Virus record (IMG/VR): IMGVR_UViG_3300030002_000011
Location: 1 to 64,000 of that record
DNA length: 64,000 nucleotides
Reading direction: 5' to 3' (one strand)
Source of the DNA: a virus
Each line of letters opens with the position of its first letter. Positions within the stretch are counted from its first letter, which is position 1. Of this stretch, positions 1-64,000 are shown piece after piece. A program made the position numbers and the translations under genes. A model generated the notes under the pieces. It had not been told where the DNA came from and ran no database searches. It worked only from the letters and a program-made list of their open reading frames with translations.

Positions 1-554
1 GGGACCGCAAGCTGGTGGTGGCCGACTGCACCGAGGCGGTGAAGGCCATCGAGCCGATCCTGCTGAAGTACGTCGTGCCGTTCGACTTCGAGGCCGACAA
101 GCACTTCGAGGCGGAGATCCTGATCAACCACCCGCGCACTGGGGAGCCCGAGCAGATCATCCTCAACGGCTACATGGACATCCTCGTGCGCGACGACAAG
201 GGCCGCTGGATCGTCTGGGACGTCAAGCACACCAAGGACGAGTCCTACTGGCGCAAGACCGTCGGCCAGCTCGGTTTCTACGATCTCGCCGTTGAGCTGA
301 TGTTCGGGCAGGCCACGGCCATGACCGGGCTCTTCCAGCCGCTGTGCAAGGAGCGGGTCAAGGCCTACAAGCCGACCGTCGATTCCAGAAACCAGCTCCT
401 CCAGAGGATCCTCGGCATGGCCAACGACATCCTGCTGGACATCAAGACCCCGGTCGAGGGAACTGGTCCCTGCGGTTTTTGTCCTACACGTCATGCGTGT
501 ACCAAGTTCGAGCCCATCATTGATAAGCAGGGCAAGAAGAGGATCTCAATGTGA
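1..554 (+). CDS. Cas4/RecB-family PD-(D/E)XK nuclease, 5' end outside window
   Basis: The frame is open from base 3, so the gene begins upstream of the window; a GTG at 15 is only an internal candidate. Counting from that GTG, D55, D69-V-K71 and Q85-x3-Y89 fit the PD-(D/E)XK core plus the QxxxY motif of RecB/Cas4 nucleases. Three clustered cysteines near the C-terminus (C153, C156, C162), with another near the N-terminus, resemble the Cas4 iron-sulfur ligands. Such proteins are single-strand DNA exonucleases used in phage recombination or end processing. The stop overlaps the GTG start of the HNH gene. The family is clear; the exact role is inferred. Confidence 0.8.
   Translation, partial: DRKLVVADCTEAVKAIEPILLKYVVPFDFEADKHFEAEILINHPRTGEPEQIILNGYMDILVRDDKGRWIVWDVKHTKDESYWRKTVGQLGFYDLAVELMFGQATAMTGLFQPLCKERVKAYKPTVDSRNQLLQRILGMANDILLDIKTPVEGTGPCGFCPTRHACTKFEPIIDKQGKKRISM
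381..392. promoter_or_regulatory. dispersed palindrome site, 1 mismatch
   Basis: GATTCCAGAAAC, core ATTC-CA-GAAA, inside the nuclease gene, read there as D-S-R-N. Confidence 0.5.
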
Positions 555-1114
555 CTGAGACATGGCTTCCCATCTTGGGGTATGGGGGCTACTACGAGGT
601 GTCCGATCTCGGCAGAGTTCGGGCTCTGGCTCGCGTTGTCACCTACTCCACTGGAGGGAAGCGAAGTTATCCGGGAAGGATTCTTGTTCCCTTCATGGGC
701 CCCAGAGGTTACTGGTTGGTGGCGGTGTCCTACAGGAGCAAGACGTCACTTCCTGCGGTTCACTCCTTGGTGGCCAAGGCCTTCCATGGACCTCGTCCTG
801 AGGGGCTGGAGTGCAGGCACCTAGACGGGGACCGAGACAACAACCGGGTGTCCAATCTTCAGTGGGGAACTCACTCGGAGAACCGACTGGACCAGATTGC
901 CCATGGAACTGATACCAAGCGGAATCGAACACACTGCCCTCGGGGCCATCCCTTGCAGGAACCCAATCTCTGCTTACGGCAGTGGGAGAACGGTCGCCGA
1001 GCCTGTAGGTCCTGTGCAGCAGCCAGAGAGTTCGTGTCCAGACATCCCTTAGCTGATTTCAAGCTGGAGGGTGACAGGTACTACAACCAGTTCGTTCTGA
1101 GCCTCAGCGCCTGA
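551..1114 (+). CDS. NUMOD4/HNH homing endonuclease
   Basis: A 187-residue protein starting at GTG in the GTGA overlap with the upstream stop. The N-terminus (W-x-P-I, then Y-Y-E-V-S-D-L-G-R-V-R) is a NUMOD4 DNA-binding motif. The segment with HSLVAKAF, ECRHLDGDRDNNRVSNLQWG and HSEN is the typical HNH core found in phage homing endonucleases. A CPRG...CRSC cysteine set near the C-terminus may bind zinc. It sits between a nuclease and small unknown genes and probably acts only for its own spread. Its codon use is less GC-biased than its neighbours, consistent with recent arrival. Confidence 0.85.
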   Translation: MTETWLPILGYGGYYEVSDLGRVRALARVVTYSTGGKRSYPGRILVPFMGPRGYWLVAVSYRSKTSLPAVHSLVAKAFHGPRPEGLECRHLDGDRDNNRVSNLQWGTHSENRLDQIAHGTDTKRNRTHCPRGHPLQEPNLCLRQWENGRRACRSCAAAREFVSRHPLADFKLEGDRYYNQFVLSLSA

Positions 1115-1126
1115 GAGGCGTATCAG
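1097..1126 (+). promoter_or_regulatory. class-2 phage promoter candidate A
   Basis: -35-like CTGAGC at 1097-1102 and -10-like TATCAG at 1121-1126, with an 18-nt spacer. The site runs over the HNH stop codon and precedes the 1148 gene, which has its own GAGAGGAGG ribosome site. Confidence 0.6.
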
Positions 1127-1147
1127 TGAGGGGAGAGGAGGCCAACC

Positions 1148-1396
1148 ATGGCCGCTATTGAAGATCAGATCCGTGAGGTCCGTGGGGCCATCGCGCAGGT
1201 GCAGAACAAGAAGGCACGCTCCGCCGTCGAGCTGGAGAACGCCAAGTCCCGGCTCGCGGATGCGCGCAAGGTGCTGAAGGACGAGTTCGGCGTCGAGACC
1301 AACGAGGAAGCCAAGTCCAAGCTCACCGAGCTGCGGGCCGAACTGGACTCCGCCGTCGCCGAGATCGAGGCCTCACTGGTAGAGGCCGGGGCGTGA
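1148..1396 (+). CDS. small coiled-coil protein, unknown function
   Basis: An 82-residue, highly charged protein with heptad-like spacing of Ile, Val, Leu and Ala over nearly its whole length and no cysteines, so probably one or two long helices forming a coiled coil. The start has a strong GAGAGGAGG site about 8 nt upstream. It is the first gene after promoter candidate A, and its stop overlaps the start of the next gene, suggesting translational coupling. I recognise no family. A small structural or assembly helper is possible, but nothing in the sequence decides it. Confidence 0.65.
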   Translation: MAAIEDQIREVRGAIAQVQNKKARSAVELENAKSRLADARKVLKDEFGVETNEEAKSKLTELRAELDSAVAEIEASLVEAGA

Positions 1397-1614
1397 TCAC
1401 AGCTCTCGTCACCGTCGGTGCTGTCCTGCTGGTGGGAGGGCTGGTGATCTACGCTGCCCTTTCCAACACCGCTCCTGAGCCTTCACCGCTGGTGATCTGC
1501 ACGGTGTGCGTCATGGGGTTCTCTGCGTGGGAGAAGGCTGTTGAGCATCTCCAGCTCGCCCACATCTCGAAGGTCCCTGACGATCTCTCTGACATCGAGC
1601 TTGACTCTAGGTAA
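1393..1614 (+). CDS. membrane-anchored protein with C2H2 zinc-finger-like motif
   Basis: A 73-residue protein starting at GTG in the overlap with the previous stop. Residues 2-24 form one hydrophobic membrane segment. Immediately after it comes C-T-V-C, twelve residues, then H-L-Q-L-A-H, i.e. the C-x2-C-x12-H-x4-H spacing of a classical C2H2 finger. The tail is acidic. The likely topology is one membrane anchor with the finger-like domain on one face. A phage role is unknown; recruitment of a host or phage partner to the membrane is a guess. The -35 box of the next promoter lies in its last codons. Confidence 0.6.
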   Translation: MITALVTVGAVLLVGGLVIYAALSNTAPEPSPLVICTVCVMGFSAWEKAVEHLQLAHISKVPDDLSDIELDSR

Positions 1615-1629
1615 GGACAGTCTTATACT
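1601..1629 (+). promoter_or_regulatory. sigma70-like promoter P1
   Basis: TTGACT (1601-1606), a 17-nt spacer and TATACT (1624-1629) give near-consensus housekeeping geometry. It drives the 1669 gene and the run of genes after it. A palindrome site begins 15 nt after the -10 box, near the expected transcript start. Confidence 0.75.
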
Positions 1630-1644
1630 AGAGACGTCAACCCA

Positions 1645-1656
1645 GATTCACGAAAC
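1645..1656. promoter_or_regulatory. operator-like palindrome at P1, 1 mismatch
   Basis: GATTCACGAAAC in the short gap between P1 and the ATG at 1669. A protein bound here would sit on the initially transcribed region. Confidence 0.6.
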
Positions 1657-1668
1657 AAGGCGGTCAGC

Positions 1669-2304
1669 ATGAGCAAGGGCAAGTACGACAAGCTGCGCAG
1701 GGGCCTGATGGCCAATCCCATCGCGGTCACCCGGCGTCTCCCCGGCCAGCCCCCGGCACCCATCACCGAGCCCGTGCAGGACGCTCTCCCGCTGAGCGGG
1801 ATGCAGCCCGGCGAACTGGTGATGATCAAGGGCACGACCCCCAAGCTCGTGGACGCTCCCTACACCGGGGTCGAGGTCAGGGTGGCTCAGTTCCTCGCGG
1901 AGGAAGCCGACATCGTCGTCACGGCAGTGCCGATGGACACCATGCCGGAGAAGCTGCTGAGCAACACCGACCGAGGCCTCAAGGGTCTGGCCAAGGGCCT
2001 CATGCTGAAGGAGGAGGGCCAGACCAAGGCACTCACCGGAGCAGCGGCATGGGCCGAGCGCGCCAACGCGTGGATCGTCAAGCTCCCGGCAGGCACGCTC
2101 TTCTCCGCCAACGAGCTGGTGAGGGCTGTCGACCTGCCCCACCCGGACACCGACACGCCGAACCGCAACAACGCCGTCGGTGCGCTGTTCTCCTCCGCCT
2201 CTCGCAGGGGCCTGATGCGCAAGACCGGGAACTACAAGCCGAGCAACAACTCGGCCAACCGGGGTGCCGTCGTGGCCATCTGGATGCGGACGGACGCGAA
2301 GTGA
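1669..2304 (+). CDS. unknown protein with probable winged-helix C-terminus
   Basis: A 211-residue protein, first gene of the P1 transcript. The N-terminal 50 residues are basic and proline-rich and probably disordered. The C-terminal third (LFSANELVRAV, then NAVGALFSSASRRGLMRKTG, then a V-V-A-I-W strand) has the pattern of a winged helix: helix, recognition helix and beta hairpin, as seen in phage proteins that control expression of small promoter-proximal units. DNA binding is therefore inferred. It could be an early regulator; I cannot name it. The stop overlaps the GTG of the next gene. Confidence 0.65.
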   Translation: MSKGKYDKLRRGLMANPIAVTRRLPGQPPAPITEPVQDALPLSGMQPGELVMIKGTTPKLVDAPYTGVEVRVAQFLAEEADIVVTAVPMDTMPEKLLSNTDRGLKGLAKGLMLKEEGQTKALTGAAAWAERANAWIVKLPAGTLFSANELVRAVDLPHPDTDTPNRNNAVGALFSSASRRGLMRKTGNYKPSNNSANRGAVVAIWMRTDAK

Positions 2305-2579
2305 GCGGGGATCCGAACGTCCGCTGGCTGGTCGTCACCAATGCTCCAGCCGCCACCGTCGAGCGGTACCTCTACAGCACCGCCCACCGGGTGGTCAGCT
2401 ACGACAACCCGAACTACAACCACCCGACCCACCTCGTGGTCGTGATGGCCCGCAGCAACGTCGAGTACATCGCCAACTACCAGTCCGACCGGATGCTCTC
2501 CGGCCTGATGGGGTCCAAGGTGTGTGAGACCTACCTTGAGGCTCTGGATGCCATCCTCGACGTCACCCGCGATTCCTGA
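2301..2579 (+). CDS. hypothetical protein, 92 residues
   Basis: Starts at GTG 2301 in the GTGA overlap with the previous stop; the longer frame upstream is only a shadow of the previous gene. The product has a hydrophobic strand-rich middle (RWLVVTNA, HLVVVMARS) and a helical C-terminus, so a small alpha/beta fold. No cysteines or catalytic motif stand out. Its last codon and stop lie within a palindrome site that also runs into the ribosome site of the next gene. Confidence 0.6.
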   Translation: MSGDPNVRWLVVTNAPAATVERYLYSTAHRVVSYDNPNYNHPTHLVVVMARSNVEYIANYQSDRMLSGLMGSKVCETYLEALDAILDVTRDS

Positions 2580-2582
2580 AAG
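2571..2582. promoter_or_regulatory. dispersed palindrome overlapping stop and ribosome site
   Basis: GATTCCTGAAAG, 1 mismatch. It covers the TGA of the 2301 gene and the first bases of the AAAGGAGG serving the HAD gene. Confidence 0.55.
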
Positions 2583-2592
2583 GAGGCTCCCG

Positions 2593-3033
2593 ATGCGAGC
2601 TGCAATCTTCGACATGGACGGCACGCTCGCTGACGTGCGGAGCATCCGGCACTTCGTGAACGGACCCGTCAGGAACTTCGACGCCTTCCACCGCGCCAGC
2701 GTGAACGTGCCCGCCAACCAGTGGGTGGTGAAGCGCGCGCAGGCTCTGCACGCCTCCGGGGTGGCCATCCTCGTGGTGACCGCCCGGGTGCATCGTTTCC
2801 GGAATCACACCGCGTGGTGGCTGGCCATGCACGATGTGCCGAGCGACGGCCTGTGGATGCGCAACGATGATGACCAGCGTCCGGACTTCTTCGTGAAGGC
2901 CGACATCCTGAAGCGCATCCTCGATCTGGGCTACACCCCGATCCGTGCGTTTGACGACAACCCCGCCGTGATCAAGCTCTGGCAGAGTCACGGCATCCCC
3001 ACCACCATCGTCCCGGGCTGGGAGGCCTCATGA
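2593..3033 (+). CDS. HAD-family phosphatase, polynucleotide 3'-phosphatase-like
   Basis: A 146-residue protein with a perfect AAAGGAGG seven bases before ATG 2593. Residues 5-12 hold the HAD nucleophile motif F-D-M-D-G-T-L; VVTARV near residue 60 is the second motif (T); K102 and F-D-D-N-P near the C-terminus match motifs III and IV. The single compact domain without a large cap resembles the 3'-phosphatase half of T4 polynucleotide kinase, so repair of DNA or RNA 3' ends is likely. Nucleotide phosphatase activity is the alternative. No kinase domain is attached. Confidence 0.75.
   Translation: MRAAIFDMDGTLADVRSIRHFVNGPVRNFDAFHRASVNVPANQWVVKRAQALHASGVAILVVTARVHRFRNHTAWWLAMHDVPSDGLWMRNDDDQRPDFFVKADILKRILDLGYTPIRAFDDNPAVIKLWQSHGIPTTIVPGWEAS
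2795..2806. promoter_or_regulatory. dispersed palindrome site, 1 mismatch
   Basis: GTTTCCGGAATC inside the HAD gene; codons there are CGT TTC CGG AAT. Confidence 0.5.
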
Positions 3034-3233
3034 ACAAGGTTCTGAAACAGGCAGTCGAAGACGCCTCGTACGAGCGCAGCGGCAGCGGTCAGGGAGTACC
3101 CACCAAGAAGGAGCTGGCCAAGCTCCTGAAGAAGGTCGAGAAGCTCAACAAGGGGGGCAACGAGACCCTCTACGACTACATCGACGCCACCCACGACCTG
3201 ATCAACGCCCTGCTGGTGAAGCTCTATGTCTGA
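3030..3233 (+). CDS. small helical hypothetical protein
   Basis: A 67-residue, lysine-rich protein starting at ATG 3030 in an ATGA overlap with the HAD gene and overlapping the clamp start by 8 nt. The pattern TKKELAKLLKKVEKLN followed by a Y-D-Y-I-D helix predicts two amphipathic helices. It has no motif I recognise. Tight coupling to the clamp suggests a related replication role, but that is context only. Confidence 0.6.
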   Translation: MNKVLKQAVEDASYERSGSGQGVPTKKELAKLLKKVEKLNKGGNETLYDYIDATHDLINALLVKLYV

Positions 3234-4452
3234 CCAGATGAGCCTGCTCGAACTCAGCGAGCTGGAGGACGACCTTGTCCCCGAGATCCTGCCGTCGTCG
3301 GCGTCGCTGTCGATCAAGGCCGACGTCGCCAAGCTGAAGGCGCTGTTCTCCCGGGCCAACGGGGTCACACCCGTCCGGGAGATCGTGCCGGGCACGGCCT
3401 TCGCGCTGTTCGAGGCTGTTCCCACCACCTCCGAGGTGGCCGCGCATCTCCGGATCACGGCCACCGACGGGGAGCAGACGGTCTCCGTGGTGGAGGACGG
3501 TGTCGACGTCAAGGTGCCCGGCGCTGTCCTGCTGCCGCCCAAGCGGATGCTGGACATCCTGAAGCTGGCTCCGACCACCCGGGTCGACATCACTGTGGTG
3601 GGCTCCACCGCTCTGGTGCGCTCGGGCCGCGCCCGCTGGACCGTGCAGGTACCTGTGGGGGAAATGAACCTGCTGGGGCTCGACGAGGTTTCTGGAATCA
3701 AGCTGGCTCCTGTGCCGGTGGTTCCCTTCCTGTGCGCCCTGATGGCTGCCCGCAAGGCTGCCTCCACCTCAGACGCCCGGGTGTCCCTGATGCAGGTCAA
3801 GGTCAAGGACTCCGCCATCGTCGCCTGCGACGGGGGACGGCTGCACAAGGCCACCGTGGCGGGGCTCGACCCGGCCATGGACACCACCATCCCGGTGCGG
3901 ACGGTCGACGAGCTGATCAAGGCCCTCGACGGGGCCGACGAGTTGCTCATGGGCTTCGACGAGCGCCATCTGGTGTTCCGGGTGGGGGCCGACTCCATCG
4001 TGGCCCAGAGGATGCTCCTGCCGTTCCCTGACGTGCAGTCCCTGCTGCTCGGGCCGCAGATCACCAACACCCTCGGGCTGCTGGTGGATCGCAACGAGCT
4101 GTACGAGGCGATCAAGCGGGTGCGGATCAACGCCGACCCTGACATCGCCGTGGTGTCCCTCAGCATCGTCAGGGGGGCCCGTAGCGCCACGGACTGGGCT
4201 CTGGAGGTCAAGAGTAGGGACCGGGCAGGCAACACGGCGCAGGAGGTCGTGGAGTGCCAGTGGAAGGGCAAGCCGAAGGAGGTCTTCTACAACCATCACT
4301 ACCTCACCGATCTGCTGGAGGTGTGCATCGCCGACACGCTGATGCTGAGGATGGGCGGGGACACCAAGGCCAACCGCACGCCGCTGCTGATCGACGACAC
4401 GGACGCAGGGGTGATGGGCATCATCCAGCAGACGACGGACCACTGGTCATAG
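3226..4452 (+). CDS. dnaN-like: DNA polymerase III beta-like sliding clamp
   Basis: A 408-residue protein of the size expected for a three-domain bacterial beta clamp. The first ~20 residues are extra; from residue 25 the repeats of the clamp fold follow (SLSIKADVAKLKALFS, then VPVVPFLCALMAARKA, then LLVDRNELYEAIKRV at the start of each third). The C-terminus G-V-M-G-I-I-Q-Q matches the terminal strand that forms the partner-binding pocket. It would encircle DNA and tether the phage polymerase. Phage DnaX, delta-prime and delta homologues in the same window support the call. It is the last gene before an intrinsic terminator. Confidence 0.85.
   Translation: MSDQMSLLELSELEDDLVPEILPSSASLSIKADVAKLKALFSRANGVTPVREIVPGTAFALFEAVPTTSEVAAHLRITATDGEQTVSVVEDGVDVKVPGAVLLPPKRMLDILKLAPTTRVDITVVGSTALVRSGRARWTVQVPVGEMNLLGLDEVSGIKLAPVPVVPFLCALMAARKAASTSDARVSLMQVKVKDSAIVACDGGRLHKATVAGLDPAMDTTIPVRTVDELIKALDGADELLMGFDERHLVFRVGADSIVAQRMLLPFPDVQSLLLGPQITNTLGLLVDRNELYEAIKRVRINADPDIAVVSLSIVRGARSATDWALEVKSRDRAGNTAQEVVECQWKGKPKEVFYNHHYLTDLLEVCIADTLMLRMGGDTKANRTPLLIDDTDAGVMGIIQQTTDHWS
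3688..3699. promoter_or_regulatory. dispersed palindrome site, 1 mismatch
   Basis: GTTTCTGGAATC inside the clamp gene, read as V-S-G-I. Confidence 0.5.
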
Positions 4453-4481
4453 GCTGCGCGCAGTCGCGTTGCGCCGACAGG

Positions 4482-4513
4482 AAGCCCGGAGGTGTTAGTG
4501 GCCCTCCGGGCTT
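4482..4513 (+). terminator. intrinsic terminator after the clamp gene
   Basis: An 11-bp stem, AAGCCCGGAGG (4482-4492) with CCTCCGGGCTT (4503-4513), a 10-nt loop and a short T-containing tail. It closes the P1 transcript just before promoter P2. Confidence 0.8.
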
Positions 4514-4534
4514 TCGCTTGCCCACCGGTAGGTT

Positions 4535-4546
4535 GATTCCAGAAAC
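4535..4546. promoter_or_regulatory. operator-like palindrome abutting P2 -35, 1 mismatch
   Basis: GATTCCAGAAAC ends 2 nt before the TTGACA of P2. A bound protein would block RNA polymerase at this promoter. Confidence 0.65.
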
Positions 4547-4548
4547 AG

Positions 4549-4577
4549 TTGACATGCAGAGCCCAAGTGACTATAGT
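4549..4577 (+). promoter_or_regulatory. sigma70-like promoter P2
   Basis: Perfect TTGACA (4549-4554), 17-nt spacer, TATAGT (4572-4577): the best housekeeping-type promoter in the window. It lies in a 158-nt gap between the terminator and ATG 4611, so it restarts transcription of the following block. Confidence 0.85.
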
Positions 4578-4610
4578 TAGGGACAGGTCAACAACACAGA
4601 AGGAATCACA

Positions 4611-5012
4611 ATGGCTGCACTGCCCGACGGTCTCACGCAGGCCGACCTCGACCGCTACGCCCAGCTCGACGCTGGCATCGCCGCGCTCGCCGAAGAGCAC
4701 AAGATCCTCAACGCCAAGATCAAGAAGGCTCACCTCGACGCCGGTCTTTCCGGAAAGAAGACGCTGGTCTACCCCAGCGACAAGTACGGCGCGATCATCG
4801 TCAAGCTCAACGAGCAGCGCAGGCTCGACATGGAGGCACTGGCCGAGAAGTACGTCGAGGAGCAGTTCCCGCAGTACTTCATCCACTCCCTCGACACCAA
4901 GGCCATCCCCGCCGATGAGCTGGACGTCTTCCGTACCAAGGTCGTGCAGACCCTGTCCATCGACCGGGAGAACGCCGAGCCCGCCGTCTCGCCGAAGCGC
5001 GTGCAGGTCTGA
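4611..5012 (+). CDS. hypothetical protein, first gene of the P2 transcript
   Basis: A 133-residue protein beginning at ATG 4611 with a GAAGGA site. It is charged and mostly helical (residues 10-35 and 65-85 as long helices), with a short strand segment KTLVYPSDKYGAIIVKLN in the middle. There are no cysteines and no motif I recognise. Being first after the strongest promoter implies high early expression, as for phage host-takeover or DNA-binding proteins, but this is inference. Confidence 0.65.
   Translation: MAALPDGLTQADLDRYAQLDAGIAALAEEHKILNAKIKKAHLDAGLSGKKTLVYPSDKYGAIIVKLNEQRRLDMEALAEKYVEEQFPQYFIHSLDTKAIPADELDVFRTKVVQTLSIDRENAEPAVSPKRVQV
4746..4757. promoter_or_regulatory. dispersed palindrome site, exact core
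   Basis: CTTTCCGGAAAG, fully self-complementary 12-mer, about 170 nt downstream of the P2 -10 box, read as L-S-G-K. Confidence 0.7.
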
Positions 5013-5272
5013 TGGTGGCAACCATGACGGTTCGCAGCGAGGTTCGGGGAACCGTGCCTCAGCTGCGGATCTTCGCCCGCATGACGGGCACCCAGACCCA
5101 GCGCACCCTGCGCGTGGATGGCCAGCGCTCGCTGACCCAGAACATCACCACGGCAGCGCTGATGGTGGGCAGGGTGGAAGCTACGAAGCGCGGTCTCGAT
5201 CCTGCCTCTGTGCGGGTCGTTCAGCAGTTGGAGGATGGCTATGGGCACGTCGCCCTTCTGGAGGGGCTGTGA
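5012..5272 (+). CDS. hypothetical protein, 86 residues
   Basis: Starts at ATG 5012 overlapping the previous stop; a second ATG at 5024 is possible. The sequence alternates strand-like and charged segments, with a GYGHVALLEGL end. No family is recognised. Its stop overlaps the GTG start of the next short gene, so the set 4611-5714 looks like one translationally coupled string. Confidence 0.55.
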   Translation: MVATMTVRSEVRGTVPQLRIFARMTGTQTQRTLRVDGQRSLTQNITTAALMVGRVEATKRGLDPASVRVVQQLEDGYGHVALLEGL

Positions 5273-5439
5273 GGTCGGCAGAGAGGCTCTCGAAGACCTC
5301 CGTGTGCAAGGACCACACTCTGGTGGCGGTGCTGTCCATGATGGTGGACTTCGGGACCGCATTCACGGTCAGGACCACCGTCCCTGCGACCTGCCAGCAC
5401 TGCGCCCTCCCCGCCTACACGACGGTGTCCCGGCTGTGA
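5269..5439 (+). CDS. small protein with CQHC motif
   Basis: A 56-residue product starting at GTG 5269 in the GTGA overlap. It carries C-Q-H-C near the C-terminus and one further cysteine (S-V-C-K) upstream, so zinc binding is possible but incomplete. A hydrophobic stretch (HTLVAVLSMMVDFG) lies in the middle. Both neighbours overlap it by the stop/start tetranucleotide, which supports it being translated. Confidence 0.5.
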   Translation: MRSAERLSKTSVCKDHTLVAVLSMMVDFGTAFTVRTTVPATCQHCALPAYTTVSRL

Positions 5440-5714
5440 AGTACATGTGGTCAGGGACGCCGGAGGGAGAAGCGCTGGAGGCCAGCATCTCGAAGGCTGT
5501 GCACGACATGCTGGCCAAGCGGGACGGTCTGCTGGAGGAGATGTGCATGGCGATGATCTTCGAGGGCAGGCGTGGGCTCAAGGTCGTCGAGTCGCTGGAG
5601 ACCATGACCGTCGAACTGTCCGATGAGGTGCCCTTGGGAGAGATCCACTGGCACCGGGACTACACCCCCGCGTTGGACTTCAGCGTCGAAGATTTTCTGC
5701 GCTCGAAGTCGTAA
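5436..5714 (+). CDS. hypothetical protein, 92 residues
   Basis: Real start taken as GTG 5436, in the GTGA overlap; the longer frame upstream is a shadow of the two previous genes. The product is mostly helical (GEALEASISKAVHDMLAKRD and LLEEMCMAMIFEG), with an acidic C-terminus. No motif identified. It is the last gene of the P2 string. Confidence 0.55.
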   Translation: MKYMWSGTPEGEALEASISKAVHDMLAKRDGLLEEMCMAMIFEGRRGLKVVESLETMTVELSDEVPLGEIHWHRDYTPALDFSVEDFLRSKS

Positions 5715-5794
5715 ACCACTATGTAACCTTTAACTAACTACCCCCGTAGGGGGAGTAAGGCTCATCGAGTCCTTGGTCTCTGATCGAGGGCTCG

Positions 5795-5824
5795 CTGCGT
5801 TTTCGGGTCCGATCCGCGTACCAG
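5795..5824 (+). promoter_or_regulatory. class-2 phage promoter candidate B
   Basis: CTGCGT (5795-5800), 18-nt spacer, TACCAG (5819-5824) in the 115-nt gap after the 5436 gene. The GTG at 5830 lies exactly 13 nt after the first base of CGTACC, predicting a leaderless transcript. The gap also holds a weak CCCCC-GTA-GGGGG hairpin at 5741-5753, too short to call a terminator. Confidence 0.6.
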
Positions 5825-5829
5825 TAGTT

Positions 5830-6786
5830 GTGAAGCTGTTCCCCTACCCCGAGTGTGGCGACTCTTCTGACGTCCTCGGGTGGATGAAGGGCAACGCCAA
5901 CCGGTACCTCCACACCTTCCGCCGCACGAGCACTCCGTTCCCGGATGTCGACATGCTCAGCGACTGGGTCTTCACGGTCAGTGTGAAGCTCCACCGACCG
6001 TTAGGCGCTACCGAACGGTCCTACCTGCTCACAGCGGACATGGCTGTCTCGGCGGCGGAGTACGCGCTGGAGCACTACGACCCCGAGCACGAGTGCTTCG
6101 AGAAGGCCCACCGTGGGGGCTGCCGGTCCAAGCGGGTCTCGCCGCTGTTGGGCATGGTCAAGGATCTGGCCTACATGAGCGCGGCGCAGGTGGCGGCGAA
6201 GCTCGGCATCAGCCGTCAGCACGCGACCCGGTTGCGCAAGCGTGTGGTCGCCGACGCCCCCCAAGACGTTTCCGAAAAAGAGATTGATGCACTCATTGGG
6301 CACCCCGGTTGGTCTGGCGACGTTCTGAGGCGTACCAGTAGTCATGGACACATTGGATTCGCTGGTCGTCAGGGCCCGCCAGCGCCGTCGGCAGATCGAT
6401 GTGGCGCAGGGTGGGGTCCGGGCGGTGCTGTTGCGGGGCAAGGAGCTGACCACCGAGGTGTCAGACCTGTCCGCACTGGTGGAGGAGCTGGACCGCGTGA
6501 CGGTGCTGCTGAACTCGCTGGGGGAGGAGCGGCAGCTTGCCGCCCAGTCCAGCATCGAGGAGCTGGTCACCCGGGGCCTGCGGATGATCTTCGACGACAC
6601 CCTGAGCTTCCACATCGTGCAGGCCGTGAAGGGCAAGACCGCAGTGGTCGAGTTCGTGGTCCGCACGACGCTGGGCAACGACGTCATCGAGACCCCGGTG
6701 ATGGACGCCCGGGGCGGTGGCCTTGCCGCCGTGATCGGCTTCCTGCTGCGGTTCGTCGTCATGCTGATGGGTCGCGATCCCCGTGA
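5830..6786 (+). CDS. HTH DNA-binding protein; 3' part overlaps the next gene, frameshift suspected
   Basis: I choose GTG 5830 because it lies at the fixed promoter distance; a TTG at 5773 is open upstream. Convincing coding runs to about 6290: an N-terminal acidic domain, a cysteine/histidine set (HYDPEHECFEKAH, GGCRSK), then a helix-turn-helix, SAAQVAAKLGISRQHATRL. From about 6290 the frame continues without a stop to 6786 but becomes Gly/Ala/Arg-rich shadow sequence over the Rad50-like gene. In the +1 frame, entered through the A5 run at 6275-6279, a TGA at 6326-6328 ends the protein at the next promoter. A lost base or a true frameshift is likelier than a 443-nt overlap. Confidence 0.6.
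   Translation: MKLFPYPECGDSSDVLGWMKGNANRYLHTFRRTSTPFPDVDMLSDWVFTVSVKLHRPLGATERSYLLTADMAVSAAEYALEHYDPEHECFEKAHRGGCRSKRVSPLLGMVKDLAYMSAAQVAAKLGISRQHATRLRKRVVADAPQDVSEKEIDALIGHPGWSGDVLRRTSSHGHIGFAGRQGPPAPSADRCGAGWGPGGAVAGQGADHRGVRPVRTGGGAGPRDGAAELAGGGAAACRPVQHRGAGHPGPADDLRRHPELPHRAGREGQDRSGRVRGPHDAGQRRHRDPGDGRPGRWPCRRDRLPAAVRRHADGSRSP
6268..6279. promoter_or_regulatory. dispersed palindrome site, 1 mismatch
   Basis: GTTTCCGAAAAA, containing the A5 run where the frameshift is suspected. Confidence 0.45.
6309..6338 (+). promoter_or_regulatory. class-2 phage promoter candidate C
   Basis: TTGGTC (6309-6314), 18-nt spacer, TACCAG (6333-6338). ATG 6344 lies exactly 13 nt after CGTACC begins, so the transcript would be leaderless. 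Confidence 0.65.
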
Positions 6787-6994
6787 CTCCACGATCATGG
6801 TGCTGGACGAGATCTTCGCCCACGTGAGCGCGGAGTACCTCGAACCGACAGGGCAGTTCCTGCGCGAGGTCGTCGACCGCACCGGGGTCCAGATCATCAT
6901 GGTCACCCACCAGCCAGAGTTCGCCCAGTACGCCGACCGGGTCTACAACTTCTCCACCACCAACGGCAAGACCGTTGTGAAGGACGTTTCCTGA
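6344..6994 (+). CDS. SbcC/Rad50-like ATPase, C-terminal half only
   Basis: A 216-residue protein beginning with a coiled coil (about residues 5-70). It then shows the second half of an ABC-type ATPase: a signature-like ARGGGLAAVIGFLLR near 125, Walker B IMVLDEIF near 150, and a switch histidine in MVTHQ near 187. There is no Walker A (GxxGxGK) anywhere in it, whereas Rad50, SbcC and T4 gp46 carry both halves in one chain. It may pair with an N-terminal half encoded elsewhere, or act as an ATPase-dead partner. Role in DNA end processing inferred. Confidence 0.7.
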   Translation: MDTLDSLVVRARQRRRQIDVAQGGVRAVLLRGKELTTEVSDLSALVEELDRVTVLLNSLGEERQLAAQSSIEELVTRGLRMIFDDTLSFHIVQAVKGKTAVVEFVVRTTLGNDVIETPVMDARGGGLAAVIGFLLRFVVMLMGRDPRDSTIMVLDEIFAHVSAEYLEPTGQFLREVVDRTGVQIIMVTHQPEFAQYADRVYNFSTTNGKTVVKDVS

Positions 6995-6997
6995 AAT
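6986..6997. promoter_or_regulatory. dispersed palindrome at a gene junction, exact core
   Basis: GTTTCCTGAAAT covers the last codons and stop of the Rad50-like gene and the first two bases of the next ATG (6996). Confidence 0.7.
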
Positions 6998-7232
6998 GAA
7001 TGTTGATCCCGGTATGCCCCGCAAGGTCCTGCGCTGGGCCCACGAGCACGGCGGGGTGCACACCGACTGCCTCATCTCCGGCAAGCCCTGCGAGAGCTGC
7101 GAGAGGGTCATCATCTCCGCGTTCGACCACTTCTACGGCCACGCCACCGACATCGGTGAGGTACTGGCCTTGGTCGTCGCCGACTACCGGCAGGACATCC
7201 TTGCCGACGAACAGGAAGCCCCTCATGCCTGA
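6996..7232 (+). CDS. small cysteine-containing hypothetical protein
   Basis: A 78-residue protein starting at ATG 6996, one base after the upstream stop and within a palindrome site, with no good ribosome site, so probably translated by coupling. It has H-E-H-G-G-V-H, then C, then K-P-C-E-S-C-E-R, giving three cysteines and several histidines that could bind a metal. The C-terminal half is helical and acidic. Unknown function. Confidence 0.55.
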   Translation: MNVDPGMPRKVLRWAHEHGGVHTDCLISGKPCESCERVIISAFDHFYGHATDIGEVLALVVADYRQDILADEQEAPHA

Positions 7233-7383
7233 GAACGTCAAGGTCCATGTGTCCCTGCTGGCAGCCGCCACGCTGGTTGCGGTGATGTGCCTGTACGGCT
7301 TCTGGTTCTACTCGCACTGCTTCTACATCCCGTTTCAGGACGCTCCTGCCGGGTGCTTCGGCTCGTTCGTGACGAGCAAGTGA
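7225..7383 (+). CDS. small single-pass membrane protein
   Basis: A 52-residue product starting at ATG 7225, overlapping the previous gene by 8 nt and ending on the clamp-loader start. Residues 7-28 (VHVSLLAAATLVAVMCLYGFWF) form a membrane segment, followed by a short tail with two cysteines (H-C-F and G-C-F) that could form a disulfide outside the membrane. Phage membrane proteins of this size include holins and exclusion factors, but the position among replication genes argues against lysis. Unknown. Confidence 0.55.
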   Translation: MPENVKVHVSLLAAATLVAVMCLYGFWFYSHCFYIPFQDAPAGCFGSFVTSK

Positions 7384-8510
7384 TGAGCGACGCCGACACA
7401 GCCCCACTGGCCCTGAAGTACCGGCCACAGGTGTTCCCCGATCTGGTGGGTCAGCGGCTCAACGCCACCGTGCTCCAGCGGATGGTCGACACCGACCGGG
7501 TCCCACACGCCCTGCTCTTCTCCGGCCCGTCCGGGGTGGGCAAGACCACAGCCGCCCGGGTGCTCGCCTCCCAGATGGGGGCCTCCGATGTGATCGAGGT
7601 GGACGCTGCCAGCAATGGGGGCGTGGACCAGATCCGCAAGCTGCTGGACGTGGCCCGGTTCTCCACAGGAGGGGCCCACAGGGTCATGGTGCTGGACGAG
7701 GCACACAGCATCACCCGGCAGGGCTTCGAGGCCCTCCTGAAGACGCTGGAGGAGCCGCCGAGCAATACCGTGTTCGTGCTGGTCACCACCGAGCCCCACA
7801 AGATCCCCGGCACCGTGCTGAGCAGGCTGGTGGAGTTCCAGTTCCGCGCCGTCCCCGACGCCGACGTGCTGGACCGGGTGATGGTGATCGCCCAGAAGGA
7901 GTCGATCCCTGCCGAGTTCGACCTGATCAACCACATCGTCCGGCTGGCAGGTGGCAACGTCCGCACCGCGCTGATGGCACTGGACCAGACGTGGCGCGCA
8001 CAGGTGACCACCATGGCTGACTACCAGCGCCTGACGGGGGAGCACGACACGGCACCAGCCCTGCTGGAGGCCTGCGCCTCCGGCGACCACTCCCGGGTCT
8101 TCGAGGTGCTGGACACCCAGCTGTCCTCGGTGGGCTCGCCCGGCCAGATCACCGCTGAGCTGGTCTCCTGCCTGAGGGACCTGCTGGTGCTGCGCGCCGG
8201 AGGCACCCTGAAGGTGTCGGGGGAGGACTACGAGGTCCGCCATGGGCTGGCACTGAAGCTGGAGCCGGAGCGGTTGCTTGCTGCGATCCGGGTGTTGTGG
8301 GAGGTCAAGACCAAGATCCGCTCCGACGACCCCAGAGGGGTGCTGGAGATGGCGCTGGTGCTGGTCACCGAGGCGTTCACCAAGGGCAAGGACATCATCC
8401 CCAAGGTCATGGCGATGGCCGTCCCTGCTCCATCCACTGAGGAGGTTCAGACCCCCCGGAGGATGAGCCTTTCCGACCTCCAGCGGTTTGCTCCGGCTGC
8501 ATCTGTATGA
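7383..8510 (+). CDS. dnaX-like: DnaX-like clamp-loader ATPase (gamma/tau)
   Basis: A 375-residue AAA+ protein; ATG 7383 chosen (GTG 7380 adjacent). It begins L-K-Y-R-P-Q-V-F-P-D-L-V-G-Q, the hallmark N-terminus of DnaX. Walker A GPSGVGKTT is near residue 43, Walker B VMVLDEAH near 100 and sensor 1 LVTTEP near 135. The zinc-binding cysteines of bacterial DnaX between Walker A and B are missing, and the usual S-R-C arginine-finger motif reads S-R-L. The C-terminal part matches the collar domain. It would load the phage clamp with the delta-prime and delta proteins encoded at 57454 and 58944. Confidence 0.85.
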   Translation: MSDADTAPLALKYRPQVFPDLVGQRLNATVLQRMVDTDRVPHALLFSGPSGVGKTTAARVLASQMGASDVIEVDAASNGGVDQIRKLLDVARFSTGGAHRVMVLDEAHSITRQGFEALLKTLEEPPSNTVFVLVTTEPHKIPGTVLSRLVEFQFRAVPDADVLDRVMVIAQKESIPAEFDLINHIVRLAGGNVRTALMALDQTWRAQVTTMADYQRLTGEHDTAPALLEACASGDHSRVFEVLDTQLSSVGSPGQITAELVSCLRDLLVLRAGGTLKVSGEDYEVRHGLALKLEPERLLAAIRVLWEVKTKIRSDDPRGVLEMALVLVTEAFTKGKDIIPKVMAMAVPAPSTEEVQTPRRMSLSDLQRFAPAASV

Positions 8511-8542
8511 GTTTTGCACCGATTCAGTTCTCCCGTTGTAGG

Positions 8543-8573
8543 CTGCTCGCGAGGCCGGGGGGACTCTTACCTA
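8543..8573 (+). promoter_or_regulatory. weak class-2-like promoter before the glycosylation cassette
   Basis: CTGCTC (8543-8548) and TACCTA (8568-8573) with a 19-nt spacer, one more than the other class-2 sites and with a poorer -10. It lies in a 73-nt gap. An alternative TTGCAC at 8514 has no convincing -10. Confidence 0.3.
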
Positions 8574-8583
8574 TTTTGGAGGA

Positions 8584-9192
8584 ATGGCCTTGACATCCTT
8601 GCTCGCCCCCACAGTCCCAGCCACCACCGGCCTCCCCGAACTTTGGATCCTGTCCATCGTGAAGTCCGGCAAGTTCGTGGACGTACCCTCCGCGTATTCA
8701 GCCATGCGGGTCCCCGCTGAGCGCGCCGTGGTGGTCTCGGAGTATCCGCTGCACTTCCATCGCCGGACGGCAGAGAATCCGGTCATCCTCGGGGCCTACC
8801 GGGACTCCATGCTGTGGAACGCAGGCCTTGACCACATCGCCGCCCAGCAGCCCGCAGACGCCATCTGGGACGTCCTCCTGCTCGATCCGACAGCACCATT
8901 GCCCCTGCGCCACGCGGACAGCCTCAGGCACCACATGCGTACGCTGGACGTGTGGATGGCCGAGCCAGACCTCTTCGATGTGATCGGACCTCGCGCTCAC
9001 CAGACCTTCTTCGGAAACGAGCCTGATCAGGCTCACCCCAGCGCCGTCGTGGTGTCCGGAGAGATGAAGGTCCGCTTCGACCCACGTGTCTACGACGGAG
9101 CAGACGCATGGGCGGACTACTGCCGCCGTACCCGTTACGTCGGAGGATCCGTGCTCGTCTCCACCACTGCCCTGAGGGAGCACGTTTCATGA
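8584..9192 (+). CDS. glycosyltransferase-like protein
   Basis: A 202-residue protein with GGAGGA before ATG 8584; first gene of the sugar cassette. The layout resembles GT-A type transferases: a strand ELWILSIVKSGKF, a helix near residue 70 (GAYRDSMLWNAGLDHIA), then a strand ending in acidic residues, I-W-D-V-L-L-L-D-P-T, at the position where the metal/sugar-nucleotide site normally lies, and a GNEPD-containing C-terminal half. I cannot name a family with certainty. Its stop overlaps the next gene, another glycosyltransferase-like protein, which supports the assignment. Confidence 0.5.
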   Translation: MALTSLLAPTVPATTGLPELWILSIVKSGKFVDVPSAYSAMRVPAERAVVVSEYPLHFHRRTAENPVILGAYRDSMLWNAGLDHIAAQQPADAIWDVLLLDPTAPLPLRHADSLRHHMRTLDVWMAEPDLFDVIGPRAHQTFFGNEPDQAHPSAVVVSGEMKVRFDPRVYDGADAWADYCRRTRYVGGSVLVSTTALREHVS

Positions 9193-9878
9193 ATGTCGTC
9201 GTGACCTCCCTCCTGACCAAGGAGCCCGACCCGATGCGGGGCCGGAAGTGGGATGCCGATCCCTCGATTCTGGAAACGTGGGCAGCGTCCATCAAGGGTG
9301 CCACCCCTGTCGTGATCGCCGACGAACTCACCACCACCCCGCAGGGGGTGCAGCTGGTCAACTCCTCCGATCTGGCGTCTCCCAACGTCCCCTCCGGTGG
9401 CCCGTACTTCAACCGGTGGGTCTACTTCCTCCAGTGGCTCTACCTCAACGAGCACAGCCTCGACAAGGTGTGGCTGACCGACGGCTCGGACGTGACCATG
9501 CTCCGGGAGCCGTGGGATCAGATGGAGGAAGGCGTCCTGTATGTCGGCAGCGAGGAGCAGCACCTCGTGGGCTGCGACTGGATGCGCAACATCAACCACC
9601 ACCCCTCCCCCATCGAGCAGCTGTTCATCGACTCCGAGCGGGACCTGCTGCTGCTCAACGCCGGTCTGGTGGGGGGCCACGTCAAGACCGTGCAGGCGTT
9701 CCTCGCCGCACTGCTGGTGCAGTGGGCCGGAGCTGGCTGGCCCACCAAGTCGGACATGGCGATCTTCAACTTGACGGCGTATTGCAACGCCCCCGCCCGC
9801 GTCGTCACCGGAGAACTCGTACACACCACCTTCTGGGCCAACGCCGACAACGGCACAGCGTGGTGGCAGCACAAGTGA
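9189..9878 (+). CDS. glycosyltransferase-like protein with DGSDV motif
   Basis: A 229-residue protein starting at ATG 9189. Residues around 75-105 read N-R-W-V-Y-F-L-Q-W-L, then V-W-L-T-D-G-S-D-V, i.e. a strand ending in a D-x-x-D metal-binding motif, followed by LLLNAGLVGG, the acceptor-side motif common in GT-A nucleotide-sugar transferases that modify glycans. A C-terminal KSDMAIFNLTAY stretch fits the same fold. It probably transfers a sugar to a phage virion protein, to DNA or to a host envelope glycan; the substrate cannot be told. Confidence 0.6.
   Translation: MNVVVTSLLTKEPDPMRGRKWDADPSILETWAASIKGATPVVIADELTTTPQGVQLVNSSDLASPNVPSGGPYFNRWVYFLQWLYLNEHSLDKVWLTDGSDVTMLREPWDQMEEGVLYVGSEEQHLVGCDWMRNINHHPSPIEQLFIDSERDLLLLNAGLVGGHVKTVQAFLAALLVQWAGAGWPTKSDMAIFNLTAYCNAPARVVTGELVHTTFWANADNGTAWWQHK
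9266..9277. promoter_or_regulatory. dispersed palindrome site, 1 mismatch
   Basis: GATTCTGGAAAC inside the second glycosyltransferase-like gene, read as TCG ATT CTG GAA ACG. Confidence 0.5.
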
Positions 9879-9900
9879 TCACCCCCAAGAAGGAGTCCTG

Positions 9901-10410
9901 ATGCACGAAGAGGCAATGAGTTGGGTCCGCCAGTGGGAGACCCACGACCCCGAGATGATCGTGATCGAACTCGGATCCCGCAACACCAGCGGCAGAGGGA
10001 TCCGCCAGTTCTTCACCGGCACCCAGTACATCGGGATCGACGCCGTCGATGGCCCGGACGTGGATCTGGTTGCCAACGCGGCCACCGTGCGCCCCAGCAA
10101 GCCGGTGGATCTGGTGGTCTGCTGCGAGCTGCTGGAGCACACCCCGTACTGGCGTGAGATCCTCAACAACGCCTTCCTGATGCTGAAGCCGGGTGGTCGG
10201 CTGATCGTCACCTGTGCAGGCCCCGGGAGAGGCGTCCACGGCGTCAACCACGATGACCCGGACCAGCCCGGCTGGTACGGCAACGTCCCCATCCATGCGA
10301 TTGATCAGGTCCTGTCAGCTCAGGGGTGGGAGGGCGTCGAGGTCAGCGAGGTGCCACACACCACCGAACTCGGCGGCACCGACAGCCGTGCGACGGCGGT
10401 CCACCCATGA
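9901..10410 (+). CDS. SAM-dependent methyltransferase (class I)
   Basis: A 169-residue protein with AAGGAG eight bases upstream. It shows the class I fold: motif I is IVIELGSRNTSGRG near residue 21, an acidic residue follows strand 2 (Y-I-G-I-D-A), VDLVVCCELLEH near 65 is motif III/IV, and LKPGGRLIVTCAG is the typical strand after the catalytic region. It sits between glycosyltransferase genes, so methylation of a sugar is the likeliest role. DNA or protein methylation is possible, but it lacks the DPPY or PC motifs of DNA methylases. Confidence 0.75.
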   Translation: MHEEAMSWVRQWETHDPEMIVIELGSRNTSGRGIRQFFTGTQYIGIDAVDGPDVDLVANAATVRPSKPVDLVVCCELLEHTPYWREILNNAFLMLKPGGRLIVTCAGPGRGVHGVNHDDPDQPGWYGNVPIHAIDQVLSAQGWEGVEVSEVPHTTELGGTDSRATAVHP

Positions 10411-11147
10411 TGACCAAGGCCATCTTCCTCACCGCCTACGACCGGCCCGAGCTGCTGGCCCGGACCATGCGGTCGTGGGAACTCGTCCGGGGCGTGCTCG
10501 GGGTGCCCTTCCTCGTGATGATCGAGCCCGGACCCAAGGCGGAGGAGTGCGCCGCCATCGTCGAGGCCTCCTTCGTGAGGATGGGCCACCTCGCGTCCCA
10601 CGTCGAGGTCAACCCCACCCGCTACGGTGTCCTCCACCACCCGTGGGTGGGCTTCGAGAAGATGTTCAAGAACTTCGACTTCGTCATCCGGGCAGAGGAC
10701 GACCTGTGCGTCTCCGACGACGTGCTGGAGTACTTCGACTGGGCGGAGGCAGCCTTCAGAGATGATTCTGAGGTGGCCACGGTGCACGCCTACACCGACG
10801 GTCCCGGATCCGACCCTGAGGTGGTGCAGGTCCTCTCCGAGTTCAACCCGTGGATATGGGGCACGTGGAAGAACGTCTGGCATGACGTCCTCGGCCCGAC
10901 GTGGGACCACGACTACTCGACCTTCAACGGCACCCCCGGCAACCAGTCGGGATGGGACTGGAACCTCAACACCCGGATCTTCCCCCAGCTCGGGCTGTCC
11001 GGTGTGTTTCCTGAAATGAGTCGCGTCGACAACATCGGCGTCTACGGCATCCACGGCACCGCTGAGAACTTCCGCACCGCCGAGAGCTTCCGTCCACTCC
11101 ATGCGCGTGGGGGGTATCGAATGAAGGGCCGATCTTCAGAGGTGTGA
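10407..11147 (+). CDS. family 2 (GT-A) glycosyltransferase
   Basis: A 246-residue protein beginning at ATG 10407 in an ATGA overlap with the methyltransferase. It opens with AIFLTAYDRPELLARTM, the N-terminal motif of family 2 transferases, and carries F-V-I-R-A-E-D-D-L near residue 92, the acidic metal/nucleotide-sugar site. W-G-T-W-K-N and W-D-W-N downstream fit the acceptor side. It closes the cassette, and its last codons contain the late promoter of the packaging genes. Confidence 0.75.
   Translation: MMTKAIFLTAYDRPELLARTMRSWELVRGVLGVPFLVMIEPGPKAEECAAIVEASFVRMGHLASHVEVNPTRYGVLHHPWVGFEKMFKNFDFVIRAEDDLCVSDDVLEYFDWAEAAFRDDSEVATVHAYTDGPGSDPEVVQVLSEFNPWIWGTWKNVWHDVLGPTWDHDYSTFNGTPGNQSGWDWNLNTRIFPQLGLSGVFPEMSRVDNIGVYGIHGTAENFRTAESFRPLHARGGYRMKGRSSEV
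11006..11017. promoter_or_regulatory. dispersed palindrome site, exact core
   Basis: GTTTCCTGAAAT inside the family 2 glycosyltransferase gene, 121 nt before late site a; codons GTG TTT CCT GAA ATG. Confidence 0.65.
11127..11143 (+). promoter_or_regulatory. class-1 (late) promoter candidate a
   Basis: GGCCGATCTTCAGAGGT, immediately followed by the GTG start at 11144. GCCGAT matches the -10 core of FliA/WhiG-type promoters. No conserved -35 box is visible. Confidence 0.6.
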
Positions 11148-11590
11148 CGAGTCTGCCTCCGGAAGATGAGGCCCCCGAGCTGGGGGTCGCCTTCCAGCTG
11201 CCTGCCGACGTGCTGGCCAAGCCTGAGCTGGCTGAGCTGTACCTGACGTCCGTGCGGAAGCTACAGGCCGAGTCCCGGGGCATTCCGATGCACACCGTGC
11301 AGGAGTTCCTGCTGGAGCGGATCGCGACCAAGTACGTGATGCTGCGCTACCACGAGATCTACGGCGGCTGGCGCGGCGTGAACTCTGAGAAGGACGCCAC
11401 CGCCCAGTGGCTGGACATGGTCAAGGAGTGGAACAAGGTTCTGGCCACTGGCCACGAGCAGCTGCGTGCGGCGTTCCTCGACGAGTTCACCAGCATTGCC
11501 ATGAAGGGCGTCGAGCTGATTGAGGACAAGCCCACCCGGCAGATGCTGCTGCTCCACTTCAAGGAGCAGTTCGCAGCTGCTGGCTACTGA
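11144..11590 (+). CDS. probable terminase small subunit
   Basis: A 148-residue, mostly helical protein starting at GTG 11144 directly after late site a, so probably leaderless. Position (two genes before the large terminase), size, an N-terminal acidic/proline segment and the helical block around MHTVQEFLLERIATKYV agree with small terminase subunits, which recognise phage DNA and dock it to the motor. There is no decisive motif, so the call rests on position and size. Confidence 0.5.
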   Translation: MTSLPPEDEAPELGVAFQLPADVLAKPELAELYLTSVRKLQAESRGIPMHTVQEFLLERIATKYVMLRYHEIYGGWRGVNSEKDATAQWLDMVKEWNKVLATGHEQLRAAFLDEFTSIAMKGVELIEDKPTRQMLLLHFKEQFAAAGY

Positions 11591-11600
11591 AAGAGGATCC

Positions 11601-12362
11601 ATGGACAGCAACGAAATCGACCTGATCCTCAAGCTCGCCGCTGCGGGACCGTGCTCACTGGACAGCTCCCCGAAGAAGAACTGGGTGGAGAAGGCTGGGG
11701 GCCTGCCGAACTACATCTGCCACATCGCCAAGGGCGTCATGAAGTCCGGCAAGTCCAAGGGACAGGCTATTGCCATCGCCGTCTCCCGGTGCAAGGTTTG
11801 GGCAGCTGGTGGTGGCGACGTCGATGCCGACACCCGGGGCAAGGCAGCCAAGGCCGTCTCCGAGTGGGAAGCGCTGAAGGGCAAGAACGCGGCCAAGAAG
11901 ATCGTCAAGGCCTCCCGCCACGACGGCTTCGAGTACCTGATGCTGACCAACGTCGGCTCCTTCAACACCGAGATGATCCGCAGCGCGTGGAACGCCCGTG
12001 AGCGCGCGATCCGCAAGGCCAAGGAAGCTGCTCACCGCTCCGAGCACGGCGATGGGCCGTTCTCCATGGACTCTCCCGTCCTGATGCACGAGTACAGCTG
12101 GATCCGGGAGCTGTGGACCGACTACATCATCGTCGAGGTCGAGGGCCGTGAGGGCTCCGAGTTCCACAAGGTCCCCTACACCGTCGAGGGCACCGACGTG
12201 GAGTTCGGCGACCCGACCGAGGTCAAGCAGGAGTGGGTGGATGCCCCCGAAGAGGACAAGCTCACCGAGGCCGAAGAGGACCTCCTCGAAGACGTCATCA
12301 ACATGAAGAACAGCGACCCCAGCTTCCTCGCGAAGATCCAGAAGATCGCGCAGCGGGGGTAG
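11601..12362 (+). CDS. unknown packaging-region protein
   Basis: A 253-residue protein starting at ATG 11601 (GAAAGAGG upstream). Residues 30-75 hold a conserved-looking segment, N-W-V-E-K-A-G-G-L-P-N-Y-I, then C, then AKGVMKSGKSKGQAIAIAV and a second cysteine, as seen near the start of several actinophage head-region proteins. The middle is a lysine/arginine-rich helix, and the last 60 residues are strongly acidic. It lies between the two terminase genes. A packaging cofactor or head-associated protein is likely. Confidence 0.55.
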   Translation: MDSNEIDLILKLAAAGPCSLDSSPKKNWVEKAGGLPNYICHIAKGVMKSGKSKGQAIAIAVSRCKVWAAGGGDVDADTRGKAAKAVSEWEALKGKNAAKKIVKASRHDGFEYLMLTNVGSFNTEMIRSAWNARERAIRKAKEAAHRSEHGDGPFSMDSPVLMHEYSWIRELWTDYIIVEVEGREGSEFHKVPYTVEGTDVEFGDPTEVKQEWVDAPEEDKLTEAEEDLLEDVINMKNSDPSFLAKIQKIAQRG

Positions 12363-12365
12363 CCC

Positions 12366-14252
12366 GTGACCGTCTTGTGGACACCCACCTCAGCTGGCGC
12401 GGCGTCCCGCTTCGACATCGACCCGGGATACCACGCACGCTCGGCGGCGGAGGAGATCTTCGCTGAGGAGCCGGTACCCCTTCAGGTCTTCGTGCAGGAC
12501 AAGGGGTACCTCGGCGCGGAGTGGATGCTCTCCGACATCCAGTACGAGCTGGTCCGGGTGATCGAGCGGGTCTACCTCCAGAAGACCTTCATCGACATGG
12601 GCGACTGGTTCGGCGGCTACTGGGCCAAGCCCTACCCAATGAAGAACCTGATCGCCGCTGAGTGGGGCAAGGGTGGCGGCAAGGACTCCACCGTGCGCGT
12701 CGCGGCCATGCGGGTCGCCTACCTGCTGATGTGCCTGCGGTCCCCCCAGCGCTACTTCAACATGCCTGAGGACGACTCGATCCACATCCTGAACATCGCG
12801 GCCAACTCCGCGCAGGCCAACCGCGCGTTCTTCGAGCCGCTGACCCGGATGGTCAAGCGGGGCTGGTTCAAGGACAAGGCCGAGCCCAAGCGCGACACCA
12901 TCGAGTACGCCAAGAACATCACCGCCATTTCCGGCCACTCCGACGCGGAGTCGCAGGAAGGCCTGAACATCATCCTCGGCATCGCCGACGAGATCGATGC
13001 CTTCAAGGCTGCGGGCGAGATGATCGGTCAGGGCAACAGGGCCCGGGAGGCAAGCACCTCCGCTGAGTCGATCCTGAAGATGCTCAAGACCTCCGCCTCC
13101 ACCCGTTTCCCCGAGAGCTACAAGCGGGCGGCGATCTCCTACCCCCGCTACCTCGGCTCCACGATCCAGCAGCTGATCGCAGAGGCAGAGCAGGACATCC
13201 TCGACGTCGGCTTCGAGCAGTCGATCTACTTCGCCTCCGGCCCGTACGCCACGTGGGACGTCAACCCCCGTATTTCTGGAAAGGACGCCTTCGCTTCGGA
13301 CTACCGCAAGGACCCCGAAGAGGCAGCGGCCAAGTACGAGTGTCGCCCCTTCCGCGCCACCGACTCCTACTTCCGCAACCCGGCCATCTTCCGGCAGGCC
13401 GTCGACCGCCCGGACCAGCCCATTCAGGTCGACTACAAGGTTGTCGAAACCACCAGCAAGGCCACAGGCCAGACCGTGCGTGGCTGGGAGCCGGTCTTCA
13501 CCTTCGCCGCCGACTTCCGTCCCGTCGCAGGGGCCCGCTACGCCATGCACGGTGACCTCGCGGTCAAGGGCGACAGGGCCGGGATCGCCATGAGCCACGT
13601 CGAGAAGTGGGTTGATCAGACCGAGACCATGGAGGACGAGACCGGCTACGTCTCCTCCTACACGACCACGGCTCCCCACGTCCGCAACGACTTCACCATC
13701 AACTTCTCCGCCGACATCGCCGCCATCGACTACGAGCGGGGCGAGAAGGAGGTCCTCCCCCGGGAGATCCAGATCCGCTGGGCCCGCAAGCTCTGCTTCG
13801 AGCTGATCAAGCGCGGCTTCTGGATCGGGTCCTTCACCTTCGACGGCTTCCAGAGCGTCGACACGATCCAGATCCTGACCTCCCACGGCATCCTCTCGGA
13901 GCGGGTTTCCACCGACCTGAAGCCTGATCTCTGGAAGACCCTGAAGGACGTTGCCAGCGACAGTCGGCTCAAGATGCCGTTCAGTCAGCGCCTCCAGAAC
14001 GAGCTGGAGGGCCTGTCCCGAGTTAATGGCAAGGTTGACCACCCCATGAACGGGTCGAAAGACGAAGCAGACGCCTTCGTGTGCTCTATCGTGGGAGCAA
14101 TCGGTATAGGCGGCGAGGAAACCCCCGACGGCGAGGCCATCGACTCAGGCGGCTCTCTCTTCATGATCGGGGAGCAGCTGGCTCCACTGGAGTATGGACA
14201 GGGAGCCTTCGAGCTTCCATTCGGCATGAAGGGGATGAGCATCGGTGTCTAG
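12366..14252 (+). CDS. terL: terminase large subunit
   Basis: A 628-residue DNA-packaging motor. GTG 12366 directly follows the previous stop. Walker A is WGKGGGKDST (residues 100-109) and Walker B is ILGIADEI (203-210), with D208 and E209 as the acidic pair. The C-terminal nuclease half begins around M-H-G-D-L-A-V-K-G-D near residue 395 (first catalytic aspartate) and ends with K-D-E-A-D-A-F near 590 (last acidic cluster), the RNase H-like layout of TerL. Length is normal. Its end overlaps the portal start by 8 nt. Confidence 0.9.
   Translation: MTVLWTPTSAGAASRFDIDPGYHARSAAEEIFAEEPVPLQVFVQDKGYLGAEWMLSDIQYELVRVIERVYLQKTFIDMGDWFGGYWAKPYPMKNLIAAEWGKGGGKDSTVRVAAMRVAYLLMCLRSPQRYFNMPEDDSIHILNIAANSAQANRAFFEPLTRMVKRGWFKDKAEPKRDTIEYAKNITAISGHSDAESQEGLNIILGIADEIDAFKAAGEMIGQGNRAREASTSAESILKMLKTSASTRFPESYKRAAISYPRYLGSTIQQLIAEAEQDILDVGFEQSIYFASGPYATWDVNPRISGKDAFASDYRKDPEEAAAKYECRPFRATDSYFRNPAIFRQAVDRPDQPIQVDYKVVETTSKATGQTVRGWEPVFTFAADFRPVAGARYAMHGDLAVKGDRAGIAMSHVEKWVDQTETMEDETGYVSSYTTTAPHVRNDFTINFSADIAAIDYERGEKEVLPREIQIRWARKLCFELIKRGFWIGSFTFDGFQSVDTIQILTSHGILSERVSTDLKPDLWKTLKDVASDSRLKMPFSQRLQNELEGLSRVNGKVDHPMNGSKDEADAFVCSIVGAIGIGGEETPDGEAIDSGGSLFMIGEQLAPLEYGQGAFELPFGMKGMSIGV
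13272..13283. promoter_or_regulatory. dispersed palindrome site, exact core
   Basis: ATTTCTGGAAAG inside the large terminase gene, read as I-S-G-K. Confidence 0.65.
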
Positions 14253-16128
14253 TACCGCTGTTGAGGACAAGACCAAGAAGCCCTCCGACCAGACCTCGGA
14301 GATCCCTGCACTGGGCTTCGAGCAGGGTGTGGACTCCTCCTTGGCGTACACCACCCCGTTCAACCCCGTCGGCATGGGCCTGAAGAAGACCCCCACCGAG
14401 GACCTCAACGAGGTGCTCAAGGACGAGTACGACGTCCAGCGCCCCACCACCCGCCAGCTGGTCACCATGCGCCGCCTCGACGGCCACGCACGGGCCCTGT
14501 ACCGCCTCCTGACGCTGCCGATCCGCGCCTCGCTGGTGTCGGCCACCTTCAAGCCTGCTGACGGCGGAGAGGCCGAAGGCAAGTTCATGGAGAACGTCTT
14601 CCGGACGGCCCCGGCCAACGGTGGCATGACCACCACCTTCCAGCGCTTCATCGGCCAGATGCTCGGAGCCCTGTTCGAGGGCTTCGCTTGTTTCGAGAAA
14701 GTGTTCTGGATCCCCACCAAGGGCCCACTCAAGGGCAAGGTCACCCTCCAGAAGCTGGCCTACCGTCCCTCCGACACCATGACCTTCGTCTCGGACAAGA
14801 CAGGAGGCTTCGCCGGGCTCCGTCAGCGCGCCGTCACCGGGGGCAAGGTCACCGACGTCTTCATCGAGCCCGAGTACGCGTTCTACTACGCCGCGCAGGA
14901 GGACGAGCGCAAGTTCTACGGCGTCTCCTTCTTCGAGTCCGCGTTCCCGCACTACGACGCCAAGGCCAAGGCCTACTTCACTGCCCACCTCGCAGCCCAG
15001 CGGGCAGCCGTAGGCACCCGGATCGGCACTGTCCCCCCGAACGCCTCCCAGAACGCCAAGACCGAGTTCGCCCGGAACCTGAGCAGCCTCGCGCTGGCCC
15101 AGTGGATGATGATGCCCGAGGGCTTCAAGGTCGAGGTGCTGAAGGAGGGCGGAACCTTCGACTTCCTGAACCTCATCAACCACCACAACCACATGATGAG
15201 CGAGTCCGTCCTCGCGGCCTTCTTCGACGCGGACACGGGTGGGGGCTCCGGTGAGTCCGGTGCGCTGGTGAACTTCGCCAAGCCCGGGGATGACATGTTC
15301 ATCCTGATGCTGCGGGCGATCATGGACGACGTCGCCAACCAGATCAACCACTACATCATCCCCCAGCTGATCGACTACAACTTCGACGGTGGCAAGTACC
15401 CGACCTTCACGTGGGGCACCTTCACCGACGAGCAGCGCGCGGCCATCGCAGCCACCTTCGACAAGCTCGCCACCGCAGGCCAGAGCGCCAACGTCTCCGA
15501 GGAGTTCATGCGGGAGCTGGAGAAGACGCAGGCCAAGGACATGGGGCTGGAGATCGACTGGGAGAAGGTCGAAGCACGCGAGGCCGAGGAGAAGGCCGCA
15601 GCTGCCGCCCAGTTCGCCCCCGGAGGCGTGCCGGGAGCGGACCCAGCTCTGGGTGCCGGGGGAGTCCCCGGAGACCCCACAGCAGGCCCTCTCGGGCCGG
15701 ACGGGCAGCCTCTGCCTCCTGACCCCGCGCTGGAGATGTCCGATGAGGAGCTGGCGTCGATGAACTCCCTCGGGGATGTCATCGGGTACATGGCCGATCA
15801 GGCGGACAAGATCGCCGACTCGCGTGGCCTTCCGTCCTCGGAGGAGCAGCAGGCCAGCCAGACCGCACCCACAGCAGGCCAGCCGCTCGTTCCGGCCCAG
15901 CCTGTCGCAGCGCCCGCCGTGCCGGGCCAGCCCGCAGCTCCTGCTGTCCCCGGACAGCCCCCCAAGGCCAAGAAGCCCAAGGCTCTCAAGCCCGGCAAGT
16001 TCGGCAAGCCGCCGACGGTGGTCAAGGCCCCCAAGCCCGGTCAGGTCGCACTCTCCGGCATCTCGGACGACATGATGGATTGGGCCGACCGCATGTTGGC
16101 CCTCAGCAACGCCTCTGAAGGAGTATGA
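14245..16128 (+). CDS. portal protein
   Basis: A 627-residue protein starting at GTG 14245 inside the terminase stop region. The first 420 residues carry the pattern of a DUF935/Mu-gp29-like portal (QLVTMRRLDGHARALYRLLTLPIR as the early helical block, a stem-like segment with GASLVNFAKPGDD equivalents, and DNQINHYIIPQLIDYNF). The last 150 residues are an Ala/Pro/Gly/Lys-rich tail, probably flexible. It forms the dodecameric ring through which DNA passes. The order terminase-portal-MuF-protease-capsid supports it. Confidence 0.85.
   Translation: MSSTAVEDKTKKPSDQTSEIPALGFEQGVDSSLAYTTPFNPVGMGLKKTPTEDLNEVLKDEYDVQRPTTRQLVTMRRLDGHARALYRLLTLPIRASLVSATFKPADGGEAEGKFMENVFRTAPANGGMTTTFQRFIGQMLGALFEGFACFEKVFWIPTKGPLKGKVTLQKLAYRPSDTMTFVSDKTGGFAGLRQRAVTGGKVTDVFIEPEYAFYYAAQEDERKFYGVSFFESAFPHYDAKAKAYFTAHLAAQRAAVGTRIGTVPPNASQNAKTEFARNLSSLALAQWMMMPEGFKVEVLKEGGTFDFLNLINHHNHMMSESVLAAFFDADTGGGSGESGALVNFAKPGDDMFILMLRAIMDDVANQINHYIIPQLIDYNFDGGKYPTFTWGTFTDEQRAAIAATFDKLATAGQSANVSEEFMRELEKTQAKDMGLEIDWEKVEAREAEEKAAAAAQFAPGGVPGADPALGAGGVPGDPTAGPLGPDGQPLPPDPALEMSDEELASMNSLGDVIGYMADQADKIADSRGLPSSEEQQASQTAPTAGQPLVPAQPVAAPAVPGQPAAPAVPGQPPKAKKPKALKPGKFGKPPTVVKAPKPGQVALSGISDDMMDWADRMLALSNASEGV
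14690..14701. promoter_or_regulatory. dispersed palindrome site, exact core
   Basis: GTTTCGAGAAAG inside the portal gene; codons TGT TTC GAG AAA. Confidence 0.65.
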
Positions 16129-16556
16129 GCATGGCCCTCGCAACCGCCGCAGGTTCGGCATCAGGCCGGAAGGTCCGCACGACTGAGGGAGCCCGCTTCT
16201 TCGGGGTTCCCATCGGCACCGAGATCGGGAACCGTTTCGACCCGAACACGCAGGCCTCCACCCGGGCGATGACCATGACCCGTCTGGTCAGCCTCCAGCG
16301 CCAGTTCGAGATCGCCAAGGAGACCGGCAACATCAACGAGATGCGCAACGTGCAGGAGGTCTTCACCACCGCCGTGAAGGAGTACGCCGCCAACACCGGA
16401 CAGCTCACCGACGTGATCGACGACCTCGTGGCCTCCCGTGGCCGGGCCGACAAGGCGCTGGGACAGAAGACCCCCGGGCAGGCCGATGCTCCCACCCCCG
16501 CCGCTCCCGCTGAGGCACCCGCTGCCCCTGAGGCCGCAGCAGCTCCCACGGCCTGA
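16125..16556 (+). CDS. small head-region protein, unknown
   Basis: A 143-residue protein starting at ATG 16125 overlapping the portal stop (ATG 16131 is an alternative). The N-terminus is basic with GTEIGNRF; residues 45-110 are helical; the last 35 are Ala/Pro-rich and resemble the portal tail. It sits between portal and MuF genes, a place often taken by small head-assembly proteins. No specific family recognised. Confidence 0.55.
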   Translation: MSMALATAAGSASGRKVRTTEGARFFGVPIGTEIGNRFDPNTQASTRAMTMTRLVSLQRQFEIAKETGNINEMRNVQEVFTTAVKEYAANTGQLTDVIDDLVASRGRADKALGQKTPGQADAPTPAAPAEAPAAPEAAAAPTA

Positions 16557-16559
16557 TCG

Positions 16560-17375
16560 GTGCCCAGCTTCGGAGACCAGATCGAGTCGGCCCGACGGAC
16601 CAACCTCGCCGTCCGGGCTCTGGAGGCTTCCTCCCGGCAGCGGATCATGGTGATCTTCGAGGCGTGGGCCAAGGGCGACTACACCGCAGCCTCCGTCCGC
16701 TGGGCGCTGGAGGCCGTCGTCAGGGACGCCTACCGCTCCGCTGCCACCGTCGGCCTTGCCCACATCGCTGAACAGGCCGGGATCCCCCGCTGGAAGCCCC
16801 GCTGGCTCCCGAAGAACGTGATCAAGTCCTCCTACCTCGACGGGCTCGTGGCTGACGTCCAGCGGAACCTCCGCGACTACAAGGCCAGTCCCGGCAAGCC
16901 CGAGGATCTGGTGCGGGTTGTTTCCAGAATCAGTCACAGCGCTGGTGTGGCCGCAGCCCGGGGCCAGACAGACGCCCTGCTCCGCAGTGCCAAGGAGCTG
17001 TCCTCCAGCGGCGGCTTCATCGTCCGCAAGTTGTGGCAGGCCAACTTCATCGACCACGTCCCCTGCGAGCTGTGCGCCGACCTGCACGACACCGAGGTGG
17101 CACTGGAGGCCGAGTACCCGGCAGACAACCGGATGAAGGTCTACGGCGACCTCAAGGGTCCGCCCCGACACCCCCGCTGCCTGTGCCATCTGGTCATCGT
17201 GATCGTCGGGCTGGAGAACTATCTGGAGGAGGACGGGGAGGTCACCGGAGATGTTTCTGAGCCCCAGACGATGTCCGCCTCCGCCGTCAAGAAGCTCCGC
17301 CCCGGCTTCCTCGCCAGCATCATGAAGTGGCTCCGCAAGCTCGAACGCTTTCTGAGGAGCGAATCCAGTGACTGA
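16560..17375 (+). CDS. MuF-like head morphogenesis protein
   Basis: A 271-residue protein starting at GTG 16560. The C-terminal half has the MuF pattern: a helix, then H-V-P-C-E-L-C-A-D-L-H, then P-P-R-H-P-R-C-L-C, the cysteine/histidine cluster conserved in phage Mu gpF-like and SPP1 gp7-like minor head proteins. These associate with the portal and can be ejected with the DNA. The N-terminal 120 residues are helical. The gene order portal-MuF-protease fits. Confidence 0.75.
   Translation: MPSFGDQIESARRTNLAVRALEASSRQRIMVIFEAWAKGDYTAASVRWALEAVVRDAYRSAATVGLAHIAEQAGIPRWKPRWLPKNVIKSSYLDGLVADVQRNLRDYKASPGKPEDLVRVVSRISHSAGVAAARGQTDALLRSAKELSSSGGFIVRKLWQANFIDHVPCELCADLHDTEVALEAEYPADNRMKVYGDLKGPPRHPRCLCHLVIVIVGLENYLEEDGEVTGDVSEPQTMSASAVKKLRPGFLASIMKWLRKLERFLRSESSD
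16920..16931. promoter_or_regulatory. dispersed palindrome site, 1 mismatch
   Basis: GTTTCCAGAATC inside the MuF-like gene, read as V-S-R-I. Confidence 0.5.
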
Positions 17376-17604
17376 GCAGACCATCGCCCACGAGACCGTC
17401 CGGTTCCACTTCGACAGCCTGTTGGGAGCCACCCGGGGACTGATCGCTGTACTGGTTGACGCCGCCACATCTGAGCGTGAGTACCGCTTCACCGGGCTCT
17501 CCCCGGCGTCCATTCTGAGGTCCGGATTGGTGCTCGAAGGGGACGTGGCCGATCTTCTACAGAGCATCGAAAGCATCAAGGGCTGTACCCGAAGCGACGG
17601 GTGA
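17368..17604 (+). CDS. small hypothetical protein
   Basis: A 78-residue acidic protein starting at GTG 17368, overlapping the MuF-like gene by 8 nt. A central hydrophobic stretch (LLGATRGLIAVLVDAA) is amphipathic rather than a clear membrane segment. No motif recognised. Its 3' end contains a degenerate class-1 motif ahead of the giant gene. Confidence 0.5.
   Translation: MTEQTIAHETVRFHFDSLLGATRGLIAVLVDAATSEREYRFTGLSPASILRSGLVLEGDVADLLQSIESIKGCTRSDG
17547..17563 (+). promoter_or_regulatory. weak class-1-like site before the giant gene
   Basis: GGCCGATCTTCTACAGA keeps the GGCCGATCTTC core but differs downstream and lies 86 nt before the GTG at 17633, inside a coding region. It may be chance. 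Confidence 0.3.
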
Positions 17605-17632
17605 ACTACTCAGAACGGACGGCAGGACAATA

Positions 17633-20600
17633 GTGCTCCTCCAGCTCAGCAACATCAGTGATCCCGAGGTAGTCGAGCTGGCCAACAACCTGCTCCTCCT
17701 CAGCAAGGGAGACAGGCACGTCCGGACCCCCGAGGGTTCCCGCAAGTACGGCCTGCCCATTGGTGCACTGATCACGCTCGACGCCATCGCTCGCGCGGAC
17801 AAGCGCTTCCCCAACACCCCCGTCCCCGAGGATCGCGCGGCAGCAGCGGGCGGCTCCGGTGGTGGAGACGGTCCCAAGGGCCCCAAGGGTCCGAAGGGTC
17901 CCAAGACCCCGGACAAGCCTGAGCCGCCCAAGACCCCCCGGGCGAAGAAGACCGCTGAAGAGATCAAGCAGGTCATCGCCGACTCCCCCGACCTCGACGT
18001 CAAGACCGCCCAGTTCACGAAGCTGGAAGGCGACCACACCGTCATGGTGGGGGAACACCCGCACCGGCTGCCTGCCGGGTCCAAGGTGTTCCGGCTCAAC
18101 GGCGACAAGTCCGTGGCCATCGCGCGCACCCCCGACCACAACCTCTACCTGCTCACCCCCAAGGGCCGCGCGCTGGACCTGCGGGACCGCAACACCGAGA
18201 ACCAGCTCAACGAGCGTCTCGACAACATGCAGGCCAACGACCCCGACTTCACCATGGAGACCCTCGGCGTCGACCCGACTGACCCCACCGCCAACAGTGC
18301 GGACGTCAACGTTCCTGCCGGTGCCCCGGGCCCGGACGGCACCCCCGCGCCGGACGTCAATCTGGAGGAGATGGCCTCCCGCCTCGACAAGATGTCGGCG
18401 GAGTCCACCGACCCGGAGCAGGCCAAGCAGTACAAGGAGCTGGCCACCCAGATGCGCGCCGGGAACGGCCCGCAGCGGCTCGCCCTGCCCGACAAGAACT
18501 CCAAGGACAAGACCAAGACTTCCCCCGATGGCACGCCGGACGCAGCCCCAGACCCCGGCCCCCGGCGTGCCATCCCCCCGAAGCCGGTACCCACCCGGAA
18601 GCGCCGGGAGGTCGCCCCGAAGGATGCTCCGCCGCAGGACCCGGCCACGATGGACGACAACCACCTGAAGGCCGTCCACGAGGACCTCAGCGCGGCCAAG
18701 GACATCCACCCGACCAACAAGGAGCTGGCCGACCGGCACGCCGCAATCACCGCTGAGAAGGACAAGCGCGCGACAGCCAAGGAGCTGGACAAGGCCAAGT
18801 CGAAGCTCAACGGCGCGGAGGCAGCTTCCCCGGCTTCCGAACCGAAGGGTCGCTCCGACGGCAAGATCGGGCACAACGCCGTTCCGGACGCCAACCGGGA
18901 CAAGGCGATCACTGCCGACGTCGCAGCCAACGGCATCGACGGAGAGAAGAAGAGCCCGAAGCAGGACAAGCTCCCTCTCAAGCCGGACGCTCCCGCCGAG
19001 CCCCAGCCAGCCCCCACGATGTCGACCGAGGCCTTCGGCGACCGCAGGCTCAGCGCCGCCGACATGCGCGCGCAGGGCATCACTGCCGGGGAGGGCAAGT
19101 TCTCCACCCCGGTCACCAACCGCAAGGACGTCCTGAACGCCCGGGTGGGCGACAAGTTCCTCACCAAGAACCGGTACAGCGGTGGCCTGTGGGGCATGGA
19201 GGCCGACGGCCAGATCCACCTGCTCTCCGACGACGGTGACCACACCGAGATCTCCATGTCCCCCACGGAGTTCGCCGACCTGATGGAGCCGCACCCGCTG
19301 TACGGGACCACGGACTTCTACGCTTTTTCTGGAAACAGGAACAACCAGAACGCACACCCGACGTCCAAGCCCGGCGACAAGGTCAACGCCCCGTGGGTCG
19401 AGCAGGCTGCGGTCGGCTCCGTCGCACAGGACGGCACCGGGATCGTCGGCAAGAAGAACGCCGATGGCACCTACGACACCCCCATCGGCAAGGTCACGCA
19501 GGACTTCTACCTGCCCAGCGACGTCGCCGGGGATGACTCGGTCGTCGTCCGCAACGGCCCGGACCCGGATCAGAAGCCCGTCGGAGCCACCGTCCAGCTG
19601 GCCACCACCAACGACCTCGCGGACGTCCCGCAGGGTGACGCCATCGTGCTCGGTGATGGGGAAGTCTCCATCGAGCGCAGGTCCGACGGCACCTACGAGG
19701 CCGACCTCAACGGCCTGCGGATCCCGATGTCGGAAGACAACGTCGGGCACTACATCGAGAACGGTGACCAGCCCGCGTGGCACGTCCCCAATCAGGACAT
19801 CTCGGGCACCCCCTCGAAGGACAGCTGGAACGAGGGCGACCGGCTCGCGCGCATCGACGATGTGAACGCACAGGAGCCCGGCACCGAGATCCACCTCGCT
19901 GGGGATGACGGCACCGACCACACCTACACGGTCATGCCTGACGAGCAGGTCATGAACAACGACGATCACACGGTCGTCCCCAACAGCGTCCTGAAGCCTG
20001 CCCTCGTCAACGGGAAGGTGACCGTCGGCAAGCAGCACGTCGAAGGCGACCCCGTACCGACGGTGCCCGAGCGCCACATCGAGAACGTCAGCGACTACGT
20101 CCCCGGCGACAAGATTCAGGAGTACGCCCACCTCCGGGAGATGCGCCCCGGCCAGCAGGTCACCATCTACGTGAAGTCGTCCAAGAACGGTGGCCGGTCC
20201 CTGCCGGTCGTCCTGACCCGCACTGACGACACGCAGGACAACTCCGGCTTCATGTTCCTCGTGGGACGCCGTGGCGCGGGCTACAACTCCTTCGGCGAGA
20301 ACAACGCCGCCATCTTCTCAGCCATCAACGACGGTCGTCTGCACTTCGGGGACATCACCAACCTGCCCGGCTCCCGCCCGCACGACATGATCGACACCAA
20401 CTGGGACACTACCCCCAACATCGATCTGTACGAGGGCGGCCCCAAGGTCTCCCAGAAGGACCTGTGGGACTTCATCAACGCGCAGGTCTACTCCCGCTCG
20501 ATGCAGTCCTCGTACTACAACGTCGACCTGCTGCCCCCGGGCTCGATCTTCCGTTCGCAGGAGGTACGCAACCACCTCTCCGAGCTGGCGATCAAGAAGT

Positions 20601-23600
20601 ACAGCACCTACGGCCCGGACGGCAGGATCCTCGTCCCAGCGCGGCACAAGCCCGCCATGATCCGCTTCGCCGCCGAGAAGCTCGGGTTCGAGTACACCGA
20701 GCCGGGCGCAGTCATCATCCCCGACAACGTGACCATGGCTGACTTCCACCAGCGGGTCACGGTCGGGCGCTACGTCAACGGCGTCTCCCCGAGCGCCGAG
20801 CGGGTCAACATGGGCCCGGAGCAGATGGACGTGACGCTGGCCGACCTCAAGGTTGCCCGCTCGATCATCTCCAACATGCTGACCTCCAATCAGGAGAAGG
20901 CACTGGCTCGCCAGCTCGGCCTCTCGCCCCGGGACAGCACCCCGGACAAGATCCTGAAGCGGGTCATGGCCATGCGCGGATCGCCGTTGCAGGACATGAA
21001 CGTCTCCCTCGGCGTCGCCGCCTACTTCGGCATGAAGCGGGACCGCGACGGCATCCGTCAGGGCAACATCACCGCCGCCCGCCAGCACGACAAGACCCGC
21101 AACAAGAAGCTCTTCCTCCAGATGATTCAGGAGCAGGCGGAAGGTCGGCCCCCGGGCTACTACGGCATCCCCGAGGAAGAGTCGTGGCAGCGCGAGGACG
21201 CCCACGGCATCGCCAGCGGACCTGTTTTCAGAAACCACTCGGTGCTCCAGAGGCCTGCCCTCAACAGCGACAACGACCCGACGGCCAAGCCCCGCTGGGA
21301 CACCCCGCAGGGATCGGCAGACGCTCCTGCTGCTCCGACCACCCCGGACATCCCGGAAATCCCGGCCACGCCAGCAGCTCCTGAGGCTCCTGCTGCTCGG
21401 GACCTCACCGGGTGGGCTCCTTCCAACCTCTCCGCTTCTGAGCACAACGGGCGAGCCCGGTTCACCATCACGTCCTTGGCCTTGATCGACAGGGCTCGGG
21501 ACCGTCAGGTGCGGGTCACCTACGACAACCCTGACAGTGGGGACGCCAGTTCCGACCGGACGCTGAGGTACAGCTCCGGAGGACGGATGTTCGTCGACAT
21601 CAATACCGGAGACGCCTTCGATCAGAGTGAGGTCGCTTCGTGGGCGACCTTGCATGGCTACGAGTTCTACCTGCCCGACGGCAACGCTCCCGCCACGCCG
21701 GACACCACTCCTGCTCCGGAGGCAGCCGCCCCCAACGCACCGGCAGCGGCTACCCCGCCTCCTCCGGACTACAACTTCGACACCGGTCAGATCACCCCGG
21801 CACCCGAGCCGTCCCAGACGAACGGCTCTGTCGAGCCCGCAGACCGTGGTGGCGCGGACACCCCGAGGGAGCCTGCTACCCCCATCGACGTCCCCTCGCT
21901 GGTCAACCAGCCCATCGGGACCCGGGTCAGGGTCAACGGGTCGGTCGGCATTGATGACCGCTTCATGATGGCCACCATCGACAGGGACGTCCACGGCAAC
22001 CGGGTCATCCGGATGGCCTCCGGTCGGGAGTGGCCGCTGACCGAGGAGCGGATGAACACCGCTGTCGGCGGAGGCAACACCTTCGAGGTCGTGCACGGCA
22101 TGAACGGCACGGACTCGGTCAGTGTCGACGAGATGCTCAACGCACCCCTCGGGTCGGTCTTCGAGTACAAGTACCCGAACGGCCAGATCGTCCGGCTCAC
22201 CGTCACCTCCGATGGACTGGAGCTGACCGACGGCACCATCTGGACTCGCTCCCGCAGGGGCATCTTCTCGCTGGCCTCCACGGGCTCCTTCCACCGTGAT
22301 CCCATGCCTGCCGCCCCGGCTACGCCGGACGTTCCTGACGTCCCCGAGGCGGGCCTGACGCGCGCCACGACCGCCGAGCAGCTGATCAACCTGCCCGAGG
22401 GTGCCCACGTCCGGGTGACCAACCGGAGCGGCGATACCTTCGACACCGCGGCAGGCTTCAACGAGTTCGGAGACCCCACGCTGCGGACGGAGAGCGGCGG
22501 CGGCTTCCACCGGAGCGAGTCCTTCTTCAGCAGCTACATGTCCTCCGGCTACACCTTCGACATCAACGACGCGACGGCAGCTCCCTCGGATCCCCGGTTC
22601 ACTCCGGGAGGCACCTTCAACGGCACAGACATCCGGGAAGCCCCGGTGGGCTCCCACATCCGTGGGTCCTCCGGCACCGAGTGGGTCGTGACCGGGTCGG
22701 GCATCTCCGACATCAGCGGGTCCACCAACTGGCCCTTCAGCACCGTCGCGTCGCACAACGCCACGTTCACCTACATGGGCGACCACGCCCCGGTGACGCG
22801 GTCCTCCGTGGGCTCCGGTGTGGGCATGACCCGGGGCTCCAGCGTGGACGCCCGCAACCTCTTGCAGGTCCCCGACGACCACTGGGTCCAGTGGGGCACC
22901 GGAGGCTACTGGCGGCGTCGTGGCAGCGTGCTGGTCTCCCGCAGTGGGGGCTCGGTACGCCGGATCCGCAACATCGACCGGAGCACCGCCTTCACCTACG
23001 CAGGGGAGAGCCTCAATGGCGCTACTCCGGCACGGGCTCCTCGTGGAGTCACCATCGACCGGCCAAGCGCCGGATCGTGGACTCCGGTCAGTGCTGAGGT
23101 CATCAACCGCTACGACGCGCCGAAGCCGGAACTCAGCTCGGTCGGGTTTGATGAAACGAACACCACGCCCATGCAGGACTACCTCTACACCGCTGAGGGC
23201 GAGGCCGATCTCAAGGCTGGCATCGAGCACGCCCTGCGCGAGGCTGGGGTCACCCGCTTCTCTGTCTCGGTCAGTGGGACCAGCTACGGCTTCAACATCA
23301 GCTACACCACCCCGAAGGGCACCACCCGCCTCAACCGCTCCTTCCGGAGCAATGGCACCCGGGTGGAGAACGGCGAAGCGCACTCCGACGGTGGCTACAT
23401 GGCCGAGACGCAGGACCACCTGTTCGCCTTCTACAGGCAGCACGGGATCGAGGAGGTCGAAGTTCACGGCCTGTCTGGCTCCGGATGGAACGGTGGCCAC
23501 ACGTGGATCCGTCGCGGCTTCAGGCCCGACCCGAACCACGAGAGCCAGAACCAGCAGGCGTTCGCAGGGCACCTCCAGAACCTCGACAGGGTCATCGCGG

Positions 23601-23923
23601 AGATCAACTCCGGCGCTCTCCCGCACTACAACGAGTTCTTGGAGCAGGCGAAGGACCTCCGCACACGGATGGCCAAGCTGATGTCCGATTGGCTGCGTCT
23701 CCCGGAGTCCCAGCGCAACGGCAGTCTGTACGAGTTGCAGCGCGAGCTGAGCTACTTGGGCGAGGTTCGCGACGCCAATGGGAAGACTCGTCAGCACCCG
23801 CCGTCGATTGGGTGGAGACTGTTGGGGAACACTTCTCGTGGAGCCACCCACCACGGCTTCTGGTACTACGGCATCCACGACCTCAACCACTACTTCACGA
23901 ACGGGAGGAGCACACGTGCCTGA
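17633..23923 (+). CDS. giant virion-associated protein, 2,096 residues
   Basis: One uninterrupted frame from GTG 17633. An N-terminal ~65-residue helical region is followed by Gly/Pro/Lys linkers and charged low-complexity segments to about residue 480. From about 480 to 850 come beta-rich modules with the pattern G-D-x-x, aromatic, D-G-x-x-x-L. A helical middle domain follows (about 930-1190). From about 1250 to 1800 there are at least five degenerate ~60-residue repeats (x-x-x-P-x-G-x-x-V-R, a W or F strand, ending F-T-Y or F-x-V). The last ~250 residues form a distinct domain with GLSGSGWNGGHTWIRRGF. Position between MuF and protease suggests a capsid-internal, ejected multi-domain protein. 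Function unknown. Confidence 0.7.
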   Translation: MLLQLSNISDPEVVELANNLLLLSKGDRHVRTPEGSRKYGLPIGALITLDAIARADKRFPNTPVPEDRAAAAGGSGGGDGPKGPKGPKGPKTPDKPEPPKTPRAKKTAEEIKQVIADSPDLDVKTAQFTKLEGDHTVMVGEHPHRLPAGSKVFRLNGDKSVAIARTPDHNLYLLTPKGRALDLRDRNTENQLNERLDNMQANDPDFTMETLGVDPTDPTANSADVNVPAGAPGPDGTPAPDVNLEEMASRLDKMSAESTDPEQAKQYKELATQMRAGNGPQRLALPDKNSKDKTKTSPDGTPDAAPDPGPRRAIPPKPVPTRKRREVAPKDAPPQDPATMDDNHLKAVHEDLSAAKDIHPTNKELADRHAAITAEKDKRATAKELDKAKSKLNGAEAASPASEPKGRSDGKIGHNAVPDANRDKAITADVAANGIDGEKKSPKQDKLPLKPDAPAEPQPAPTMSTEAFGDRRLSAADMRAQGITAGEGKFSTPVTNRKDVLNARVGDKFLTKNRYSGGLWGMEADGQIHLLSDDGDHTEISMSPTEFADLMEPHPLYGTTDFYAFSGNRNNQNAHPTSKPGDKVNAPWVEQAAVGSVAQDGTGIVGKKNADGTYDTPIGKVTQDFYLPSDVAGDDSVVVRNGPDPDQKPVGATVQLATTNDLADVPQGDAIVLGDGEVSIERRSDGTYEADLNGLRIPMSEDNVGHYIENGDQPAWHVPNQDISGTPSKDSWNEGDRLARIDDVNAQEPGTEIHLAGDDGTDHTYTVMPDEQVMNNDDHTVVPNSVLKPALVNGKVTVGKQHVEGDPVPTVPERHIENVSDYVPGDKIQEYAHLREMRPGQQVTIYVKSSKNGGRSLPVVLTRTDDTQDNSGFMFLVGRRGAGYNSFGENNAAIFSAINDGRLHFGDITNLPGSRPHDMIDTNWDTTPNIDLYEGGPKVSQKDLWDFINAQVYSRSMQSSYYNVDLLPPGSIFRSQEVRNHLSELAIKKYSTYGPDGRILVPARHKPAMIRFAAEKLGFEYTEPGAVIIPDNVTMADFHQRVTVGRYVNGVSPSAERVNMGPEQMDVTLADLKVARSIISNMLTSNQEKALARQLGLSPRDSTPDKILKRVMAMRGSPLQDMNVSLGVAAYFGMKRDRDGIRQGNITAARQHDKTRNKKLFLQMIQEQAEGRPPGYYGIPEEESWQREDAHGIASGPVFRNHSVLQRPALNSDNDPTAKPRWDTPQGSADAPAAPTTPDIPEIPATPAAPEAPAARDLTGWAPSNLSASEHNGRARFTITSLALIDRARDRQVRVTYDNPDSGDASSDRTLRYSSGGRMFVDINTGDAFDQSEVASWATLHGYEFYLPDGNAPATPDTTPAPEAAAPNAPAAATPPPPDYNFDTGQITPAPEPSQTNGSVEPADRGGADTPREPATPIDVPSLVNQPIGTRVRVNGSVGIDDRFMMATIDRDVHGNRVIRMASGREWPLTEERMNTAVGGGNTFEVVHGMNGTDSVSVDEMLNAPLGSVFEYKYPNGQIVRLTVTSDGLELTDGTIWTRSRRGIFSLASTGSFHRDPMPAAPATPDVPDVPEAGLTRATTAEQLINLPEGAHVRVTNRSGDTFDTAAGFNEFGDPTLRTESGGGFHRSESFFSSYMSSGYTFDINDATAAPSDPRFTPGGTFNGTDIREAPVGSHIRGSSGTEWVVTGSGISDISGSTNWPFSTVASHNATFTYMGDHAPVTRSSVGSGVGMTRGSSVDARNLLQVPDDHWVQWGTGGYWRRRGSVLVSRSGGSVRRIRNIDRSTAFTYAGESLNGATPARAPRGVTIDRPSAGSWTPVSAEVINRYDAPKPELSSVGFDETNTTPMQDYLYTAEGEADLKAGIEHALREAGVTRFSVSVSGTSYGFNISYTTPKGTTRLNRSFRSNGTRVENGEAHSDGGYMAETQDHLFAFYRQHGIEEVEVHGLSGSGWNGGHTWIRRGFRPDPNHESQNQQAFAGHLQNLDRVIAEINSGALPHYNEFLEQAKDLRTRMAKLMSDWLRLPESQRNGSLYELQRELSYLGEVRDANGKTRQHPPSIGWRLLGNTSRGATHHGFWYYGIHDLNHYFTNGRSTRA
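19325..19336. promoter_or_regulatory. dispersed palindrome site, exact core
   Basis: TTTTCTGGAAAC inside the giant gene, read as F-S-G-N; TTT and TCT are rare codons here. Confidence 0.65.
21224..21235. promoter_or_regulatory. dispersed palindrome site, 1 mismatch
   Basis: GTTTTCAGAAAC inside the giant gene, read as V-F-R-N. Confidence 0.5.
23146..23157. promoter_or_regulatory. dispersed palindrome site, 1 mismatch
   Basis: GTTTGATGAAAC inside the giant gene; codons GGG TTT GAT GAA ACG. Confidence 0.45.
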
Positions 23924-24329
23924 CACGGCTCCGATGACTCTGGACTACCTGCTGGCCTACGCCAAGTCGCTGGACGAGGGGAAGCCCTTCGAGTTCGCGG
24001 CTACCACCGACTGGCCCGACGACATCGCGTCGATCCTCGGTCAGGTGCAGGATGCCCGGCCCCTCGACAAGGCCACTGAGAAGGCCCTGAAGGACGCCTA
24101 CGCCGAGTGGGAGGCCGACGGCTACCCCACTCCGGTCGTGGACTACGACGACGACGAGTACCTGACGGAGGGCTCGGAGCCCGGGGGTCCCCAGCCGGTG
24201 GAGGATGCCGGACTCTTCGGGGACACTGACTTCGAGCCGACCAAGCCCGCCGACCCTTCGCAGTCAGATGCAGCTCCGGCTCCTGAGGCCACCCCAGCTC
24301 CCGTGGAGGGCACACCTCCTGTGGCCTGA
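23916..24329 (+). CDS. acidic head-region protein
   Basis: A 137-residue protein. I take GTG 23916, preceded by GGGAGGAG and overlapping the end of the giant gene; the open frame further upstream is a shadow. It is strongly acidic, with D-Y-D-D-D-E-Y and E-P-G-G-P-Q stretches, and ends in an Ala/Pro-rich tail like those of the portal and the 16125 protein. No catalytic motif. Perhaps a small head assembly factor; unknown. Confidence 0.55.
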   Translation: MPDTAPMTLDYLLAYAKSLDEGKPFEFAATTDWPDDIASILGQVQDARPLDKATEKALKDAYAEWEADGYPTPVVDYDDDEYLTEGSEPGGPQPVEDAGLFGDTDFEPTKPADPSQSDAAPAPEATPAPVEGTPPVA

Positions 24330-24346
24330 GGCCGATCTTCTCAGGC
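24330..24346 (+). promoter_or_regulatory. class-1 (late) promoter candidate b
   Basis: GGCCGATCTTCTCAGGC followed at once by ATG 24347, the same 17-nt offset as site a, so a leaderless transcript of the protease gene is predicted. Confidence 0.65.
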
Positions 24347-25438
24347 ATGGATGAGTTCGTAGTCGTACCCGGCCCGCGAGGCTCTCGCTTCGTCGAGCTG
24401 GCGCGGTCCAGCTCCGGGCGTGTTTTCCGAAAGCAGATCCTCCACTACGGCGAGCTGAAGTACCCGGGCGTCAAGGGTGGCTCCGTCAAGGTCGACGAGA
24501 AGTTCGCTGACGTCCTCATCGCCAACTTCGCCGCAGGCGTGGCCGACATCGTTCAGGTCCCCAAGGTGGGGGACAACAACGAGCACACCGAGGATCCCGA
24601 CCGCAACATCGGCGAGGTCATCAAGGTCCTGAAGCAGGCCGACGGGGTCTACGTCGACATCGACGTCCGCACCGACGACGCCGACAAGATGGGCAAGACC
24701 CTCCTCGGGGCCTCCGCCATGCTCCACCTCGACTACATGGACACCACCAGCGGTTCTCGCGTGGGTCCGACCCTCCTGCACACAGCCATCACCAACCGTC
24801 CCTACGTGACCAACCTCCACGGTTTCGAGGAAGTGATCGCGGCCTCACGTGGTGGGGCCGATCTTGATAGGCAGGTGCTGGTCCTTACTCCGGCAGACAA
24901 CGAGGAGAACTTCATGACTCTGGAAGAGACGCTCGCCGCTCTCAAGGCTGACCACGGCATCGACGTGACCGCCCTTCAGGCGCTGGCAGCGACGGCGGAA
25001 GCGTCTGTCGCCCTGAGCAACAAGATTCAGGAGGAGCTGGTTGGTACCGGCCTCCTGACCCTGAGCAACACCGACGAGACGGTCTCTGCTGAGGTCCTCA
25101 TCGGCGCTGTCGCCGAAGCGGGCAACAAGATCGTCGCCCTGACCGCCAAGGTCGACACCCTGATCGAGAGCGGTGCAAAGGCCGCTGCCGAGGCAGAGGT
25201 CGAGAAGCTGGTCCTCTCCGGCCACATCCTCCCGAAGAACAAGGAGGCCATGGTCGAGCTGAAGCTCTCCAACGCCGAGCTGTTCGACAAGATCGTCCCC
25301 GAGAACCCCATCGTCAAGCTCTCCGCAGAGGGTGGCGCAGAGGTCATCGACGACGCACACGACAAGACGGTGGAGGACGAGATCGCTCGCCTCAGCGCCG
25401 TTGCCGACAGCCAGACCGCCGCGTACGTGCGCTCGTAG
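24347..25438 (+). CDS. capsid maturation protease fused to scaffold (Mu gpI-like)
   Basis: A 363-residue protein. Residues 1-185 resemble Mu gpI-type prohead proteases: an N-terminal strand region, then L-D-Y-M-D near residue 128 and LLHTAITNRPYVTNLHGFEEV near 145, the conserved T-N-R-P block. Residues 190-363 are Lys/Glu/Ala-rich and helical, as in scaffolding domains. The nested M190 has its own ribosome site and an internal late promoter, so a free scaffold is probably also made, as in lambda C/Nu3. The protease would cleave scaffold during head maturation. ATG 24351 is an alternative start in another frame and is rejected. Confidence 0.8.
   Translation: MDEFVVVPGPRGSRFVELARSSSGRVFRKQILHYGELKYPGVKGGSVKVDEKFADVLIANFAAGVADIVQVPKVGDNNEHTEDPDRNIGEVIKVLKQADGVYVDIDVRTDDADKMGKTLLGASAMLHLDYMDTTSGSRVGPTLLHTAITNRPYVTNLHGFEEVIAASRGGADLDRQVLVLTPADNEENFMTLEETLAALKADHGIDVTALQALAATAEASVALSNKIQEELVGTGLLTLSNTDETVSAEVLIGAVAEAGNKIVALTAKVDTLIESGAKAAAEAEVEKLVLSGHILPKNKEAMVELKLSNAELFDKIVPENPIVKLSAEGGAEVIDDAHDKTVEDEIARLSAVADSQTAAYVRS
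24422..24433. promoter_or_regulatory. dispersed palindrome site, 1 mismatch
   Basis: GTTTTCCGAAAG inside the protease gene, 76 nt after its start; read as V-F-R-K. Confidence 0.5.
24856..24872 (+). promoter_or_regulatory. class-1 (late) promoter candidate c, inside the protease gene
   Basis: GGCCGATCTTGATAGGC lies at protease codons 170-175, 42 nt before the internal scaffold ATG. Its intragenic position upstream of an in-frame start argues against chance. Confidence 0.6.
24914..25438 (+). CDS. nested scaffold protein (internal in-frame start)
   Basis: ATG 24914 is in frame with the protease gene (codon 190) and has GAGGAG eight bases upstream. The 174-residue product would be the helical, acidic C-terminal domain alone: long helices (TLEETLAALKADHGIDVTAL, AVAEAGNKIVALTAKVDTLI), no cysteines, and an acidic tail. 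Scaffolds made this way from protease genes are known in lambdoid and many siphophage heads. The dedicated late promoter would give excess scaffold over protease. Confidence 0.6.
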   Translation: MTLEETLAALKADHGIDVTALQALAATAEASVALSNKIQEELVGTGLLTLSNTDETVSAEVLIGAVAEAGNKIVALTAKVDTLIESGAKAAAEAEVEKLVLSGHILPKNKEAMVELKLSNAELFDKIVPENPIVKLSAEGGAEVIDDAHDKTVEDEIARLSAVADSQTAAYVRS

Positions 25439-25483
25439 TACTCAGCAGACCCGACCAGAACTCTCAGAAGGAGAACACCAGAA

Positions 25484-25873
25484 ATGACCACCGAATACTA
25501 CGGCAACTCGATCCCGGGTCCCGGCTACGTCAGCTCCGACACCACCGTCGATGACGAGCTGCTCTACTCGACCGTCGCCTACACCCAGAAGGGCGTCACC
25601 CTCAAGCCGGGGCAGGGCGTCCTCAAGCTCGGCACCTTCATCAAGCAGGACCCGGGCACCAAGATGTACGTGGCCACGACCACGGCACCCGAGGGCGTTC
25701 TCCGCAAGAGCGTCAACACCGGCTCCGATGCCAACGGCCAGCGCTGGGCAGCCAACATCGTCCTCATGGGCATGTTGAAGCTCGACAAGGTCTCCGCCGC
25801 CAACTCCGGGGTCACCCTGACCTCGGTGCTCGGCGCACAGGTCAACACGGTGCTGGGCTTCTTCAAGTTCTGA
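25484..25873 (+). CDS. capsid decoration (head-stabilising) protein
   Basis: A 129-residue protein with AGAAGGAG nine bases before ATG 25484. Size, beta-rich composition, one G-V-T-L-K-P-G-Q-G-V-L-K segment and the location between scaffold and major capsid fit gpD-like decoration proteins that bind the outside of expanded capsids. No cysteines. The call is mainly positional. Confidence 0.6.
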   Translation: MTTEYYGNSIPGPGYVSSDTTVDDELLYSTVAYTQKGVTLKPGQGVLKLGTFIKQDPGTKMYVATTTAPEGVLRKSVNTGSDANGQRWAANIVLMGMLKLDKVSAANSGVTLTSVLGAQVNTVLGFFKF

Positions 25874-25905
25874 GCACTACCTCCCGGTCGGGATTCTGAG
25901 GTGAT

Positions 25906-25924
25906 GGAGGGGGCTTCCCCCTCC
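25906..25924 (+). terminator. hairpin between decoration and capsid genes
   Basis: An 8-bp G/C stem, GGAGGGGG (25906-25913) with CCCCCTCC (25917-25924) and a CTT loop, lacking a T-run, so attenuation or mRNA stabilisation rather than strong termination. It is the main feature of the 192-nt gap 25874-26065, which also holds a palindrome site; no promoter is seen there. Confidence 0.45.
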
Positions 25925-26034
25925 TGATCCTGAGTAGCTCGAAAGGCCAACTCAACACCAGATCAGGCAAGTGACCGGTAGCCAATCCGGGCCGCAGATC
26001 GGGCACCTAAGCCGGTGTCGCTGACTTCCCAGAA

Positions 26035-26046
26035 ACTACTCTGGCG
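26035..26046. promoter_or_regulatory. dispersed palindrome in the capsid gene leader, 1 mismatch
   Basis: CTTCCCAGAAAC, 20 nt upstream of the GTG of the major capsid gene. Confidence 0.45.
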
Positions 26047-26065
26047 CGACGAAAGGACAACTTCA

Positions 26066-27124
26066 GTGCCCGAGATCTCCCTGCTCCAGCCCACGGTTCT
26101 TCGTGGTGTGGTCGAGCGCTTCACGGCTCCCGAGTCGCTGGAGATGCTCAGCCGCGTCCCGCAGACCCCCCACCCCTTCCCCTCCGTGCAGTGGGAAGTC
26201 ATCCGGGGCTCCCGCGCCATCGCCCGCCCGAACATCCCGAACTCCGAAGCACACATCGTGCCCCGGCTCGGTCGTTCGCAGCAGAGCGCGGCGTTCGTCT
26301 ACCTTCGCGAGAAGAAGGTCTTCGAGCCCACCACGCTGCACTGGCTGCGTCAGGCCGCGAACTCCATCAGCGACCTGAGCAAGACCCGCGCCGAGGAGTC
26401 GGTGCTGCGTGAGGTCAAGGACCTCAACCAGCGCTTCGACAACTTCGCCGAGTTCCTGATCTGGCAGGCCCTCACCGGCACGCTGACCCTCGACTACCCG
26501 GACGTTCAGGCGACCGTCGACTACAAGTTCCTGCCGTCGCACAAGGCGTCGGTCGCGGGCTCGTGGGCCACGGCCACCCCGGGTGCCATCGTCGAGGACA
26601 TCCGCGCCCTCAAGCGGCTCATCACCCGCGACGGTCGGGTCCCGGCAGTCGAGGCGTACGCCACCGAGGTCACGATGGCGCACATCTTCAACGCCTTCGC
26701 CAACGTCGGCGCAGCTTCCCCCGGCACTGCCGGTGGCATCCTGCTCTCCGACCGGATGAAGGACCAGTACTACCAGACCGGCATCCTGCCGGGCTTCATG
26801 GGCCTCAGCTGGAAGCCGCAGGAGGCAGTGTTCGATGCTGTCGGCGCGGCCTACACCTCCAACCCGACCATCCCGTCCGCCGAGCAGCGCTTCTTCGCTG
26901 ACGACGCCCTGCTGATCGGCAACTTCACGGAGAACCGCCCCATCGAGCTGTTCGTCGGCCCCACCGCTGACGACGAGGCTCCGGACGGCTACACCGGCAA
27001 GTTCGCCAAGACGTGGAAGGACAAGGACCCGTCGGCTCGGCAGTACCTGCTGGAGTGGAACATCCTGCCGGTCATCACCCGGCCCGAGCAGTTCGTGTAC
27101 GTCGCGGACGTCACCCCGGCCTGA
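26066..27124 (+). CDS. major capsid protein
   Basis: A 352-residue protein. GTG 26066 is chosen because GAAAGGA lies 9 nt upstream; a longer frame from 26015 is possible. Features of HK97-fold capsid proteins of the Mu/major-capsid-E-like type: an N-terminal arm, a long helix around QAANSISDLSKTRAEESVLR, R-L-I-T-R-D-G-R in the middle, and a C-terminal domain rich in beta strands ending near FVYVADVTP. It follows protease/scaffold and decoration genes and precedes a terminator. It would form the icosahedral shell. Confidence 0.8.
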   Translation: MPEISLLQPTVLRGVVERFTAPESLEMLSRVPQTPHPFPSVQWEVIRGSRAIARPNIPNSEAHIVPRLGRSQQSAAFVYLREKKVFEPTTLHWLRQAANSISDLSKTRAEESVLREVKDLNQRFDNFAEFLIWQALTGTLTLDYPDVQATVDYKFLPSHKASVAGSWATATPGAIVEDIRALKRLITRDGRVPAVEAYATEVTMAHIFNAFANVGAASPGTAGGILLSDRMKDQYYQTGILPGFMGLSWKPQEAVFDAVGAAYTSNPTIPSAEQRFFADDALLIGNFTENRPIELFVGPTADDEAPDGYTGKFAKTWKDKDPSARQYLLEWNILPVITRPEQFVYVADVTPA

Positions 27125-27142
27125 TCGCTCCAACCCCAAGGA

Positions 27143-27166
27143 GGGCTCCCACTTCGGTGGGGGCCC
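27143..27166 (+). terminator. terminator after the major capsid gene
   Basis: A 10-bp stem GGGCTCCCAC / GTGGGGGCCC (one G-T pair) with a TTCG tetraloop and a TTCCCCT tail. It is directly followed by late promoter candidate d, so expression is reset here. Confidence 0.75.
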
Positions 27167-27178
27167 TTCCCCTGTCTA

Positions 27179-27195
27179 GGCCGATCTTCAGTAGT
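27179..27195 (+). promoter_or_regulatory. class-1 (late) promoter candidate d
   Basis: GGCCGATCTTCAGTAGT, 12 nt after the capsid terminator stem. The first gene downstream (ATG 27212) has a GGAGG ribosome site, so this transcript is not leaderless. Confidence 0.65.
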
Positions 27196-27211
27196 GACGA
27201 GAGGAGGAGTG

Positions 27212-27553
27212 ATGTTCGTACTGGACCTGAAGCCCGTGCGAGGAGACACCTTCTCCAAGACCATCCGGCTCAAGGACAAGACCACTGGGGAGCCTCTCGA
27301 CCTGTCCCAGTGGTCGTGGCTCGCACAGGCCCGCAAGGACGCCGACGCCGACACCGTCATGGCCACCATCACCGTCGACACCACCCGGGCCGCGCAGGGC
27401 ATCCTCACTCTCTCGATCCCTTCTGCAACCACCGAGACCATGAGCGCCGGGGTCTGGGATTTGCAAGGCACCAACATGGACGACGGGCGGGTGAAGACCT
27501 TCGGGAAGGGCACGACCGCCGTCCAGAAGGATGTGTCCCGCTCGACCTACTAG
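27212..27553 (+). CDS. small beta-rich structural protein
   Basis: A 113-residue protein. ATG 27212 is preferred over GTG 27194 because AGAGGAGGAG sits just upstream. It opens M-F-V-L-D-L-K-P-V-R-G-D-T-F and alternates strands throughout, like the BppU/upper-baseplate N-domain type often found as the first gene of fibre modules. Such small domains anchor fibres to the capsid or baseplate. Function inferred from context. Confidence 0.55.
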   Translation: MFVLDLKPVRGDTFSKTIRLKDKTTGEPLDLSQWSWLAQARKDADADTVMATITVDTTRAAQGILTLSIPSATTETMSAGVWDLQGTNMDDGRVKTFGKGTTAVQKDVSRSTY

Positions 27554-27563
27554 GGGGTGTGTC

Positions 27564-27824
27564 GTGGACGAGGTATTTCTCGAAATAGCTGCCAGTGACG
27601 ACCCCATCGTTGAAATCTTCGTGGACACCACTGAGGTCGTGGAGGTCTTCGAGGACTCCTTCGGCCCACAGGGATCCGAAGGACCAGAAGGCCCCGTAGG
27701 ACCTTCAGATACCACTACGGCACTTGCTTTGGTCGATCACATAGAGAGCACGGACCCACATCCGAACGTGGTGTCCACCACCGCATTCGAGGATTGGCTC
27801 GACGCCATGACTCCCGGGATCTGA
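27564..27824 (+). CDS. short protein with collagen-like triplets
   Basis: An 86-residue protein starting at GTG 27564 (GGGGGTG upstream). It is acidic, with a short collagen-like run G-P-Q-G-S-E-G-P-E-G-P-V-G-P in its middle and a helical end (TTAFEDWLDAMTPGI). Gly-x-y triplets are typical of phage fibre stalks. It probably forms a trimeric stalk or linker for the fibre genes that follow. Confidence 0.55.
   Translation: MDEVFLEIAASDDPIVEIFVDTTEVVEVFEDSFGPQGSEGPEGPVGPSDTTTALALVDHIESTDPHPNVVSTTAFEDWLDAMTPGI
27575..27586. promoter_or_regulatory. dispersed palindrome site, exact core, fully symmetric
   Basis: ATTTCTCGAAAT, 12 nt into the collagen-like gene; codons GTA TTT CTC GAA ATA. Confidence 0.7.
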
Positions 27825-27837
27825 AGGAGAAGGAACG

Positions 27838-28329
27838 ATGGCTGTAGAGTTCACGACCAAGGCCCAGCTCGACGCGCTCAACGCGAAGATCGCAGCCAAG
27901 CTGAACACCCTCGCGAGCAGGATCGGTTCCCTGACCTCGCTGACCACGACCGCCAAGGGCTCGCTGGTTGCGGCCATCAACGAGCTTCAAGGTCTGCTCG
28001 CCTCCGCAGCCCTGATCAACGACGCAGCGGCCAACACCACCACGGCGTGGTCGGGCTCCAAGGTCACCTCCGCACTGGCGGCACTGAAGACCGAGATCCT
28101 CGGGGGCGCAGGTGGGGCCTACGACACCCTGAAGGAGCTTCAGGACCTCATCACGGCTGACGCCTCCGGGATGACTGCGCTGACCACCGCCATCGGCAAT
28201 CGGCTCCAGTTCGACACCACCCAGACGCTGACCGGTCCCCAGCAGACCCAGCTGCTTGCCAACGCGGGCATCACCGTGTCCGTCACTGACCTCGCCGCCG
28301 CCCTCGAAGCAGCCACCACAGGCATCTGA
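27838..28329 (+). CDS. fibre-like protein, MAVEF family 1
   Basis: A 163-residue protein starting M-A-V-E-F-T-T-K-A-Q-L, followed by helical LNAKIAAKLNTLASRIGSL and a Ser/Thr/Ala-rich body typical of fibre shafts (TAKGSLVAAINELQ is a common phage fibre element). The first five residues and spacing are shared with the next gene, so the two N-termini are paralogous anchoring segments. ATG 27838 has AAGGAGAAGG upstream. Confidence 0.6.
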   Translation: MAVEFTTKAQLDALNAKIAAKLNTLASRIGSLTSLTTTAKGSLVAAINELQGLLASAALINDAAANTTTAWSGSKVTSALAALKTEILGGAGGAYDTLKELQDLITADASGMTALTTAIGNRLQFDTTQTLTGPQQTQLLANAGITVSVTDLAAALEAATTGI

Positions 28330-29129
28330 TGGCCGTCGAGTTCGTCACCCTGAGCCAGCTCTCCAGCCTCATCTCCAAGGCTGCGGAGAAGCTGAACGCG
28401 CTCAACGCCAAGATCCATGGGGTCCCGGTGGGTGGCACGACTGGTCAGGTGCTGGAGAAGACCTCAGGCACGGACTACGCGGTCTCATGGGCTGACCCTA
28501 CGGGGGGCGTAGGAGGCAGTTTCGGAACACTCGTGTACCGGGGCACCTACGACATCGGCACGGAGTACACCACAGGGGATGTCGTCAACCACGCCCCGGT
28601 TGAGTTTCAGGATTCCTACCTGTTTGTGATGACGGGTACCGGGACGGGCTACGTGCCCTCGATGGAAGCCAACTCCGCCAGTGCTCTCTGGGTGCTGCTC
28701 ACCGCAGGAAAAACCGCCGCCTCTCTCGAAGCACAGACCCTCATGGGGCCTGAAGAGAACTCGGTCCTGCTGTACGGGGGTGGAGGTATTGGCTGGGTGC
28801 CCGGGTTCGTCACCGTGGACAACACCGGCTGGAATGCGAACAACGCCTACAGCATCGGGAAGGTGGTCCGGTACTCCGTCGGAGCCACAGACTTCTGGTA
28901 CTGCACGAGTGCTGTCGCATCATCAGTGCCCGGGAACCTTCCCCCAGATCAGGACTACGTTAGCTGGACAGCGTTCTCCACGGCCTCCCATCCGATCCCA
29001 ATAGCTGGGGGGACAGGGCAGGTGTTGACCAAGAACAGCGACGGAGACTTCGACATCATCTGGGCCGATGCTCCAGCCGCTGGATTGACCGCCCCGCAGG
29101 TTGCGGCGCGCATGTGGATAGGGGTGTAG
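28329..29129 (+). CDS. fibre-like protein, MAVEF family 2
   Basis: A 266-residue protein starting at ATG 28329, overlapping the previous stop. It begins M-A-V-E-F-V-T-L and repeats the helical KLNALNAKI block of its neighbour. Its body has T-G-Q-V-L-E-K-T, F-G-T-L-V-Y-R-G-T-Y-D and GGTGQVLTKNSDGDFDIIW, repeat elements common in phage tail and head fibres, with W-N-A-N-N-A-Y-S and Y-C-T-S segments like carbohydrate-binding modules. Receptor contact or capsid decoration is plausible. Confidence 0.6.
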   Translation: MAVEFVTLSQLSSLISKAAEKLNALNAKIHGVPVGGTTGQVLEKTSGTDYAVSWADPTGGVGGSFGTLVYRGTYDIGTEYTTGDVVNHAPVEFQDSYLFVMTGTGTGYVPSMEANSASALWVLLTAGKTAASLEAQTLMGPEENSVLLYGGGGIGWVPGFVTVDNTGWNANNAYSIGKVVRYSVGATDFWYCTSAVASSVPGNLPPDQDYVSWTAFSTASHPIPIAGGTGQVLTKNSDGDFDIIWADAPAAGLTAPQVAARMWIGV

Positions 29130-29133
29130 TTCC

Positions 29134-30471
29134 GTGATCATTCTCTCTGCGACCGACCAGCTGCTGGAGTTGGTGACCAGCTCGACGGCCACCCTCGACG
29201 TGGTGGTCACCTACGCGGACCTCACCGACACCGGAGCCCTCCCGGGCTCTCACGAGATCGCCATCAACACCGCCACCACCACCACCATCTGTGACGCCCC
29301 GGATGTCTCCACCACACGAGCCATCAAGTGGATCTCGATCAGCAACAAGCACGCCACCACTGCGAGTTCGGTCACCATCCGCAAGAAGGTCGGAGCGACC
29401 TCCTACGACATCGAGAACACCCTCCTCGCTGCCGGTGAGCGCATGGCGTTCATGGACGGTGTCGGCGTCTCCCACTCGAACTCGGCAGGCATTCCTCTCT
29501 CCGCAGGTGGCTTGGGCAACGCCGACGTCCAGATCTTCACCGTGGGTGGAACGTGGACCATGCCGACCTCCTTCACCCCCAAGGTCGTGATCGTGGAGGC
29601 CATCGGCGGCGGTGGTGGCGGTGGTGCAGGAGCTTCTCTGGCCACTGCGGTCGTTGCCAAGGGTGGCGGCGGCGGAGGAGGAGGATGTTGCGTCCACAGG
29701 GTCATGGCTGCCTCTGAGCTTTCCTCCACTGTGGCTGTTGGGCTCGGCACCGCAGGCACTGCTGGAGCCCGTGGTGCAGCTGGTGCAGCTGGTGGTAACG
29801 GAGGCGCTGGCGGCAACACGACCTTCGGGTCCTACGTGACCGCATACGGCGGCGGGGGTGGCAACGGTGGAGCGATCACGGCTGTCGTCACAGGTGGCGG
29901 CGGTGGGGGTGGTGCAGGCGGTCAGGGCAGCGTCGGGTCTACCTCGGGAGGGTCCGGAGGTGTTCCCACGGCAGGCACCAACGGCGCAGGCGGCGCAGGA
30001 GTTACGGGCACCGCAGCTGTGGCAACCACAGCCAACGCAGAGTTCGGAGGTGCCGGAGGCGCAGGCATCGCGGCCACCCCGGTGGCCAGCAGCCACGGAG
30101 GGTCTTCCCTGAAGGGCGGATCCGGGGGTGGCGCAGGAGGATCCCACTCGGCCACGACCACCAACATCGCCGGAGGCAACGGAGGGAAGTCCGGGACGTA
30201 CACGGCAGGCAACGGTGGCGCTGTCGGCACGGACTCGACCACAGGGTCTGCTGGAGCCGGAACCGCTGGAGCTGCTGCCAACACCATGCAGGGTGGGTGC
30301 GGGGGTGGTGGCGGTGGCGTCACCCAGTTCGCAAGCGCTGCTGGAGGTAACGGCGGCAATGGTGGGCTCGGTGGTGGAGGTGGGGGCGGTGGCGGCGTCG
30401 GGATGAACCCGGGCCTCGGAGGCAACGGTGGAGCCGGGGGAACGGGCTACATGGTGGTCTACACCTACTGA
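29134..30471 (+). CDS. glycine-rich fibre/adhesin
   Basis: A 445-residue protein starting at GTG 29134. Residues 1-130 are a beta-rich domain (a small phage structural fold with many Thr and Ala). After W-T-M-P-T-S-F-T-P-K-V-V-I-V-E-A-I-G the rest is dominated by runs of Gly with Ala, Ser and Thr, the composition of polyglycine-II helix bundles in phage adhesins such as T2/S16 gp38. Gly-rich tips of this type bind receptors. The ending G-Y-M-V-V-Y-T-Y is also typical of such proteins. Location near the capsid gene leaves open whether it is on head or tail. Confidence 0.7.
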   Translation: MIILSATDQLLELVTSSTATLDVVVTYADLTDTGALPGSHEIAINTATTTTICDAPDVSTTRAIKWISISNKHATTASSVTIRKKVGATSYDIENTLLAAGERMAFMDGVGVSHSNSAGIPLSAGGLGNADVQIFTVGGTWTMPTSFTPKVVIVEAIGGGGGGGAGASLATAVVAKGGGGGGGGCCVHRVMAASELSSTVAVGLGTAGTAGARGAAGAAGGNGGAGGNTTFGSYVTAYGGGGGNGGAITAVVTGGGGGGGAGGQGSVGSTSGGSGGVPTAGTNGAGGAGVTGTAAVATTANAEFGGAGGAGIAATPVASSHGGSSLKGGSGGGAGGSHSATTTNIAGGNGGKSGTYTAGNGGAVGTDSTTGSAGAGTAGAAANTMQGGCGGGGGGVTQFASAAGGNGGNGGLGGGGGGGGGVGMNPGLGGNGGAGGTGYMVVYTY

Positions 30472-30525
30472 GTCGCTGTGTGCGCCAAGGTAGGGACTCC
30501 GGTACCATTGTCCCAAGCGGTTACA

Positions 30526-30542
30526 GGCCGATCTTCAATAGA
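30526..30542 (+). promoter_or_regulatory. class-1 (late) promoter candidate e
   Basis: GGCCGATCTTCAATAGA, in the 92-nt gap after the Gly-rich gene and 21 nt before ATG 30564, which has GGGAGGG. Confidence 0.65.
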
Positions 30543-30563
30543 GACCCCGGGAGGGCAACAACA

Positions 30564-31166
30564 ATGGCTGACCCCAAGAAGCCAACGGACGCACTGGTGG
30601 ACAACTTCGACGACCTGCTCGACCTCACAGCCGACGACACGCCGGTCACTGAGGCACCGGCAGACACGGCTCCCGAGGACCCGGAAGAGGCCCGCATCCG
30701 CGAGCTGGAGGCCATGCTCTCCGCCCCGATGCCTTCCTTCGACGTCGTGGAAGAGCCGGTCGAGCTGACCGCAGCTCAGCTCCGGATCAAGGAGCTTGAG
30801 GACAAGATGGCCAAGCGCAACGCCATCATCGCTGAGAACTCCCCGACCCAGTACGCCAAGGCCGGGGACGGCGAGAAGTTCGTGATCCACTTCGTCTACG
30901 ACGGCTTCGTGGCCTTCGGCGAGAACTGGTACCGGGGTCAGGAGCTGGAGTTCGAGATCGGCGGCGACGCCTTCAAGCGCACGCAGGACCGCACCGGCAA
31001 GTCGTGGCTCGATCTCGCCAACGACCCCAACGCCCAGATCCGCCGCTGGGGCAAGCACTACTTCAGCCCGGGGCCGTTCGTGGCCTTCCCCGGCGAGACG
31101 TTCGATGACGACATGGTCGCTCAGGATGCTCGGCGTGGCCGGGCAGTCCCGCTGCCGCGAGCCTGA
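30564..31166 (+). CDS. hypothetical structural protein, possibly connector-associated
   Basis: A 200-residue protein starting at ATG 30564. The first 75 residues are acidic and probably disordered (D-D-L-L-D-L-T-A-D-D-T). A helix (LTAAQLRIKELEDKMAKRN) follows, then a compact beta-rich domain with F-V-I-H-F-V-Y-D-G-F, G-E-N-W-Y-R-G-Q-E-L and W-L-D-L. First gene of the connector block. A head-tail joining or head-completion role is suggested by context only. Confidence 0.55.
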   Translation: MADPKKPTDALVDNFDDLLDLTADDTPVTEAPADTAPEDPEEARIRELEAMLSAPMPSFDVVEEPVELTAAQLRIKELEDKMAKRNAIIAENSPTQYAKAGDGEKFVIHFVYDGFVAFGENWYRGQELEFEIGGDAFKRTQDRTGKSWLDLANDPNAQIRRWGKHYFSPGPFVAFPGETFDDDMVAQDARRGRAVPLPRA

Positions 31167-31184
31167 CAGAAGGGAACCTGAGGG

Positions 31185-31724
31185 ATGGCATACAAGACCT
31201 ACGACCGGGAGATGATCGCGGCGTTCACAGGCAGGCCCGCAGCCTCATTTCCTGAAACGTTCATCGCCTCCTCCGCCATCCCTCAGGCCATGCTGCTGTT
31301 CAAGATCGGGACCTGCATCTTCGACCCCGAGCTGCTGACGGCTGACCAGCAGCAGCTGGTTGACTTCGCGATCATCTCCATGGCCGACGCCATCCACCTC
31401 TCCGCTCCGTATCAGGCTGCCAAGGCCTCCCCGTTCAACTCCGAGTCCATCGGCTCCTACTCCTACTCGAAGGTGGCTCAGGCTGCCCAGAAGGGGCTGG
31501 AGACCGGCATCATGTGGTTCGACATGGCCGTCGGCCAGCTGTCGGTCTGTGACCGCGCGAGCGGGGACTTCCAGCGGGGCGGCATCGAGATGTTCGAGCA
31601 CGACGGCACCTTCATCGCCGGACACCTTTCCGGAAACGTGGAGTACCTGTCCCCCGTGGACCGCCGCCTCTCGACCACCTTCGGCTGGGACCCCAACGCC
31701 TTGGTGATCGTCGAAGGGGTGTGA
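31185..31724 (+). CDS. head-tail connector-like protein
   Basis: A 179-residue protein starting at ATG 31185. It is helical with a long central segment (LVDFAIISMADAIHLSAPY) and a beta-containing C-terminus, matching adaptor proteins such as HK97 gp6 / SPP1 gp15 in size and position (first connector after the head genes). It would sit under the portal ring and seal the DNA channel. No diagnostic motif; position-based. Confidence 0.5.
   Translation: MAYKTYDREMIAAFTGRPAASFPETFIASSAIPQAMLLFKIGTCIFDPELLTADQQQLVDFAIISMADAIHLSAPYQAAKASPFNSESIGSYSYSKVAQAAQKGLETGIMWFDMAVGQLSVCDRASGDFQRGGIEMFEHDGTFIAGHLSGNVEYLSPVDRRLSTTFGWDPNALVIVEGV
31247..31258. promoter_or_regulatory. dispersed palindrome site, exact core
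   Basis: ATTTCCTGAAAC, near the 5' end of the connector gene; codons TCA TTT CCT GAA ACG. Confidence 0.65.
31626..31637. promoter_or_regulatory. dispersed palindrome site, exact core
   Basis: CTTTCCGGAAAC, 379 nt after the previous exact site and in the same gene, read as L-S-G-N in a different frame. Confidence 0.65.
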
Positions 31725-31728
31725 CGAC

Positions 31729-32181
31729 GTGGAGCACCTGTTCAACTCCGCAGTGCGGGTCGAGCGACTCACGCTGACCGTTGACGACGGTGTCGCCACC
31801 ATGGCCTACTCGCAGGCCACCGACCCGGACCCGGCGATCAACGACGCTCTCCAGTTCCTGCGGTGCCGACTCGACATGAACTTCATCCGCGAGGGCAAGG
31901 ACGCACTCCCTGCCATGGTCGCGGGCAAGGCACCCGACCGGGTGGGCGTGATGCTCACAGGCCCCTACGCCCCCATCAGGGCCGGGGACCGCATCGTGAC
32001 CATCCCCAACGAGCGCGGAGCGATCCCGGTGGCTGGCACCTTCGAGATCCGCTCGATCCCTGACGAGGTCGTGGCCTTCGCCGACAGGCACCACATCGAG
32101 GTCCAGATCATCGAGACCGGTCAGGAGCTGACCGGCGAGAACTGGCCGTCCGAAGAGCCCATTGAGGACTTCGTCCCATGA
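31729..32181 (+). CDS. head-closure-like protein
   Basis: A 150-residue beta-rich protein starting at GTG 31729 shortly after the previous stop. Strand patterns (VRVERLTLTVDDGV, GVMLTGPYAPIRAGDRIV, HHIEVQIIE) and its place between connector and gp10-like genes match head-closure proteins such as SPP1 gp16 / HK97 gp7-like. Its end overlaps the next gene by 4 nt. Assignment is by order and fold impression. Confidence 0.5.
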   Translation: MEHLFNSAVRVERLTLTVDDGVATMAYSQATDPDPAINDALQFLRCRLDMNFIREGKDALPAMVAGKAPDRVGVMLTGPYAPIRAGDRIVTIPNERGAIPVAGTFEIRSIPDEVVAFADRHHIEVQIIETGQELTGENWPSEEPIEDFVP

Positions 32182-32555
32182 TCGAGGTCACCACCGACTG
32201 GTCCGACGTGGAGCGCGAGCTGGACCGCCTCATGATGATGCCCACCATGAAGGCCAAGGCGGCACTGCACGCTGTGCTCGACTTCGGCTTCGCCCAGACT
32301 CAGGCCGCTGTCCACGTGGAGTCCGGAGCCCTGAAGGCGTCCGGCAAGATCTCAGTCTCAGGAGGCGGAGAGACGTGGGAGGGTGAGATCCAGTACGGCG
32401 GAGCTGGCCCGGTCGACTACGCCATCTACGAGAAGCGCCGGGGCACCCACTGGGTGGGGAAGTCCGCAGCCCGTGGCGACCACGACTTTATGAGACCATT
32501 GGCTGACTTGCACCCCCTGTGGGTGGAAGCGATGCTGGAAGGACTCCGGAAGTGA
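32178..32555 (+). CDS. HK97 gp10-like tail-completion protein
   Basis: A 125-residue protein starting at ATG 32178. It has the usual order of the gp10 family: an N-terminal D-W-S-D-V-E-R-E-L helix, a central helix, V-E-S-G-A-L-K-A-S-G-K-I, then E-I-Q-Y-G-G and V-D-Y-A-I-Y-E-K-R-R-G-T-H, the conserved A-x-Y-x-E-x-G-T-x-x type motif. These proteins join tail to head. The last six residues L-E-G-L-R-K recur at the end of the next gene. Confidence 0.75.
   Translation: MIEVTTDWSDVERELDRLMMMPTMKAKAALHAVLDFGFAQTQAAVHVESGALKASGKISVSGGGETWEGEIQYGGAGPVDYAIYEKRRGTHWVGKSAARGDHDFMRPLADLHPLWVEAMLEGLRK
32536..32555 (+). repeat. left copy of 20-bp direct repeat flanking the inserted nuclease gene
   Basis: TGGAAGGACTCCGGAAGTGA, codons for L-E-G-L-R-K plus stop. 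It matches 33018-33037 in 19 of 20 positions, in the same reading phase. Confidence 0.85.
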
Positions 32556-33037
32556 AGCGCTGCACCATGTGTGGTGCGGTCAAGGACCTGACCGAGTTCT
32601 ACAAGTACCGCAAGGGCTACCGAGCTGAGTGCATCAGCTGTTGCAACAGGAGGTCATCGGCTCAGTACGAGAGCACGCGAGAGGCCACGGCGGAGACTCA
32701 TGCCAAGTGGCGCAGGGGCAACCCTGACTACCTCCACGGATACCACCTGCTCTCCAAGTACGGCCTCACCCCTGCCCAGTACGACGCGCTGCTCGAATCC
32801 CAGAACGGGTGCTGTGCGGTCTGTAAGGAGCCGGAGACAGCCGTCCACCAGAAGACCGGCCTTCCCCGTCGGTTGGCAGTAGATCATGACCATTCCTGTT
32901 GCCCCGGAGAGCGTTCCTGTGGGGCCTGTGTTCGAGGCCTACTGTGCTACTCGTGCAATACCGGACTGGGGGCTTTCCGGGACTCAGTGAGCAGGATTCA
33001 GTCCGCGCTCCGATACTTGGAAGGACTCCGGAAATGA
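32552..33037 (+). CDS. inserted HNH/endonuclease VII-like protein
   Basis: A 161-residue protein starting at GTG 32552 in the overlap with the gp10-like stop. Residues 4-40 hold C-T-M-C-G and C-I-S-C-C zinc ligands. The core S-K-Y-G-L-T-P-A-Q-Y-D, C-C-A-V-C, L-A-V-D-H-D-H-S, then V-R-G-L-L-C-Y-S-C-N is the recombination endonuclease VII/HNH pattern (catalytic D-H). Free-standing nucleases of this type spread between phage genomes. It splits two tail-completion genes and ends with a copy of the gp10-like gene end. Confidence 0.85.
   Translation: MKRCTMCGAVKDLTEFYKYRKGYRAECISCCNRRSSAQYESTREATAETHAKWRRGNPDYLHGYHLLSKYGLTPAQYDALLESQNGCCAVCKEPETAVHQKTGLPRRLAVDHDHSCCPGERSCGACVRGLLCYSCNTGLGAFRDSVSRIQSALRYLEGLRK
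33018..33037 (+). repeat. right copy of 20-bp direct repeat flanking the inserted nuclease gene
   Basis: TGGAAGGACTCCGGAAATGA. Its ATGA also provides the start codon of the next gene; in the left copy the same position reads GTGA and starts the nuclease. Confidence 0.85.
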
Positions 33038-33543
33038 CCGACCTCTCTCTGGCCATCCGCAACTACCTCGCGCAGGACGCTGGGCTGCGGGAGCTGCTGG
33101 GCCGCTCGATCAGCTGGGACACGTGGATCTTCGACGAGAACCCGATCAACGTGAAGGTGGAGAACACCGGCAAGTGCCTGCTCGTGATCAATGAGGACGG
33201 CACGTGGACGTCCCCCAACGACCACAACACGATGCGCTTCCCCCGGGTCTACATCGACATCTGGGCCGACCCCACCCGCAACGAGGACCGCTCGGTCAAG
33301 GTCAACGACGCCAAGTCCAAGATCGAGCGCATCCAGAAGCTCCTCGACAAGCACCTGCACCTCACCGACGCAGGCACCCGGCAGGGGATGCCATACATCT
33401 GGGGCACCACCGATCAGGTGGCCTCCAAGACGGGCGTGGTGGTCGCTGGGAGCCACCGCGTGGACGGACCCACCCTGTCTCCCATCCGGGACACCGACGG
33501 GGCCTACATGGGCCGCATGACCTACGGCGTGAACGTACCCTAA
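33034..33543 (+). CDS. tail-terminator-like protein
   Basis: A 169-residue protein starting at ATG 33034 in the right repeat copy. An early L-R-E-L-L-G-R-S-I-S-W and the strand-rich middle (RFPRVYIDIWAD) resemble neck/tail-terminator proteins of the lambda gpU/HK97 gp9-like group, which end the tail tube. Order after the gp10-like gene and before the major tail protein supports this; the sequence itself is not decisive. Confidence 0.5.
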   Translation: MTDLSLAIRNYLAQDAGLRELLGRSISWDTWIFDENPINVKVENTGKCLLVINEDGTWTSPNDHNTMRFPRVYIDIWADPTRNEDRSVKVNDAKSKIERIQKLLDKHLHLTDAGTRQGMPYIWGTTDQVASKTGVVVAGSHRVDGPTLSPIRDTDGAYMGRMTYGVNVP

Positions 33544-33546
33544 GCA

Positions 33547-33558
33547 GTTTCCAAAAAG
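33547..33558. promoter_or_regulatory. dispersed palindrome in a gene gap, 1 mismatch
   Basis: GTTTCCAAAAAG in the 36-nt gap before the glycosyltransferase gene, just upstream of its AAGGAGG. Confidence 0.5.
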
Positions 33559-33579
33559 AGAGACCCAAGGAGGTCCAAG

Positions 33580-34740
33580 ATGAAGGTGTTGCTCCGCACA
33601 CCGATGAGTCGGTACTCCGGCTATGGCAACGATGGGATCGGACTGGCGCAGGCATTGATGCGCGCCGGAGCCGACGTCTACCTACAGGCCACCTCAGTGG
33701 ACGCCCCCCTCCCGCAGGACGTGGCCAACCTGCTGACCAAGGAGCTGGCCGCTCCGTTCGACCTCTACATCAACCACGTCGACCCGGCCAACCTCCAGTG
33801 CCCCGACGAGGTCGTACCCCACGCAGCGGTCAAGGTCGCATGGACCATGTGGGAGTACTCCAACCTGCTCAACCTCGCCAAGAAGTCTCGCAAGGACCTG
33901 CGCAAGCGGCTGAAGAACTTCGACGCCTTCATCGGCTACTCCGACGTCGACCCGGACTGCTTCCGGCCCTACTTCGACGGCCCGCTGTTCGTCCTTCAGG
34001 GCGGCTTCGACCCCGCCGAGTGGCCCCACATGTTCGACCGGGAGTGGGACACCAAGGAGTTCCACTTCGCCCAGATCGGTGTGCTCAGCGAGCGCAAGGA
34101 TCCCTTCCGCACCATCGAGGCGTTCCGGCTCGCGCGCACCATGGACGCGGAGTTCTGGCGCTGGGCCCGGCTCAGCCTGAAGACCACTGCCCCCGGCCTG
34201 CACCACAAGATCGAGGACCTGTACCGGGACATCGACCCGGAGACCGGTGACGAGTTCTCCTCCCTGCGGATCTTCTACGACATCTGGCCGACCGAGGTGG
34301 TCCGCCAGTTCTACAAGGTCCAGCACTGCCTGCTGGCCCCGTCCCGGGGTGAGGGCAAGAACGTCCCGGCGCTGGAGTTCATGAGCACCGGAGGCACGGT
34401 CATCGCCACCAACTGGGCAGGCCACACCCAGTGGCTCGACCCTGCCTACTCCTACCCGCTGGCCTACACGCTGGAGCCGGTCAGCTCTGATTTTCCAGAA
34501 ACGTTCAACGCTCGGGCGTCCATCGAAGACCTCGCCCGGCTGATGATCCACGTCTTCCAGCACCGCAACGAGGCCCACGAGAAGGGCGAGCTGGCTGCCC
34601 GCATCATCCCGCAGGCACACAGCTGGGATGCCGTCGTGGCGAAGCTCTTCCTGAAGCTCAAGGACAACCTCCCCGCCGCTCAGGGCGAACGCCTGTGGAC
34701 CTTGGCCCAGATCGCGAGAAGCGAACATGCAGATCGTTGA
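33580..34740 (+). CDS. family 4 (GT-B) glycosyltransferase
   Basis: A 386-residue protein with CAAGGAGG eight bases before ATG 33580. It starts with a strand and Y-S-G-Y-G-N-D-G-I-G-L, the donor/acceptor loop of GT4 enzymes, and carries F-A-Q-I-G-V-L-S-E-R-K-D near residue 165 and S-R-G-E-G-K-N-V-P-A-L-E-F-M-S-T-G-G near 257, the E-x7-E type nucleotide-sugar site. It lies among tail genes, so it may glycosylate a tail or fibre protein. It is unrelated in fold to the cassette at 8584-11147. Confidence 0.8.
   Translation: MKVLLRTPMSRYSGYGNDGIGLAQALMRAGADVYLQATSVDAPLPQDVANLLTKELAAPFDLYINHVDPANLQCPDEVVPHAAVKVAWTMWEYSNLLNLAKKSRKDLRKRLKNFDAFIGYSDVDPDCFRPYFDGPLFVLQGGFDPAEWPHMFDREWDTKEFHFAQIGVLSERKDPFRTIEAFRLARTMDAEFWRWARLSLKTTAPGLHHKIEDLYRDIDPETGDEFSSLRIFYDIWPTEVVRQFYKVQHCLLAPSRGEGKNVPALEFMSTGGTVIATNWAGHTQWLDPAYSYPLAYTLEPVSSDFPETFNARASIEDLARLMIHVFQHRNEAHEKGELAARIIPQAHSWDAVVAKLFLKLKDNLPAAQGERLWTLAQIARSEHADR
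34491..34502. promoter_or_regulatory. dispersed palindrome site, exact core
   Basis: TTTTCCAGAAAC inside the GT4 gene; codons GAT TTT CCA GAA ACG. Confidence 0.65.
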
Positions 34741-34951
34741 GCTTCGCTGCCCAGTGGGACCACGCCGCCTGCTGGCCAAGACCGTTGTGGCCGGAGGACA
34801 CCCCAAGATCGTGGACGGCAACCTCGTGGAGCTGTCCTGTGATGACTGCAAGAAGACCATGCGGCGGGAGGGGAAGCCGGTGCTGCGAGTGCTCCACCGG
34901 TTCAACCTGATCGGCGATCTGGTGGAGTCGGAGGCCGTCTACCAGCCCTGA
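34727..34951 (+). CDS. small cysteine-containing protein
   Basis: A 74-residue protein starting at ATG 34727, overlapping the glycosyltransferase end by 14 nt. It has R-C-P-V-G near the start and S-C-D-D-C-K near residue 42, an incomplete zinc-ribbon-like set. The pattern L-R-C-P-x-G-x-R-R-L-L-A-K is reminiscent of small Mu Com-like or mobile zinc-ribbon proteins of phages, but one ligand is missing. Unknown role. Confidence 0.5.
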   Translation: MQIVELRCPVGPRRLLAKTVVAGGHPKIVDGNLVELSCDDCKKTMRREGKPVLRVLHRFNLIGDLVESEAVYQP

Positions 34952-34958
34952 GGGCTGA

Positions 34959-34975
34959 GGCCGATCTTCAGAGGT
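34959..34975 (+). promoter_or_regulatory. class-1 (late) promoter candidate f
   Basis: GGCCGATCTTCAGAGGT, 17 bases identical to site a, in the gap before the major tail gene; a leader of about 50 nt with GAAGGAG follows. Confidence 0.7.
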
Positions 34976-35028
34976 AGGCAAGAACTCGAACCTGTTCACT
35001 TGCCAACTCGTTCTGAAGGAGATCGACC

Positions 35029-35607
35029 ATGGGCAACCCGACAGTTGAGGGTTTCAGCATCTCTCACGCCGCCATCCTTGACGGGGCCACCGGTCTCGAA
35101 GAGGAGTTTGGTGACATCTACGGCATCCGGTCTGGCTCCATGGAGCTTGATCAGGACAGCTACGACAACACCGGCGACGACACCATCCTGTCGACGTGGT
35201 ACTGGGCCAACAAGGTCAACGTGACGGTGCAGGGCGGCTACATCCCGTTCCAGACCCTGTCGCTGATCTCCGGCTCGGTCGTGGCCAGCTCCGGCACGGG
35301 CGCGAACCAGACCTTCACTCTCCCCCTGTGGGAAGAGAACACGATGAACACCAAGCCGCGACCGATGGTCGTGCGGGTGCCGTCCAAGGACGCCGACGGT
35401 GTCGTGCGCCTGCTGGACTTCGTGCTCTACAAGGTCCAGTTCCAGCCCTTCAGCTTTGACGGCCCGTCGTACAAGGAAGGCCTGCTGCTGAACTACAACG
35501 GTTCCGCACTGTTCTCCTCGACCGACGAGAAGGGCAACCCGGTCCTCGACAGCCGCACCGGCCAGCCGACCAAGCGCATCGGACACCTGCTGAGCCGTCC
35601 GCTCTGA
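35029..35607 (+). CDS. major tail (tube) protein
   Basis: A 192-residue protein starting at ATG 35029 with GAAGGAG upstream. It is beta-rich with few charged helices (TVEGFSISHAAILDG, then VNVTVQGGYIPFQTLSLI, KPRPMVVRVPSKD), consistent with tube proteins that stack as hexamers. It has its own late promoter, as expected for a highly expressed protein, and is directly followed by the frameshifted chaperone genes, a very stable gene order in siphophages. Confidence 0.75.
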   Translation: MGNPTVEGFSISHAAILDGATGLEEEFGDIYGIRSGSMELDQDSYDNTGDDTILSTWYWANKVNVTVQGGYIPFQTLSLISGSVVASSGTGANQTFTLPLWEENTMNTKPRPMVVRVPSKDADGVVRLLDFVLYKVQFQPFSFDGPSYKEGLLLNYNGSALFSSTDEKGNPVLDSRTGQPTKRIGHLLSRPL

Positions 35608-35617
35608 CGCTGGAGCT

Positions 35618-35629
35618 GATTCCAAAAAC
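35618..35629. promoter_or_regulatory. degenerate palindrome in a gene gap
   Basis: GATTCCAAAAAC, two mismatches, in the 45-nt gap before the chaperone genes; similar to the gap site at 33547. Confidence 0.3.
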
Positions 35630-35652
35630 AACTAAGTAGGAGAGAGAGTCGC

Positions 35653-36186
35653 ATGACGACCGGAAACACTGACATCGACACCTTGGCACCGGAGGCAACC
35701 CCGGTGGCTTTGGTGTCCGGCACCCAGATCAAGGTCGAGCGTCTCAAGACGCGGGCCCTGATGTCCCTGCTGAAGATCCTCACCCGAGGCGCATCGGAGG
35801 TCTTGCCCACCCTGAGCTTCGACCCGAACACCTCCACCGAGGCGTTCACCGGCCAGCTGCTGGGGGCGGTCATCATCGCCATCCCGGAGGCGGAGGACGA
35901 GGCCGTCGAGTTCATCAACCGGATGGTCTTCCCGGCAGGTCTCCACGACGGGGCCCGCCTGACTGCCATCGAGAAGGCCGAGAACGAGCAGGCCGAAGCC
36001 GAGCTTCGTCTGGAGCTGGTTGACCCGGAGATCGATGACCTCGTCACCATCTTGGAGCAGATCATCAAGGTCGAGGCACCCCACATCGTGGCACTGGGAA
36101 AACGTCTAGCTCTTCTGCTGAAGGTCCAGCAGACGAGCGCAGTCGCGAAGCAGGGCGCATCCTCGAAGAGAAGCTCGCGGTCCTAG
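35653..36186 (+). CDS. tail assembly chaperone, short form (gpG-like)
   Basis: A 177-residue protein with AGGAGAGAG before ATG 35653. Helical and acidic, with an N-terminal T-Q-I-K-V-E-R-L-K-T-R and a Lys/Ser-rich end. Located between major tail and tape measure genes, it is the gpG equivalent that coats the tape measure during tail assembly. A slippery heptamer late in the gene directs some ribosomes into the overlapping downstream frame. Confidence 0.8.
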   Translation: MTTGNTDIDTLAPEATPVALVSGTQIKVERLKTRALMSLLKILTRGASEVLPTLSFDPNTSTEAFTGQLLGAVIIAIPEAEDEAVEFINRMVFPAGLHDGARLTAIEKAENEQAEAELRLELVDPEIDDLVTILEQIIKVEAPHIVALGKRLALLLKVQQTSAVAKQGASSKRSSRS

Positions 36187-36656
36187 ACCCCGATGGCCTC
36201 CTCGGTGGGTTCTCAGCTGCCTTCGACCTCGTGTCGGCGGAGTACGGCTGGGCCGACGAGGTCATCTGGGAGCTTCCCCTCGCACGCTTCCGGCAGATCA
36301 CCGCAGCCATCCAGCAGCGGCGCTTCTTCCAGAAACGAGATGAGGATGGCCGCTTCTCATGGCTGGCACGGAACCTCGCGGGGTTCATCGTCAACGGATA
36401 CATGGCGGATGCGAAGGACAAGAAGGAGCCTCTGGCTCAGGCAGGGTCCCTCGCGTACGACGACATCGAGGCCGCAATGCTCGGGGCCACTCCCGACAGG
36501 CAGACCTCACCCTCTGTTCCGACAGAGAACGGCAAGGCACCTGACATCGATCCGAACGAGGCCATCGCTCGGGCACTAGCGAAGAACAGCAACGGGTCCT
36601 TCGAGAGGCTCCGGGGCATGGTAGGGGGCCTCGACCAGCGGGGAAAGATGCTCTAG
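35653..36656 (+). CDS. tail assembly chaperone, frameshifted long form (gpGT-like)
   Basis: The -1 slip at 36096-36102 joins codons 1-150 of the short form to a frame that is open without a stop from 36102 to 36656, giving about 334 residues. The added part includes EYGWADEVIWELPLARFRQI, F-F-Q-K-R-D-E-D and a Lys/Asp-rich C-terminus, the T domain that bridges tape measure and tube protein in lambda. The downstream reading frame has no good start of its own near the junction, supporting the fusion. Confidence 0.85.
36096..36102 (+). other. -1 ribosomal frameshift site GGGAAAA
   Basis: In the zero frame the bases read (CT)G GGA AAA, a standard X-XXY-YYZ slippery heptamer for a -1 shift; after slipping, reading continues AAA ACG TCT. 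It is located 28 codons before the short form's stop. Confidence 0.85.
36325..36336. promoter_or_regulatory. dispersed palindrome site, 1 mismatch
   Basis: TCTTCCAGAAAC in the long chaperone frame, read TTC TTC CAG AAA CGA. Confidence 0.45.
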
Positions 36657-36674
36657 GCACAAAGGAGGTGGGCA

Positions 36675-39600
36675 ATGGCTGAGAACGAGACTCGGGTCAT
36701 CTACAAGGCCATTGCCGACTTCTCCGCTGTTGCCCGGGAGGCACGCAAGGCCAAGGCTGAGATCGCGGCTCTGAAGGCCGAGGAGGCTGGCCTCAACGCC
36801 GCGTCCGTCTCGGGGGCCAAGGCGTCCACAGCGGCCACGCAGGGCCACACCAAGGCCATCAGCAACGACACCAACGCCGTGCACGAGAGTGCCAACGCGC
36901 ACCGGGATCACAACACCGTCCTCAAGGAGGGTGGAGCTGCTGCGAGCGCCCTCGGGAATGCCACCTCGAAGGCTGACACCGTCCTCAAGAGCGCCACCTC
37001 CACGATCTCCAAGCACGCTGGTGAGGCGCGGAGGATGGCCACCGAGACCGAGCGCGTCGGGGCGGCGCTGACTCCGGCAGCCTCCAAGATGACCAACTTC
37101 CAGCGCGGGGTGCAGCGCGCGGTCCCGTGGGTCGAGAAGATCAACAACGGCTTCGACAAGCTCGGCAAGTGGCGACCCAAGCTGACGCCGCCTTTCATCG
37201 CGTTGGTCCCGATCATCGCTGGCCTGCTGTCCCTGATGAACCCTCTGGTGGCAGGCATCGGCGCACTGGGCGGCGCGGGCATCGGGCTGGCCTCCAGCCT
37301 CGGTCAGGTCGCCGGAGCGGCCCTCGCAGCCATCCCGGCACTGTTCTCCCTGCTCTCCATCGTCGGGGCCCTCAAGGTGGCCTTCAGCGGCATCGGAGGG
37401 GTGTTCTCGGCCTTCAAGGCAGCGAAGAAGGCTGGAGCCTCAGGTGGGGGTGGCGGAGGCGGCGGTGGAAGCTCACAGGCCGAGATCTCGCAGGCCGAGA
37501 AGGTCGCCCGCGCCCGGGAGAACCTGCGCCGCGCCACGGAGAACCTGAAGTGGGCTGAAGAGGATCTCGCCGACGCCCGCAAGGACTACCTCCAGAGGCT
37601 GAAGGATCTGGAGCAGACCGCCAAGGATGCAGCTGCCTCGGAGAAGCGCCTCACCGCCCAGCGGGAGAACGCGGAGAAGAACCTCGCTCGGATCTTGGCC
37701 GACCCGAACTCGACCAAGGCCGAGAAGATGGCCGCGCAGGCAGCCGTCGAGGACGCCAAGACCGCCGAGCAGAAGGCCAAGGACAACAACGCGAAACTTC
37801 AGGATGACCTGAAGGACATGAAGAAGAAGGGCATGAAGGGTGACCGGGCGGTCATCATGGCCCAGCGTGCCCTGACCGATGCCATCTGGGCTCAGCGGGA
37901 CGCACAGATCGCGCTGATCAACGCCAAGAAGGGCGACGCCAAGGCCTCCGGTGGTGGGGCCTCCGCCAACAACGCGCTCGCCGCCGCACTGGCCAAGCTC
38001 TCCCCCTCGGCTCGCAAGTTCGTCGAGGCGATCCTCGCCATGGACAAGGCGTGGACCAAGGTCAAGAGGACCGTGCAGGAGTCCTTCTTCTCCAAGATCG
38101 TCAACGACACCGGCAAGCTGCGCTCGATGCTGCCCACCATCCAGAGCCTGCTGTCTGACACCGCAGGTGCGCTCGGCGACGTCGCCCACGAGTTCATCGG
38201 GATGATCTCCTCCCCGGAGTGGAAGAGCGACCTGATCCTGCTGGGCAAGCAGAACGTCCCTCTGATCCACGCCATCGGTGGCGGGCTGAACGTCCTGTGG
38301 GGCGTCTTCAAGGACCTCACCGTCATCGCGATGCCATTCCTGATCGAACTCGCCAAGGGGTTCAAGAAGGGTGCCGAGAACATCGCGGCCATGGTCAAGG
38401 AGGCCCGCAAGAGCGGGTCCCTCAGCAAGTGGCTGATGGGTGACAAGGAGACCGGGTCGAAGGGTGTCCTCGGGACGCTGCGCCAGTGGTGGCAGATCAT
38501 CAAGAACATCGCCAAGACCCTGTTCAACTTCGCCAAGGCGGCGGAGGCGTTCGGTGGTTGGATCACCGACGGTATCCAGAAGACCACCGAGGGCTGGCTG
38601 GCGTCCTCCGAGGCAGCCACCAAGAAGGGATCTCCTTTCAAGAAATGGCTTGAGGACATCAAGCCCCTCCTGTCCGAGATCTCCCGGATGTTCGGCACCT
38701 TCTTCAAGTGGTTCGGCAAGCAGGCTGCCGACCCGAAGAACATCAAGCAGATGACGGAGATCTTCAAGAAGATCACCGACGATCTTGGTCCCAAGCTGGC
38801 GTCACTGTTCGATGCCCTGAGCAAGGCCAACATTGGCCCCAAGTTCGTGGACTCGCTGATCAAGATCGTCGACCTGATCACCACACTGGTGGATGGCCCC
38901 GGCACTGCGGTCTTCTTCGACACCCTGAACGGGCTCCTCGACATCCTGCTGACCGTCATCAAGATGCCAGTCATCGGCCCCGTCCTCCAGATGCTCATCG
39001 GAGCCGCCGCAGCTATCGGAGCCATGTCCTTCGTGGCCAAGTTCACCGGCCTTGAGAACCTCATCGGGTGGCTGATCAAGCTCTACAAGACCGGTGGCAT
39101 CCTCAAGTTCTTCGAGTCGCTGAAGACCGTCCTGATGAAGCTCTTCGGCATCACCGGGAAGCGGTACACCGGACTCAGCTTCATCAAGGCGATGTTCTAT
39201 GGGATCGCCGACGGAGCCAAGTTCCTTTTCGGAAAGCTCGGCAAGCTGTTCGGCCTGTTCAAGGGGCTGCCCAAGCTCCTCAGTGGGCTGAAGGGCTTCA
39301 AGTGGCTAGGCAGCCTGCTCGATGGCTTCAAGGTCCTCCTCTCCGGGGGAGGTCTGAAGGGCTTCTCCACCCTGATCAAGGGGTTCGGTAGCCTCAAGGG
39401 GTTCGCGTCGATCCTGAAGGGTGCAGGTGGCCCGCTCGCGGCCATCGCGTCGATTCTGGGCACCATCGTGGGCGACGTCATCTCGAACAACGCCCCCGAG
39501 GGCAAGGACGGATCCGGCCAGCGGCTCGGAGGCAACACCCTCTCCGGGGCAGCCACAGGCGCAGGCATCGGTGGCTCTGTCGGCCTGCTGTTCGGTGGCA

Positions 39601-41090
39601 TCGGGGCAGTCCCCGGCGCGATCATCGGTGGGCTCATCGGAGCCCTCGTGGGATTCTTCGGCTCCGCCAAGGAGGACATCGACCAGTTCTTCACCGACTT
39701 CGTCAAGGGGTGGAACGAGTTCTGGGGCACCACCCTCCCCAAGTGGTGGAACGAACTCACCGGGGGCATCAGCAAGTGGTTCGGCGACTTCGGCAAGCTG
39801 TGGGATGAGTACTGGGGGGTGCAGGTCCCCAAGTTCTGGAACGACCTCACCGGGGGCATCAGCAAGTGGTTCGGCGACTTCGGCAAGCTGTGGGATGAGT
39901 ACTGGGGGGTGCAGGTCCCCAAGTTCTGGAACGACCTCGGCGCTGGGGCCACCAAGTGGTTCGACGACCTTGGCACCTCGTGGACCGACTTCTGGACCAA
40001 GACGTTCCCCTACTGGGCGGGGTACGCCTTGGGAGCCACCGTCAAGTGGTTCGAGGGCATCGGCCCGGCATGGACCACCTTCTGGACCGAGACCTTCCCG
40101 AAGTGGGTCACCAGCGCCACGCTGGCAGTGGGTCAGTGGTTCGCAGGCATCGGAGCGGCGTGGACCACCTTCTGGACGGTCACCTTCCCGCTGTGGGTCA
40201 CGCAGGCATCCGCAGCCGTCACCCAGTGGTTCGCAGGTATCGGGGTGGCATGGACCACCTTCTGGACGGTCACCTTCCCCGCGTGGATCTCCAGCGCGTC
40301 GGCTGCCGTCCGCTCGTGGATCTCCAGCATCGGCCCAGCGTGGAACAACTTCTGGGCAGTCACCTTCCCGAAGTGGCTGGCCAACGCCAAGGCGCAGATC
40401 CAGAAGTGGGTCTCCGGCATTGGTCCCATGTGGGACAAGTTCTGGAACGTGACGCTCCCCGGCTTCGGCAGGGATCTGGCCAAGATCGCCACCGACTTCG
40501 TCGACAGTGTGAGCACCGCGTGGGGCCGTTGGTGGGACGGCGTCAAGAACACCATTGGCAAGTGGTGGACGGACTTCTGGGGCAACGCCGGAGCAGGGTT
40601 CGGTGCAGGGCATGGCGACGGTACCCAGACGCCCCACAACGGCGGAGAGATCCACCGTGCGGGTGGTGGCGGCGTCCCCGGACATGGCAACAGCGACACC
40701 GTGGCAGCACGACTCACTCCCGGTGAGTTCGTCGTCCGCAAGGGCATCGTCGACAGGGTCGGGATCGACAACCTCGTCAAGCTCAACTCGGGCGTCATGT
40801 CCTACGCCCAGCTGCTCGCGGCAGCCGCCAGCTCCTCGCGCAAGCCCAAGGACGGTGGCAGCCAGCTGGTCTTCAACGGTGGCGGTCTCGTGCCGACCAT
40901 GGCACCCACCAACTCACCCGGTGGCGGCAGGGGCCCGAGTTTCGGGGGCGGTGGCAACACCACGGTCAACAGCGTGACCTTCGGCGACGTCATCATCCAG
41001 AACCCGGTGCCTGAGCGTGCGACCAACTCGCTGACGACCAAGACCCAGCAGCTCGCCCATCTCGGACTGAACGCAGGTGACTTCAAGTGA
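36675..41090 (+). CDS. tape measure protein
   Basis: A 1,471-residue protein with AAAGGAGG before ATG 36675. A helical Ala/Lys-rich N-terminus is followed by a hydrophobic region (residues 175-260), a coiled coil (about 275-400), a long helical middle with further hydrophobic patches near 770 and 940, and a tryptophan-rich repeat region from about 1010 to 1290. The C-terminus is Gly-rich and carries RLTPGEFVVRKGIVDRVGI, a segment common in phage tape measures. Length would set a tail of roughly 220 nm if the usual 1.5 angstrom per residue holds. Confidence 0.9.
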   Translation: MAENETRVIYKAIADFSAVAREARKAKAEIAALKAEEAGLNAASVSGAKASTAATQGHTKAISNDTNAVHESANAHRDHNTVLKEGGAAASALGNATSKADTVLKSATSTISKHAGEARRMATETERVGAALTPAASKMTNFQRGVQRAVPWVEKINNGFDKLGKWRPKLTPPFIALVPIIAGLLSLMNPLVAGIGALGGAGIGLASSLGQVAGAALAAIPALFSLLSIVGALKVAFSGIGGVFSAFKAAKKAGASGGGGGGGGGSSQAEISQAEKVARARENLRRATENLKWAEEDLADARKDYLQRLKDLEQTAKDAAASEKRLTAQRENAEKNLARILADPNSTKAEKMAAQAAVEDAKTAEQKAKDNNAKLQDDLKDMKKKGMKGDRAVIMAQRALTDAIWAQRDAQIALINAKKGDAKASGGGASANNALAAALAKLSPSARKFVEAILAMDKAWTKVKRTVQESFFSKIVNDTGKLRSMLPTIQSLLSDTAGALGDVAHEFIGMISSPEWKSDLILLGKQNVPLIHAIGGGLNVLWGVFKDLTVIAMPFLIELAKGFKKGAENIAAMVKEARKSGSLSKWLMGDKETGSKGVLGTLRQWWQIIKNIAKTLFNFAKAAEAFGGWITDGIQKTTEGWLASSEAATKKGSPFKKWLEDIKPLLSEISRMFGTFFKWFGKQAADPKNIKQMTEIFKKITDDLGPKLASLFDALSKANIGPKFVDSLIKIVDLITTLVDGPGTAVFFDTLNGLLDILLTVIKMPVIGPVLQMLIGAAAAIGAMSFVAKFTGLENLIGWLIKLYKTGGILKFFESLKTVLMKLFGITGKRYTGLSFIKAMFYGIADGAKFLFGKLGKLFGLFKGLPKLLSGLKGFKWLGSLLDGFKVLLSGGGLKGFSTLIKGFGSLKGFASILKGAGGPLAAIASILGTIVGDVISNNAPEGKDGSGQRLGGNTLSGAATGAGIGGSVGLLFGGIGAVPGAIIGGLIGALVGFFGSAKEDIDQFFTDFVKGWNEFWGTTLPKWWNELTGGISKWFGDFGKLWDEYWGVQVPKFWNDLTGGISKWFGDFGKLWDEYWGVQVPKFWNDLGAGATKWFDDLGTSWTDFWTKTFPYWAGYALGATVKWFEGIGPAWTTFWTETFPKWVTSATLAVGQWFAGIGAAWTTFWTVTFPLWVTQASAAVTQWFAGIGVAWTTFWTVTFPAWISSASAAVRSWISSIGPAWNNFWAVTFPKWLANAKAQIQKWVSGIGPMWDKFWNVTLPGFGRDLAKIATDFVDSVSTAWGRWWDGVKNTIGKWWTDFWGNAGAGFGAGHGDGTQTPHNGGEIHRAGGGGVPGHGNSDTVAARLTPGEFVVRKGIVDRVGIDNLVKLNSGVMSYAQLLAAAASSSRKPKDGGSQLVFNGGGLVPTMAPTNSPGGGRGPSFGGGGNTTVNSVTFGDVIIQNPVPERATNSLTTKTQQLAHLGLNAGDFK
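38635..38646. promoter_or_regulatory. dispersed palindrome site, exact core
   Basis: CTTTCAAGAAAT inside the tape measure gene; codons CCT TTC AAG AAA TGG. Confidence 0.65.
39225..39236. promoter_or_regulatory. dispersed palindrome site, 1 mismatch
   Basis: CTTTTCGGAAAG inside the tape measure gene, read as L-F-G-K. Confidence 0.5.
39756..39938 (+). repeat. exact 90-bp tandem duplication in the tape measure gene
   Basis: Bases 39756-39848 equal 39846-39938 exactly (93 bp overlap, period 90), duplicating a 30-residue unit with W-F-G-D-F-G-K-L-W-D-E-Y-W. Degenerate ~26-residue W/F repeats follow to about 40450. Confidence 0.9.
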
Positions 41091-41926
41091 CCAACACGAC
41101 CCCGGTCTACTGGGATGTGGACGGCGTCTCGATCCAGAACTTCGCATGGAACATCCGCACCCTCACAGGCCGCAGCGGCGTCGCCAACTTCCGGGGCTCC
41201 AACGTGAACCTCGCCTACTACCCGGGCACCTTCCACAAGGCCAAGACCATCGATTCCAAGGCCTTGTCGCTGTCCATGTGGGTACAGGGCTCCACGGCTG
41301 ACGGCGGGGCTCCTACGGCCCGCAGCACCGAGCTGGAGTTCCAGAAGAACTGGAGGGCCCTGCGCCAGCTCTTCTGGAGGGACGACTCGATGCCCTTCAC
41401 GTTGACCAAGCGCTGGATCGATCCGGACACCTTCGAGGTCATGTCCGCCTCCGCACTGGTGGAGAACACCGGGGTCATGGCCCCCACCATGCAGGGCAAC
41501 GCGCACGCCACCTTCTCCGTCGACCTGCTCATGCTGGAGGGCCTGTTCTTCGGTGAGGAGCAGACCACCGTGGTCGAGGCGGGGGAGACGGTCGTGATCG
41601 CCAACCCCGGGGACGCGCGCACCCACAAGATCACGATGGACTTCGAGGGTCAGCTGACCAACCCGGTCCTCACCAATGCAACATTCGCCCCCCAGAACTG
41701 GGTCAAGTTGGGGTCTTCGGTCGCTATTGCCGATACAGTGACCTTGGACGTGGACAAGATGTCTGCAAGACGCGATTCCGACGGGGCGAACCTGATTGGA
41801 GCGGTCACGCGTTCGGGTATGCGGCAATGGTTCGGACTCGCCTCCGGAAGCAACATTGTGACACTGACCCGGGATGCTGGCTCCGGTCAGGCAATCATCA
41901 AGTGGCGTCCCGCGTACTTCGACTAG
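41087..41926 (+). CDS. distal-tail-like minor tail protein
   Basis: A 279-residue protein starting at GTG 41087 in the GTGA overlap with the tape measure stop. It is beta-rich (TPVYWDVDGVSIQNFAWNIR, LSLSMWVQGS, MDFEGQLTNPVLTN), with F-Q-K-N-W-R-A-L-R-Q-L-F-W in the N-terminal domain, as in Dit proteins and their actinophage counterparts. Dit forms the hub at the tail end just after the tape measure, exactly its gene position. Confidence 0.7.
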   Translation: MTNTTPVYWDVDGVSIQNFAWNIRTLTGRSGVANFRGSNVNLAYYPGTFHKAKTIDSKALSLSMWVQGSTADGGAPTARSTELEFQKNWRALRQLFWRDDSMPFTLTKRWIDPDTFEVMSASALVENTGVMAPTMQGNAHATFSVDLLMLEGLFFGEEQTTVVEAGETVVIANPGDARTHKITMDFEGQLTNPVLTNATFAPQNWVKLGSSVAIADTVTLDVDKMSARRDSDGANLIGAVTRSGMRQWFGLASGSNIVTLTRDAGSGQAIIKWRPAYFD

Positions 41927-41936
41927 GAGATCCGAC

Positions 41937-42788
41937 ATGGCAGGCAACTACGCCGACGTGCCCTCGTGGCGCATGGCATACGACCGCGACGGCACGCAGG
42001 GCTTCAAGATGAACTCCGGCGTTCTGACGCAGCTGACCAACGCCAATCTCATCACGATCAACAACGAAGCTGACGACTACATCAACATCGGCATCAGCCA
42101 GAATCAGGCTGGGTACCTGATCCTCCTGTTTCCTGAAAAGAGAGACCTCGACGGATACTGGATCACGGGCAGTGACAGGGACAACTTCAGCGCGCAGGTG
42201 CAGACCTCGACGAACACCACGAACGGGTCCGATGGCACGTGGACGAACCTCGGCGGCACCTACAGCGTGGTCGAGGCGGTTGTACCGAACTACCGGCTCC
42301 ACGCTCAGTCGGCCACAGCCCTCGGGATCCGGGGCGTCCGGATCTCCGCAGGAGCTGGGCTGGGCACTGGGTTCAACCCCGCAGCTGTCCACCTCTACGG
42401 TGAGATTTCCGCAGGCCAGAGCATCGACCGGCTCGCGCTGTGGCACCCCACCCTTGATGAGCGCATCACCCCGGCGTACTTCGACTGGGGCAACGTCCCC
42501 CGTAACACCTCTGCCTCCCGCACCTTCCGGGTGAAGAACCTCGCCGCAGCGAAGACGGCGAACACCGTCCGGGTGGCCATGGAGTCCTTGACCGATGGAT
42601 CCCCCTCGGTACCGGCACAGCACACCTTGTCCATCGGCGGCGGGTCCTACCTGCCACAGCAGACCATCGCCACGCTGGCCCCCGGAGCCCTCTCCGACGT
42701 CCTCACCCTCCGCAGGATCACCCCCGCCAACGCACAGCTGAGTCTCAGCGCCTTCCGGGTGTTCGCCGAAGCAGCGACGTGGAGCTGA
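41937..42788 (+). CDS. minor tail protein, paralogue 1 of 3
   Basis: A 283-residue protein starting at ATG 41937 (AGGAGA upstream); the frame open from 41874 is not used. It begins M-A-G-N-Y and W-R-M-A-Y-D-R-D-G-T-Q, and its C-terminal half contains L-A-L-W-H-P-T-L-D-E-R, DWGNVPRNTSASRTFRVKN and T-L-R-R-I-T-P-A-N-A-Q-L. All three landmarks recur in the two following genes. The middle resembles a lectin/jelly-roll domain, so receptor or cell-wall glycan binding is likely. Confidence 0.7.
   Translation: MAGNYADVPSWRMAYDRDGTQGFKMNSGVLTQLTNANLITINNEADDYINIGISQNQAGYLILLFPEKRDLDGYWITGSDRDNFSAQVQTSTNTTNGSDGTWTNLGGTYSVVEAVVPNYRLHAQSATALGIRGVRISAGAGLGTGFNPAAVHLYGEISAGQSIDRLALWHPTLDERITPAYFDWGNVPRNTSASRTFRVKNLAAAKTANTVRVAMESLTDGSPSVPAQHTLSIGGGSYLPQQTIATLAPGALSDVLTLRRITPANAQLSLSAFRVFAEAATWS
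42128..42139. promoter_or_regulatory. dispersed palindrome site, exact core
   Basis: GTTTCCTGAAAA in paralogue 1; codons CTG TTT CCT GAA AAG. The corresponding L/I-F-P-E/Q-K codons of paralogues 2 and 3 use TTC and do not form the site. Confidence 0.7.
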
Positions 42789-42794
42789 TGAGCC

Positions 42795-43649
42795 ATGGCA
42801 GGTAACTACCCGAACGCGCCGTCATGGCGCATGGGATACGACACGGACGGCACTCAGGGCTACCGCGTCGTGCGCGGGGTGGTCACACCCCTCAGCGGGA
42901 CCGACTTGGTGAACCTGAACAACGAGGCCACCGGGGATGCCGTCTTGACTGCCTTCGGCATGTTCGATTACGGGGAGGTCGTCCTCATCTTCCCGGAGAA
43001 GCGGGATCTCGACGCCTTCTTCGGTAAGGGCAGGACGGGAGGTCTCGGAGGAGGCACCGCCACGGTCACAACCTCAGTCGACTCCACCAATGGGGTGGAT
43101 GGGACATGGACCACCGCAGGCACCTTCGCCATCGGAACGTTCAGCGACGGCAACGCCAAGGTGGCTCCGGACTACCGCGAAGCTGTCAGCACCACCAAGC
43201 TGGGCATTCAAGCAGTGAAGTTCGCCGGAGCCTCCGCCCTGATGGCCATCCACATCTACGGAGAGATCACCGCAGGTCAGACGCTGGACCGCCTCCTCGT
43301 GTGGCACCCCACCCTCGACGAGCGGGTCTCTCCCTCGTGGTTCGACTGGGGTGATGTGCCCCGCAACTCTTCGGACACCCGGCAGTTCCGGATCAAGAAC
43401 ATGTCCCCCACCAAGACGGCGACCAACGTCCGGGTGGCCATGGAGGTGCTGACCAACCAGAGCCCGTCGGTACCGGGCCAGCACGCCCTGTCCCTCAACG
43501 GAGGGTCCTACACGGCGCAGCAGACGATCTCCACGCTGGCCCCCGGCGCAGTCTCTGGCATCCTCACCCTCCGGAGGCTCACCCCCGCCAATGCCCAGCT
43601 GGGTGCCGGATCCTTCCGGGTGTTCTCGGAGGCCCAGTCATGGGCCTGA
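42795..43649 (+). CDS. minor tail protein, paralogue 2 of 3
   Basis: A 284-residue protein starting at ATG 42795. It shares W-R-M-G-Y-D-T-D-G-T-Q-G, L-I-F-P-E-K-R-D-L-D, S-T-N-G-V-D-G-T-W, L-V-W-H-P-T-L-D-E-R and L-R-R-L-T-P-A-N-A-Q-L-G with its neighbours, so tandem duplication produced the set. The divergent parts are the central loops, which would let each copy recognise a different ligand or occupy a different position in the tail tip. Confidence 0.7.
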   Translation: MAGNYPNAPSWRMGYDTDGTQGYRVVRGVVTPLSGTDLVNLNNEATGDAVLTAFGMFDYGEVVLIFPEKRDLDAFFGKGRTGGLGGGTATVTTSVDSTNGVDGTWTTAGTFAIGTFSDGNAKVAPDYREAVSTTKLGIQAVKFAGASALMAIHIYGEITAGQTLDRLLVWHPTLDERVSPSWFDWGDVPRNSSDTRQFRIKNMSPTKTATNVRVAMEVLTNQSPSVPGQHALSLNGGSYTAQQTISTLAPGAVSGILTLRRLTPANAQLGAGSFRVFSEAQSWA

Positions 43650-43661
43650 CAGGAGACGGCT

Positions 43662-44465
43662 ATGGCCGGTAACTACCCCGATGCCACCTCGTGGCGGATG
43701 GCCATCGACAAGGACGGCACACAGGTCTACCGGTTGTCCGGCGACACCCTCTCGCAGCTGTCCGCAGCCGATCTGGTGAACCTGAACAACGAGACCGTGC
43801 AGACGGCTGTGTCCGGAGGCGACGAGCTGATCGTCATCTTCCCGCAGAAGCGTGACCTCGACGGCTACTTCCTGCGGTCCTCAGGAGGCGTGATCGGGGT
43901 GAAGACCTCGGTCGACTCCACCAATGGGGTGGACGGCACGTGGGTCACTGGAGTGTCCACCGCTGGCGGCGGCTCCACCATCAGCCCGGACTACCGCGCA
44001 TACTCCAGCACCACCAAGCTGGGCATCAAGGCTGTGAAGTTCACAGCTCCCGGGAGCCTCACCGCACTTCACCTGTACGGAGAGAACACGGTGGGTCAGA
44101 GCCTTGACCAGTTGATCCTGTGGAGCGCCTTCGGAGACGAGCGGGTCTCCCCCTCCAACTTCGACTGGGGCAACGTCCCGAGGTCCTCGACCGATGACCG
44201 CTACTTCCGGGTGAAGAACACCTCCACCCTGCTGACGGCGCGCAACGTCGTGGTGGCCATGGAGTCCCCGACAGACTCCACTCCGTCGGCCCAGCTGGAG
44301 CACATCATCGCGAAGGACACCCTGTTCCTTGCCCAGCAGACCATCGGAGCCATCGGACCCGGAGCCATCTCCGGGGTCCTCACCCTCCGGAGGATCACCC
44401 CATCCAACGCACAGCTGGGACTGCACACGTTCCGCCTGTATGCCGAAGCAGAGTCTTGGAGCTGA
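43662..44465 (+). CDS. minor tail protein, paralogue 3 of 3
   Basis: A 267-residue protein starting at ATG 43662, shorter by about 16 residues than its two paralogues because central loops are missing. Shared landmarks are M-A-G-N-Y-P, W-R-M-A-I-D-K-D-G-T-Q, I-F-P-Q-K-R-D-L-D-G, S-T-N-G-V-D-G-T-W and T-L-R-R-I-T-P-S-N-A-Q-L. In the H-P-T-L-D-E-R landmark the residues read S-A-F-G-D-E-R, so this copy is the most diverged. Same inferred role. Confidence 0.7.
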   Translation: MAGNYPDATSWRMAIDKDGTQVYRLSGDTLSQLSAADLVNLNNETVQTAVSGGDELIVIFPQKRDLDGYFLRSSGGVIGVKTSVDSTNGVDGTWVTGVSTAGGGSTISPDYRAYSSTTKLGIKAVKFTAPGSLTALHLYGENTVGQSLDQLILWSAFGDERVSPSNFDWGNVPRSSTDDRYFRVKNTSTLLTARNVVVAMESPTDSTPSAQLEHIIAKDTLFLAQQTIGAIGPGAISGVLTLRRITPSNAQLGLHTFRLYAEAESWS

Positions 44466-44468
44466 CCG

Positions 44469-44879
44469 ATGTCCACTGTGAACGCCCGCAACATCTCGCT
44501 CCGCTCCCACTTCGGGGCAGACAAGAGCGCCGTCGCCCTGCCCACCCTGTACTTCGCCCTCTTCAACGGCGACCCCGAAGGAGCCGGTGTCGAGCCGACC
44601 TCCACAGGTGGGTACGCCCGCAAGGCCGTGACCAACGACATCGCCCTCTGGGGCACCATCGGTGGGTCGGCGGTCTCGGTGACCAACGCCACCGACATCG
44701 TCTTCGCCACGGCCACAGGGGTCTACTCGCAGGCCAGCCTGACCCACTGGGCAGCCTTCGACAACTCAGCAGGAGGAGTCCTGACATATGCAGGACCCCT
44801 GACCGCCACCGTCGCCGTGAGCGGTGCAGGGGATGTCCCCCGCATCGTCGCCGGGGGCCTGACCATCACCCAGCAGTAG
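44469..44879 (+). CDS. small tail-tip/fibre protein
   Basis: A 136-residue protein starting at ATG 44469 right after paralogue 3. The text S-T-V-N-A-R-N-I-S-L-R-S-H-F-G, L-Y-F-A-L-F-N-G-D-P and GGYARKAVTNDIALW is a recurrent small domain in phage tail fibres (a beta-rich module near the fibre base). No membrane segment or catalytic motif. A structural part of the tail tip is likely. Confidence 0.6.
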   Translation: MSTVNARNISLRSHFGADKSAVALPTLYFALFNGDPEGAGVEPTSTGGYARKAVTNDIALWGTIGGSAVSVTNATDIVFATATGVYSQASLTHWAAFDNSAGGVLTYAGPLTATVAVSGAGDVPRIVAGGLTITQQ

Positions 44880-44889
44880 GAGTCGGACC

Positions 44890-45804
44890 ATGGCCTTCTT
44901 GGACACCGGAGGAACCGGAGCGCTACGCAAGCTCACTGGCGTAGCGACTGTTGCCGTGTCCGCGTGGGCCGTCTCCCAGATCGAGCCATCCGATACCACC
45001 ACCAGCCCGACCACCACGGTCACCCTGAAGGTGCTGGTCTCCTCCTCCGACGCCAGCAACACCGACGTGCAGATTCAGGTGGCGACAGAGAACACCTTCT
45101 CCTCCCCCGTGGTGGATGTGACCCTCACCAACAAGCCGGACGGCTTCGTGACGGCGCTGGCGTCCGGTCTGGTCAACCTGACCAACTACTACTGGCGAGC
45201 CCGAGCTGCCCAGACCGGCACCACCGCGTGGACTGTGTGGAGCCCGATCTGGTCCTTCGGCATCAACACAGTGGTCGGAGCTGCCTGCTCCTACGTGTAC
45301 TCCAACTTCGGCATCGACCCGGCCATGGTCGGCTCAGACGCTGAGTACGTTTTCCAGAACTTCGGCATCGAGCAGGTCCACGAGGATGTCGCACAGGAGT
45401 ACGTCAACTACAACCATGGCGTGGAGGTCACCCGCAGGTCGGTCGCGGTCGAGTACGTCCACGAGGGAGACGTCAACACAGGCACCCCTGACCCCCGGAT
45501 CTGGTTCGTCACTCCCGACAACGGCAGGGCGGGGGACGGCATCCGAATCTTCGGCTTCGGCTTTGGCGATCTTCAGAGTCAGTACGCCGGATCGCTGGAG
45601 TGGAGGAATGGTGTGGAGTGGGATCCGCTCAGCGTCACGTCGTGGCAGACCTTCCCCCCGACCGTGAACGCCTACACAGCCGCCCGGCAGATGGACATGC
45701 TCTCGGGTGAGATGGACATGCAGCACACCGTGATCGAAGTCCAGATCCCCGTCGAGGCTGTCCCCCCGGGCGTCTCCTTCCGCTTGGTTACGGACGGCTC
45801 CTGA
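44890..45804 (+). CDS. minor tail protein with fibronectin-III-like domain
   Basis: A 304-residue protein starting at ATG 44890 (AGGAG upstream). Residues 30-125 have the strand pattern of an FN3/Ig-like domain (PTTTVTLKVLVSSSD, then V-T-L-T-N-K-P-D-G-F, Y-Y-W-R-A-R-A-A, W-T-V-W-S-P-I-W-S-F). The middle carries two imperfect Y-V-F-x-N-F-G-I / Y-V-N-Y-N-H-G-V elements. The C-terminus is a second beta domain (R-I-F-G-F-G-F-G-D). Its TGA overlaps the next ATG by one base. Confidence 0.65.
   Translation: MAFLDTGGTGALRKLTGVATVAVSAWAVSQIEPSDTTTSPTTTVTLKVLVSSSDASNTDVQIQVATENTFSSPVVDVTLTNKPDGFVTALASGLVNLTNYYWRARAAQTGTTAWTVWSPIWSFGINTVVGAACSYVYSNFGIDPAMVGSDAEYVFQNFGIEQVHEDVAQEYVNYNHGVEVTRRSVAVEYVHEGDVNTGTPDPRIWFVTPDNGRAGDGIRIFGFGFGDLQSQYAGSLEWRNGVEWDPLSVTSWQTFPPTVNAYTAARQMDMLSGEMDMQHTVIEVQIPVEAVPPGVSFRLVTDGS
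45350..45361. promoter_or_regulatory. dispersed palindrome site, 1 mismatch
   Basis: TTTTCCAGAACT in the FN3-like gene; codons GTT TTC CAG AAC. Confidence 0.45.
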
Positions 45805-48800
45805 TGACCATCCGCATCTCGAACACCGTCTGGGTCACGGTCAAGCCCCCGGTCCCGCTGGAGAACACCGGCTGGGAGTTCGTGATCCTGAGCCCGGACG
45901 ACTGGGCCACCGTCATCGCGCGGATCAACACCTTCTCGGACATGTCCTACGGCGACTCCTCCGCCGAGCAGGGCTCTGGGTCGATCACCCTTGACGCGGG
46001 CGCTCCCGTCCTGACCGAGCCCCTGCCGTCGGGTATCGCGGGCACGATCCTCGACCGTGAGTACCTGTGGAAGGTCTACGAGAACGGAGCCTTCCGGGGC
46101 GAGTGGCTCGGGCAGGATGTCGAGAAGGACGTCGTCGCAGGTGAGGACGGCGGTGAGCAGGTCACCATCGCTGGGCAGGGCACCCTGTCCGTCCTCCAGT
46201 GGGGCGTCATGGTCCCGATGCTGGCCTTCGATGATGAGGCCCTGACCGATGCCTTCGTGTCCAAGGACTTCCTCGGGGTGCACGCAGCGACTGCTCTGGT
46301 GTGGCTGATCGGCCACATTCAGGGTCGCGGGGGACTCATGTTCCTCGACCTGACATTTGACGAGTACACGGACTCCAAGGGTCAGCCGTGGACCGACCTT
46401 CAGGACGTCAGCGTTAGCCCCGGAGAGACCCCTCTGGACCTCCTCCAGAGGTTCTCTGACTCCTTCGGGTGGGAGTTCACGATGATGGAGGGCTTCCGGC
46501 TCTTCATCTCGCAGGATTCCGTCGGCTCCCACCGGGAGTCGGAGATCAAGTTCTTCATCGGCGGAGACCAGAAGAGTCACACCTACAAGTCCTCCACCCG
46601 GACGATTGCCAACCACATCTACACCCCGGCTGCCGACGGCTCCATGGCCACCGCAGTGGGCACCTCCGACGCCACCCCGCACATCCGTGAGGGCTGGGCT
46701 GAGGGTGGCAGCGAGACCTCCGCAACGGCAGCGGCAGCCGTCGCTGAGTCCAACCTTGAGATGTTCCAGAACAAGCTGGTGGGACGGACCCTCTCCATCG
46801 TCGCCCGCGAGGGTCGGATCCCCTTTGACGACTTCGGGATCAACGACTGGGTCACGGTCGAGAACGGCGACAAGGACCCCGTCACGGGTGAGTACCAGAC
46901 CGAGGTCGTGCAGGTCTCCAGCCTCAGCATCGGGATCAACTCCAACACCGAGGTCACCTACGAGCTGACCGTGATGACCAAGTTCGAGACGGTCGCGCTC
47001 CGGCTCACCCGGCTGCTCGACAAGATGGGAGGCTCGGCGCTGGGAGGCACCTCCTCCACCCCGATCTCCTCCGGCAGCGAAGCACAGGCCACCGTCGCCT
47101 TCGCCCTGCTCAAGGACGTGCACCTCGCCTCCGCGCTGGGTGGGGACGTCCTGACCTACTCACAGGCCGGGGGAGTCTTCCCCGTGACACTGGGGCTCGA
47201 CTACCTCAAGGACGTCGACACCGCCACGGTCGCTCCCGTCTCCGGGCAGGTCCTGAAGTGGAACGGCATCCAGTGGGTCCCCGGCGTCGGCGCAGCTGGC
47301 CCCACCACTCTTGCCACCCAGACGGACGTCACTGTCGTCGGGCTGGCCAACGGTCAGGTCTTGGTGTGGAACTCCACCACCGGCAAGTGGACCCCCGCCA
47401 CGCCATCGTCCGGAGTCACCACGCTGGCAGCCCTCACTGACGTGATCACCACCGGGATCGCCTCCGGCAAGGTCCTGACGTGGAACGGCACCAAGTGGGC
47501 CCCGGCAACCCCCGCCACCGTGATCACCGCGCTCGCGGGCTTGACCACTGATGTGGACACCACCGGAGCTGTTTCCGGAAAGGTGCTCGCCTACAACGGC
47601 ACCAAGTGGGTGCCCACCACCCCGACAGGTGGAGGCACCACCGCCCTCGCTGGCCTCACCACCGACGTCGACACTTCCGGAGTTGTTTCCGGAAAGGTGC
47701 TTGGCTTCAACGGCACCAAGTGGGTACCTGTCTCCCAGACAGGGGGCGGAGGCGCACTCCCCATAGGCGGCGCTGTCGGAGACGCCCTCCGGAAGAACTC
47801 GGTCACCGACGGGGACGCCCTGTGGACATCCGGAGGGGTGTTCTACGAGAACGGCTACACCCCCGGCAAGACGTACCTGCCCGGCCAGATCATGCTCCGC
47901 AACGGGATCCTCTGGTTGTGTGTCACCTCGAACATGACCGACCCGTTGAACTCCGGCTCGGCGAGCACCACCACCGGGGTCGACGGCACCGCCTTCACTC
48001 GGAACAACTGTGCATCGGTGGACACCACCAACCATGTGGTCACCCTGATCAACAACGCGGGCAGTGCTGTCGCCTCGGTGATCAGCAACGAGACCTTCAT
48101 ATTCGCCACCCCCCTGACCCTGAAGTGGCGAGGCAGCACCACTACTGTGGCGGACGCCCTTGCCATCGGCATCGTCTCCTCCACCCAGTCAGCCACGGTC
48201 GCGACCACCGTGGAGGCCCTCCCCTCGTTCTACGGGGTGGTGTGGGACGTCTTCAACAACCTCCTGAAGTGCTACGTCGCAGGGGTCGTTCTGGCTGACA
48301 CCATGGCGCTGGCGTCCGACACCAACGACGACGTCTGGGAGATCCGGTACGCCGCCACTTCGATCAGCCTCTACTCCTCAGCGGGTCTCCTGATCAAGAC
48401 GTGGACGGTCGGCAACTACGCCGCTATGGGAGCCACCTTCCGACCGGCTGCGGGAGCCCGCACAGGCGGCTCCGCTGGAGTCTTCAAGATCTACGGGTCC
48501 CCTGTCATGCCGGGCACCGCATCCGACTGGGTCTCCGTCGGCAAGGCCGTTGTCGGTGCTCCGGCCACGGTGGTTCAGCCCGTCGCCATTGGCGACCTCG
48601 TCACAGCTAGTGCCACAGGGACGCAGTACACACCGACCGTCGTGGGAGTCACGGCAGCCACAGTCATTGACGCCAACCCAGCCAATCAGGCCAGCAACGC
48701 TTTCGACGGCAACTCGGCCACCTACTGGCACAGCACCAACGCGATGCCCCAGTGGATCGCCGCTCAGTTCTCCGCCATCGCCAAGGTGGTGTCCGTCTCG

Positions 48801-50516
48801 ATCCGCATCTACACCTTCTCGGCCAACCGCAGCCCCCGAGACTTCATGATTCAGGGGTCGAGCGACGGCACCACGTGGGTGGACCTGACGACCTACACCG
48901 GCATCACGTGGCTCATCGGACAGACCCAGTCCTTCGCGGTCACCACAACGACCGCCTACCTCCACTACCGGATCTACATCAGTGCAAGCAACGGCGACAA
49001 CTACCAGACCATCCCGGAGATCGTCTTCACGGCAGCGATGCCGGGGGCCACCACGCTTCCTGTGGCAGCTACGGCGGGCAAGGTCTTGACCTCCGACCCC
49101 ACCGCAGCTACGGGGATGAAGTGGGATACCGCCACAGGTGGTGGGGCATCCACCCTTGACTCCCTCACCGACGTCGCCACCGCTGGAGCTGTTTCTGGAA
49201 AGGTGCTGGGATACACCGGCACCCAGTGGGAGCCAGTCACCCCCTCAGGTGGCAGCGGAGGCAGCAGCGATGGGATGAAGGCTGTCTGGACGAAGAGGCT
49301 GGACGCGTCCGGGATGGCCGACCTCACCGGGTGGACATCGCGCTCAGGCACGTGGACCTCCGGTGGTGCGTATGGCGTGAACCAGACCTCAACCTTGCAG
49401 GACAGCTGGCTGGAGTTCAACACCGATCTGGGGGTCAAGGCCCGTGCGGTGCAGTGCACCGTCCGGATCACCGCCGACGGGACCGGGCTCGGCGTCGGGT
49501 TCTACTCCTCCGGAGCGTGGGCAGCTGGCGGGCTGGGTATCGGTCTCCAGCGGGCAGGCGCAGTGTCCAAGATCTGGTGGGACAGGTACGGGGTCGGGGG
49601 CTCGACGTTCACGATGGCGACATCACTCGCGCTGGACACCGACTACGTCCTGTCGGTCTACCAGTCCGTTGTGCTCCCCACTCTGTTCGACGTCTACGTC
49701 GACCACGTCTATCAGGTCACGATCACGGCTGCCGGAGCAGTCAACACGGGGCGGGTCGGTCTCTACTCGCGGACGGAGACCGGATGGATCCGCAACGTCA
49801 CTGTCTGGACAGGCGAACTGTCCGGGTCGAATCCCGAGACCCCCGTGGTTGCCCCAGCCGCTGGAATCGGCGACCGCCGCTGGAACGTCCCGGTTGGCTG
49901 GACGTCCTTTGATGAGTTCAACAACGCCTCACTGGACGCCGCGTGGGTGCGAGTCGACAAGTCGGGAGGCACCGCCCGAGCGGTCTGGACTGAGGCTGCT
50001 GACGTCCTGTCTGTGTTCAACAACGGAGAGGACGCAGCCTCCGAACTGCACGCCATGATGCGCCCCCTGTCTGGTGTGGGGGGAAGTCTGATCGCCGGAG
50101 ACGCGTTCGTGACCCACCTGAGCCTGAACGGCTCTAACGGCGCTTACGTCATGGGGGGACTCGTCCTCGCCGACGGAGTCACATCGGGGGCTGGAACCCA
50201 GCTCATCACGCTGTCGTTCACCAACAATGGGGCCCTCAGCGTGGATACCCGAGTGATGACGAACTATCAGGTAGCCGGGGCGCAGTCCACAACGGTTGGG
50301 TACCCCCATGGTCCGCTGTACGAGCGGCTGGTCTTCCTTGGGGGTACTACGTGGCGGACAGACATCTCTCCTGATGGAGTGTCGTGGGTGCCCGGGACCA
50401 CCGTGTCGTGCGCGATCACCCCCACCCATGTCGGGGTGCACTGTTCCTCGTGGGGGAGTGGGATCAAGGGAGTCTCGTCGTACGAGTTCATCCGGCGTGT
50501 GGCCGGAGTGACCTGA
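45804..50516 (+). CDS. large tail-tip/receptor-binding protein, 1,570 residues
   Basis: One frame from ATG 45804. Residues 1-400 form a beta-rich hub domain like the central baseplate/Tal-type protein (FVILSPDDWATVIARINTF, L-D-R-E-Y-L-W-K-V-Y). Residues 460-660 are four to five ~38-residue repeats with S-G-K-V-L, W/Y/F-N-G-T-K-W-V/A-P. Residues 930-1080 look like an F5/8 type C (discoidin) carbohydrate-binding domain: A-S-N-A-F-D-G-N-S-A-T-Y-W-H, then P-R-D-F-M-I-Q-G-S-S-D-G-T-T-W. A further repeat precedes two LamG/jelly-roll-like domains. It probably binds host surface glycans. Confidence 0.8.
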   Translation: MTIRISNTVWVTVKPPVPLENTGWEFVILSPDDWATVIARINTFSDMSYGDSSAEQGSGSITLDAGAPVLTEPLPSGIAGTILDREYLWKVYENGAFRGEWLGQDVEKDVVAGEDGGEQVTIAGQGTLSVLQWGVMVPMLAFDDEALTDAFVSKDFLGVHAATALVWLIGHIQGRGGLMFLDLTFDEYTDSKGQPWTDLQDVSVSPGETPLDLLQRFSDSFGWEFTMMEGFRLFISQDSVGSHRESEIKFFIGGDQKSHTYKSSTRTIANHIYTPAADGSMATAVGTSDATPHIREGWAEGGSETSATAAAAVAESNLEMFQNKLVGRTLSIVAREGRIPFDDFGINDWVTVENGDKDPVTGEYQTEVVQVSSLSIGINSNTEVTYELTVMTKFETVALRLTRLLDKMGGSALGGTSSTPISSGSEAQATVAFALLKDVHLASALGGDVLTYSQAGGVFPVTLGLDYLKDVDTATVAPVSGQVLKWNGIQWVPGVGAAGPTTLATQTDVTVVGLANGQVLVWNSTTGKWTPATPSSGVTTLAALTDVITTGIASGKVLTWNGTKWAPATPATVITALAGLTTDVDTTGAVSGKVLAYNGTKWVPTTPTGGGTTALAGLTTDVDTSGVVSGKVLGFNGTKWVPVSQTGGGGALPIGGAVGDALRKNSVTDGDALWTSGGVFYENGYTPGKTYLPGQIMLRNGILWLCVTSNMTDPLNSGSASTTTGVDGTAFTRNNCASVDTTNHVVTLINNAGSAVASVISNETFIFATPLTLKWRGSTTTVADALAIGIVSSTQSATVATTVEALPSFYGVVWDVFNNLLKCYVAGVVLADTMALASDTNDDVWEIRYAATSISLYSSAGLLIKTWTVGNYAAMGATFRPAAGARTGGSAGVFKIYGSPVMPGTASDWVSVGKAVVGAPATVVQPVAIGDLVTASATGTQYTPTVVGVTAATVIDANPANQASNAFDGNSATYWHSTNAMPQWIAAQFSAIAKVVSVSIRIYTFSANRSPRDFMIQGSSDGTTWVDLTTYTGITWLIGQTQSFAVTTTTAYLHYRIYISASNGDNYQTIPEIVFTAAMPGATTLPVAATAGKVLTSDPTAATGMKWDTATGGGASTLDSLTDVATAGAVSGKVLGYTGTQWEPVTPSGGSGGSSDGMKAVWTKRLDASGMADLTGWTSRSGTWTSGGAYGVNQTSTLQDSWLEFNTDLGVKARAVQCTVRITADGTGLGVGFYSSGAWAAGGLGIGLQRAGAVSKIWWDRYGVGGSTFTMATSLALDTDYVLSVYQSVVLPTLFDVYVDHVYQVTITAAGAVNTGRVGLYSRTETGWIRNVTVWTGELSGSNPETPVVAPAAGIGDRRWNVPVGWTSFDEFNNASLDAAWVRVDKSGGTARAVWTEAADVLSVFNNGEDAASELHAMMRPLSGVGGSLIAGDAFVTHLSLNGSNGAYVMGGLVLADGVTSGAGTQLITLSFTNNGALSVDTRVMTNYQVAGAQSTTVGYPHGPLYERLVFLGGTTWRTDISPDGVSWVPGTTVSCAITPTHVGVHCSSWGSGIKGVSSYEFIRRVAGVT
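47571..47582. promoter_or_regulatory. dispersed palindrome site, exact core
   Basis: GTTTCCGGAAAG in the tail-tip repeat region, read as V-S-G-K. Confidence 0.6.
47685..47696. promoter_or_regulatory. dispersed palindrome site, exact core
   Basis: GTTTCCGGAAAG, 114 nt after the previous one, in the next protein repeat, so not independent of it. Confidence 0.55.
49191..49202. promoter_or_regulatory. dispersed palindrome site, exact core
   Basis: GTTTCTGGAAAG in a late copy of the same protein repeat. Confidence 0.55.
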
Positions 50517-50579
50517 GTTGCGACACGCCGGGCGTGACCTACGACACTAGGTAGTAGGTTTCTTGATACGATCTGCTCC

Positions 50580-50738
50580 GTGCCAGAGTCCTTGCTCGAA
50601 CGCCTCCGCCCCATGTGGGCTGCTGCTGTATCGGCTTTTCTCTCTGACCCGTCGTATGCCATTGAGATGGCCACCGTCGGGAGCCAGCAGGCAGTAGTTG
50701 TCGCCCGTTCTGAGGACATGGAGTTCAGCGGCGTATAA
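50580..50738 (+). CDS. possible small protein in the late/replication junction
   Basis: A 52-codon frame from GTG 50580 to TAA 50736-50738. The product (S-L-L-E-R-L-R-P-M-W-A-A-A, then S-D-P-S-Y-A-I-E-M-A) is plausible as a helical peptide, and it ends directly before the helicase gene. There is no ribosome site. The 63 nt upstream (50517-50579) hold a loose TTGCGA but no good -10, so translation is uncertain. It otherwise fills a 243-nt gap. Confidence 0.35.
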   Translation: MPESLLERLRPMWAAAVSAFLSDPSYAIEMATVGSQQAVVVARSEDMEFSGV

Positions 50739-50759
50739 GTGGTCAGGAGGAATAATCCC

Positions 50760-52490
50760 TTGCCACTCAACTTTGACGTCCGGAACTTCACCGAAGCTCG
50801 CCGTGAGCAGCTCGCGTGGAGGATCCACCAGTCCGTGAACTGGAAGCTCCCGCCCCTGAAGGTGTGGAACTACGACCTGTGCCGCATCCATGCGCGCGGG
50901 TGGGTCGAGGAGATCCGTGACACCGACGGTGAGGTCAAGACCCACACCGTCTACGACCGGCCCAAGCCCGGCTGCCGGGACTGTGGGATCCACTTCCGCA
51001 GGCACCAGCACATCGGGGTGGCGTGGCTCTATTTCAAGAAACACGCCCTGCTGGCTGACACCATGGGATCGGGCAAGACCACCGAGGCTGGCGGGCTGAT
51101 CGCCATGCTGATCGAGACCGGGGAGCTGTCCCTCTTCCGTGACAGATCCAGCGCCCACGGTGGCAAGGGTCGAGTCATCATCGTGCCCCGGTCCCCCGCC
51201 CTCCACCAGTGGCGCACCGAGCTTCTCCGGATGATGCCCAGCCTGAACATCCTCGTCTCCGAAGGCACCCGCAAGCAGCGCACCCAGTTCTACCTCCAGC
51301 CGTGGCAGGTCCTCCTGATCGGGCCTGAGATGCTGCGCAACGACTACCAGCTGCTGGAGAACTTCGACCTCTCCCTCTTCCTCACCGACGACATCGACGC
51401 CCTCCGCAACCCCACCACCGAGACCTCCTACGTGCTGGACCGGATGGGTGCCCGGGGGGTCGAGGGCCTGCGTCCCGGCACCGACCGCTACGTCATCATG
51501 ACCGGCACCCCCCTCCAGAAGCGCCTGCCCGAGCTGCACGCGGTGCTGGACGGCATCGGGGGCACCCTCGCGCTGGGCAGCATGGACTCCTTCGTCCACC
51601 GCCACGTCCGCAAGGCCACCATCACCGAGTACGACCGGAAGTCAGGCAAGGACATCCGCAAGGAGGTCGTGGTCGGCTACCGGGACCTCGGTACGGTCAA
51701 GGCCCGGATCGCCCCGCTCGTGCTCCGCCGCACCGCCGCCGACCTCGACGACGTCGACCTGCCCACGATCATCCCCAACGACGTCATGCTCGACCTCTAC
51801 CCCGTGCAGCGGGCCAAGTACACCGAGCTGCGCAAGGGCGTGCTGAAGATCATCCGCGAGGAGGGCACGCAGGTGAAGCGCCCCAACGCGCTGGCCAAGA
51901 TCCACTACGGTGCGGCCATCTGTGCAGGGCTCGCCGCGCTTGGGGAAGAGGACGGCCCCGGGACCAGCGTCAAGCTCGACTGGGTGGTCAACCAGCTCAC
52001 CGAGGGTGGGCTCAGCGAGCGCGGCGAGAAGGTGGTCGTGTTCGCCAACCTGAAGAACACCGTCAGGGCCCTCCAGATCCGGCTCAAGGAGGAGGGTGTG
52101 GGCTTCGTCACGGTGTGGGGGCAGGAGAACGACAAGGTCAAGCGCGCAGCCTCACAGGAGCGGTTCTGGACCGACCCGAAGTGCAAGGTGCTGATCGGCA
52201 CCAAGGCCATCGAGCAGTCCCTGAACCTTCAGGTCTCCCGGCACCTCGTCAACATTGACATGATCTTGAACCCAGCGAGAATGGAGCAGTTGGCCGGACG
52301 TATTCGCCGCGACGGCTCGGCCTTCCAGCACGTCTACGTGCACAACCTCCTGACCATCAATACGCAGGAGGAGAAGTACCTCCCCCTGCTGGAGCGTGAA
52401 GCAGCGCTGGCCGCGCACATCTGGGACGAGGATTCCCAGCTGTTCACTGCCCTCTCACCCTTGGCCCTTCTACAGCTCATTTCCGGATGA
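50760..52490 (+). CDS. SNF2/superfamily 2 helicase
   Basis: A 576-residue protein. I prefer TTG 50760, nine bases after AGGAGG; GTG 50739 would lie upstream of that site. Motif I is DTMGSGKTT near residue 100, motif Ia VIIVPRSPALHQW near 138, motif II reads L-F-L-T-D-D-I-D (D-D-I-D in place of DEAH), motif III Y-V-I-M-T-G-T-P-L, then C-terminal motifs with VVVFANLKNTVRAL near 420, K-V-L-I-G-T-K-A-I-E-Q-S-L-N-L and Q-L-A-G-R-I-R-R. It would remodel or translocate on DNA, possibly in recombination or origin opening. Confidence 0.85.
   Translation: MPLNFDVRNFTEARREQLAWRIHQSVNWKLPPLKVWNYDLCRIHARGWVEEIRDTDGEVKTHTVYDRPKPGCRDCGIHFRRHQHIGVAWLYFKKHALLADTMGSGKTTEAGGLIAMLIETGELSLFRDRSSAHGGKGRVIIVPRSPALHQWRTELLRMMPSLNILVSEGTRKQRTQFYLQPWQVLLIGPEMLRNDYQLLENFDLSLFLTDDIDALRNPTTETSYVLDRMGARGVEGLRPGTDRYVIMTGTPLQKRLPELHAVLDGIGGTLALGSMDSFVHRHVRKATITEYDRKSGKDIRKEVVVGYRDLGTVKARIAPLVLRRTAADLDDVDLPTIIPNDVMLDLYPVQRAKYTELRKGVLKIIREEGTQVKRPNALAKIHYGAAICAGLAALGEEDGPGTSVKLDWVVNQLTEGGLSERGEKVVVFANLKNTVRALQIRLKEEGVGFVTVWGQENDKVKRAASQERFWTDPKCKVLIGTKAIEQSLNLQVSRHLVNIDMILNPARMEQLAGRIRRDGSAFQHVYVHNLLTINTQEEKYLPLLEREAALAAHIWDEDSQLFTALSPLALLQLISG
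51031..51042. promoter_or_regulatory. dispersed palindrome site, exact core
   Basis: ATTTCAAGAAAC in the helicase gene; codons TAT TTC AAG AAA CAC. Confidence 0.65.
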
Positions 52491-53233
52491 AAGCAGTGAC
52501 AATGACCGCCGCCACCCCCGTCCCCCTCTCCGACTACCAGAGCGAGTTGGTCAGGACCCACGTGGGCCTTGCCCAGAGCATTGCAATGTCTTTCTGGAAA
52601 CGAGCCGCATCGGAAGTGGACCGCGACGAGATCGTGGCCATCGCCTATCAGGGGCTGATCACCGCCGCCCAGAGGTACGAACCCAACATCGTCCCGGAGA
52701 ACGACCCGGACGTGGCGCTGCCCCCTGTTGCACTGACGTTCGGCCAGTACGCCAAGCGCCGCATCGGGGGAGCCATTCAGGACTGGATGCGCCAGCTGGA
52801 CCACGTCCCCCGCAGGCAGCGCACCATCTACAAGGACATGCAGGAGCTGGCCCCCGGCAGGAGCCCTGAGGAGACCGCAGAGATCCTCGGGATCGACGTC
52901 AACCGGGTCCGTGCGATCACCCACGCAGTCGAGTGCCCCCCGGTCTCACTGGACGACATGGCAGGCGACAGCGACCGGGGCAACATGGCTCCCCCAGCTG
53001 AGGGAGGCACCGAGGGATCAGTCGCAGCCCACATGCTTCAGGAGGCCATGGTCGAGGTCATGGAGGGGATGCCGTCGTTCGAGAAGTCGGTCATCGTCCT
53101 GCGGTACTACATGGGCATGAGCTTCCCCCAGATCGCCGCCGAGCTGGGCTCCAGCGTGTCCACCGTCAAGGTCACCCACCAGCAGCAGATCCTGCTGATC
53201 CACGCCGCCATGGTCCAGACTGCGCGCTCCTGA
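52487..53233 (+). CDS. FliA/WhiG-like RNA polymerase sigma factor
   Basis: A 248-residue protein starting at ATG 52487 in an ATGA overlap with the helicase stop. Region 2 includes V-D-R-D-E-I-V-A-I-A-Y-Q-G-L and F-G-Q-Y-A-K-R-R-I-G-G-A-I-Q-D-W-M-R; region 3 has L-D-H-V-P-R-R-Q-R and E-I-L-G-I. The block RRIGGAIQDWMRQLDHVP closely matches the R-x-R-G-A-I-x-D-x-L-R-x-x-D-W-V-P block of FliA/WhiG sigma factors. Region 4 (SFPQIAAELGSSVSTVKVTH) is the -35-binding HTH. It may direct host polymerase to the late GGCCGATCTT promoters. Confidence 0.85.
   Translation: MKAVTMTAATPVPLSDYQSELVRTHVGLAQSIAMSFWKRAASEVDRDEIVAIAYQGLITAAQRYEPNIVPENDPDVALPPVALTFGQYAKRRIGGAIQDWMRQLDHVPRRQRTIYKDMQELAPGRSPEETAEILGIDVNRVRAITHAVECPPVSLDDMAGDSDRGNMAPPAEGGTEGSVAAHMLQEAMVEVMEGMPSFEKSVIVLRYYMGMSFPQIAAELGSSVSTVKVTHQQQILLIHAAMVQTARS
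52590..52601. promoter_or_regulatory. dispersed palindrome site, exact core
   Basis: CTTTCTGGAAAC, 104 nt into the sigma gene; codons TCT TTC TGG AAA CGA. Blocking elongation here would silence the sigma factor. Confidence 0.65.
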
Positions 53234-53237
53234 TCAC

Positions 53238-53267
53238 CTGCGTCTGGGACCTCCTCAGGCGTACCAG
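53238..53267 (+). promoter_or_regulatory. class-2 phage promoter candidate D
   Basis: CTGCGT (53238-53243), 18-nt spacer, TACCAG (53262-53267) in the gap after the sigma gene. The 53291 gene downstream has AAGGAG, so it has a leader. Confidence 0.65.
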
Positions 53268-53290
53268 TAAGTGAAGCCCGAAGGAGCCCC

Positions 53291-53485
53291 ATGACCGATC
53301 CGCAGTACGACCTGTCCCCCGACGATGCCGTCATCCAGATGCACGCCAACCTGACGGCCATGAAGGCGGACCCGAACCGGAAGCAGCTGACCGGCATGAC
53401 TCCCGACGACGCCTTCGACCTCGGGTACGGCGCGTGCCTGCTCGACTACTCCGCCCTCACCGGGCCCAAGCCTGAAGAGAACTGA
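53291..53485 (+). CDS. small hypothetical protein
   Basis: A 64-residue acidic protein with GAAGGAG before ATG 53291. Residues 10-40 are helical (DDAVIQMHANLTAMKAD) and M-T-P-D-D-A-F-D-L-G-Y-G-A-C-L forms a second helix. No motif. It is the first gene of the transcript leading to the DnaB helicase. Confidence 0.55.
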   Translation: MTDPQYDLSPDDAVIQMHANLTAMKADPNRKQLTGMTPDDAFDLGYGACLLDYSALTGPKPEEN

Positions 53486-53486
53486 C

Positions 53487-53738
53487 ATGGCTCACATCCC
53501 CAAGCCCTTCTCCCGTCCCAGCATCAGCCTCAACACCTCGGGCAGGCGCTGGGTCCAGACCCGCGCGTGGGACCTCGACACAGGGGACATCGTGCAGGAC
53601 ATGGGCATGGTCAAGGAGATCGAGAAGCACGTGACCACGACCAAGATCTCCTTCGCCTCCGGGCTGTCGTTCGTTTTCACAAACGACACCGTCATGCGCG
53701 CCTTCACGCTTGGAGAGTCCGTTGGCATCAGCCTCTGA
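53487..53738 (+). CDS. small beta-rich hypothetical protein
   Basis: An 83-residue protein starting at ATG 53487 one base after the previous stop. Alternating strands (RRWVQTRAWDLDTGDIVQD, KISFASGLSFVFTND) suggest a small barrel or SH3/OB-type fold. The S-F-V-F-T-N-D codons contain an AT-rich imperfect palindrome (GTTTTCACAAAC, 53673-53684). It overlaps the helicase start by 17 nt. Unknown role. Confidence 0.55.
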   Translation: MAHIPKPFSRPSISLNTSGRRWVQTRAWDLDTGDIVQDMGMVKEIEKHVTTTKISFASGLSFVFTNDTVMRAFTLGESVGISL

Positions 53739-55191
53739 ACACTCCCAGATCGTCCTCTCGGCCATCTTGGCGGGCAGGCGCGATCTGCTGGAGAAGGCTG
53801 TCGCCCACCTGACGCCAGCCCACTTCCCGGAGAAGGTCCACGCCGACCTCTTCACCATGCTCATGCGCTTCTCGGACTACACCGGGGGCGCGGTCATGCC
53901 GCTGAAGTACCTCGACGACAACCTCCGTGGCCGCATGGAGCCGGGCAAGGCTCAGCTGTTCACCGAGACCTACGAGATGCTGTCGGAGACCACGACAGAA
54001 GATTCTGAGTTCGCGTGGTCCCTCCAGCAGCTGCGCGAGCTGGCTGCCGACAAGACCACAGGCGAAGCCCTGACTGAGGCCATGGAGATCCTGCGCCGAG
54101 GCAAGACCATCGACAACCAGACCTATCAGGGCCACAACGATGCCCGCGCTCGCCTGCTGGAATCGTTTCAGGAAATCGACCGTGAGCTGGTTCGGCAGGA
54201 CGCGCCGGAGGGGGACCTCGCAGACGAGGCCACCGAGATGAAGGCCGACTACGCCGAGCGGAAGAACGCGCGCCTCAAGGGTGTGTCCTCCGGCATCCGG
54301 TTCGGCATCGACGAGCTGGACCGCAAGATCGGTGGGCTCCAGCCGGGAGAGCTGGTGCTGCTCGCGGGCTACTCCAGCGACGGCAAGTCCTCCCTGTGCG
54401 TCCAGCTCGCGTGGAGCGCCGCCGTGGAGCAGGGACAGAACGTGGTCTTCCTGACCACCGAGACCCTGCGTCCCCAGATCCGCCGCAAGATCATCGCCCG
54501 CCACTCCAAGCTGCCGATCTTCGAGACACCCGAGGGCCTTAACACCCGGGATCTGAAGGCAGGCACCTTGACGGATGAGCAGGAACTCATCCTCCCCCGG
54601 GTGATCGACGACCTCGCCAAGAACCCCGCCTACGGCAAGATCTACATCGCGCAGGTCCCTCGGGCGGCAGGCATCGCCAGCATCGAGCAGAGGCTGCTGC
54701 GGATCCAGCGGAAGTTCAACATCAAGCTGGTCATCGCCGACTACCTCGCGCTGCTGATCGCCGAGCGCAGACGCACCACGGCCCGGGAGGAGTACGCCGA
54801 GGTGCTGAAGAACGCCAAGCTCCTGTCGGTCGCCTTCGACAACGGGCGGGGAGTGGCCTTCGTGTCCCCGTGGCAGGTCTCCAGACAGCACAGGGAGGCC
54901 GCAGAGAACCTCGGGCAGTACACGTCCGCCGCGCTCTCCGAGACGGCTGAGGCGACGAACTCCTCCGACGTGATCGTCAGCCTGCTGGCCCCCACCGACA
55001 ACACCGACCGGCACGCCGACGTCACCTTCCAGATCCTGAAGAACCGGGACGGCGAGACGGCCAACGGCATGATCGTCGAGGTCGACTACGCCACCTGTCA
55101 CTTCCGCAGCAAGCGGATGCTGGGAGCCCTCGGTACGGGTGGTCTCGACTACTCCACCAACGGCACCATGGAAAGCCTGCTGAGCGCCTGA
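53722..55191 (+). CDS. dnaB-like: DnaB-like replicative DNA helicase
   Basis: A 489-residue protein. TTG 53722 is chosen, with GGAG six bases upstream; TTG 53710 is the alternative. An N-terminal helical domain (residues 1-105) and linker lead to the RecA-like core: F-G-I-D-E-L-D-R-K-I-G-G-L-Q-P-G-E-L as the entry, Walker A GYSSDGKSS near 215, FLTTETLRPQI near 243 and Walker B LVIADYLALL near 337, followed by P-W-Q-V-S-R. It would unwind the phage fork as a hexamer. Length is normal for DnaB. It is followed by a class-2 promoter. Confidence 0.9.
   Translation: MASASEHSQIVLSAILAGRRDLLEKAVAHLTPAHFPEKVHADLFTMLMRFSDYTGGAVMPLKYLDDNLRGRMEPGKAQLFTETYEMLSETTTEDSEFAWSLQQLRELAADKTTGEALTEAMEILRRGKTIDNQTYQGHNDARARLLESFQEIDRELVRQDAPEGDLADEATEMKADYAERKNARLKGVSSGIRFGIDELDRKIGGLQPGELVLLAGYSSDGKSSLCVQLAWSAAVEQGQNVVFLTTETLRPQIRRKIIARHSKLPIFETPEGLNTRDLKAGTLTDEQELILPRVIDDLAKNPAYGKIYIAQVPRAAGIASIEQRLLRIQRKFNIKLVIADYLALLIAERRRTTAREEYAEVLKNAKLLSVAFDNGRGVAFVSPWQVSRQHREAAENLGQYTSAALSETAEATNSSDVIVSLLAPTDNTDRHADVTFQILKNRDGETANGMIVEVDYATCHFRSKRMLGALGTGGLDYSTNGTMESLLSA
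54165..54176. promoter_or_regulatory. dispersed palindrome site, exact core
   Basis: GTTTCAGGAAAT in the DnaB-like gene; codons TCG TTT CAG GAA ATC. Confidence 0.65.
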
Positions 55192-55206
55192 GCTGAGGCG
55201 TATCAA
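55177..55206 (+). promoter_or_regulatory. class-2 phage promoter candidate E
   Basis: CTGCTG (55177-55182), 18-nt spacer, TATCAA (55201-55206), overlapping the helicase stop. ATG 55212 is exactly 13 nt after CGTATC begins, so leaderless. Confidence 0.65.
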
Positions 55207-55211
55207 TAGGT

Positions 55212-55340
55212 ATGAGCGATTACGACGACGGCGAGGGAGGCCTTGAGGCCATCTTCTCGATTCTCTACGGCATGGTGTACCTCTTCATCGTGCTCCCACT
55301 CGCATGGCTGGCCAAGAAGATGGGACTACTGGATGACTGA
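55212..55340 (+). CDS. 42-residue single-pass membrane protein
   Basis: A short frame directly behind promoter candidate E. Its acidic N-terminus (S-D-Y-D-D-G-E-G-G) is followed by one membrane segment (AIFSILYGMVYLFIVLPLAW, residues 13-32) and a short basic tail (L-A-K-K-M-G-L-L). Start at the predicted transcript end, good membrane topology and an 8-nt overlap with the next gene support it being real. It could tether replication factors to the membrane; no evidence for a specific partner. Confidence 0.65.
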   Translation: MSDYDDGEGGLEAIFSILYGMVYLFIVLPLAWLAKKMGLLDD

Positions 55341-55773
55341 CGTGGAGCGGGTCAACTGGCACGCGGACCTGCTCAACGTGGTCGACGAGCCGATGATCCT
55401 CTCCCTGATCCGCTACGACATGGACGCGGATCGTCAGCCTCACCCAGAGGGGGAGCTGGTCTCCTCCTACCTGCTGGGCACCCGCCAGCACGCGCCGATC
55501 ATCGACCTCGACTTCCCCCACCACTACGTGCCGAGCACCAACGGTGGGCACGGTCACCTCTACATCGACACCCCCATGTCCCAGCCGAAGATGATGCTCC
55601 TGCTGTGGGCCCTGCGGGTGACCGGTGTGATCGAGCAGGGCAACTTCTGGTGGTCACTGCGCCGGGGCGGGACCTTCGTCCGCCGACCCGAGGTGAAGAA
55701 GACCGAGGCTGAGAACACCCACTACACCTTCGGGATGTTCTTCAAGCTGAGGAACCATCGTGGAGAGAGCTGA
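55333..55773 (+). CDS. hypothetical protein, 146 residues
   Basis: Starts at ATG 55333, overlapping the tiny membrane gene (ATGACTGA). Composition is alpha/beta: D-L-L-N-V-V-D-E-P-M-I-L-S-L-I, then a histidine-rich stretch I-D-L-D-F-P-H-H-Y-V-P-S-T-N-G-G-H-G-H, then KMMLLLWALRVTGVI. The H-H...H-G-H cluster could bind a metal. It lies between DnaB and the primase-like gene, so a replication accessory is possible. I do not recognise the family. Confidence 0.6.
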   Translation: MTDVERVNWHADLLNVVDEPMILSLIRYDMDADRQPHPEGELVSSYLLGTRQHAPIIDLDFPHHYVPSTNGGHGHLYIDTPMSQPKMMLLLWALRVTGVIEQGNFWWSLRRGGTFVRRPEVKKTEAENTHYTFGMFFKLRNHRGES

Positions 55774-56323
55774 GCTGCTCCGGATCGCCAACGAGAGAGT
55801 CTCGATCACCAAGGCCTGCAACATGATCGGGATGAACGTCAGCGACTACGCCGCCGCGTCGATGAAGGTCTACTGCCCCTTCGGCGAGATCTTCCATCAG
55901 GACGGTGGAATGTCGAAATCCATGCGGATCTACGCCGAGTCCAACAGCGCCTTCTGCTTCGCTGGGTGCGGCTACTACGACCCGGTCAAGCTCATCTCCA
56001 CCAGTAGGGACATCTCCGAGGAAGATGCAGCGGAGGCCCTGCTGGAGGAGACTGGGTACGTAGCACCCAACTATCAGGATCAGTGGGACGCGCTGATGTC
56101 CGAGAAGCCAGTGGTCGACACGGCAGACTTGGCCGAAGCCCTCAAGGTTGCGTGCGCCAGAATGGTCCCGAACTGGGAGGAACGCCAGTTCGATGAAGCG
56201 GTCTCGCACAAGCTCACCCAATGCCTCGCTCTCCTCCGCAAGGTCCACACCGATGATGACGCCACGAACTGGCTGAGCATCACCAAGAAGGTCATGAAGG
56301 CAACGATGGAGGCACGGGCATGA
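55760..56323 (+). CDS. primase zinc-binding-domain protein, no polymerase domain
   Basis: A 187-residue protein starting at GTG 55760. Residues 12-75 resemble the CHC2 domain of DnaG: V-S-I-T-K-A-C-N-M-I-G, then Y-C-P-F-G, then H near residue 48, then F-C-F-A-G-C-G with following D-P-V-K-L-I. The TOPRIM catalytic domain that normally follows is absent; the rest is helical and acidic. It may pair with a separate catalytic subunit outside the window or modulate host DnaG. Confidence 0.7.
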   Translation: MERAELLRIANERVSITKACNMIGMNVSDYAAASMKVYCPFGEIFHQDGGMSKSMRIYAESNSAFCFAGCGYYDPVKLISTSRDISEEDAAEALLEETGYVAPNYQDQWDALMSEKPVVDTADLAEALKVACARMVPNWEERQFDEAVSHKLTQCLALLRKVHTDDDATNWLSITKKVMKATMEARA

Positions 56324-56562
56324 GCACGGACGAGAAGCTGGGGAACCTCCCCCAGCTGGAGGGCTGGGTCAACCTCACCGAGGCCGCAGAGATCTTGGGC
56401 ATCTCCCGACAGCACGCGTACCGACGTGCACGTTTGGCCAATGAGGGCAAAATGGGTGGCTGGAAGACGGTGTGTCGCATTGGCACCAAACCGAGTTATG
56501 TGGTAGCTCTTTCCGAGCTTCAGGAGGAGCTGCTTGTGACACGCCCGGATCGCAGACGTTAG
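56320..56562 (+). CDS. small HTH DNA-binding protein (excisionase/MerR-type)
   Basis: An 80-residue protein starting at ATG 56320 in an ATGA overlap. Residues 15-45 are a helix-turn-helix (N-L-T-E-A-A-E-I-L-G-I-S-R-Q-H-A-Y-R-R), followed by a short beta wing (GWKTVCRIGTKPSYVV). It is a stand-alone winged helix of the type used by excisionases and small phage regulators. The L-G-I-S-R-Q-H-A core is identical to that in the 5830 protein. It is a candidate regulator of the adjacent P3 promoter. Confidence 0.7.
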   Translation: MSTDEKLGNLPQLEGWVNLTEAAEILGISRQHAYRRARLANEGKMGGWKTVCRIGTKPSYVVALSELQEELLVTRPDRRR

Positions 56563-56611
56563 TTGCATATGTCACCCCTCAGGGCTATGGTCAGACACAG
56601 CTTCACTCCCG

Positions 56612-56641
56612 TTGCCACTACGCCTCATGGTCGGATATACT
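56612..56641 (+). promoter_or_regulatory. sigma70-like promoter P3
   Basis: TTGCCA (56612-56617), 18-nt spacer, TATACT (56636-56641). It lies in the 226-nt gap between the HTH gene and the second sigma-like gene. Confidence 0.7.
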
Positions 56642-56682
56642 TCGTCTTGCAGCTGGAGGGTTCACGCCCTTCACCTCCTGCC

Positions 56683-56764
56683 TAAGTTGACCGCTTAGCG
56701 AGTGACGGGCTCCCATTAAGGAGTCCGTCACTTGGCGTTTTACGAGAAACAAGCGGTCAACTTA
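56683..56764. repeat. nested inverted repeats, leader of the second sigma gene
   Basis: Outer arms TAAGTTGACCGCTT (56683-56696) and AAGCGGTCAACTTA (56751-56764) are perfectly complementary. Inside, AGTGACGGGCTCC (56701-56713) pairs with GGAGTCCGTCACT (56720-56732), one G-T pair, 6-nt loop. Transcribed from P3, this could be an attenuator or a terminator-like switch; as DNA, a cruciform or two-site operator. Confidence 0.75.
56739..56750. promoter_or_regulatory. palindrome site in the P3 leader, 1 mismatch
   Basis: TTTACGAGAAAC between the inner hairpin and the right outer arm, about 100 nt after the P3 -10 box. Confidence 0.45.
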
Positions 56765-56788
56765 TCGGTCACCCCATGGAGGATTTCT

Positions 56789-57457
56789 GTGCCCAGTCTT
56801 ACCGTTTCCCCCCGCACCATCACGCAGGCCGGAAGGCCCTCATCGTCGAGGTATCCGGACTTCGTCCCAGCCAACTACACCGAGCTGTTCGACCACTACT
56901 ACCCTTACGTCCGGGGCATCGTCTTCAAGTCCGGCATCGACTCCCAGAGCTGTGCGGACGTGACCATGTCCATCCTTGAGAAGTTCTTCGCCCACGACGT
57001 GCTGGCCGACTTCAACCCCGAGTTCACCTCCACCCATGGTGGGGTCACCCGCAAGGCCATGTTCCGGACCTTCCTGTCCGGCTTCGTCAAGATCTACGTC
57101 CGGCACCACCGGGACCGCCAGATCATCACCAAGGCTCGCGAGGCCATCTCGCTCGACGCACCAGCCGGTGACGACAACACGTGGATGGACTACTACGGGG
57201 AGACCCACGTCGACACCTACGATCAGCTGATGATCGAGGATGCCGTCCTCACCGTGCAGGACCACCTTGCCACCCTCTCCGACCCCCGGGGCCGCTGCGA
57301 GATGCTGGACCTGTTCAACATGACCTTGGAGCACTCGGTCACCTACGGCAGCCCCAACGTTGAAATCCTGTCCCAGTACTTCGAGGTCTCCGAGACCACG
57401 ATCCGGAACCGGCTGAAGGCCCTGCGCGCCGAGATCCATGAGGTCTTCGAGTCATGA
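56789..57457 (+). CDS. second sigma-like factor (ECF-type)
   Basis: A 222-residue protein. GTG 56789 is chosen for the GGAGG six bases upstream; an earlier in-frame ATG at 56732 would lie in the hairpin. Residues 25-125 fit sigma region 2 (YTELFDHYYPYVRGIVFKSG, then MFRTFLSGFVKIYVRHHRDR). The C-terminus E-I-L-S-Q-Y-F-E-V-S-E-T-T-I-R-N-R-L-K is a sigma region 4 HTH. No region 3, as in ECF factors. It may direct transcription from the class-2 sites, or act as an accessory HTH regulator. Confidence 0.7.
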   Translation: MPSLTVSPRTITQAGRPSSSRYPDFVPANYTELFDHYYPYVRGIVFKSGIDSQSCADVTMSILEKFFAHDVLADFNPEFTSTHGGVTRKAMFRTFLSGFVKIYVRHHRDRQIITKAREAISLDAPAGDDNTWMDYYGETHVDTYDQLMIEDAVLTVQDHLATLSDPRGRCEMLDLFNMTLEHSVTYGSPNVEILSQYFEVSETTIRNRLKALRAEIHEVFES

Positions 57458-58230
57458 TCAAGATGCCCGTCACGGTGCTGGGCATGTTCGATGACCTGCC
57501 GCCGATCTCGCTCTTCGTCGGGCCTGCGTCGGTCGGCAAGTGGACCATCGCTGAAGCCCTCGGTCGCCACTTCTACAACTCCTTCGGCGTCATCCGGGTC
57601 CGGGCCCTCACCATGGACGCCGCCCGGGACCTCACCGTGCTGTCCAACTTCTCCTCCCCCCGGCTGGTCATCGCCCGGCTCACCCGGTCCACGGAGGCAG
57701 CCCAGAACGTGCTGCTGAAGACGCTGGAGGAGTGCTCGACCACGGCCACCAAGTTCATCCTGATCGACACTGAGCTGCCCCCTGAGACGATCACCTCGCG
57801 GTGCACCGTCTACCGCTTCCCGCTGCTCACCGACGCGGCTGTGGAGGAGATCCTGCTGAACCGGAACTTCAGCGCGGTCGAGGCCAAGAGGCTGGCACTG
57901 GCTGCCGGGGGGCAGATGCGCAACGCCCTCAATCGAGGCGATACGGTCGACACCAAGCAGGTCGTGCTGTCGGCCCTGCGTGCGATCACCGAGAGGGACC
58001 CCGACACTCTGGACGACCTCGCCGTGAAGTGGAGCGACGAGCACTCCGAACTCATGGTGACGCTATGCACCGAGGCCATCTCCGGGCGCTACCGGATCTT
58101 CAACTCTGAGGAGATCGAGGGCATCGGCAGGAAGCTGCCCCTGCGGATCCTGATCGCGCTAGGCCCCGGGATACGTCCGAGGCTGGTCGTACGCTCCAGC
58201 TTGATGGGCGTGCTGAGGAGCGAGTGGTGA
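57454..58230 (+). CDS. holB-like: clamp-loader delta-prime-like subunit
   Basis: A 258-residue AAA+ protein starting at ATG 57454, overlapping the previous stop. Walker A is G-P-A-S-V-G-K-W-T (Trp after Lys, so ATP use is doubtful, as in delta-prime). L-L-K-T-L-E-E-C and F-I-L-I-D-T-E are the Walker-B/sensor 1 region, and I-T-S-R-C-T-V-Y-R-F carries the intact S-R-C arginine-finger motif missing in the phage DnaX. Thus it can supply the finger to DnaX's ATP site. The C-terminal third is shorter than in host delta-prime. Confidence 0.8.
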   Translation: MIKMPVTVLGMFDDLPPISLFVGPASVGKWTIAEALGRHFYNSFGVIRVRALTMDAARDLTVLSNFSSPRLVIARLTRSTEAAQNVLLKTLEECSTTATKFILIDTELPPETITSRCTVYRFPLLTDAAVEEILLNRNFSAVEAKRLALAAGGQMRNALNRGDTVDTKQVVLSALRAITERDPDTLDDLAVKWSDEHSELMVTLCTEAISGRYRIFNSEEIEGIGRKLPLRILIALGPGIRPRLVVRSSLMGVLRSEW

Positions 58231-58514
58231 GCGAAGAGCTGTGCGAGAAGACCGACATGCCGAAGTATTCGTGCGCCCACTGTCAGGGCATCAAGGAGGA
58301 ACCCGTGGCTGTTTTCGGAAACGCTGATGTGCAGGAGTTCGAGCTGATCGGACGCCGCTTTCAGGCTGTCTACGGCGGGGTGTGCACGATCAACTTCGAC
58401 CACATCGTCAAGCGGCAGGACTGGGTCTCCAAGGTCCAGTTCTCCGACAACCCGATGCTGCCGGTGAGCGGTGTGGCCTGCGCCCAGTGCGTCCGGGTCC
58501 TGCCGCACGCCTGA
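58227..58514 (+). CDS. small protein with two CxxC motifs
   Basis: A 95-residue protein starting at GTG 58227, overlapping the delta-prime stop. C-A-H-C near residue 16 and C-A-Q-C near 86 could together bind one zinc. Between them is a beta-rich middle (EEPVAVFGNADVQEFELIG). It is encoded between two clamp-loader genes and may be an accessory. No family recognised. Confidence 0.55.
   Translation: MSEELCEKTDMPKYSCAHCQGIKEEPVAVFGNADVQEFELIGRRFQAVYGGVCTINFDHIVKRQDWVSKVQFSDNPMLPVSGVACAQCVRVLPHA
58311..58322. promoter_or_regulatory. dispersed palindrome site, 1 mismatch
   Basis: GTTTTCGGAAAC in the CxxC gene, read as V-F-G-N. Confidence 0.5.
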
Positions 58515-58981
58515 TGAGACCTACACAGGAAATCCGGCGCTTCTTCGCCAAGACCCTTGATGAAGACCGGGGGTACATCACTCCCTGCGTGATCTGGACC
58601 GGCAGGAAGGTGAATGGGTACGGGGTGTTCGATCTCCAGCGCGATGACAACTCCGGCCCGCGTGCTGTGAAGGCCCACCGGTACTCCTACGGACTGCTTC
58701 ACGGAGAGCAGCACATCCGCAGCGCCGTGGTGGGTCGCGAGGACGAGATTGACCACCTCTGCTTGCAGCGGGACTGCGTCAGGGAAGGTCATCTTGAACT
58801 CGTGACCCTGAAGGTCAACCGCCAGCGGATGCACGACGTCCACCGGACAGAGATGTGCAAGAGAGGTCTCCACCTTCGCGCTGAGTTCGAGCGGATCAAG
58901 TCGACCGGCGCTCCGTACTGCTTGGGGTGTCAGAGGATCAACGATGCTAAGCGTCGTCCTCGTAAGAAGAGGGAGGTCTGA
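58514..58981 (+). CDS. HNH homing endonuclease inserted between clamp-loader genes
   Basis: A 155-residue protein starting at ATG 58514, one base into the CxxC gene's stop. The core A-H-R-Y-S-Y-G-L-L-H-G-E, D-E-I-D-H-L-C, C-V-R-E-G-H-L-E-L-V-T-L-K-V-N is the HNH pattern; a C-terminal C-K-R-G-H/L...C-L-G-C set may hold zinc. Codon use is less GC-biased than in the clamp-loader genes. Its 3' end overlaps the start of the delta-like gene, whose native start may have been displaced. Confidence 0.85.
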   Translation: MRPTQEIRRFFAKTLDEDRGYITPCVIWTGRKVNGYGVFDLQRDDNSGPRAVKAHRYSYGLLHGEQHIRSAVVGREDEIDHLCLQRDCVREGHLELVTLKVNRQRMHDVHRTEMCKRGLHLRAEFERIKSTGAPYCLGCQRINDAKRRPRKKREV

Positions 58982-59978
58982 CATCGCCACCTTCAGTGGC
59001 TGGCTGACCGGGACCAAGAAGACCCCTGAGCCCCGGCAGATCACGTGGGTGTGCGGGCCGGAGGTCGTGCTTGTGGAGGAGGTCGTCCGGAGCGTCTCGG
59101 AGTTCCTCGCCCCCGAGCCGTGGAACCGGGTCAGCCTCGTGGCCGGAGATGATTCTGAGCGGGACATCTGGGCCGCGCTGGACCAGCACCCGATGGACAC
59201 CTCACCCCGGCTGGTGATCGTCCGGCACGTCGAGAAGATCCATGAGTGGGACCGCTTCGTGCAGTGGGTCAAGGACCGCTCGCGCAACCCCCGGACCTAC
59301 GTGGTCATGGTCTCCTCCGAGGCGGCTGTTCCGAAGACCGAGCCCACCCCGGAGGAGCGCAGACACGGTACCCGCCCGGAGCCCCTCCCGCACATAGCCT
59401 GTATCGGATCCAAGGGCCACGTGGTGGAGTGCAAGCCGTTCACCTCGGCCACCGCGCTGCGCTCCGTGGAGTGGGTCCAGTCGAAGGCCCCCATGCGGGA
59501 CGGCATCGCCCGGCACCTGCTCACCCGCTCGAACTGGAACCTGCGGCTGGTCCGCGACATCTGCCTGAAGCTCGCCGTGTTCCCCGGTGAGATCACCATC
59601 TCAGTGGTCAACACCCTGCTGGCCGAGCAGCCCCGGGACAGCTTCACCGACGCCCTGCTGGCGCTGGACCGCAAGACCGCACTGCTCGCCGCCGAGTCGA
59701 TCCCTCGCGAGGAGGTCGGGCGCATCATCGGCCTGCTGGACGCGAAGCTCGACAAGGCTGGGATGATCCATGACATGCAGGTGGACCACAAGTCACCCGG
59801 CGACATGGCCAAGGCTCTGGGTCCGCAGGCGTTCCTGCTCACCGAGCTGATGAACGTCTCCAAGCACTACAACGCCAAGCGCAGGCTCGCGATCCGCAGG
59901 ACGCTGGCCGTGGTCGACGAGGCCTACCGCTCCGGGCAGACAACGGGTCTGCTCGAAGTTGTCGTGGCGTTCTGGTGA
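58944..59978 (+). CDS. holA-like: clamp-loader delta-like subunit
   Basis: A 344-residue frame from ATG 58944, whose first ~13 residues are encoded over the HNH gene. Recognisable sequence begins at F-S-G-W. Features of HolA: I-T-W-V-C-G-P-E, V-L-V-E-E-V-V as the N-terminal clamp-contact region, R-L-V-I-V-R-H-V-E-K then P-R-T-Y-V-V-M-V-S-S, no Walker A, and a helical C-terminal collar domain. It would open the phage clamp. A GAGGGAGG at 58969-58976 suggests an older start just downstream, now without a normal start codon. Confidence 0.75.
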   Translation: MLSVVLVRRGRSDIATFSGWLTGTKKTPEPRQITWVCGPEVVLVEEVVRSVSEFLAPEPWNRVSLVAGDDSERDIWAALDQHPMDTSPRLVIVRHVEKIHEWDRFVQWVKDRSRNPRTYVVMVSSEAAVPKTEPTPEERRHGTRPEPLPHIACIGSKGHVVECKPFTSATALRSVEWVQSKAPMRDGIARHLLTRSNWNLRLVRDICLKLAVFPGEITISVVNTLLAEQPRDSFTDALLALDRKTALLAAESIPREEVGRIIGLLDAKLDKAGMIHDMQVDHKSPGDMAKALGPQAFLLTELMNVSKHYNAKRRLAIRRTLAVVDEAYRSGQTTGLLEVVVAFW

Positions 59979-59988
59979 GGCGTACCAG
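59959..59988 (+). promoter_or_regulatory. class-2 phage promoter candidate F
   Basis: TTGTCG (59959-59964), 18-nt spacer, TACCAG (59983-59988), overlapping the delta-like stop; CGTACCAGTAAGTG is shared exactly with site D. Confidence 0.65.
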
Positions 59989-60023
59989 TAAGTGGAGCAC
60001 CCCGCAGATCAAGGAGAACTGAC

Positions 60024-60215
60024 ATGGACTGGGCAACGTACTGGATCCTGCTGGCGCAGGCAGGCATCGCTCTCGTAGCGCTGGCCGTGCCGCTGTCGTT
60101 CGCCATCGCGGTGGCAGGAGCAGGTGTCAAGGCAGCCATGAAGAGTGCGGGCTCAGCTGAGGTCCCGCAGGCTCCCCTGACCCAGAACACCTACACCTTC
60201 CCGCCGACCAAGTGA
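60024..60215 (+). CDS. small membrane protein before the polymerase
   Basis: A 63-residue protein with AAGGAG before ATG 60024. Residues 5-33 form one membrane segment (YWILLAQAGIALVALAVPLS); the rest is Pro/Thr-rich and ends Y-T-F-P-P-T-K. Its end overlaps the polymerase start by 4 nt, so the two are translationally coupled. With the 55212 peptide it is the second tiny membrane protein beside replication genes. Confidence 0.6.
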   Translation: MDWATYWILLAQAGIALVALAVPLSFAIAVAGAGVKAAMKSAGSAEVPQAPLTQNTYTFPPTK

Positions 60216-62821
60216 CCACTCGCAACTACGGAGCCCTCCGGGAGGCCTACGGGTCCAAGGGTGCGGTCTCCTTCATCGACCGGATCACAGCCAGCGGTAA
60301 GCCCTTCGACTTCGACATCGAGGCGGGCTACACCGGGGACGACAAGAAGGGTGTCTCCCTCCAGCAGTACCACCCCGACTACCTCGTGGTCGGCATCTCC
60401 TTCACGGTCTCCACCGAGTGGGCCCGCTACATCCCCTTCGCCCACGACAGCGGCGGCAACATCGACGACATCGTCCCGGTGGCCCGCGCCTTGTGGCGGC
60501 TGCTCAGCTCCGGGCAGGGGATCGCCCACAACGCAGCCTACGAACTCAAGGGCATGTCCCGGTGGTTTCGTGAAACGTTGTGGAACGACGACGAGCTGGG
60601 CGAAGAGATCCGACGCACCAAGGGCATGTTCCCGATCCTCGCTGACACGATGCTGCTGGTCTGGCTCGCCGCCTGCTACGACCCGCTCCGCGTCGGCAAG
60701 GACCTGAAGTCGGTGGCCAAGGCCGCGTTCGGCATGGAGATGACCCACTTCGACGACCTCTTCCCCACCACTGACACCGACCTCGGCCCGGCCATGAAGC
60801 GGGGTGGCAAGCCGTACATCCGGTTCAACACCCGCAACTCCTACAGCCCCGTGATCGTGGGCTACGCCTGTGAGGACTCCGTCGCCTCCTTCATGGTCTG
60901 GGAGAAGCACTACGAGGCCCTCAAGGACACGTTCATCTTCAAGACCGAGATGGCCCTGCTCCCGGGACTGGTGGAGATGGAGGCCGGGGTCATCGATCCG
61001 GAGACCGGGGTCGCCTCCGGCAACATGTTCTTCCACTGGCCCAACGTCCGCAAGAAGTCCGAGGAGGCCCTGCGCTTCGCCACCCTCATGGGTGAGGAGA
61101 TTCAGGACCAGCTGGGCAAGCGGCTGAACAAGACCATCAACATCAACCTGAACTCGGTCCCGCAGCTGGCCAAGGTCCTGTTCGACGAGAAGCCCGACGG
61201 CCTCGGCCTGCCAGTGAAGGTGCGCTCGGAGAAGACCGGGGCACCCAGCACCAGCGACGACGCCCTGAAGGTGATTGCCAAGTCCGACCCGATCATCAAG
61301 ATGATCCTTGAGTACCGGCAGGTGGTGAAGCTCAACGGGTCCTACCTGACCAAGTTCATCAACGAGCTGGGCTACTCCGGCACCGGCTACGTCTTCCCCA
61401 ACCACAACCAGTTCGGTGCCCTCACCGGGCGGCTCTCGGTGGATCAGGTCAGCTACCAGCAGTGGCCCAAGCCGTACCACTTCCAGCTGCTGTCCGGGCT
61501 CACCTTCGACCTCAACTTCCGGGACCTGTTCATCTCCCCGGACCACTTCCGGATCGTCGGCTTCGACTACGCCAACGTGGAGATGCGGATCGCCGGGGCC
61601 CTGTCCGGTGAGCGCAAGATCATCGACGCCTTCAACAACGGGCTCGACCTCCACAAGTCCACCGCCTCGGCCACCTTCAAGGTCAGCCTCGAAGATGTCA
61701 CCAAGAAGCAGCGGCAGTCGGCCAAGACCCTGAACTTCGCCACCCTCTTCGGGTCCGGTGCAGGGAACATCGCCGAGATGCTGACCAGCCCCTCCGACCC
61801 GGTGACCAAGGAGGACGCCGAGCAGATGCTGGAGGACTACTTCGCTGGGTACCCAGCGCTGGCCGATTGGATCGCCAGCCAGAAGGCGCACGGTCGTGAG
61901 TCCAAGGAGGTCCGCACCCACTTCGGTCGGCTCTACACCATCTGGGAGCACTACCAGCCCAAGGAGTGGATCAAGGCCAAGGGTGACCGGATGTCGGTCA
62001 ACGCACCGATTCAGGGCACCGCCGCCGACATCCTCAAGATCGCCATGGTCCGTGCCAAGAAGGCCATCAAGGAGGCCGGGCTGGAGGACCTCGTCCGGAT
62101 GACCCTGACCGTCCACGACGCGCTGGAGTTCCTCGTCCACGAGTCCGTCTCCACCCAGCAGGTCATCGACCTGATCGAGCCCTGCGTCAACTTCCCGGTG
62201 CCCGGCTTCCCGCTGGAGATCCGGGCGGACTGGCACGAGGGCTACCAGTGGGGTGCCCAGACCGAGGTCCGGCTCGACGAGAACAAGCAGATCAAGAGCT
62301 TCGACATCGAGGTGGAGCTGCCGTGGCTGAAGGAGTCCCACTACTGGGAGGGCTCCACGCTGCACGAGGTGCTGGACCAGTACTACGCGTGGGAGGCAGG
62401 CTTCTTCGGCTTCTCCGCCCCGTACTACGCCACCCGCAACCCAGACTTCTCCCTGCCCGAACCCGCAGATGCCTCCCAGCAGCCCGACGTTGCCGCTGTG
62501 GAGCCTGAGGAGGAGGACCCGGGGTGGTTCCACAGCGCGGAGCACAACGCCGCACTGCTGCCCCCCAAGACCGCCACGGTGACCATCTCCGAGATGCCCG
62601 ACGAGGAGCAGTGGCTGAAGTTCACCACCTACCTCGACTTCCGGCAGGGTGTGGACACGGTCAAGGTCGAGACCCCGGAGGGTGTCGTCACGCTCGACGG
62701 CACGTTCCGGATCTCCCCGGACGATCAGCCAGCCATCAGCCTCATCCTCGGAGGGGCCGGTCTGGTGATCGCTGACGACGTGGCCGACGCCGACGACGTG
62801 ATGGCAGGGATGCTGGTATGA
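60212..62821 (+). CDS. polA-like: family A (Pol I-type) DNA polymerase with extra C-terminal domain
   Basis: An 869-residue protein starting at GTG 60212. The proofreading domain shows ExoI D35-I-E37, ExoII H-N-A-A-Y-E (E where Pol I has D) and ExoIII Y-A-C-E-D. Polymerase motif A is F-D-Y-A-N-V-E-M-R (~450), motif B KQRQSAKTLNFATLFGSG (~500), motif C T-V-H-D-A-L-E-F (~633), with Ala replacing the usual Glu of V-H-D-E. After residue 650 comes a ~220-residue extension; 788-852 resembles the C-terminal domain of PolIII alpha. It is the replicative polymerase, probably clamp-dependent. Confidence 0.9.
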   Translation: MTTRNYGALREAYGSKGAVSFIDRITASGKPFDFDIEAGYTGDDKKGVSLQQYHPDYLVVGISFTVSTEWARYIPFAHDSGGNIDDIVPVARALWRLLSSGQGIAHNAAYELKGMSRWFRETLWNDDELGEEIRRTKGMFPILADTMLLVWLAACYDPLRVGKDLKSVAKAAFGMEMTHFDDLFPTTDTDLGPAMKRGGKPYIRFNTRNSYSPVIVGYACEDSVASFMVWEKHYEALKDTFIFKTEMALLPGLVEMEAGVIDPETGVASGNMFFHWPNVRKKSEEALRFATLMGEEIQDQLGKRLNKTININLNSVPQLAKVLFDEKPDGLGLPVKVRSEKTGAPSTSDDALKVIAKSDPIIKMILEYRQVVKLNGSYLTKFINELGYSGTGYVFPNHNQFGALTGRLSVDQVSYQQWPKPYHFQLLSGLTFDLNFRDLFISPDHFRIVGFDYANVEMRIAGALSGERKIIDAFNNGLDLHKSTASATFKVSLEDVTKKQRQSAKTLNFATLFGSGAGNIAEMLTSPSDPVTKEDAEQMLEDYFAGYPALADWIASQKAHGRESKEVRTHFGRLYTIWEHYQPKEWIKAKGDRMSVNAPIQGTAADILKIAMVRAKKAIKEAGLEDLVRMTLTVHDALEFLVHESVSTQQVIDLIEPCVNFPVPGFPLEIRADWHEGYQWGAQTEVRLDENKQIKSFDIEVELPWLKESHYWEGSTLHEVLDQYYAWEAGFFGFSAPYYATRNPDFSLPEPADASQQPDVAAVEPEEEDPGWFHSAEHNAALLPPKTATVTISEMPDEEQWLKFTTYLDFRQGVDTVKVETPEGVVTLDGTFRISPDDQPAISLILGGAGLVIADDVADADDVMAGMLV
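60565..60576. promoter_or_regulatory. dispersed palindrome site, exact core, fully symmetric
   Basis: GTTTCGTGAAAC in the polymerase gene; codons TGG TTT CGT GAA ACG. Confidence 0.7.
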
Positions 62822-63324
62822 GCAACGAGTCCGACTTCGAGGCCCAGATCATGGCGTGGGTCACTGAGACGCTGGAGCTTCGCCACGGTGAGGCAGGGGA
62901 CCCCAAGGGCAGGCTGCGCGGTGCTGAGCAGGAGAGCATCGCGGAGATGACCGACCTGCTGCTGCGGGTCAGGGCACGCGCCGACCGGGTCGACGAGCTG
63001 CTGAGCAAGGTCACCCTCGCTCGGGGCCGGGCACGTAGGGCCAAGGAGGAGGCAGCCTTCACCGCTGACCGAGCCCTGATGCAGGCCACCCAGATCCGGG
63101 GGGCGAAGAGGACCGAGTTCTCCTCCGCCGCCGAGCGGGCAGCCGACGCCAAGCTGGATTCGTTTGAGGAAAGAAGGGTGGCTTATCTTAGGGACAGATT
63201 GGTATCGGTTACCAATGATGCCCACGAAGTGATTTCACAGGTTCACTGGCAGCTGGACGCCATCCGCAAGGACCTGCGCGCCTCGCTCCACGCCCTCCAG
63301 TTCGAGTCCTCGCTGGAACGGTGA
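62818..63324 (+). CDS. coiled-coil protein of unknown function
   Basis: A 168-residue protein starting at ATG 62818 in an ATGA overlap with the polymerase stop. It is almost entirely helical with heptads from about residue 38 to 150 (IAEMTDLLLRVRARADRV, then a basic stretch RGRARRAKEEAAF, A-T-Q-I-R-G-A-K-R-T-E-F). Proteins of this type follow polymerase genes in several actinophages, but I know no function. DNA or RNA binding through the basic helix is possible. Confidence 0.6.
   Translation: MSNESDFEAQIMAWVTETLELRHGEAGDPKGRLRGAEQESIAEMTDLLLRVRARADRVDELLSKVTLARGRARRAKEEAAFTADRALMQATQIRGAKRTEFSSAAERAADAKLDSFEERRVAYLRDRLVSVTNDAHEVISQVHWQLDAIRKDLRASLHALQFESSLER
63162..63173. promoter_or_regulatory. 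dispersed palindrome site, 1 mismatch
   Basis: GTTTGAGGAAAG in the coiled-coil gene; codons TCG TTT GAG GAA AGA. Confidence 0.45.
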
Positions 63325-63331
63325 CGTCATT

Positions 63332-63361
63332 CTGCGGATTGTCAGTGCTGATCCGTACCAT
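63332..63361 (+). promoter_or_regulatory. class-2 phage promoter candidate G
   Basis: CTGCGG (63332-63337), 18-nt spacer, TACCAT (63356-63361), in the 95-nt gap before the last gene. A degenerate palindrome, CTCCCGGGAAAC (63395-63406, two mismatches), lies in the leader. Confidence 0.55.
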
Positions 63362-63419
63362 TAGTTAGAAGCCAACGAGTCCGGAACTATCCGGCTCCCG
63401 GGAAACAAGAAAGAGACAG

Positions 63420-64000
63420 ATGCCCAGAGTCACATTCGAGGAAGAGAACAGGGTTGCAGTCACGAACTACGACTACCCGAAGCTCAAGCTCAAGAACGGG
63501 GAGCGCGCCCGCATCCTCGTTGGTCTGGAGAACCCCGTCATGGAGTTCGTCCACACCCTCCGCAAGCCGCAGATCATCAACGGCGTCGTGCAGATGGAGA
63601 CCAAGGAGCGCAAGGACAAGTCCACGTTCGAGGACTACAAGACCGACTTCATCACCAAGGCGATCTGCATGGGCGACGCCACCATCCTCGGCGAGAAGGG
63701 CAGCGACCCCAAGAACTGCCCGATGTGCAAGCTGGCCAAGGACTTCCCCGACTACGCGCAGGAGCCGCAGCGCCGCTACGCCATGCACGTGATCCGCTAC
63801 CGCACCAAGGCCGGGACCACCACGCTCCAGACGCCGTACTCGGTCGAGGTCCTCGTGTGGGGCTTCGCCGACAAGGTGTTCAACAAGCTGATCGACGCCA
63901 AGAAGGAGTGGACCGACCTGCGCAAGCACGACCTGCTCCTCGGCCCGTGCTCCAGCGAGAACTTCCAGCAGTTCGACATCGCCGTCGCGGCGAACGCCGA
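63420..64000 (+). CDS. possible single-strand DNA-binding protein, 3' end outside window
   Basis: The frame opens at ATG 63420 after AAGAAAGAGA and is still open at the window end (193 codons seen). The beginning is beta-rich (V-T-F-E-E-E-N-R-V-A-V-T-N-Y-D-Y-P-K-L-K-L), with R-A-R-I-L-V-G, then C-P-M-C-K-L-A-K near residue 100, which may form half of a zinc site. Then come YAMHVIRYRTKAGTTTLQTP and V-E-V-L-V-W-G-F. Size, zinc-like site and place after the polymerase recall T4 gp32-type proteins. This is a tentative call. Confidence 0.45.
   Translation, partial: MPRVTFEEENRVAVTNYDYPKLKLKNGERARILVGLENPVMEFVHTLRKPQIINGVVQMETKERKDKSTFEDYKTDFITKAICMGDATILGEKGSDPKNCPMCKLAKDFPDYAQEPQRRYAMHVIRYRTKAGTTTLQTPYSVEVLVWGFADKVFNKLIDAKKEWTDLRKHDLLLGPCSSENFQQFDIAVAANA

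Follow-up and report, generated by a model that had tools for sequence, protein, structure and literature searches.

The window analyzed here covers bases 1-64,000 of a virus record 65,593 bases long and carries genes for a terminase, a portal protein, a major head protein and a tape measure protein. The same phage is represented at 99.998% identity by a longer contig, IMGVR_UViG_3300031521_000027 (G002; 104,213 bases), and window positions equal G002 positions minus 8. The contigs of this phage are incomplete. A second species, species B, is represented by contigs G008, G004 and G007 and probably by L139. Of the named phages, Magritte, a Microbacterium phage of 133 kb, is the closest; it was the sole megablast match to a 24-kb query (window 10000-34000), at 76.7% identity and 6% coverage. 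When the right arm of the phage was sought in viral scans, only contigs that were already known were recovered.

A palindrome dispersed through the genome

We found 19 exact copies of the palindrome TTTCNNGAAA in the window, against 0.06 expected from half-site frequencies, a 316-fold enrichment. The first-pass annotation had claimed 19 copies where fewer than one would arise by chance, and both statements hold, with the core beginning one base after each quoted 12-mer start. It had also quoted some 20 sites with one mismatch; 19 of the 20 are correct, and the one placed at 26035 is wrong, a TTCC..GAAA match lying about 9 bases earlier. The exact sites, the main one-mismatch sites and the single operator-bearing promoter are given below in window coordinates, with a strand where one applies and with their fate in species B.

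4747-4756: exact palindrome, gene 4611-5012, whose operator-bearing promoter lies about 170 nt upstream of the site; conserved
6987-6996: exact palindrome, end of gene 6344-6994; conserved
11007-11016: exact palindrome, gene 10407-11147; conserved
13273-13282: exact palindrome, terminase gene 12366-14252; conserved
14691-14700: exact palindrome, portal gene 14245-16128; conserved
19326-19335: exact palindrome, gene 17633-23923; not alignable
27576-27585: exact palindrome, near the start of gene 27564-27824; not alignable
31248-31257: exact palindrome, gene 31185-31724; conserved
31627-31636: exact palindrome, second in gene 31185-31724; conserved despite a changed NN
34492-34501: exact palindrome, gene 33580-34740; conserved
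38636-38645: exact palindrome, tape measure gene 36675-41090; conserved despite a changed NN
42129-42138: exact palindrome, gene 41937-42788; not alignable
47572-47581: exact palindrome, gene 45804-50516, apparent internal repeat; not alignable
47686-47695: exact palindrome, gene 45804-50516, apparent internal repeat; not alignable
49192-49201: exact palindrome, gene 45804-50516, apparent internal repeat; not alignable
51032-51041: exact palindrome, gene 50760-52490; conserved
52591-52600: exact palindrome, sigma-factor-like gene 52502-53233; conserved
54166-54175: exact palindrome, gene 53722-55191, putative DnaB-like helicase; conserved
60566-60575: exact palindrome, gene 60212-62821, probably DNA polymerase I-like (from its sequence and its Magritte homolog); conserved
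4536-4545, plus strand: one-mismatch operator ATTCCAGAAA, followed 3 nt downstream by a TTGACA -35 box; core kept
4549-4577, plus strand: strong promoter-like sequence TTGACA-N17-TATAGT, preceding gene 4611-5012
382-391: one-mismatch site ATTC..GAAA; conserved
3689-3698: one-mismatch site TTTC..GAAT; conserved
9267-9276: one-mismatch site ATTC..GAAA; conserved
16921-16930: one-mismatch site TTTC..GAAT; conserved
33548-33557: one-mismatch site TTTC..AAAA, 20 nt upstream of gene 33580; altered
58312-58321: one-mismatch site TTTT..GAAA

The helicase name rests on a DnaB_C match by one member of the scanned protein set. The sites at 47572, 47686 and 49192 share one gene and similar flanks, and are apparently copies of one internal repeat rather than independent occurrences. 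In the distant relative G013, a palindrome lies 7 nt upstream of the ortholog of gene 33580.

Across the 104 kb of G002 the exact palindrome occurs 35 times (0.10 expected) and a form with a one-base spacer 10 times. Chance and composition are ruled out by the 316-fold enrichment and by Markov sequences of orders 1 to 5, which gave at most two copies of the palindrome in 100 runs each. The runner-up among 4+4 palindromes (gaps of 0-15, at least six copies) reached only 5.5-fold enrichment. At other spacers, the window contains five copies with a spacer of 1, one with a spacer of 5 and none with a spacer of 0, 3, 4 or 6-11. Two near forms are also strongly enriched, TTTTNNGAAA (14 copies vs 0.05 expected) and ATTCNNGAAA (10 vs 0.14), and together with the exact copies they make up 59 sites in 104 kb. 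The remaining one-mismatch forms comprise four at 1-3 copies against 0.01-0.07 expected, two enriched 2-3-fold and four at or below expectation. Both half-sites are enriched and conserved, and the site is a palindrome.

The sites lie mostly inside genes: by our own gene calls, 0 of 19 exact copies in the window and 8 of 35 in G002 are noncoding. In-gene palindromes are found across all modules and, as the first-pass annotation had stated, all three reading frames are used (12, 9 and 6 sites). Its remark that rare TTT codons are used at the sites is right in kind, since phenylalanine is encoded by TTT 32 times and by TTC 1,021 times in the plus-strand genes of G002.

Selection acts on the palindrome sites as DNA, and the sites are tied to promoters. 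Synonymous codon shuffles within G002 genes yielded a mean of 0.47 in-gene copies and a maximum of 3 in 300 shuffles, compared with 24 in the real sequence. Moreover, over 55,045 aligned bases G002 and species B are 85.2% identical, yet 17 of the 18 alignable exact sites are kept exactly, the other 17 of the 35 being unalignable and uncounted. Core identity at the exact sites is 99.3%, and the single changed site retains a spacer-one form at the same promoter. Within the window, 13 of 19 sites can be aligned and all 13 are kept. The reverse direction gives a similar picture: 20 of the 26 species B sites are alignable, 17 of these are exact in G002, and two of the remaining three are near forms. 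Half-sites outside the palindromes are kept far less often (TTTC, 36.6%, n=41; GAAA, 57.1%, n=42). All 36 degenerate core positions are unchanged, including 15 of 15 degenerate T positions (41.5% kept elsewhere) and 13 of 13 degenerate A positions (49% elsewhere). Near forms are kept less well than exact ones, at 9 of 15 alignable TTTT- or ATTC-type sites.

A protein motif or codon bias is ruled out by the shuffles and by conservation in species B. The first-pass annotation, which had proposed both comparisons, was thus strongly supported in its view that neither protein motifs nor composition can explain the sites. An RNA hairpin was likewise rejected, as a 4-bp stem cannot close a 2-nt loop. 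Because the letters are kept even where the protein is indifferent to them, a regulatory protein very probably recognizes the dispersed palindrome.

Placement at promoters

Promoter-like sequences were defined by the pattern TTG[AC]C-N16-18-TANNNT followed by ACA within a few bases. G002 contains 18 of them, 17 in the right-hand small-gene region beyond the window; we call such promoters early on the basis of their position and gene type. Of the 18, 13 are preceded within 30 nt by a palindrome with a spacer of 1 or 2 and no more than one mismatch, which is exact at 11 of them; five promoters lack one. By comparison, 0.9% of random 30-mers contain an exact palindrome and 1.7% contain one with at most one mismatch. 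The distance to the -35 box is 3-4 nt at 11 of the 13 palindrome-bearing promoters and 20 nt at two; distances of 5-8 nt are seen in the species B contigs and L139. The sole window promoter with an operator, at 4536-4577, is kept in species B. At G002 66434, a palindrome overlaps a promoter, read by eye as TTGTTT-N17-TATCGT, that belongs to the gene at 66517 of G002. A second variant follows shortly after this promoter, and both sites are present in species B. Given this placement at or overlapping -35 boxes, TTTCNNGAAA and its near forms are an operator family, and the flexible placement near or over the -35 box points to repression. Several promoters have an ATG directly after the -10 box and look leaderless by eye.

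We considered whether the in-gene sites are themselves promoters and rejected this: just one of the 19 exact sites in the first 64 kb, at G002 13281 (minus strand), has a TTGAC within 16 nt. The near forms below 64 kb with such a TTGAC are at G002 1653 (minus strand) and, on the plus strand, at the promoter at G002 4543. Among viral contigs with the promoter pattern (40 and 17 stretches), only those of both species and L185 exceed 50% G+C. Ten other viral records with the promoter pattern showed no excess of TTTCNNGAAA (1-8 copies vs 1-6 for a reversed control).

Related phages and a candidate regulator

Species-specific promoter palindromes occur in several phages of the group. One identical motif across the group is excluded, since Magritte and G010 have no exact copies; Magritte has ATTTCAGAAAT sites. 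Many promoters in these two phages consist of a palindrome, a weak -35 box (many TTGTGC) and an GTTAGCGCGT element. Sequences fitting the weak -35 box and GTTAGCGCGT number 10 in Magritte and 16 in G010. Of these, 7 and 5, respectively, have WTTCN(1-2)GAAW, allowing one mismatch, in the preceding 25 nt, against intergenic backgrounds of 4.9% and 3.3%. Near palindromes accompany TTGAC promoters in G016 (7 of 31) and G014 (1 of 7), compared with 2.8% and 3.3% of the genome, and in 0 of 1 case in G013. The last phage has 11 TTTCNNGAAA sites, both genic and intergenic, five of which are CATTTCNNGAAATG. In-gene copies exceed codon shuffles in Magritte (WTTCNGAAW, 11 vs 0.95) and G013 (WTTCNNGAAW, 17 vs 1.28), and no such enrichment was found in G010 (2 vs 0.85 and 1 vs 0.58). 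Of the phages tested, that of the window shows the strongest in-gene spread. A more distant relative, G032, carries 26 copies of a different palindrome, CTTGACNNNNGTCAAG, 25 of them intergenic.

Which protein might read these sites? The best candidate, judged by co-occurrence, genomic context and predicted fold, is g108, an 83-residue protein encoded at G002 83042-83293, beyond the window. We compared 12 genomes or contigs of 97-140 kb. Palindrome variants occur in all six with this helix-turn-helix (HTH) gene, one of them weakly, and in none of the six without it; the carriers are also closer kin, and the comparison is uncorrected for kinship. WTTCN(1-2)GAAW stands at 103, 17, 23, 4.8, 1.7 and 2.7 times expectation in the carriers (other spacers 0.8-2.4) and at 0.6-2.3 times in the remaining genomes (other spacers 0.7-2.4). 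Enrichment in G014 is slight. The co-occurrence of gene and palindrome is thus a correlation, and a similar distribution is shown by five of the 163 G002 proteins (g26, g57, g66, g75 and g120).

The genomic position of the gene is also consistent with such a role. In G002, Magritte and G013, the roughly 120 nt upstream of it contain a TTTC-type palindrome, and in G010 a palindrome of another type, GTTAGCGCGTAAC, lies directly upstream of it. Among 72 site-gene pairs, it is the only family with an upstream palindrome in all four genomes; two further families share a site in G002 and G013, and two others in Magritte and G010. The species B sequence stops short of the position of this gene. In Magritte, G010, G013, G014 and G016, homologs sit next to an AAA ATPase gene (g109) or no more than 0.7 kb away from it; the Magritte homolog is gene 154. 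A g108-family profile matched seven of 36 records, the match in G035 being weak and containing an internal stop. A single-sequence search found three of the five other carriers, and the rest were found only with the profile.

The AlphaFold2 model of g108 (mean pLDDT 81.8) has helices at residues 2-36, 41-48, 52-59 and 65-74. It shows a long helix and then a helix-turn-helix, with block-mean pLDDT of 88-95 across residues 1-60, so that g108 is predicted to have an HTH fold. The model resembles the DNA-binding parts of a transposase, sigma region 4, DeoR and TrpR at Z scores of at most 5.4, matches that alone could reflect a common helix arrangement. Pfam gave only sub-threshold HTH matches for g108. 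A sequence search of the PDB with query A3 found no match below E 0.03, and a scan with HTH pair A4 returned only its own source. Small actinobacteriophage HTH proteins matched the model at E values of about 0.2 or more. One of them, from Gordonia phage Syleon, has a similar fold (TM 0.68 by query, rmsd 1.4, 61 columns), at a Foldseek E of 0.27 and 21% identity, and its annotations name no target site.

Other putative regulators were also considered. XRE-type g110 finds itself in G002 and has only weak matches in G015 and G031. Sigma-factor-like g56 and g64 and HTH_17-like g63 (below the Pfam cut-off) are further candidates in G002. Magritte genes 47, 60, 137, 234 and 239 are also annotated as DNA-binding. 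The proposal of a dispersed operator system in the first-pass annotation stands as far as a non-chance DNA signal is concerned; the window alone hides all but one of the promoter sites, the variants in relatives and the candidate regulator gene.

Comparison with known systems and interpretation

The palindrome system would work like the stoperators of cluster A mycobacteriophages, but its sites are not stoperators. As described in the parts of the cited papers considered here, the stoperators of L5 and Bxb1 are asymmetric 13-mers that lie mainly between genes, in one orientation, in temperate phages (PMC3029335, PMC5712189). The likenesses are many copies genome-wide (35 exact in 104 kb here), an operator at the early promoter (here 13 of 18 promoter-like sequences have the palindrome or one of its near forms) and a sequence that varies between related phages (PMC3029335, PMC5712189). 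In contrast, the site here is symmetric and mostly lies inside genes. We do not file it under stoperators because it lacks two of the features that define them, asymmetry and a mainly intergenic location. The distinction that the first-pass annotation drew between the palindrome and asymmetric stoperators was therefore well founded (PMC3029335, in the part considered).

Two other systems repeat an operator at several promoters. In prophage SPbeta, the operator of the master repressor MrpR recurs as SPBRE elements; according to the part of the source considered, the motif there is 15 bp, the repressor recombinase-like, the phage temperate and the locations named promoter and intergenic regions (PMC10516654). 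On plasmid RK2, KorB operators (OB) lie upstream of the target promoters of a plasmid-wide regulator, either by 4-10 bp or at a long distance, and the same partial source describes KorB as a ParB-related, CTP-binding sliding clamp (PMC11790492). Here, ParB (PF02195) was over cut-off in 0 of 11 phage records, G016 giving a weak partial match (E 4.8e-5). PF00589 and PF07508 were likewise matched in 0 of 11 records, in which the contigs of the window's phage are incomplete, whereas controls matched in 14 and 3 of 14 genomes. The Magritte annotation lists no integrase or repressor. A description of the motif was absent from the open-access full-text literature searched, the coverage of which is incomplete.

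We consider it somewhat probable that the sites are dispersed operators of a phage-encoded repressor of early promoters, likeliest g108, with the in-gene copies acting as roadblocks or decoys. On this proposal, TTTCNNGAAA, with TTTTNNGAAA and ATTCNNGAAA, would be the operator that a sequence-specific DNA-binding protein, probably a dimer, recognizes. The repressor would occlude the -35 region of early promoters and may control its own gene; the small HTH protein g108 would be its likeliest identity. More tentatively, copies in middle and late genes might be bound by the same protein as roadblocks to transcription, which would keep these genes silent for the duration of the early programme, in the manner supposed for stoperators. 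The in-gene copies might be roadblocks, a decoy timer or a genome organizer, and we favor the roadblock. Several of the observations above count against this proposal: the five promoters without a palindrome, the weaker conservation of near forms, the other palindrome type in G010, the slight enrichment in G014, the other proteins distributed like g108 and its sub-threshold Pfam matches. Two further points also count against it. By our geometry the site is centered near -43.5, and in a lytic phage a bound repressor within late genes could hinder late transcription.

Class II activators also sit near -43.5, and the protein could instead activate early promoters by touching sigma region 4 or alpha, the in-gene sites being passive. 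The near-constant distance to the -35 box at 11 promoters (3-4 nt upstream) and the frequent palindromes at the weak -35 promoters of Magritte and G010 (7 of 10 and 5 of 16) speak for activation, which we regard as possible, if doubtful. The near-consensus promoters of G002 should need no activator, however, distances of 5-8 and 20 nt and overlap with the -35 box are also seen, and the conservation of silent positions in the in-gene copies would be left without a reason. A further proposal, to which we give little credence, is that the in-gene palindromes are decoys, tens on each genome copy, which during DNA replication would titrate a fixed pool of an HTH repressor or activator, so that early promoters switch at a set genome number. 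If true, this would be a replication-coupled timer written in the silent positions of structural genes of an apparently lytic phage.

Chromosomes are organized by the sites of Noc, SlmA, MatP and ParB, and the palindromes might similarly bridge, anchor, condense or segregate the phage genome, with the promoter sites a by-product. Their presence across all modules fits this idea, as does the spacing in the first 64 kb, which with near forms included is a little more regular than random (CV 0.70, P 0.019). We nevertheless think it quite unlikely given the preferred placement at promoters and the weak evenness in other site sets (exact sites in the first 64 kb, P 0.055; exact sites in G002, P 0.043; all sites in G002, P 0.117). 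A ParB/Noc-type protein is likewise disfavored, with no ParB among the domain families shown and only the weak G016 match noted above in the 11 records, which include the incomplete contigs of the window's phage. It is more improbable again that a host regulator binds the sites and is exploited by the phage. Phages with different variants may differ in host, and the phage binding protein is only a candidate; against this, the variants track the phage-encoded HTH gene and lie upstream of it. In cellular genomes, the operator-promoter pattern was present in 119 stretches; the 80 of them that were listed have one match each and come from scattered phyla, which argues weakly against a host regulator and lends no support to a cellular regulon with this pattern. 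One of the cellular matches listed is from Terrimesophilobacter. Finally, chance, a protein motif, codon bias or a restriction/modification site can practically be dismissed as the source of the pattern; a restriction site would be avoided rather than kept.

Temperate phages are the known carriers of dispersed operators, whose presumed role there is prophage silencing. In the present phage, strong selection maintains a symmetric operator inside structural genes, in incomplete contigs with no integrase, recombinase or ParB over cut-off. This operator is linked to early promoters and, through a correlation, to one particular small HTH gene, which makes the purpose of in-gene operators directly testable. 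The silent positions of coding sequence in large phages can thus hold a second code, apparently a regulatory one.

Left ends of the contigs

G001 and G002 (IMGVR_UViG_3300031521_000027, the same phage as the window) begin at the identical terminal base and come from different samples; the window's contig starts 8 bases further in. A repeat at which assembly broke off may account for this common end, or it may be the end of the genome. L139, a contig probably of a second species, extends about 9 kb leftward beyond it.

Sigma-factor-like and histone-deacetylase-like genes

Three further genes deserve mention.

Window 52502-53233: sigma-factor-like gene, Sigma70 regions 2 and 4
Window 56789-57457: sigma-factor-like gene, assigned from its sequence
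G002 92185-93414: histone-deacetylase-like gene, PF00850 match (E 3.8e-51) in the scanned protein set

Both sigma-factor-like genes have homologs in all seven relatives compared. The PF00850 match, to one protein in the scanned set, was attributed to the third gene by that gene's sequence; its homologs occur in Microbacterium phage Magritte and the relative G010.

Promoters and hairpins

Several promoters in G002 75285-100187 carry, within the -35/-10 spacer, a second element, similar to TAGGTACAT, that is nearly a copy of the same promoter's -10/start sequence. In G010 (IMGVR_UViG_3300045450_000050), 8 of the genome's 11 GGGAG-N7-CTCCC hairpins fall within 86872-97441. Seven of these eight start with GGGAGTCT, and each lies near a promoter-like element, GTCACGCGCTA. 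The hairpins in this interval are probably terminators separating early units.

Other palindromic repeats in relatives

The more distant relative G032 (IMGVR_UViG_3300036831_000148), in which a profile search found no gene for g108, the small HTH protein and candidate regulator of the window's palindromes, carries 26 copies of CTTGACNNNNGTCAAG across 54789-137322. All contain TTGAC and 25 are intergenic. CTTGACNNNNGTCAAG is an operator-like palindromic repeat distinct from that of the window. In another relative, G013 (IMGVR_UViG_3300048851_000105), the palindrome GTTACNNNNGTAAC forms a second promoter-like element: across 20162-105122 it occurs 8 times exactly and 14 times with one mismatch, and 19 of these 22 sites lie between genes.
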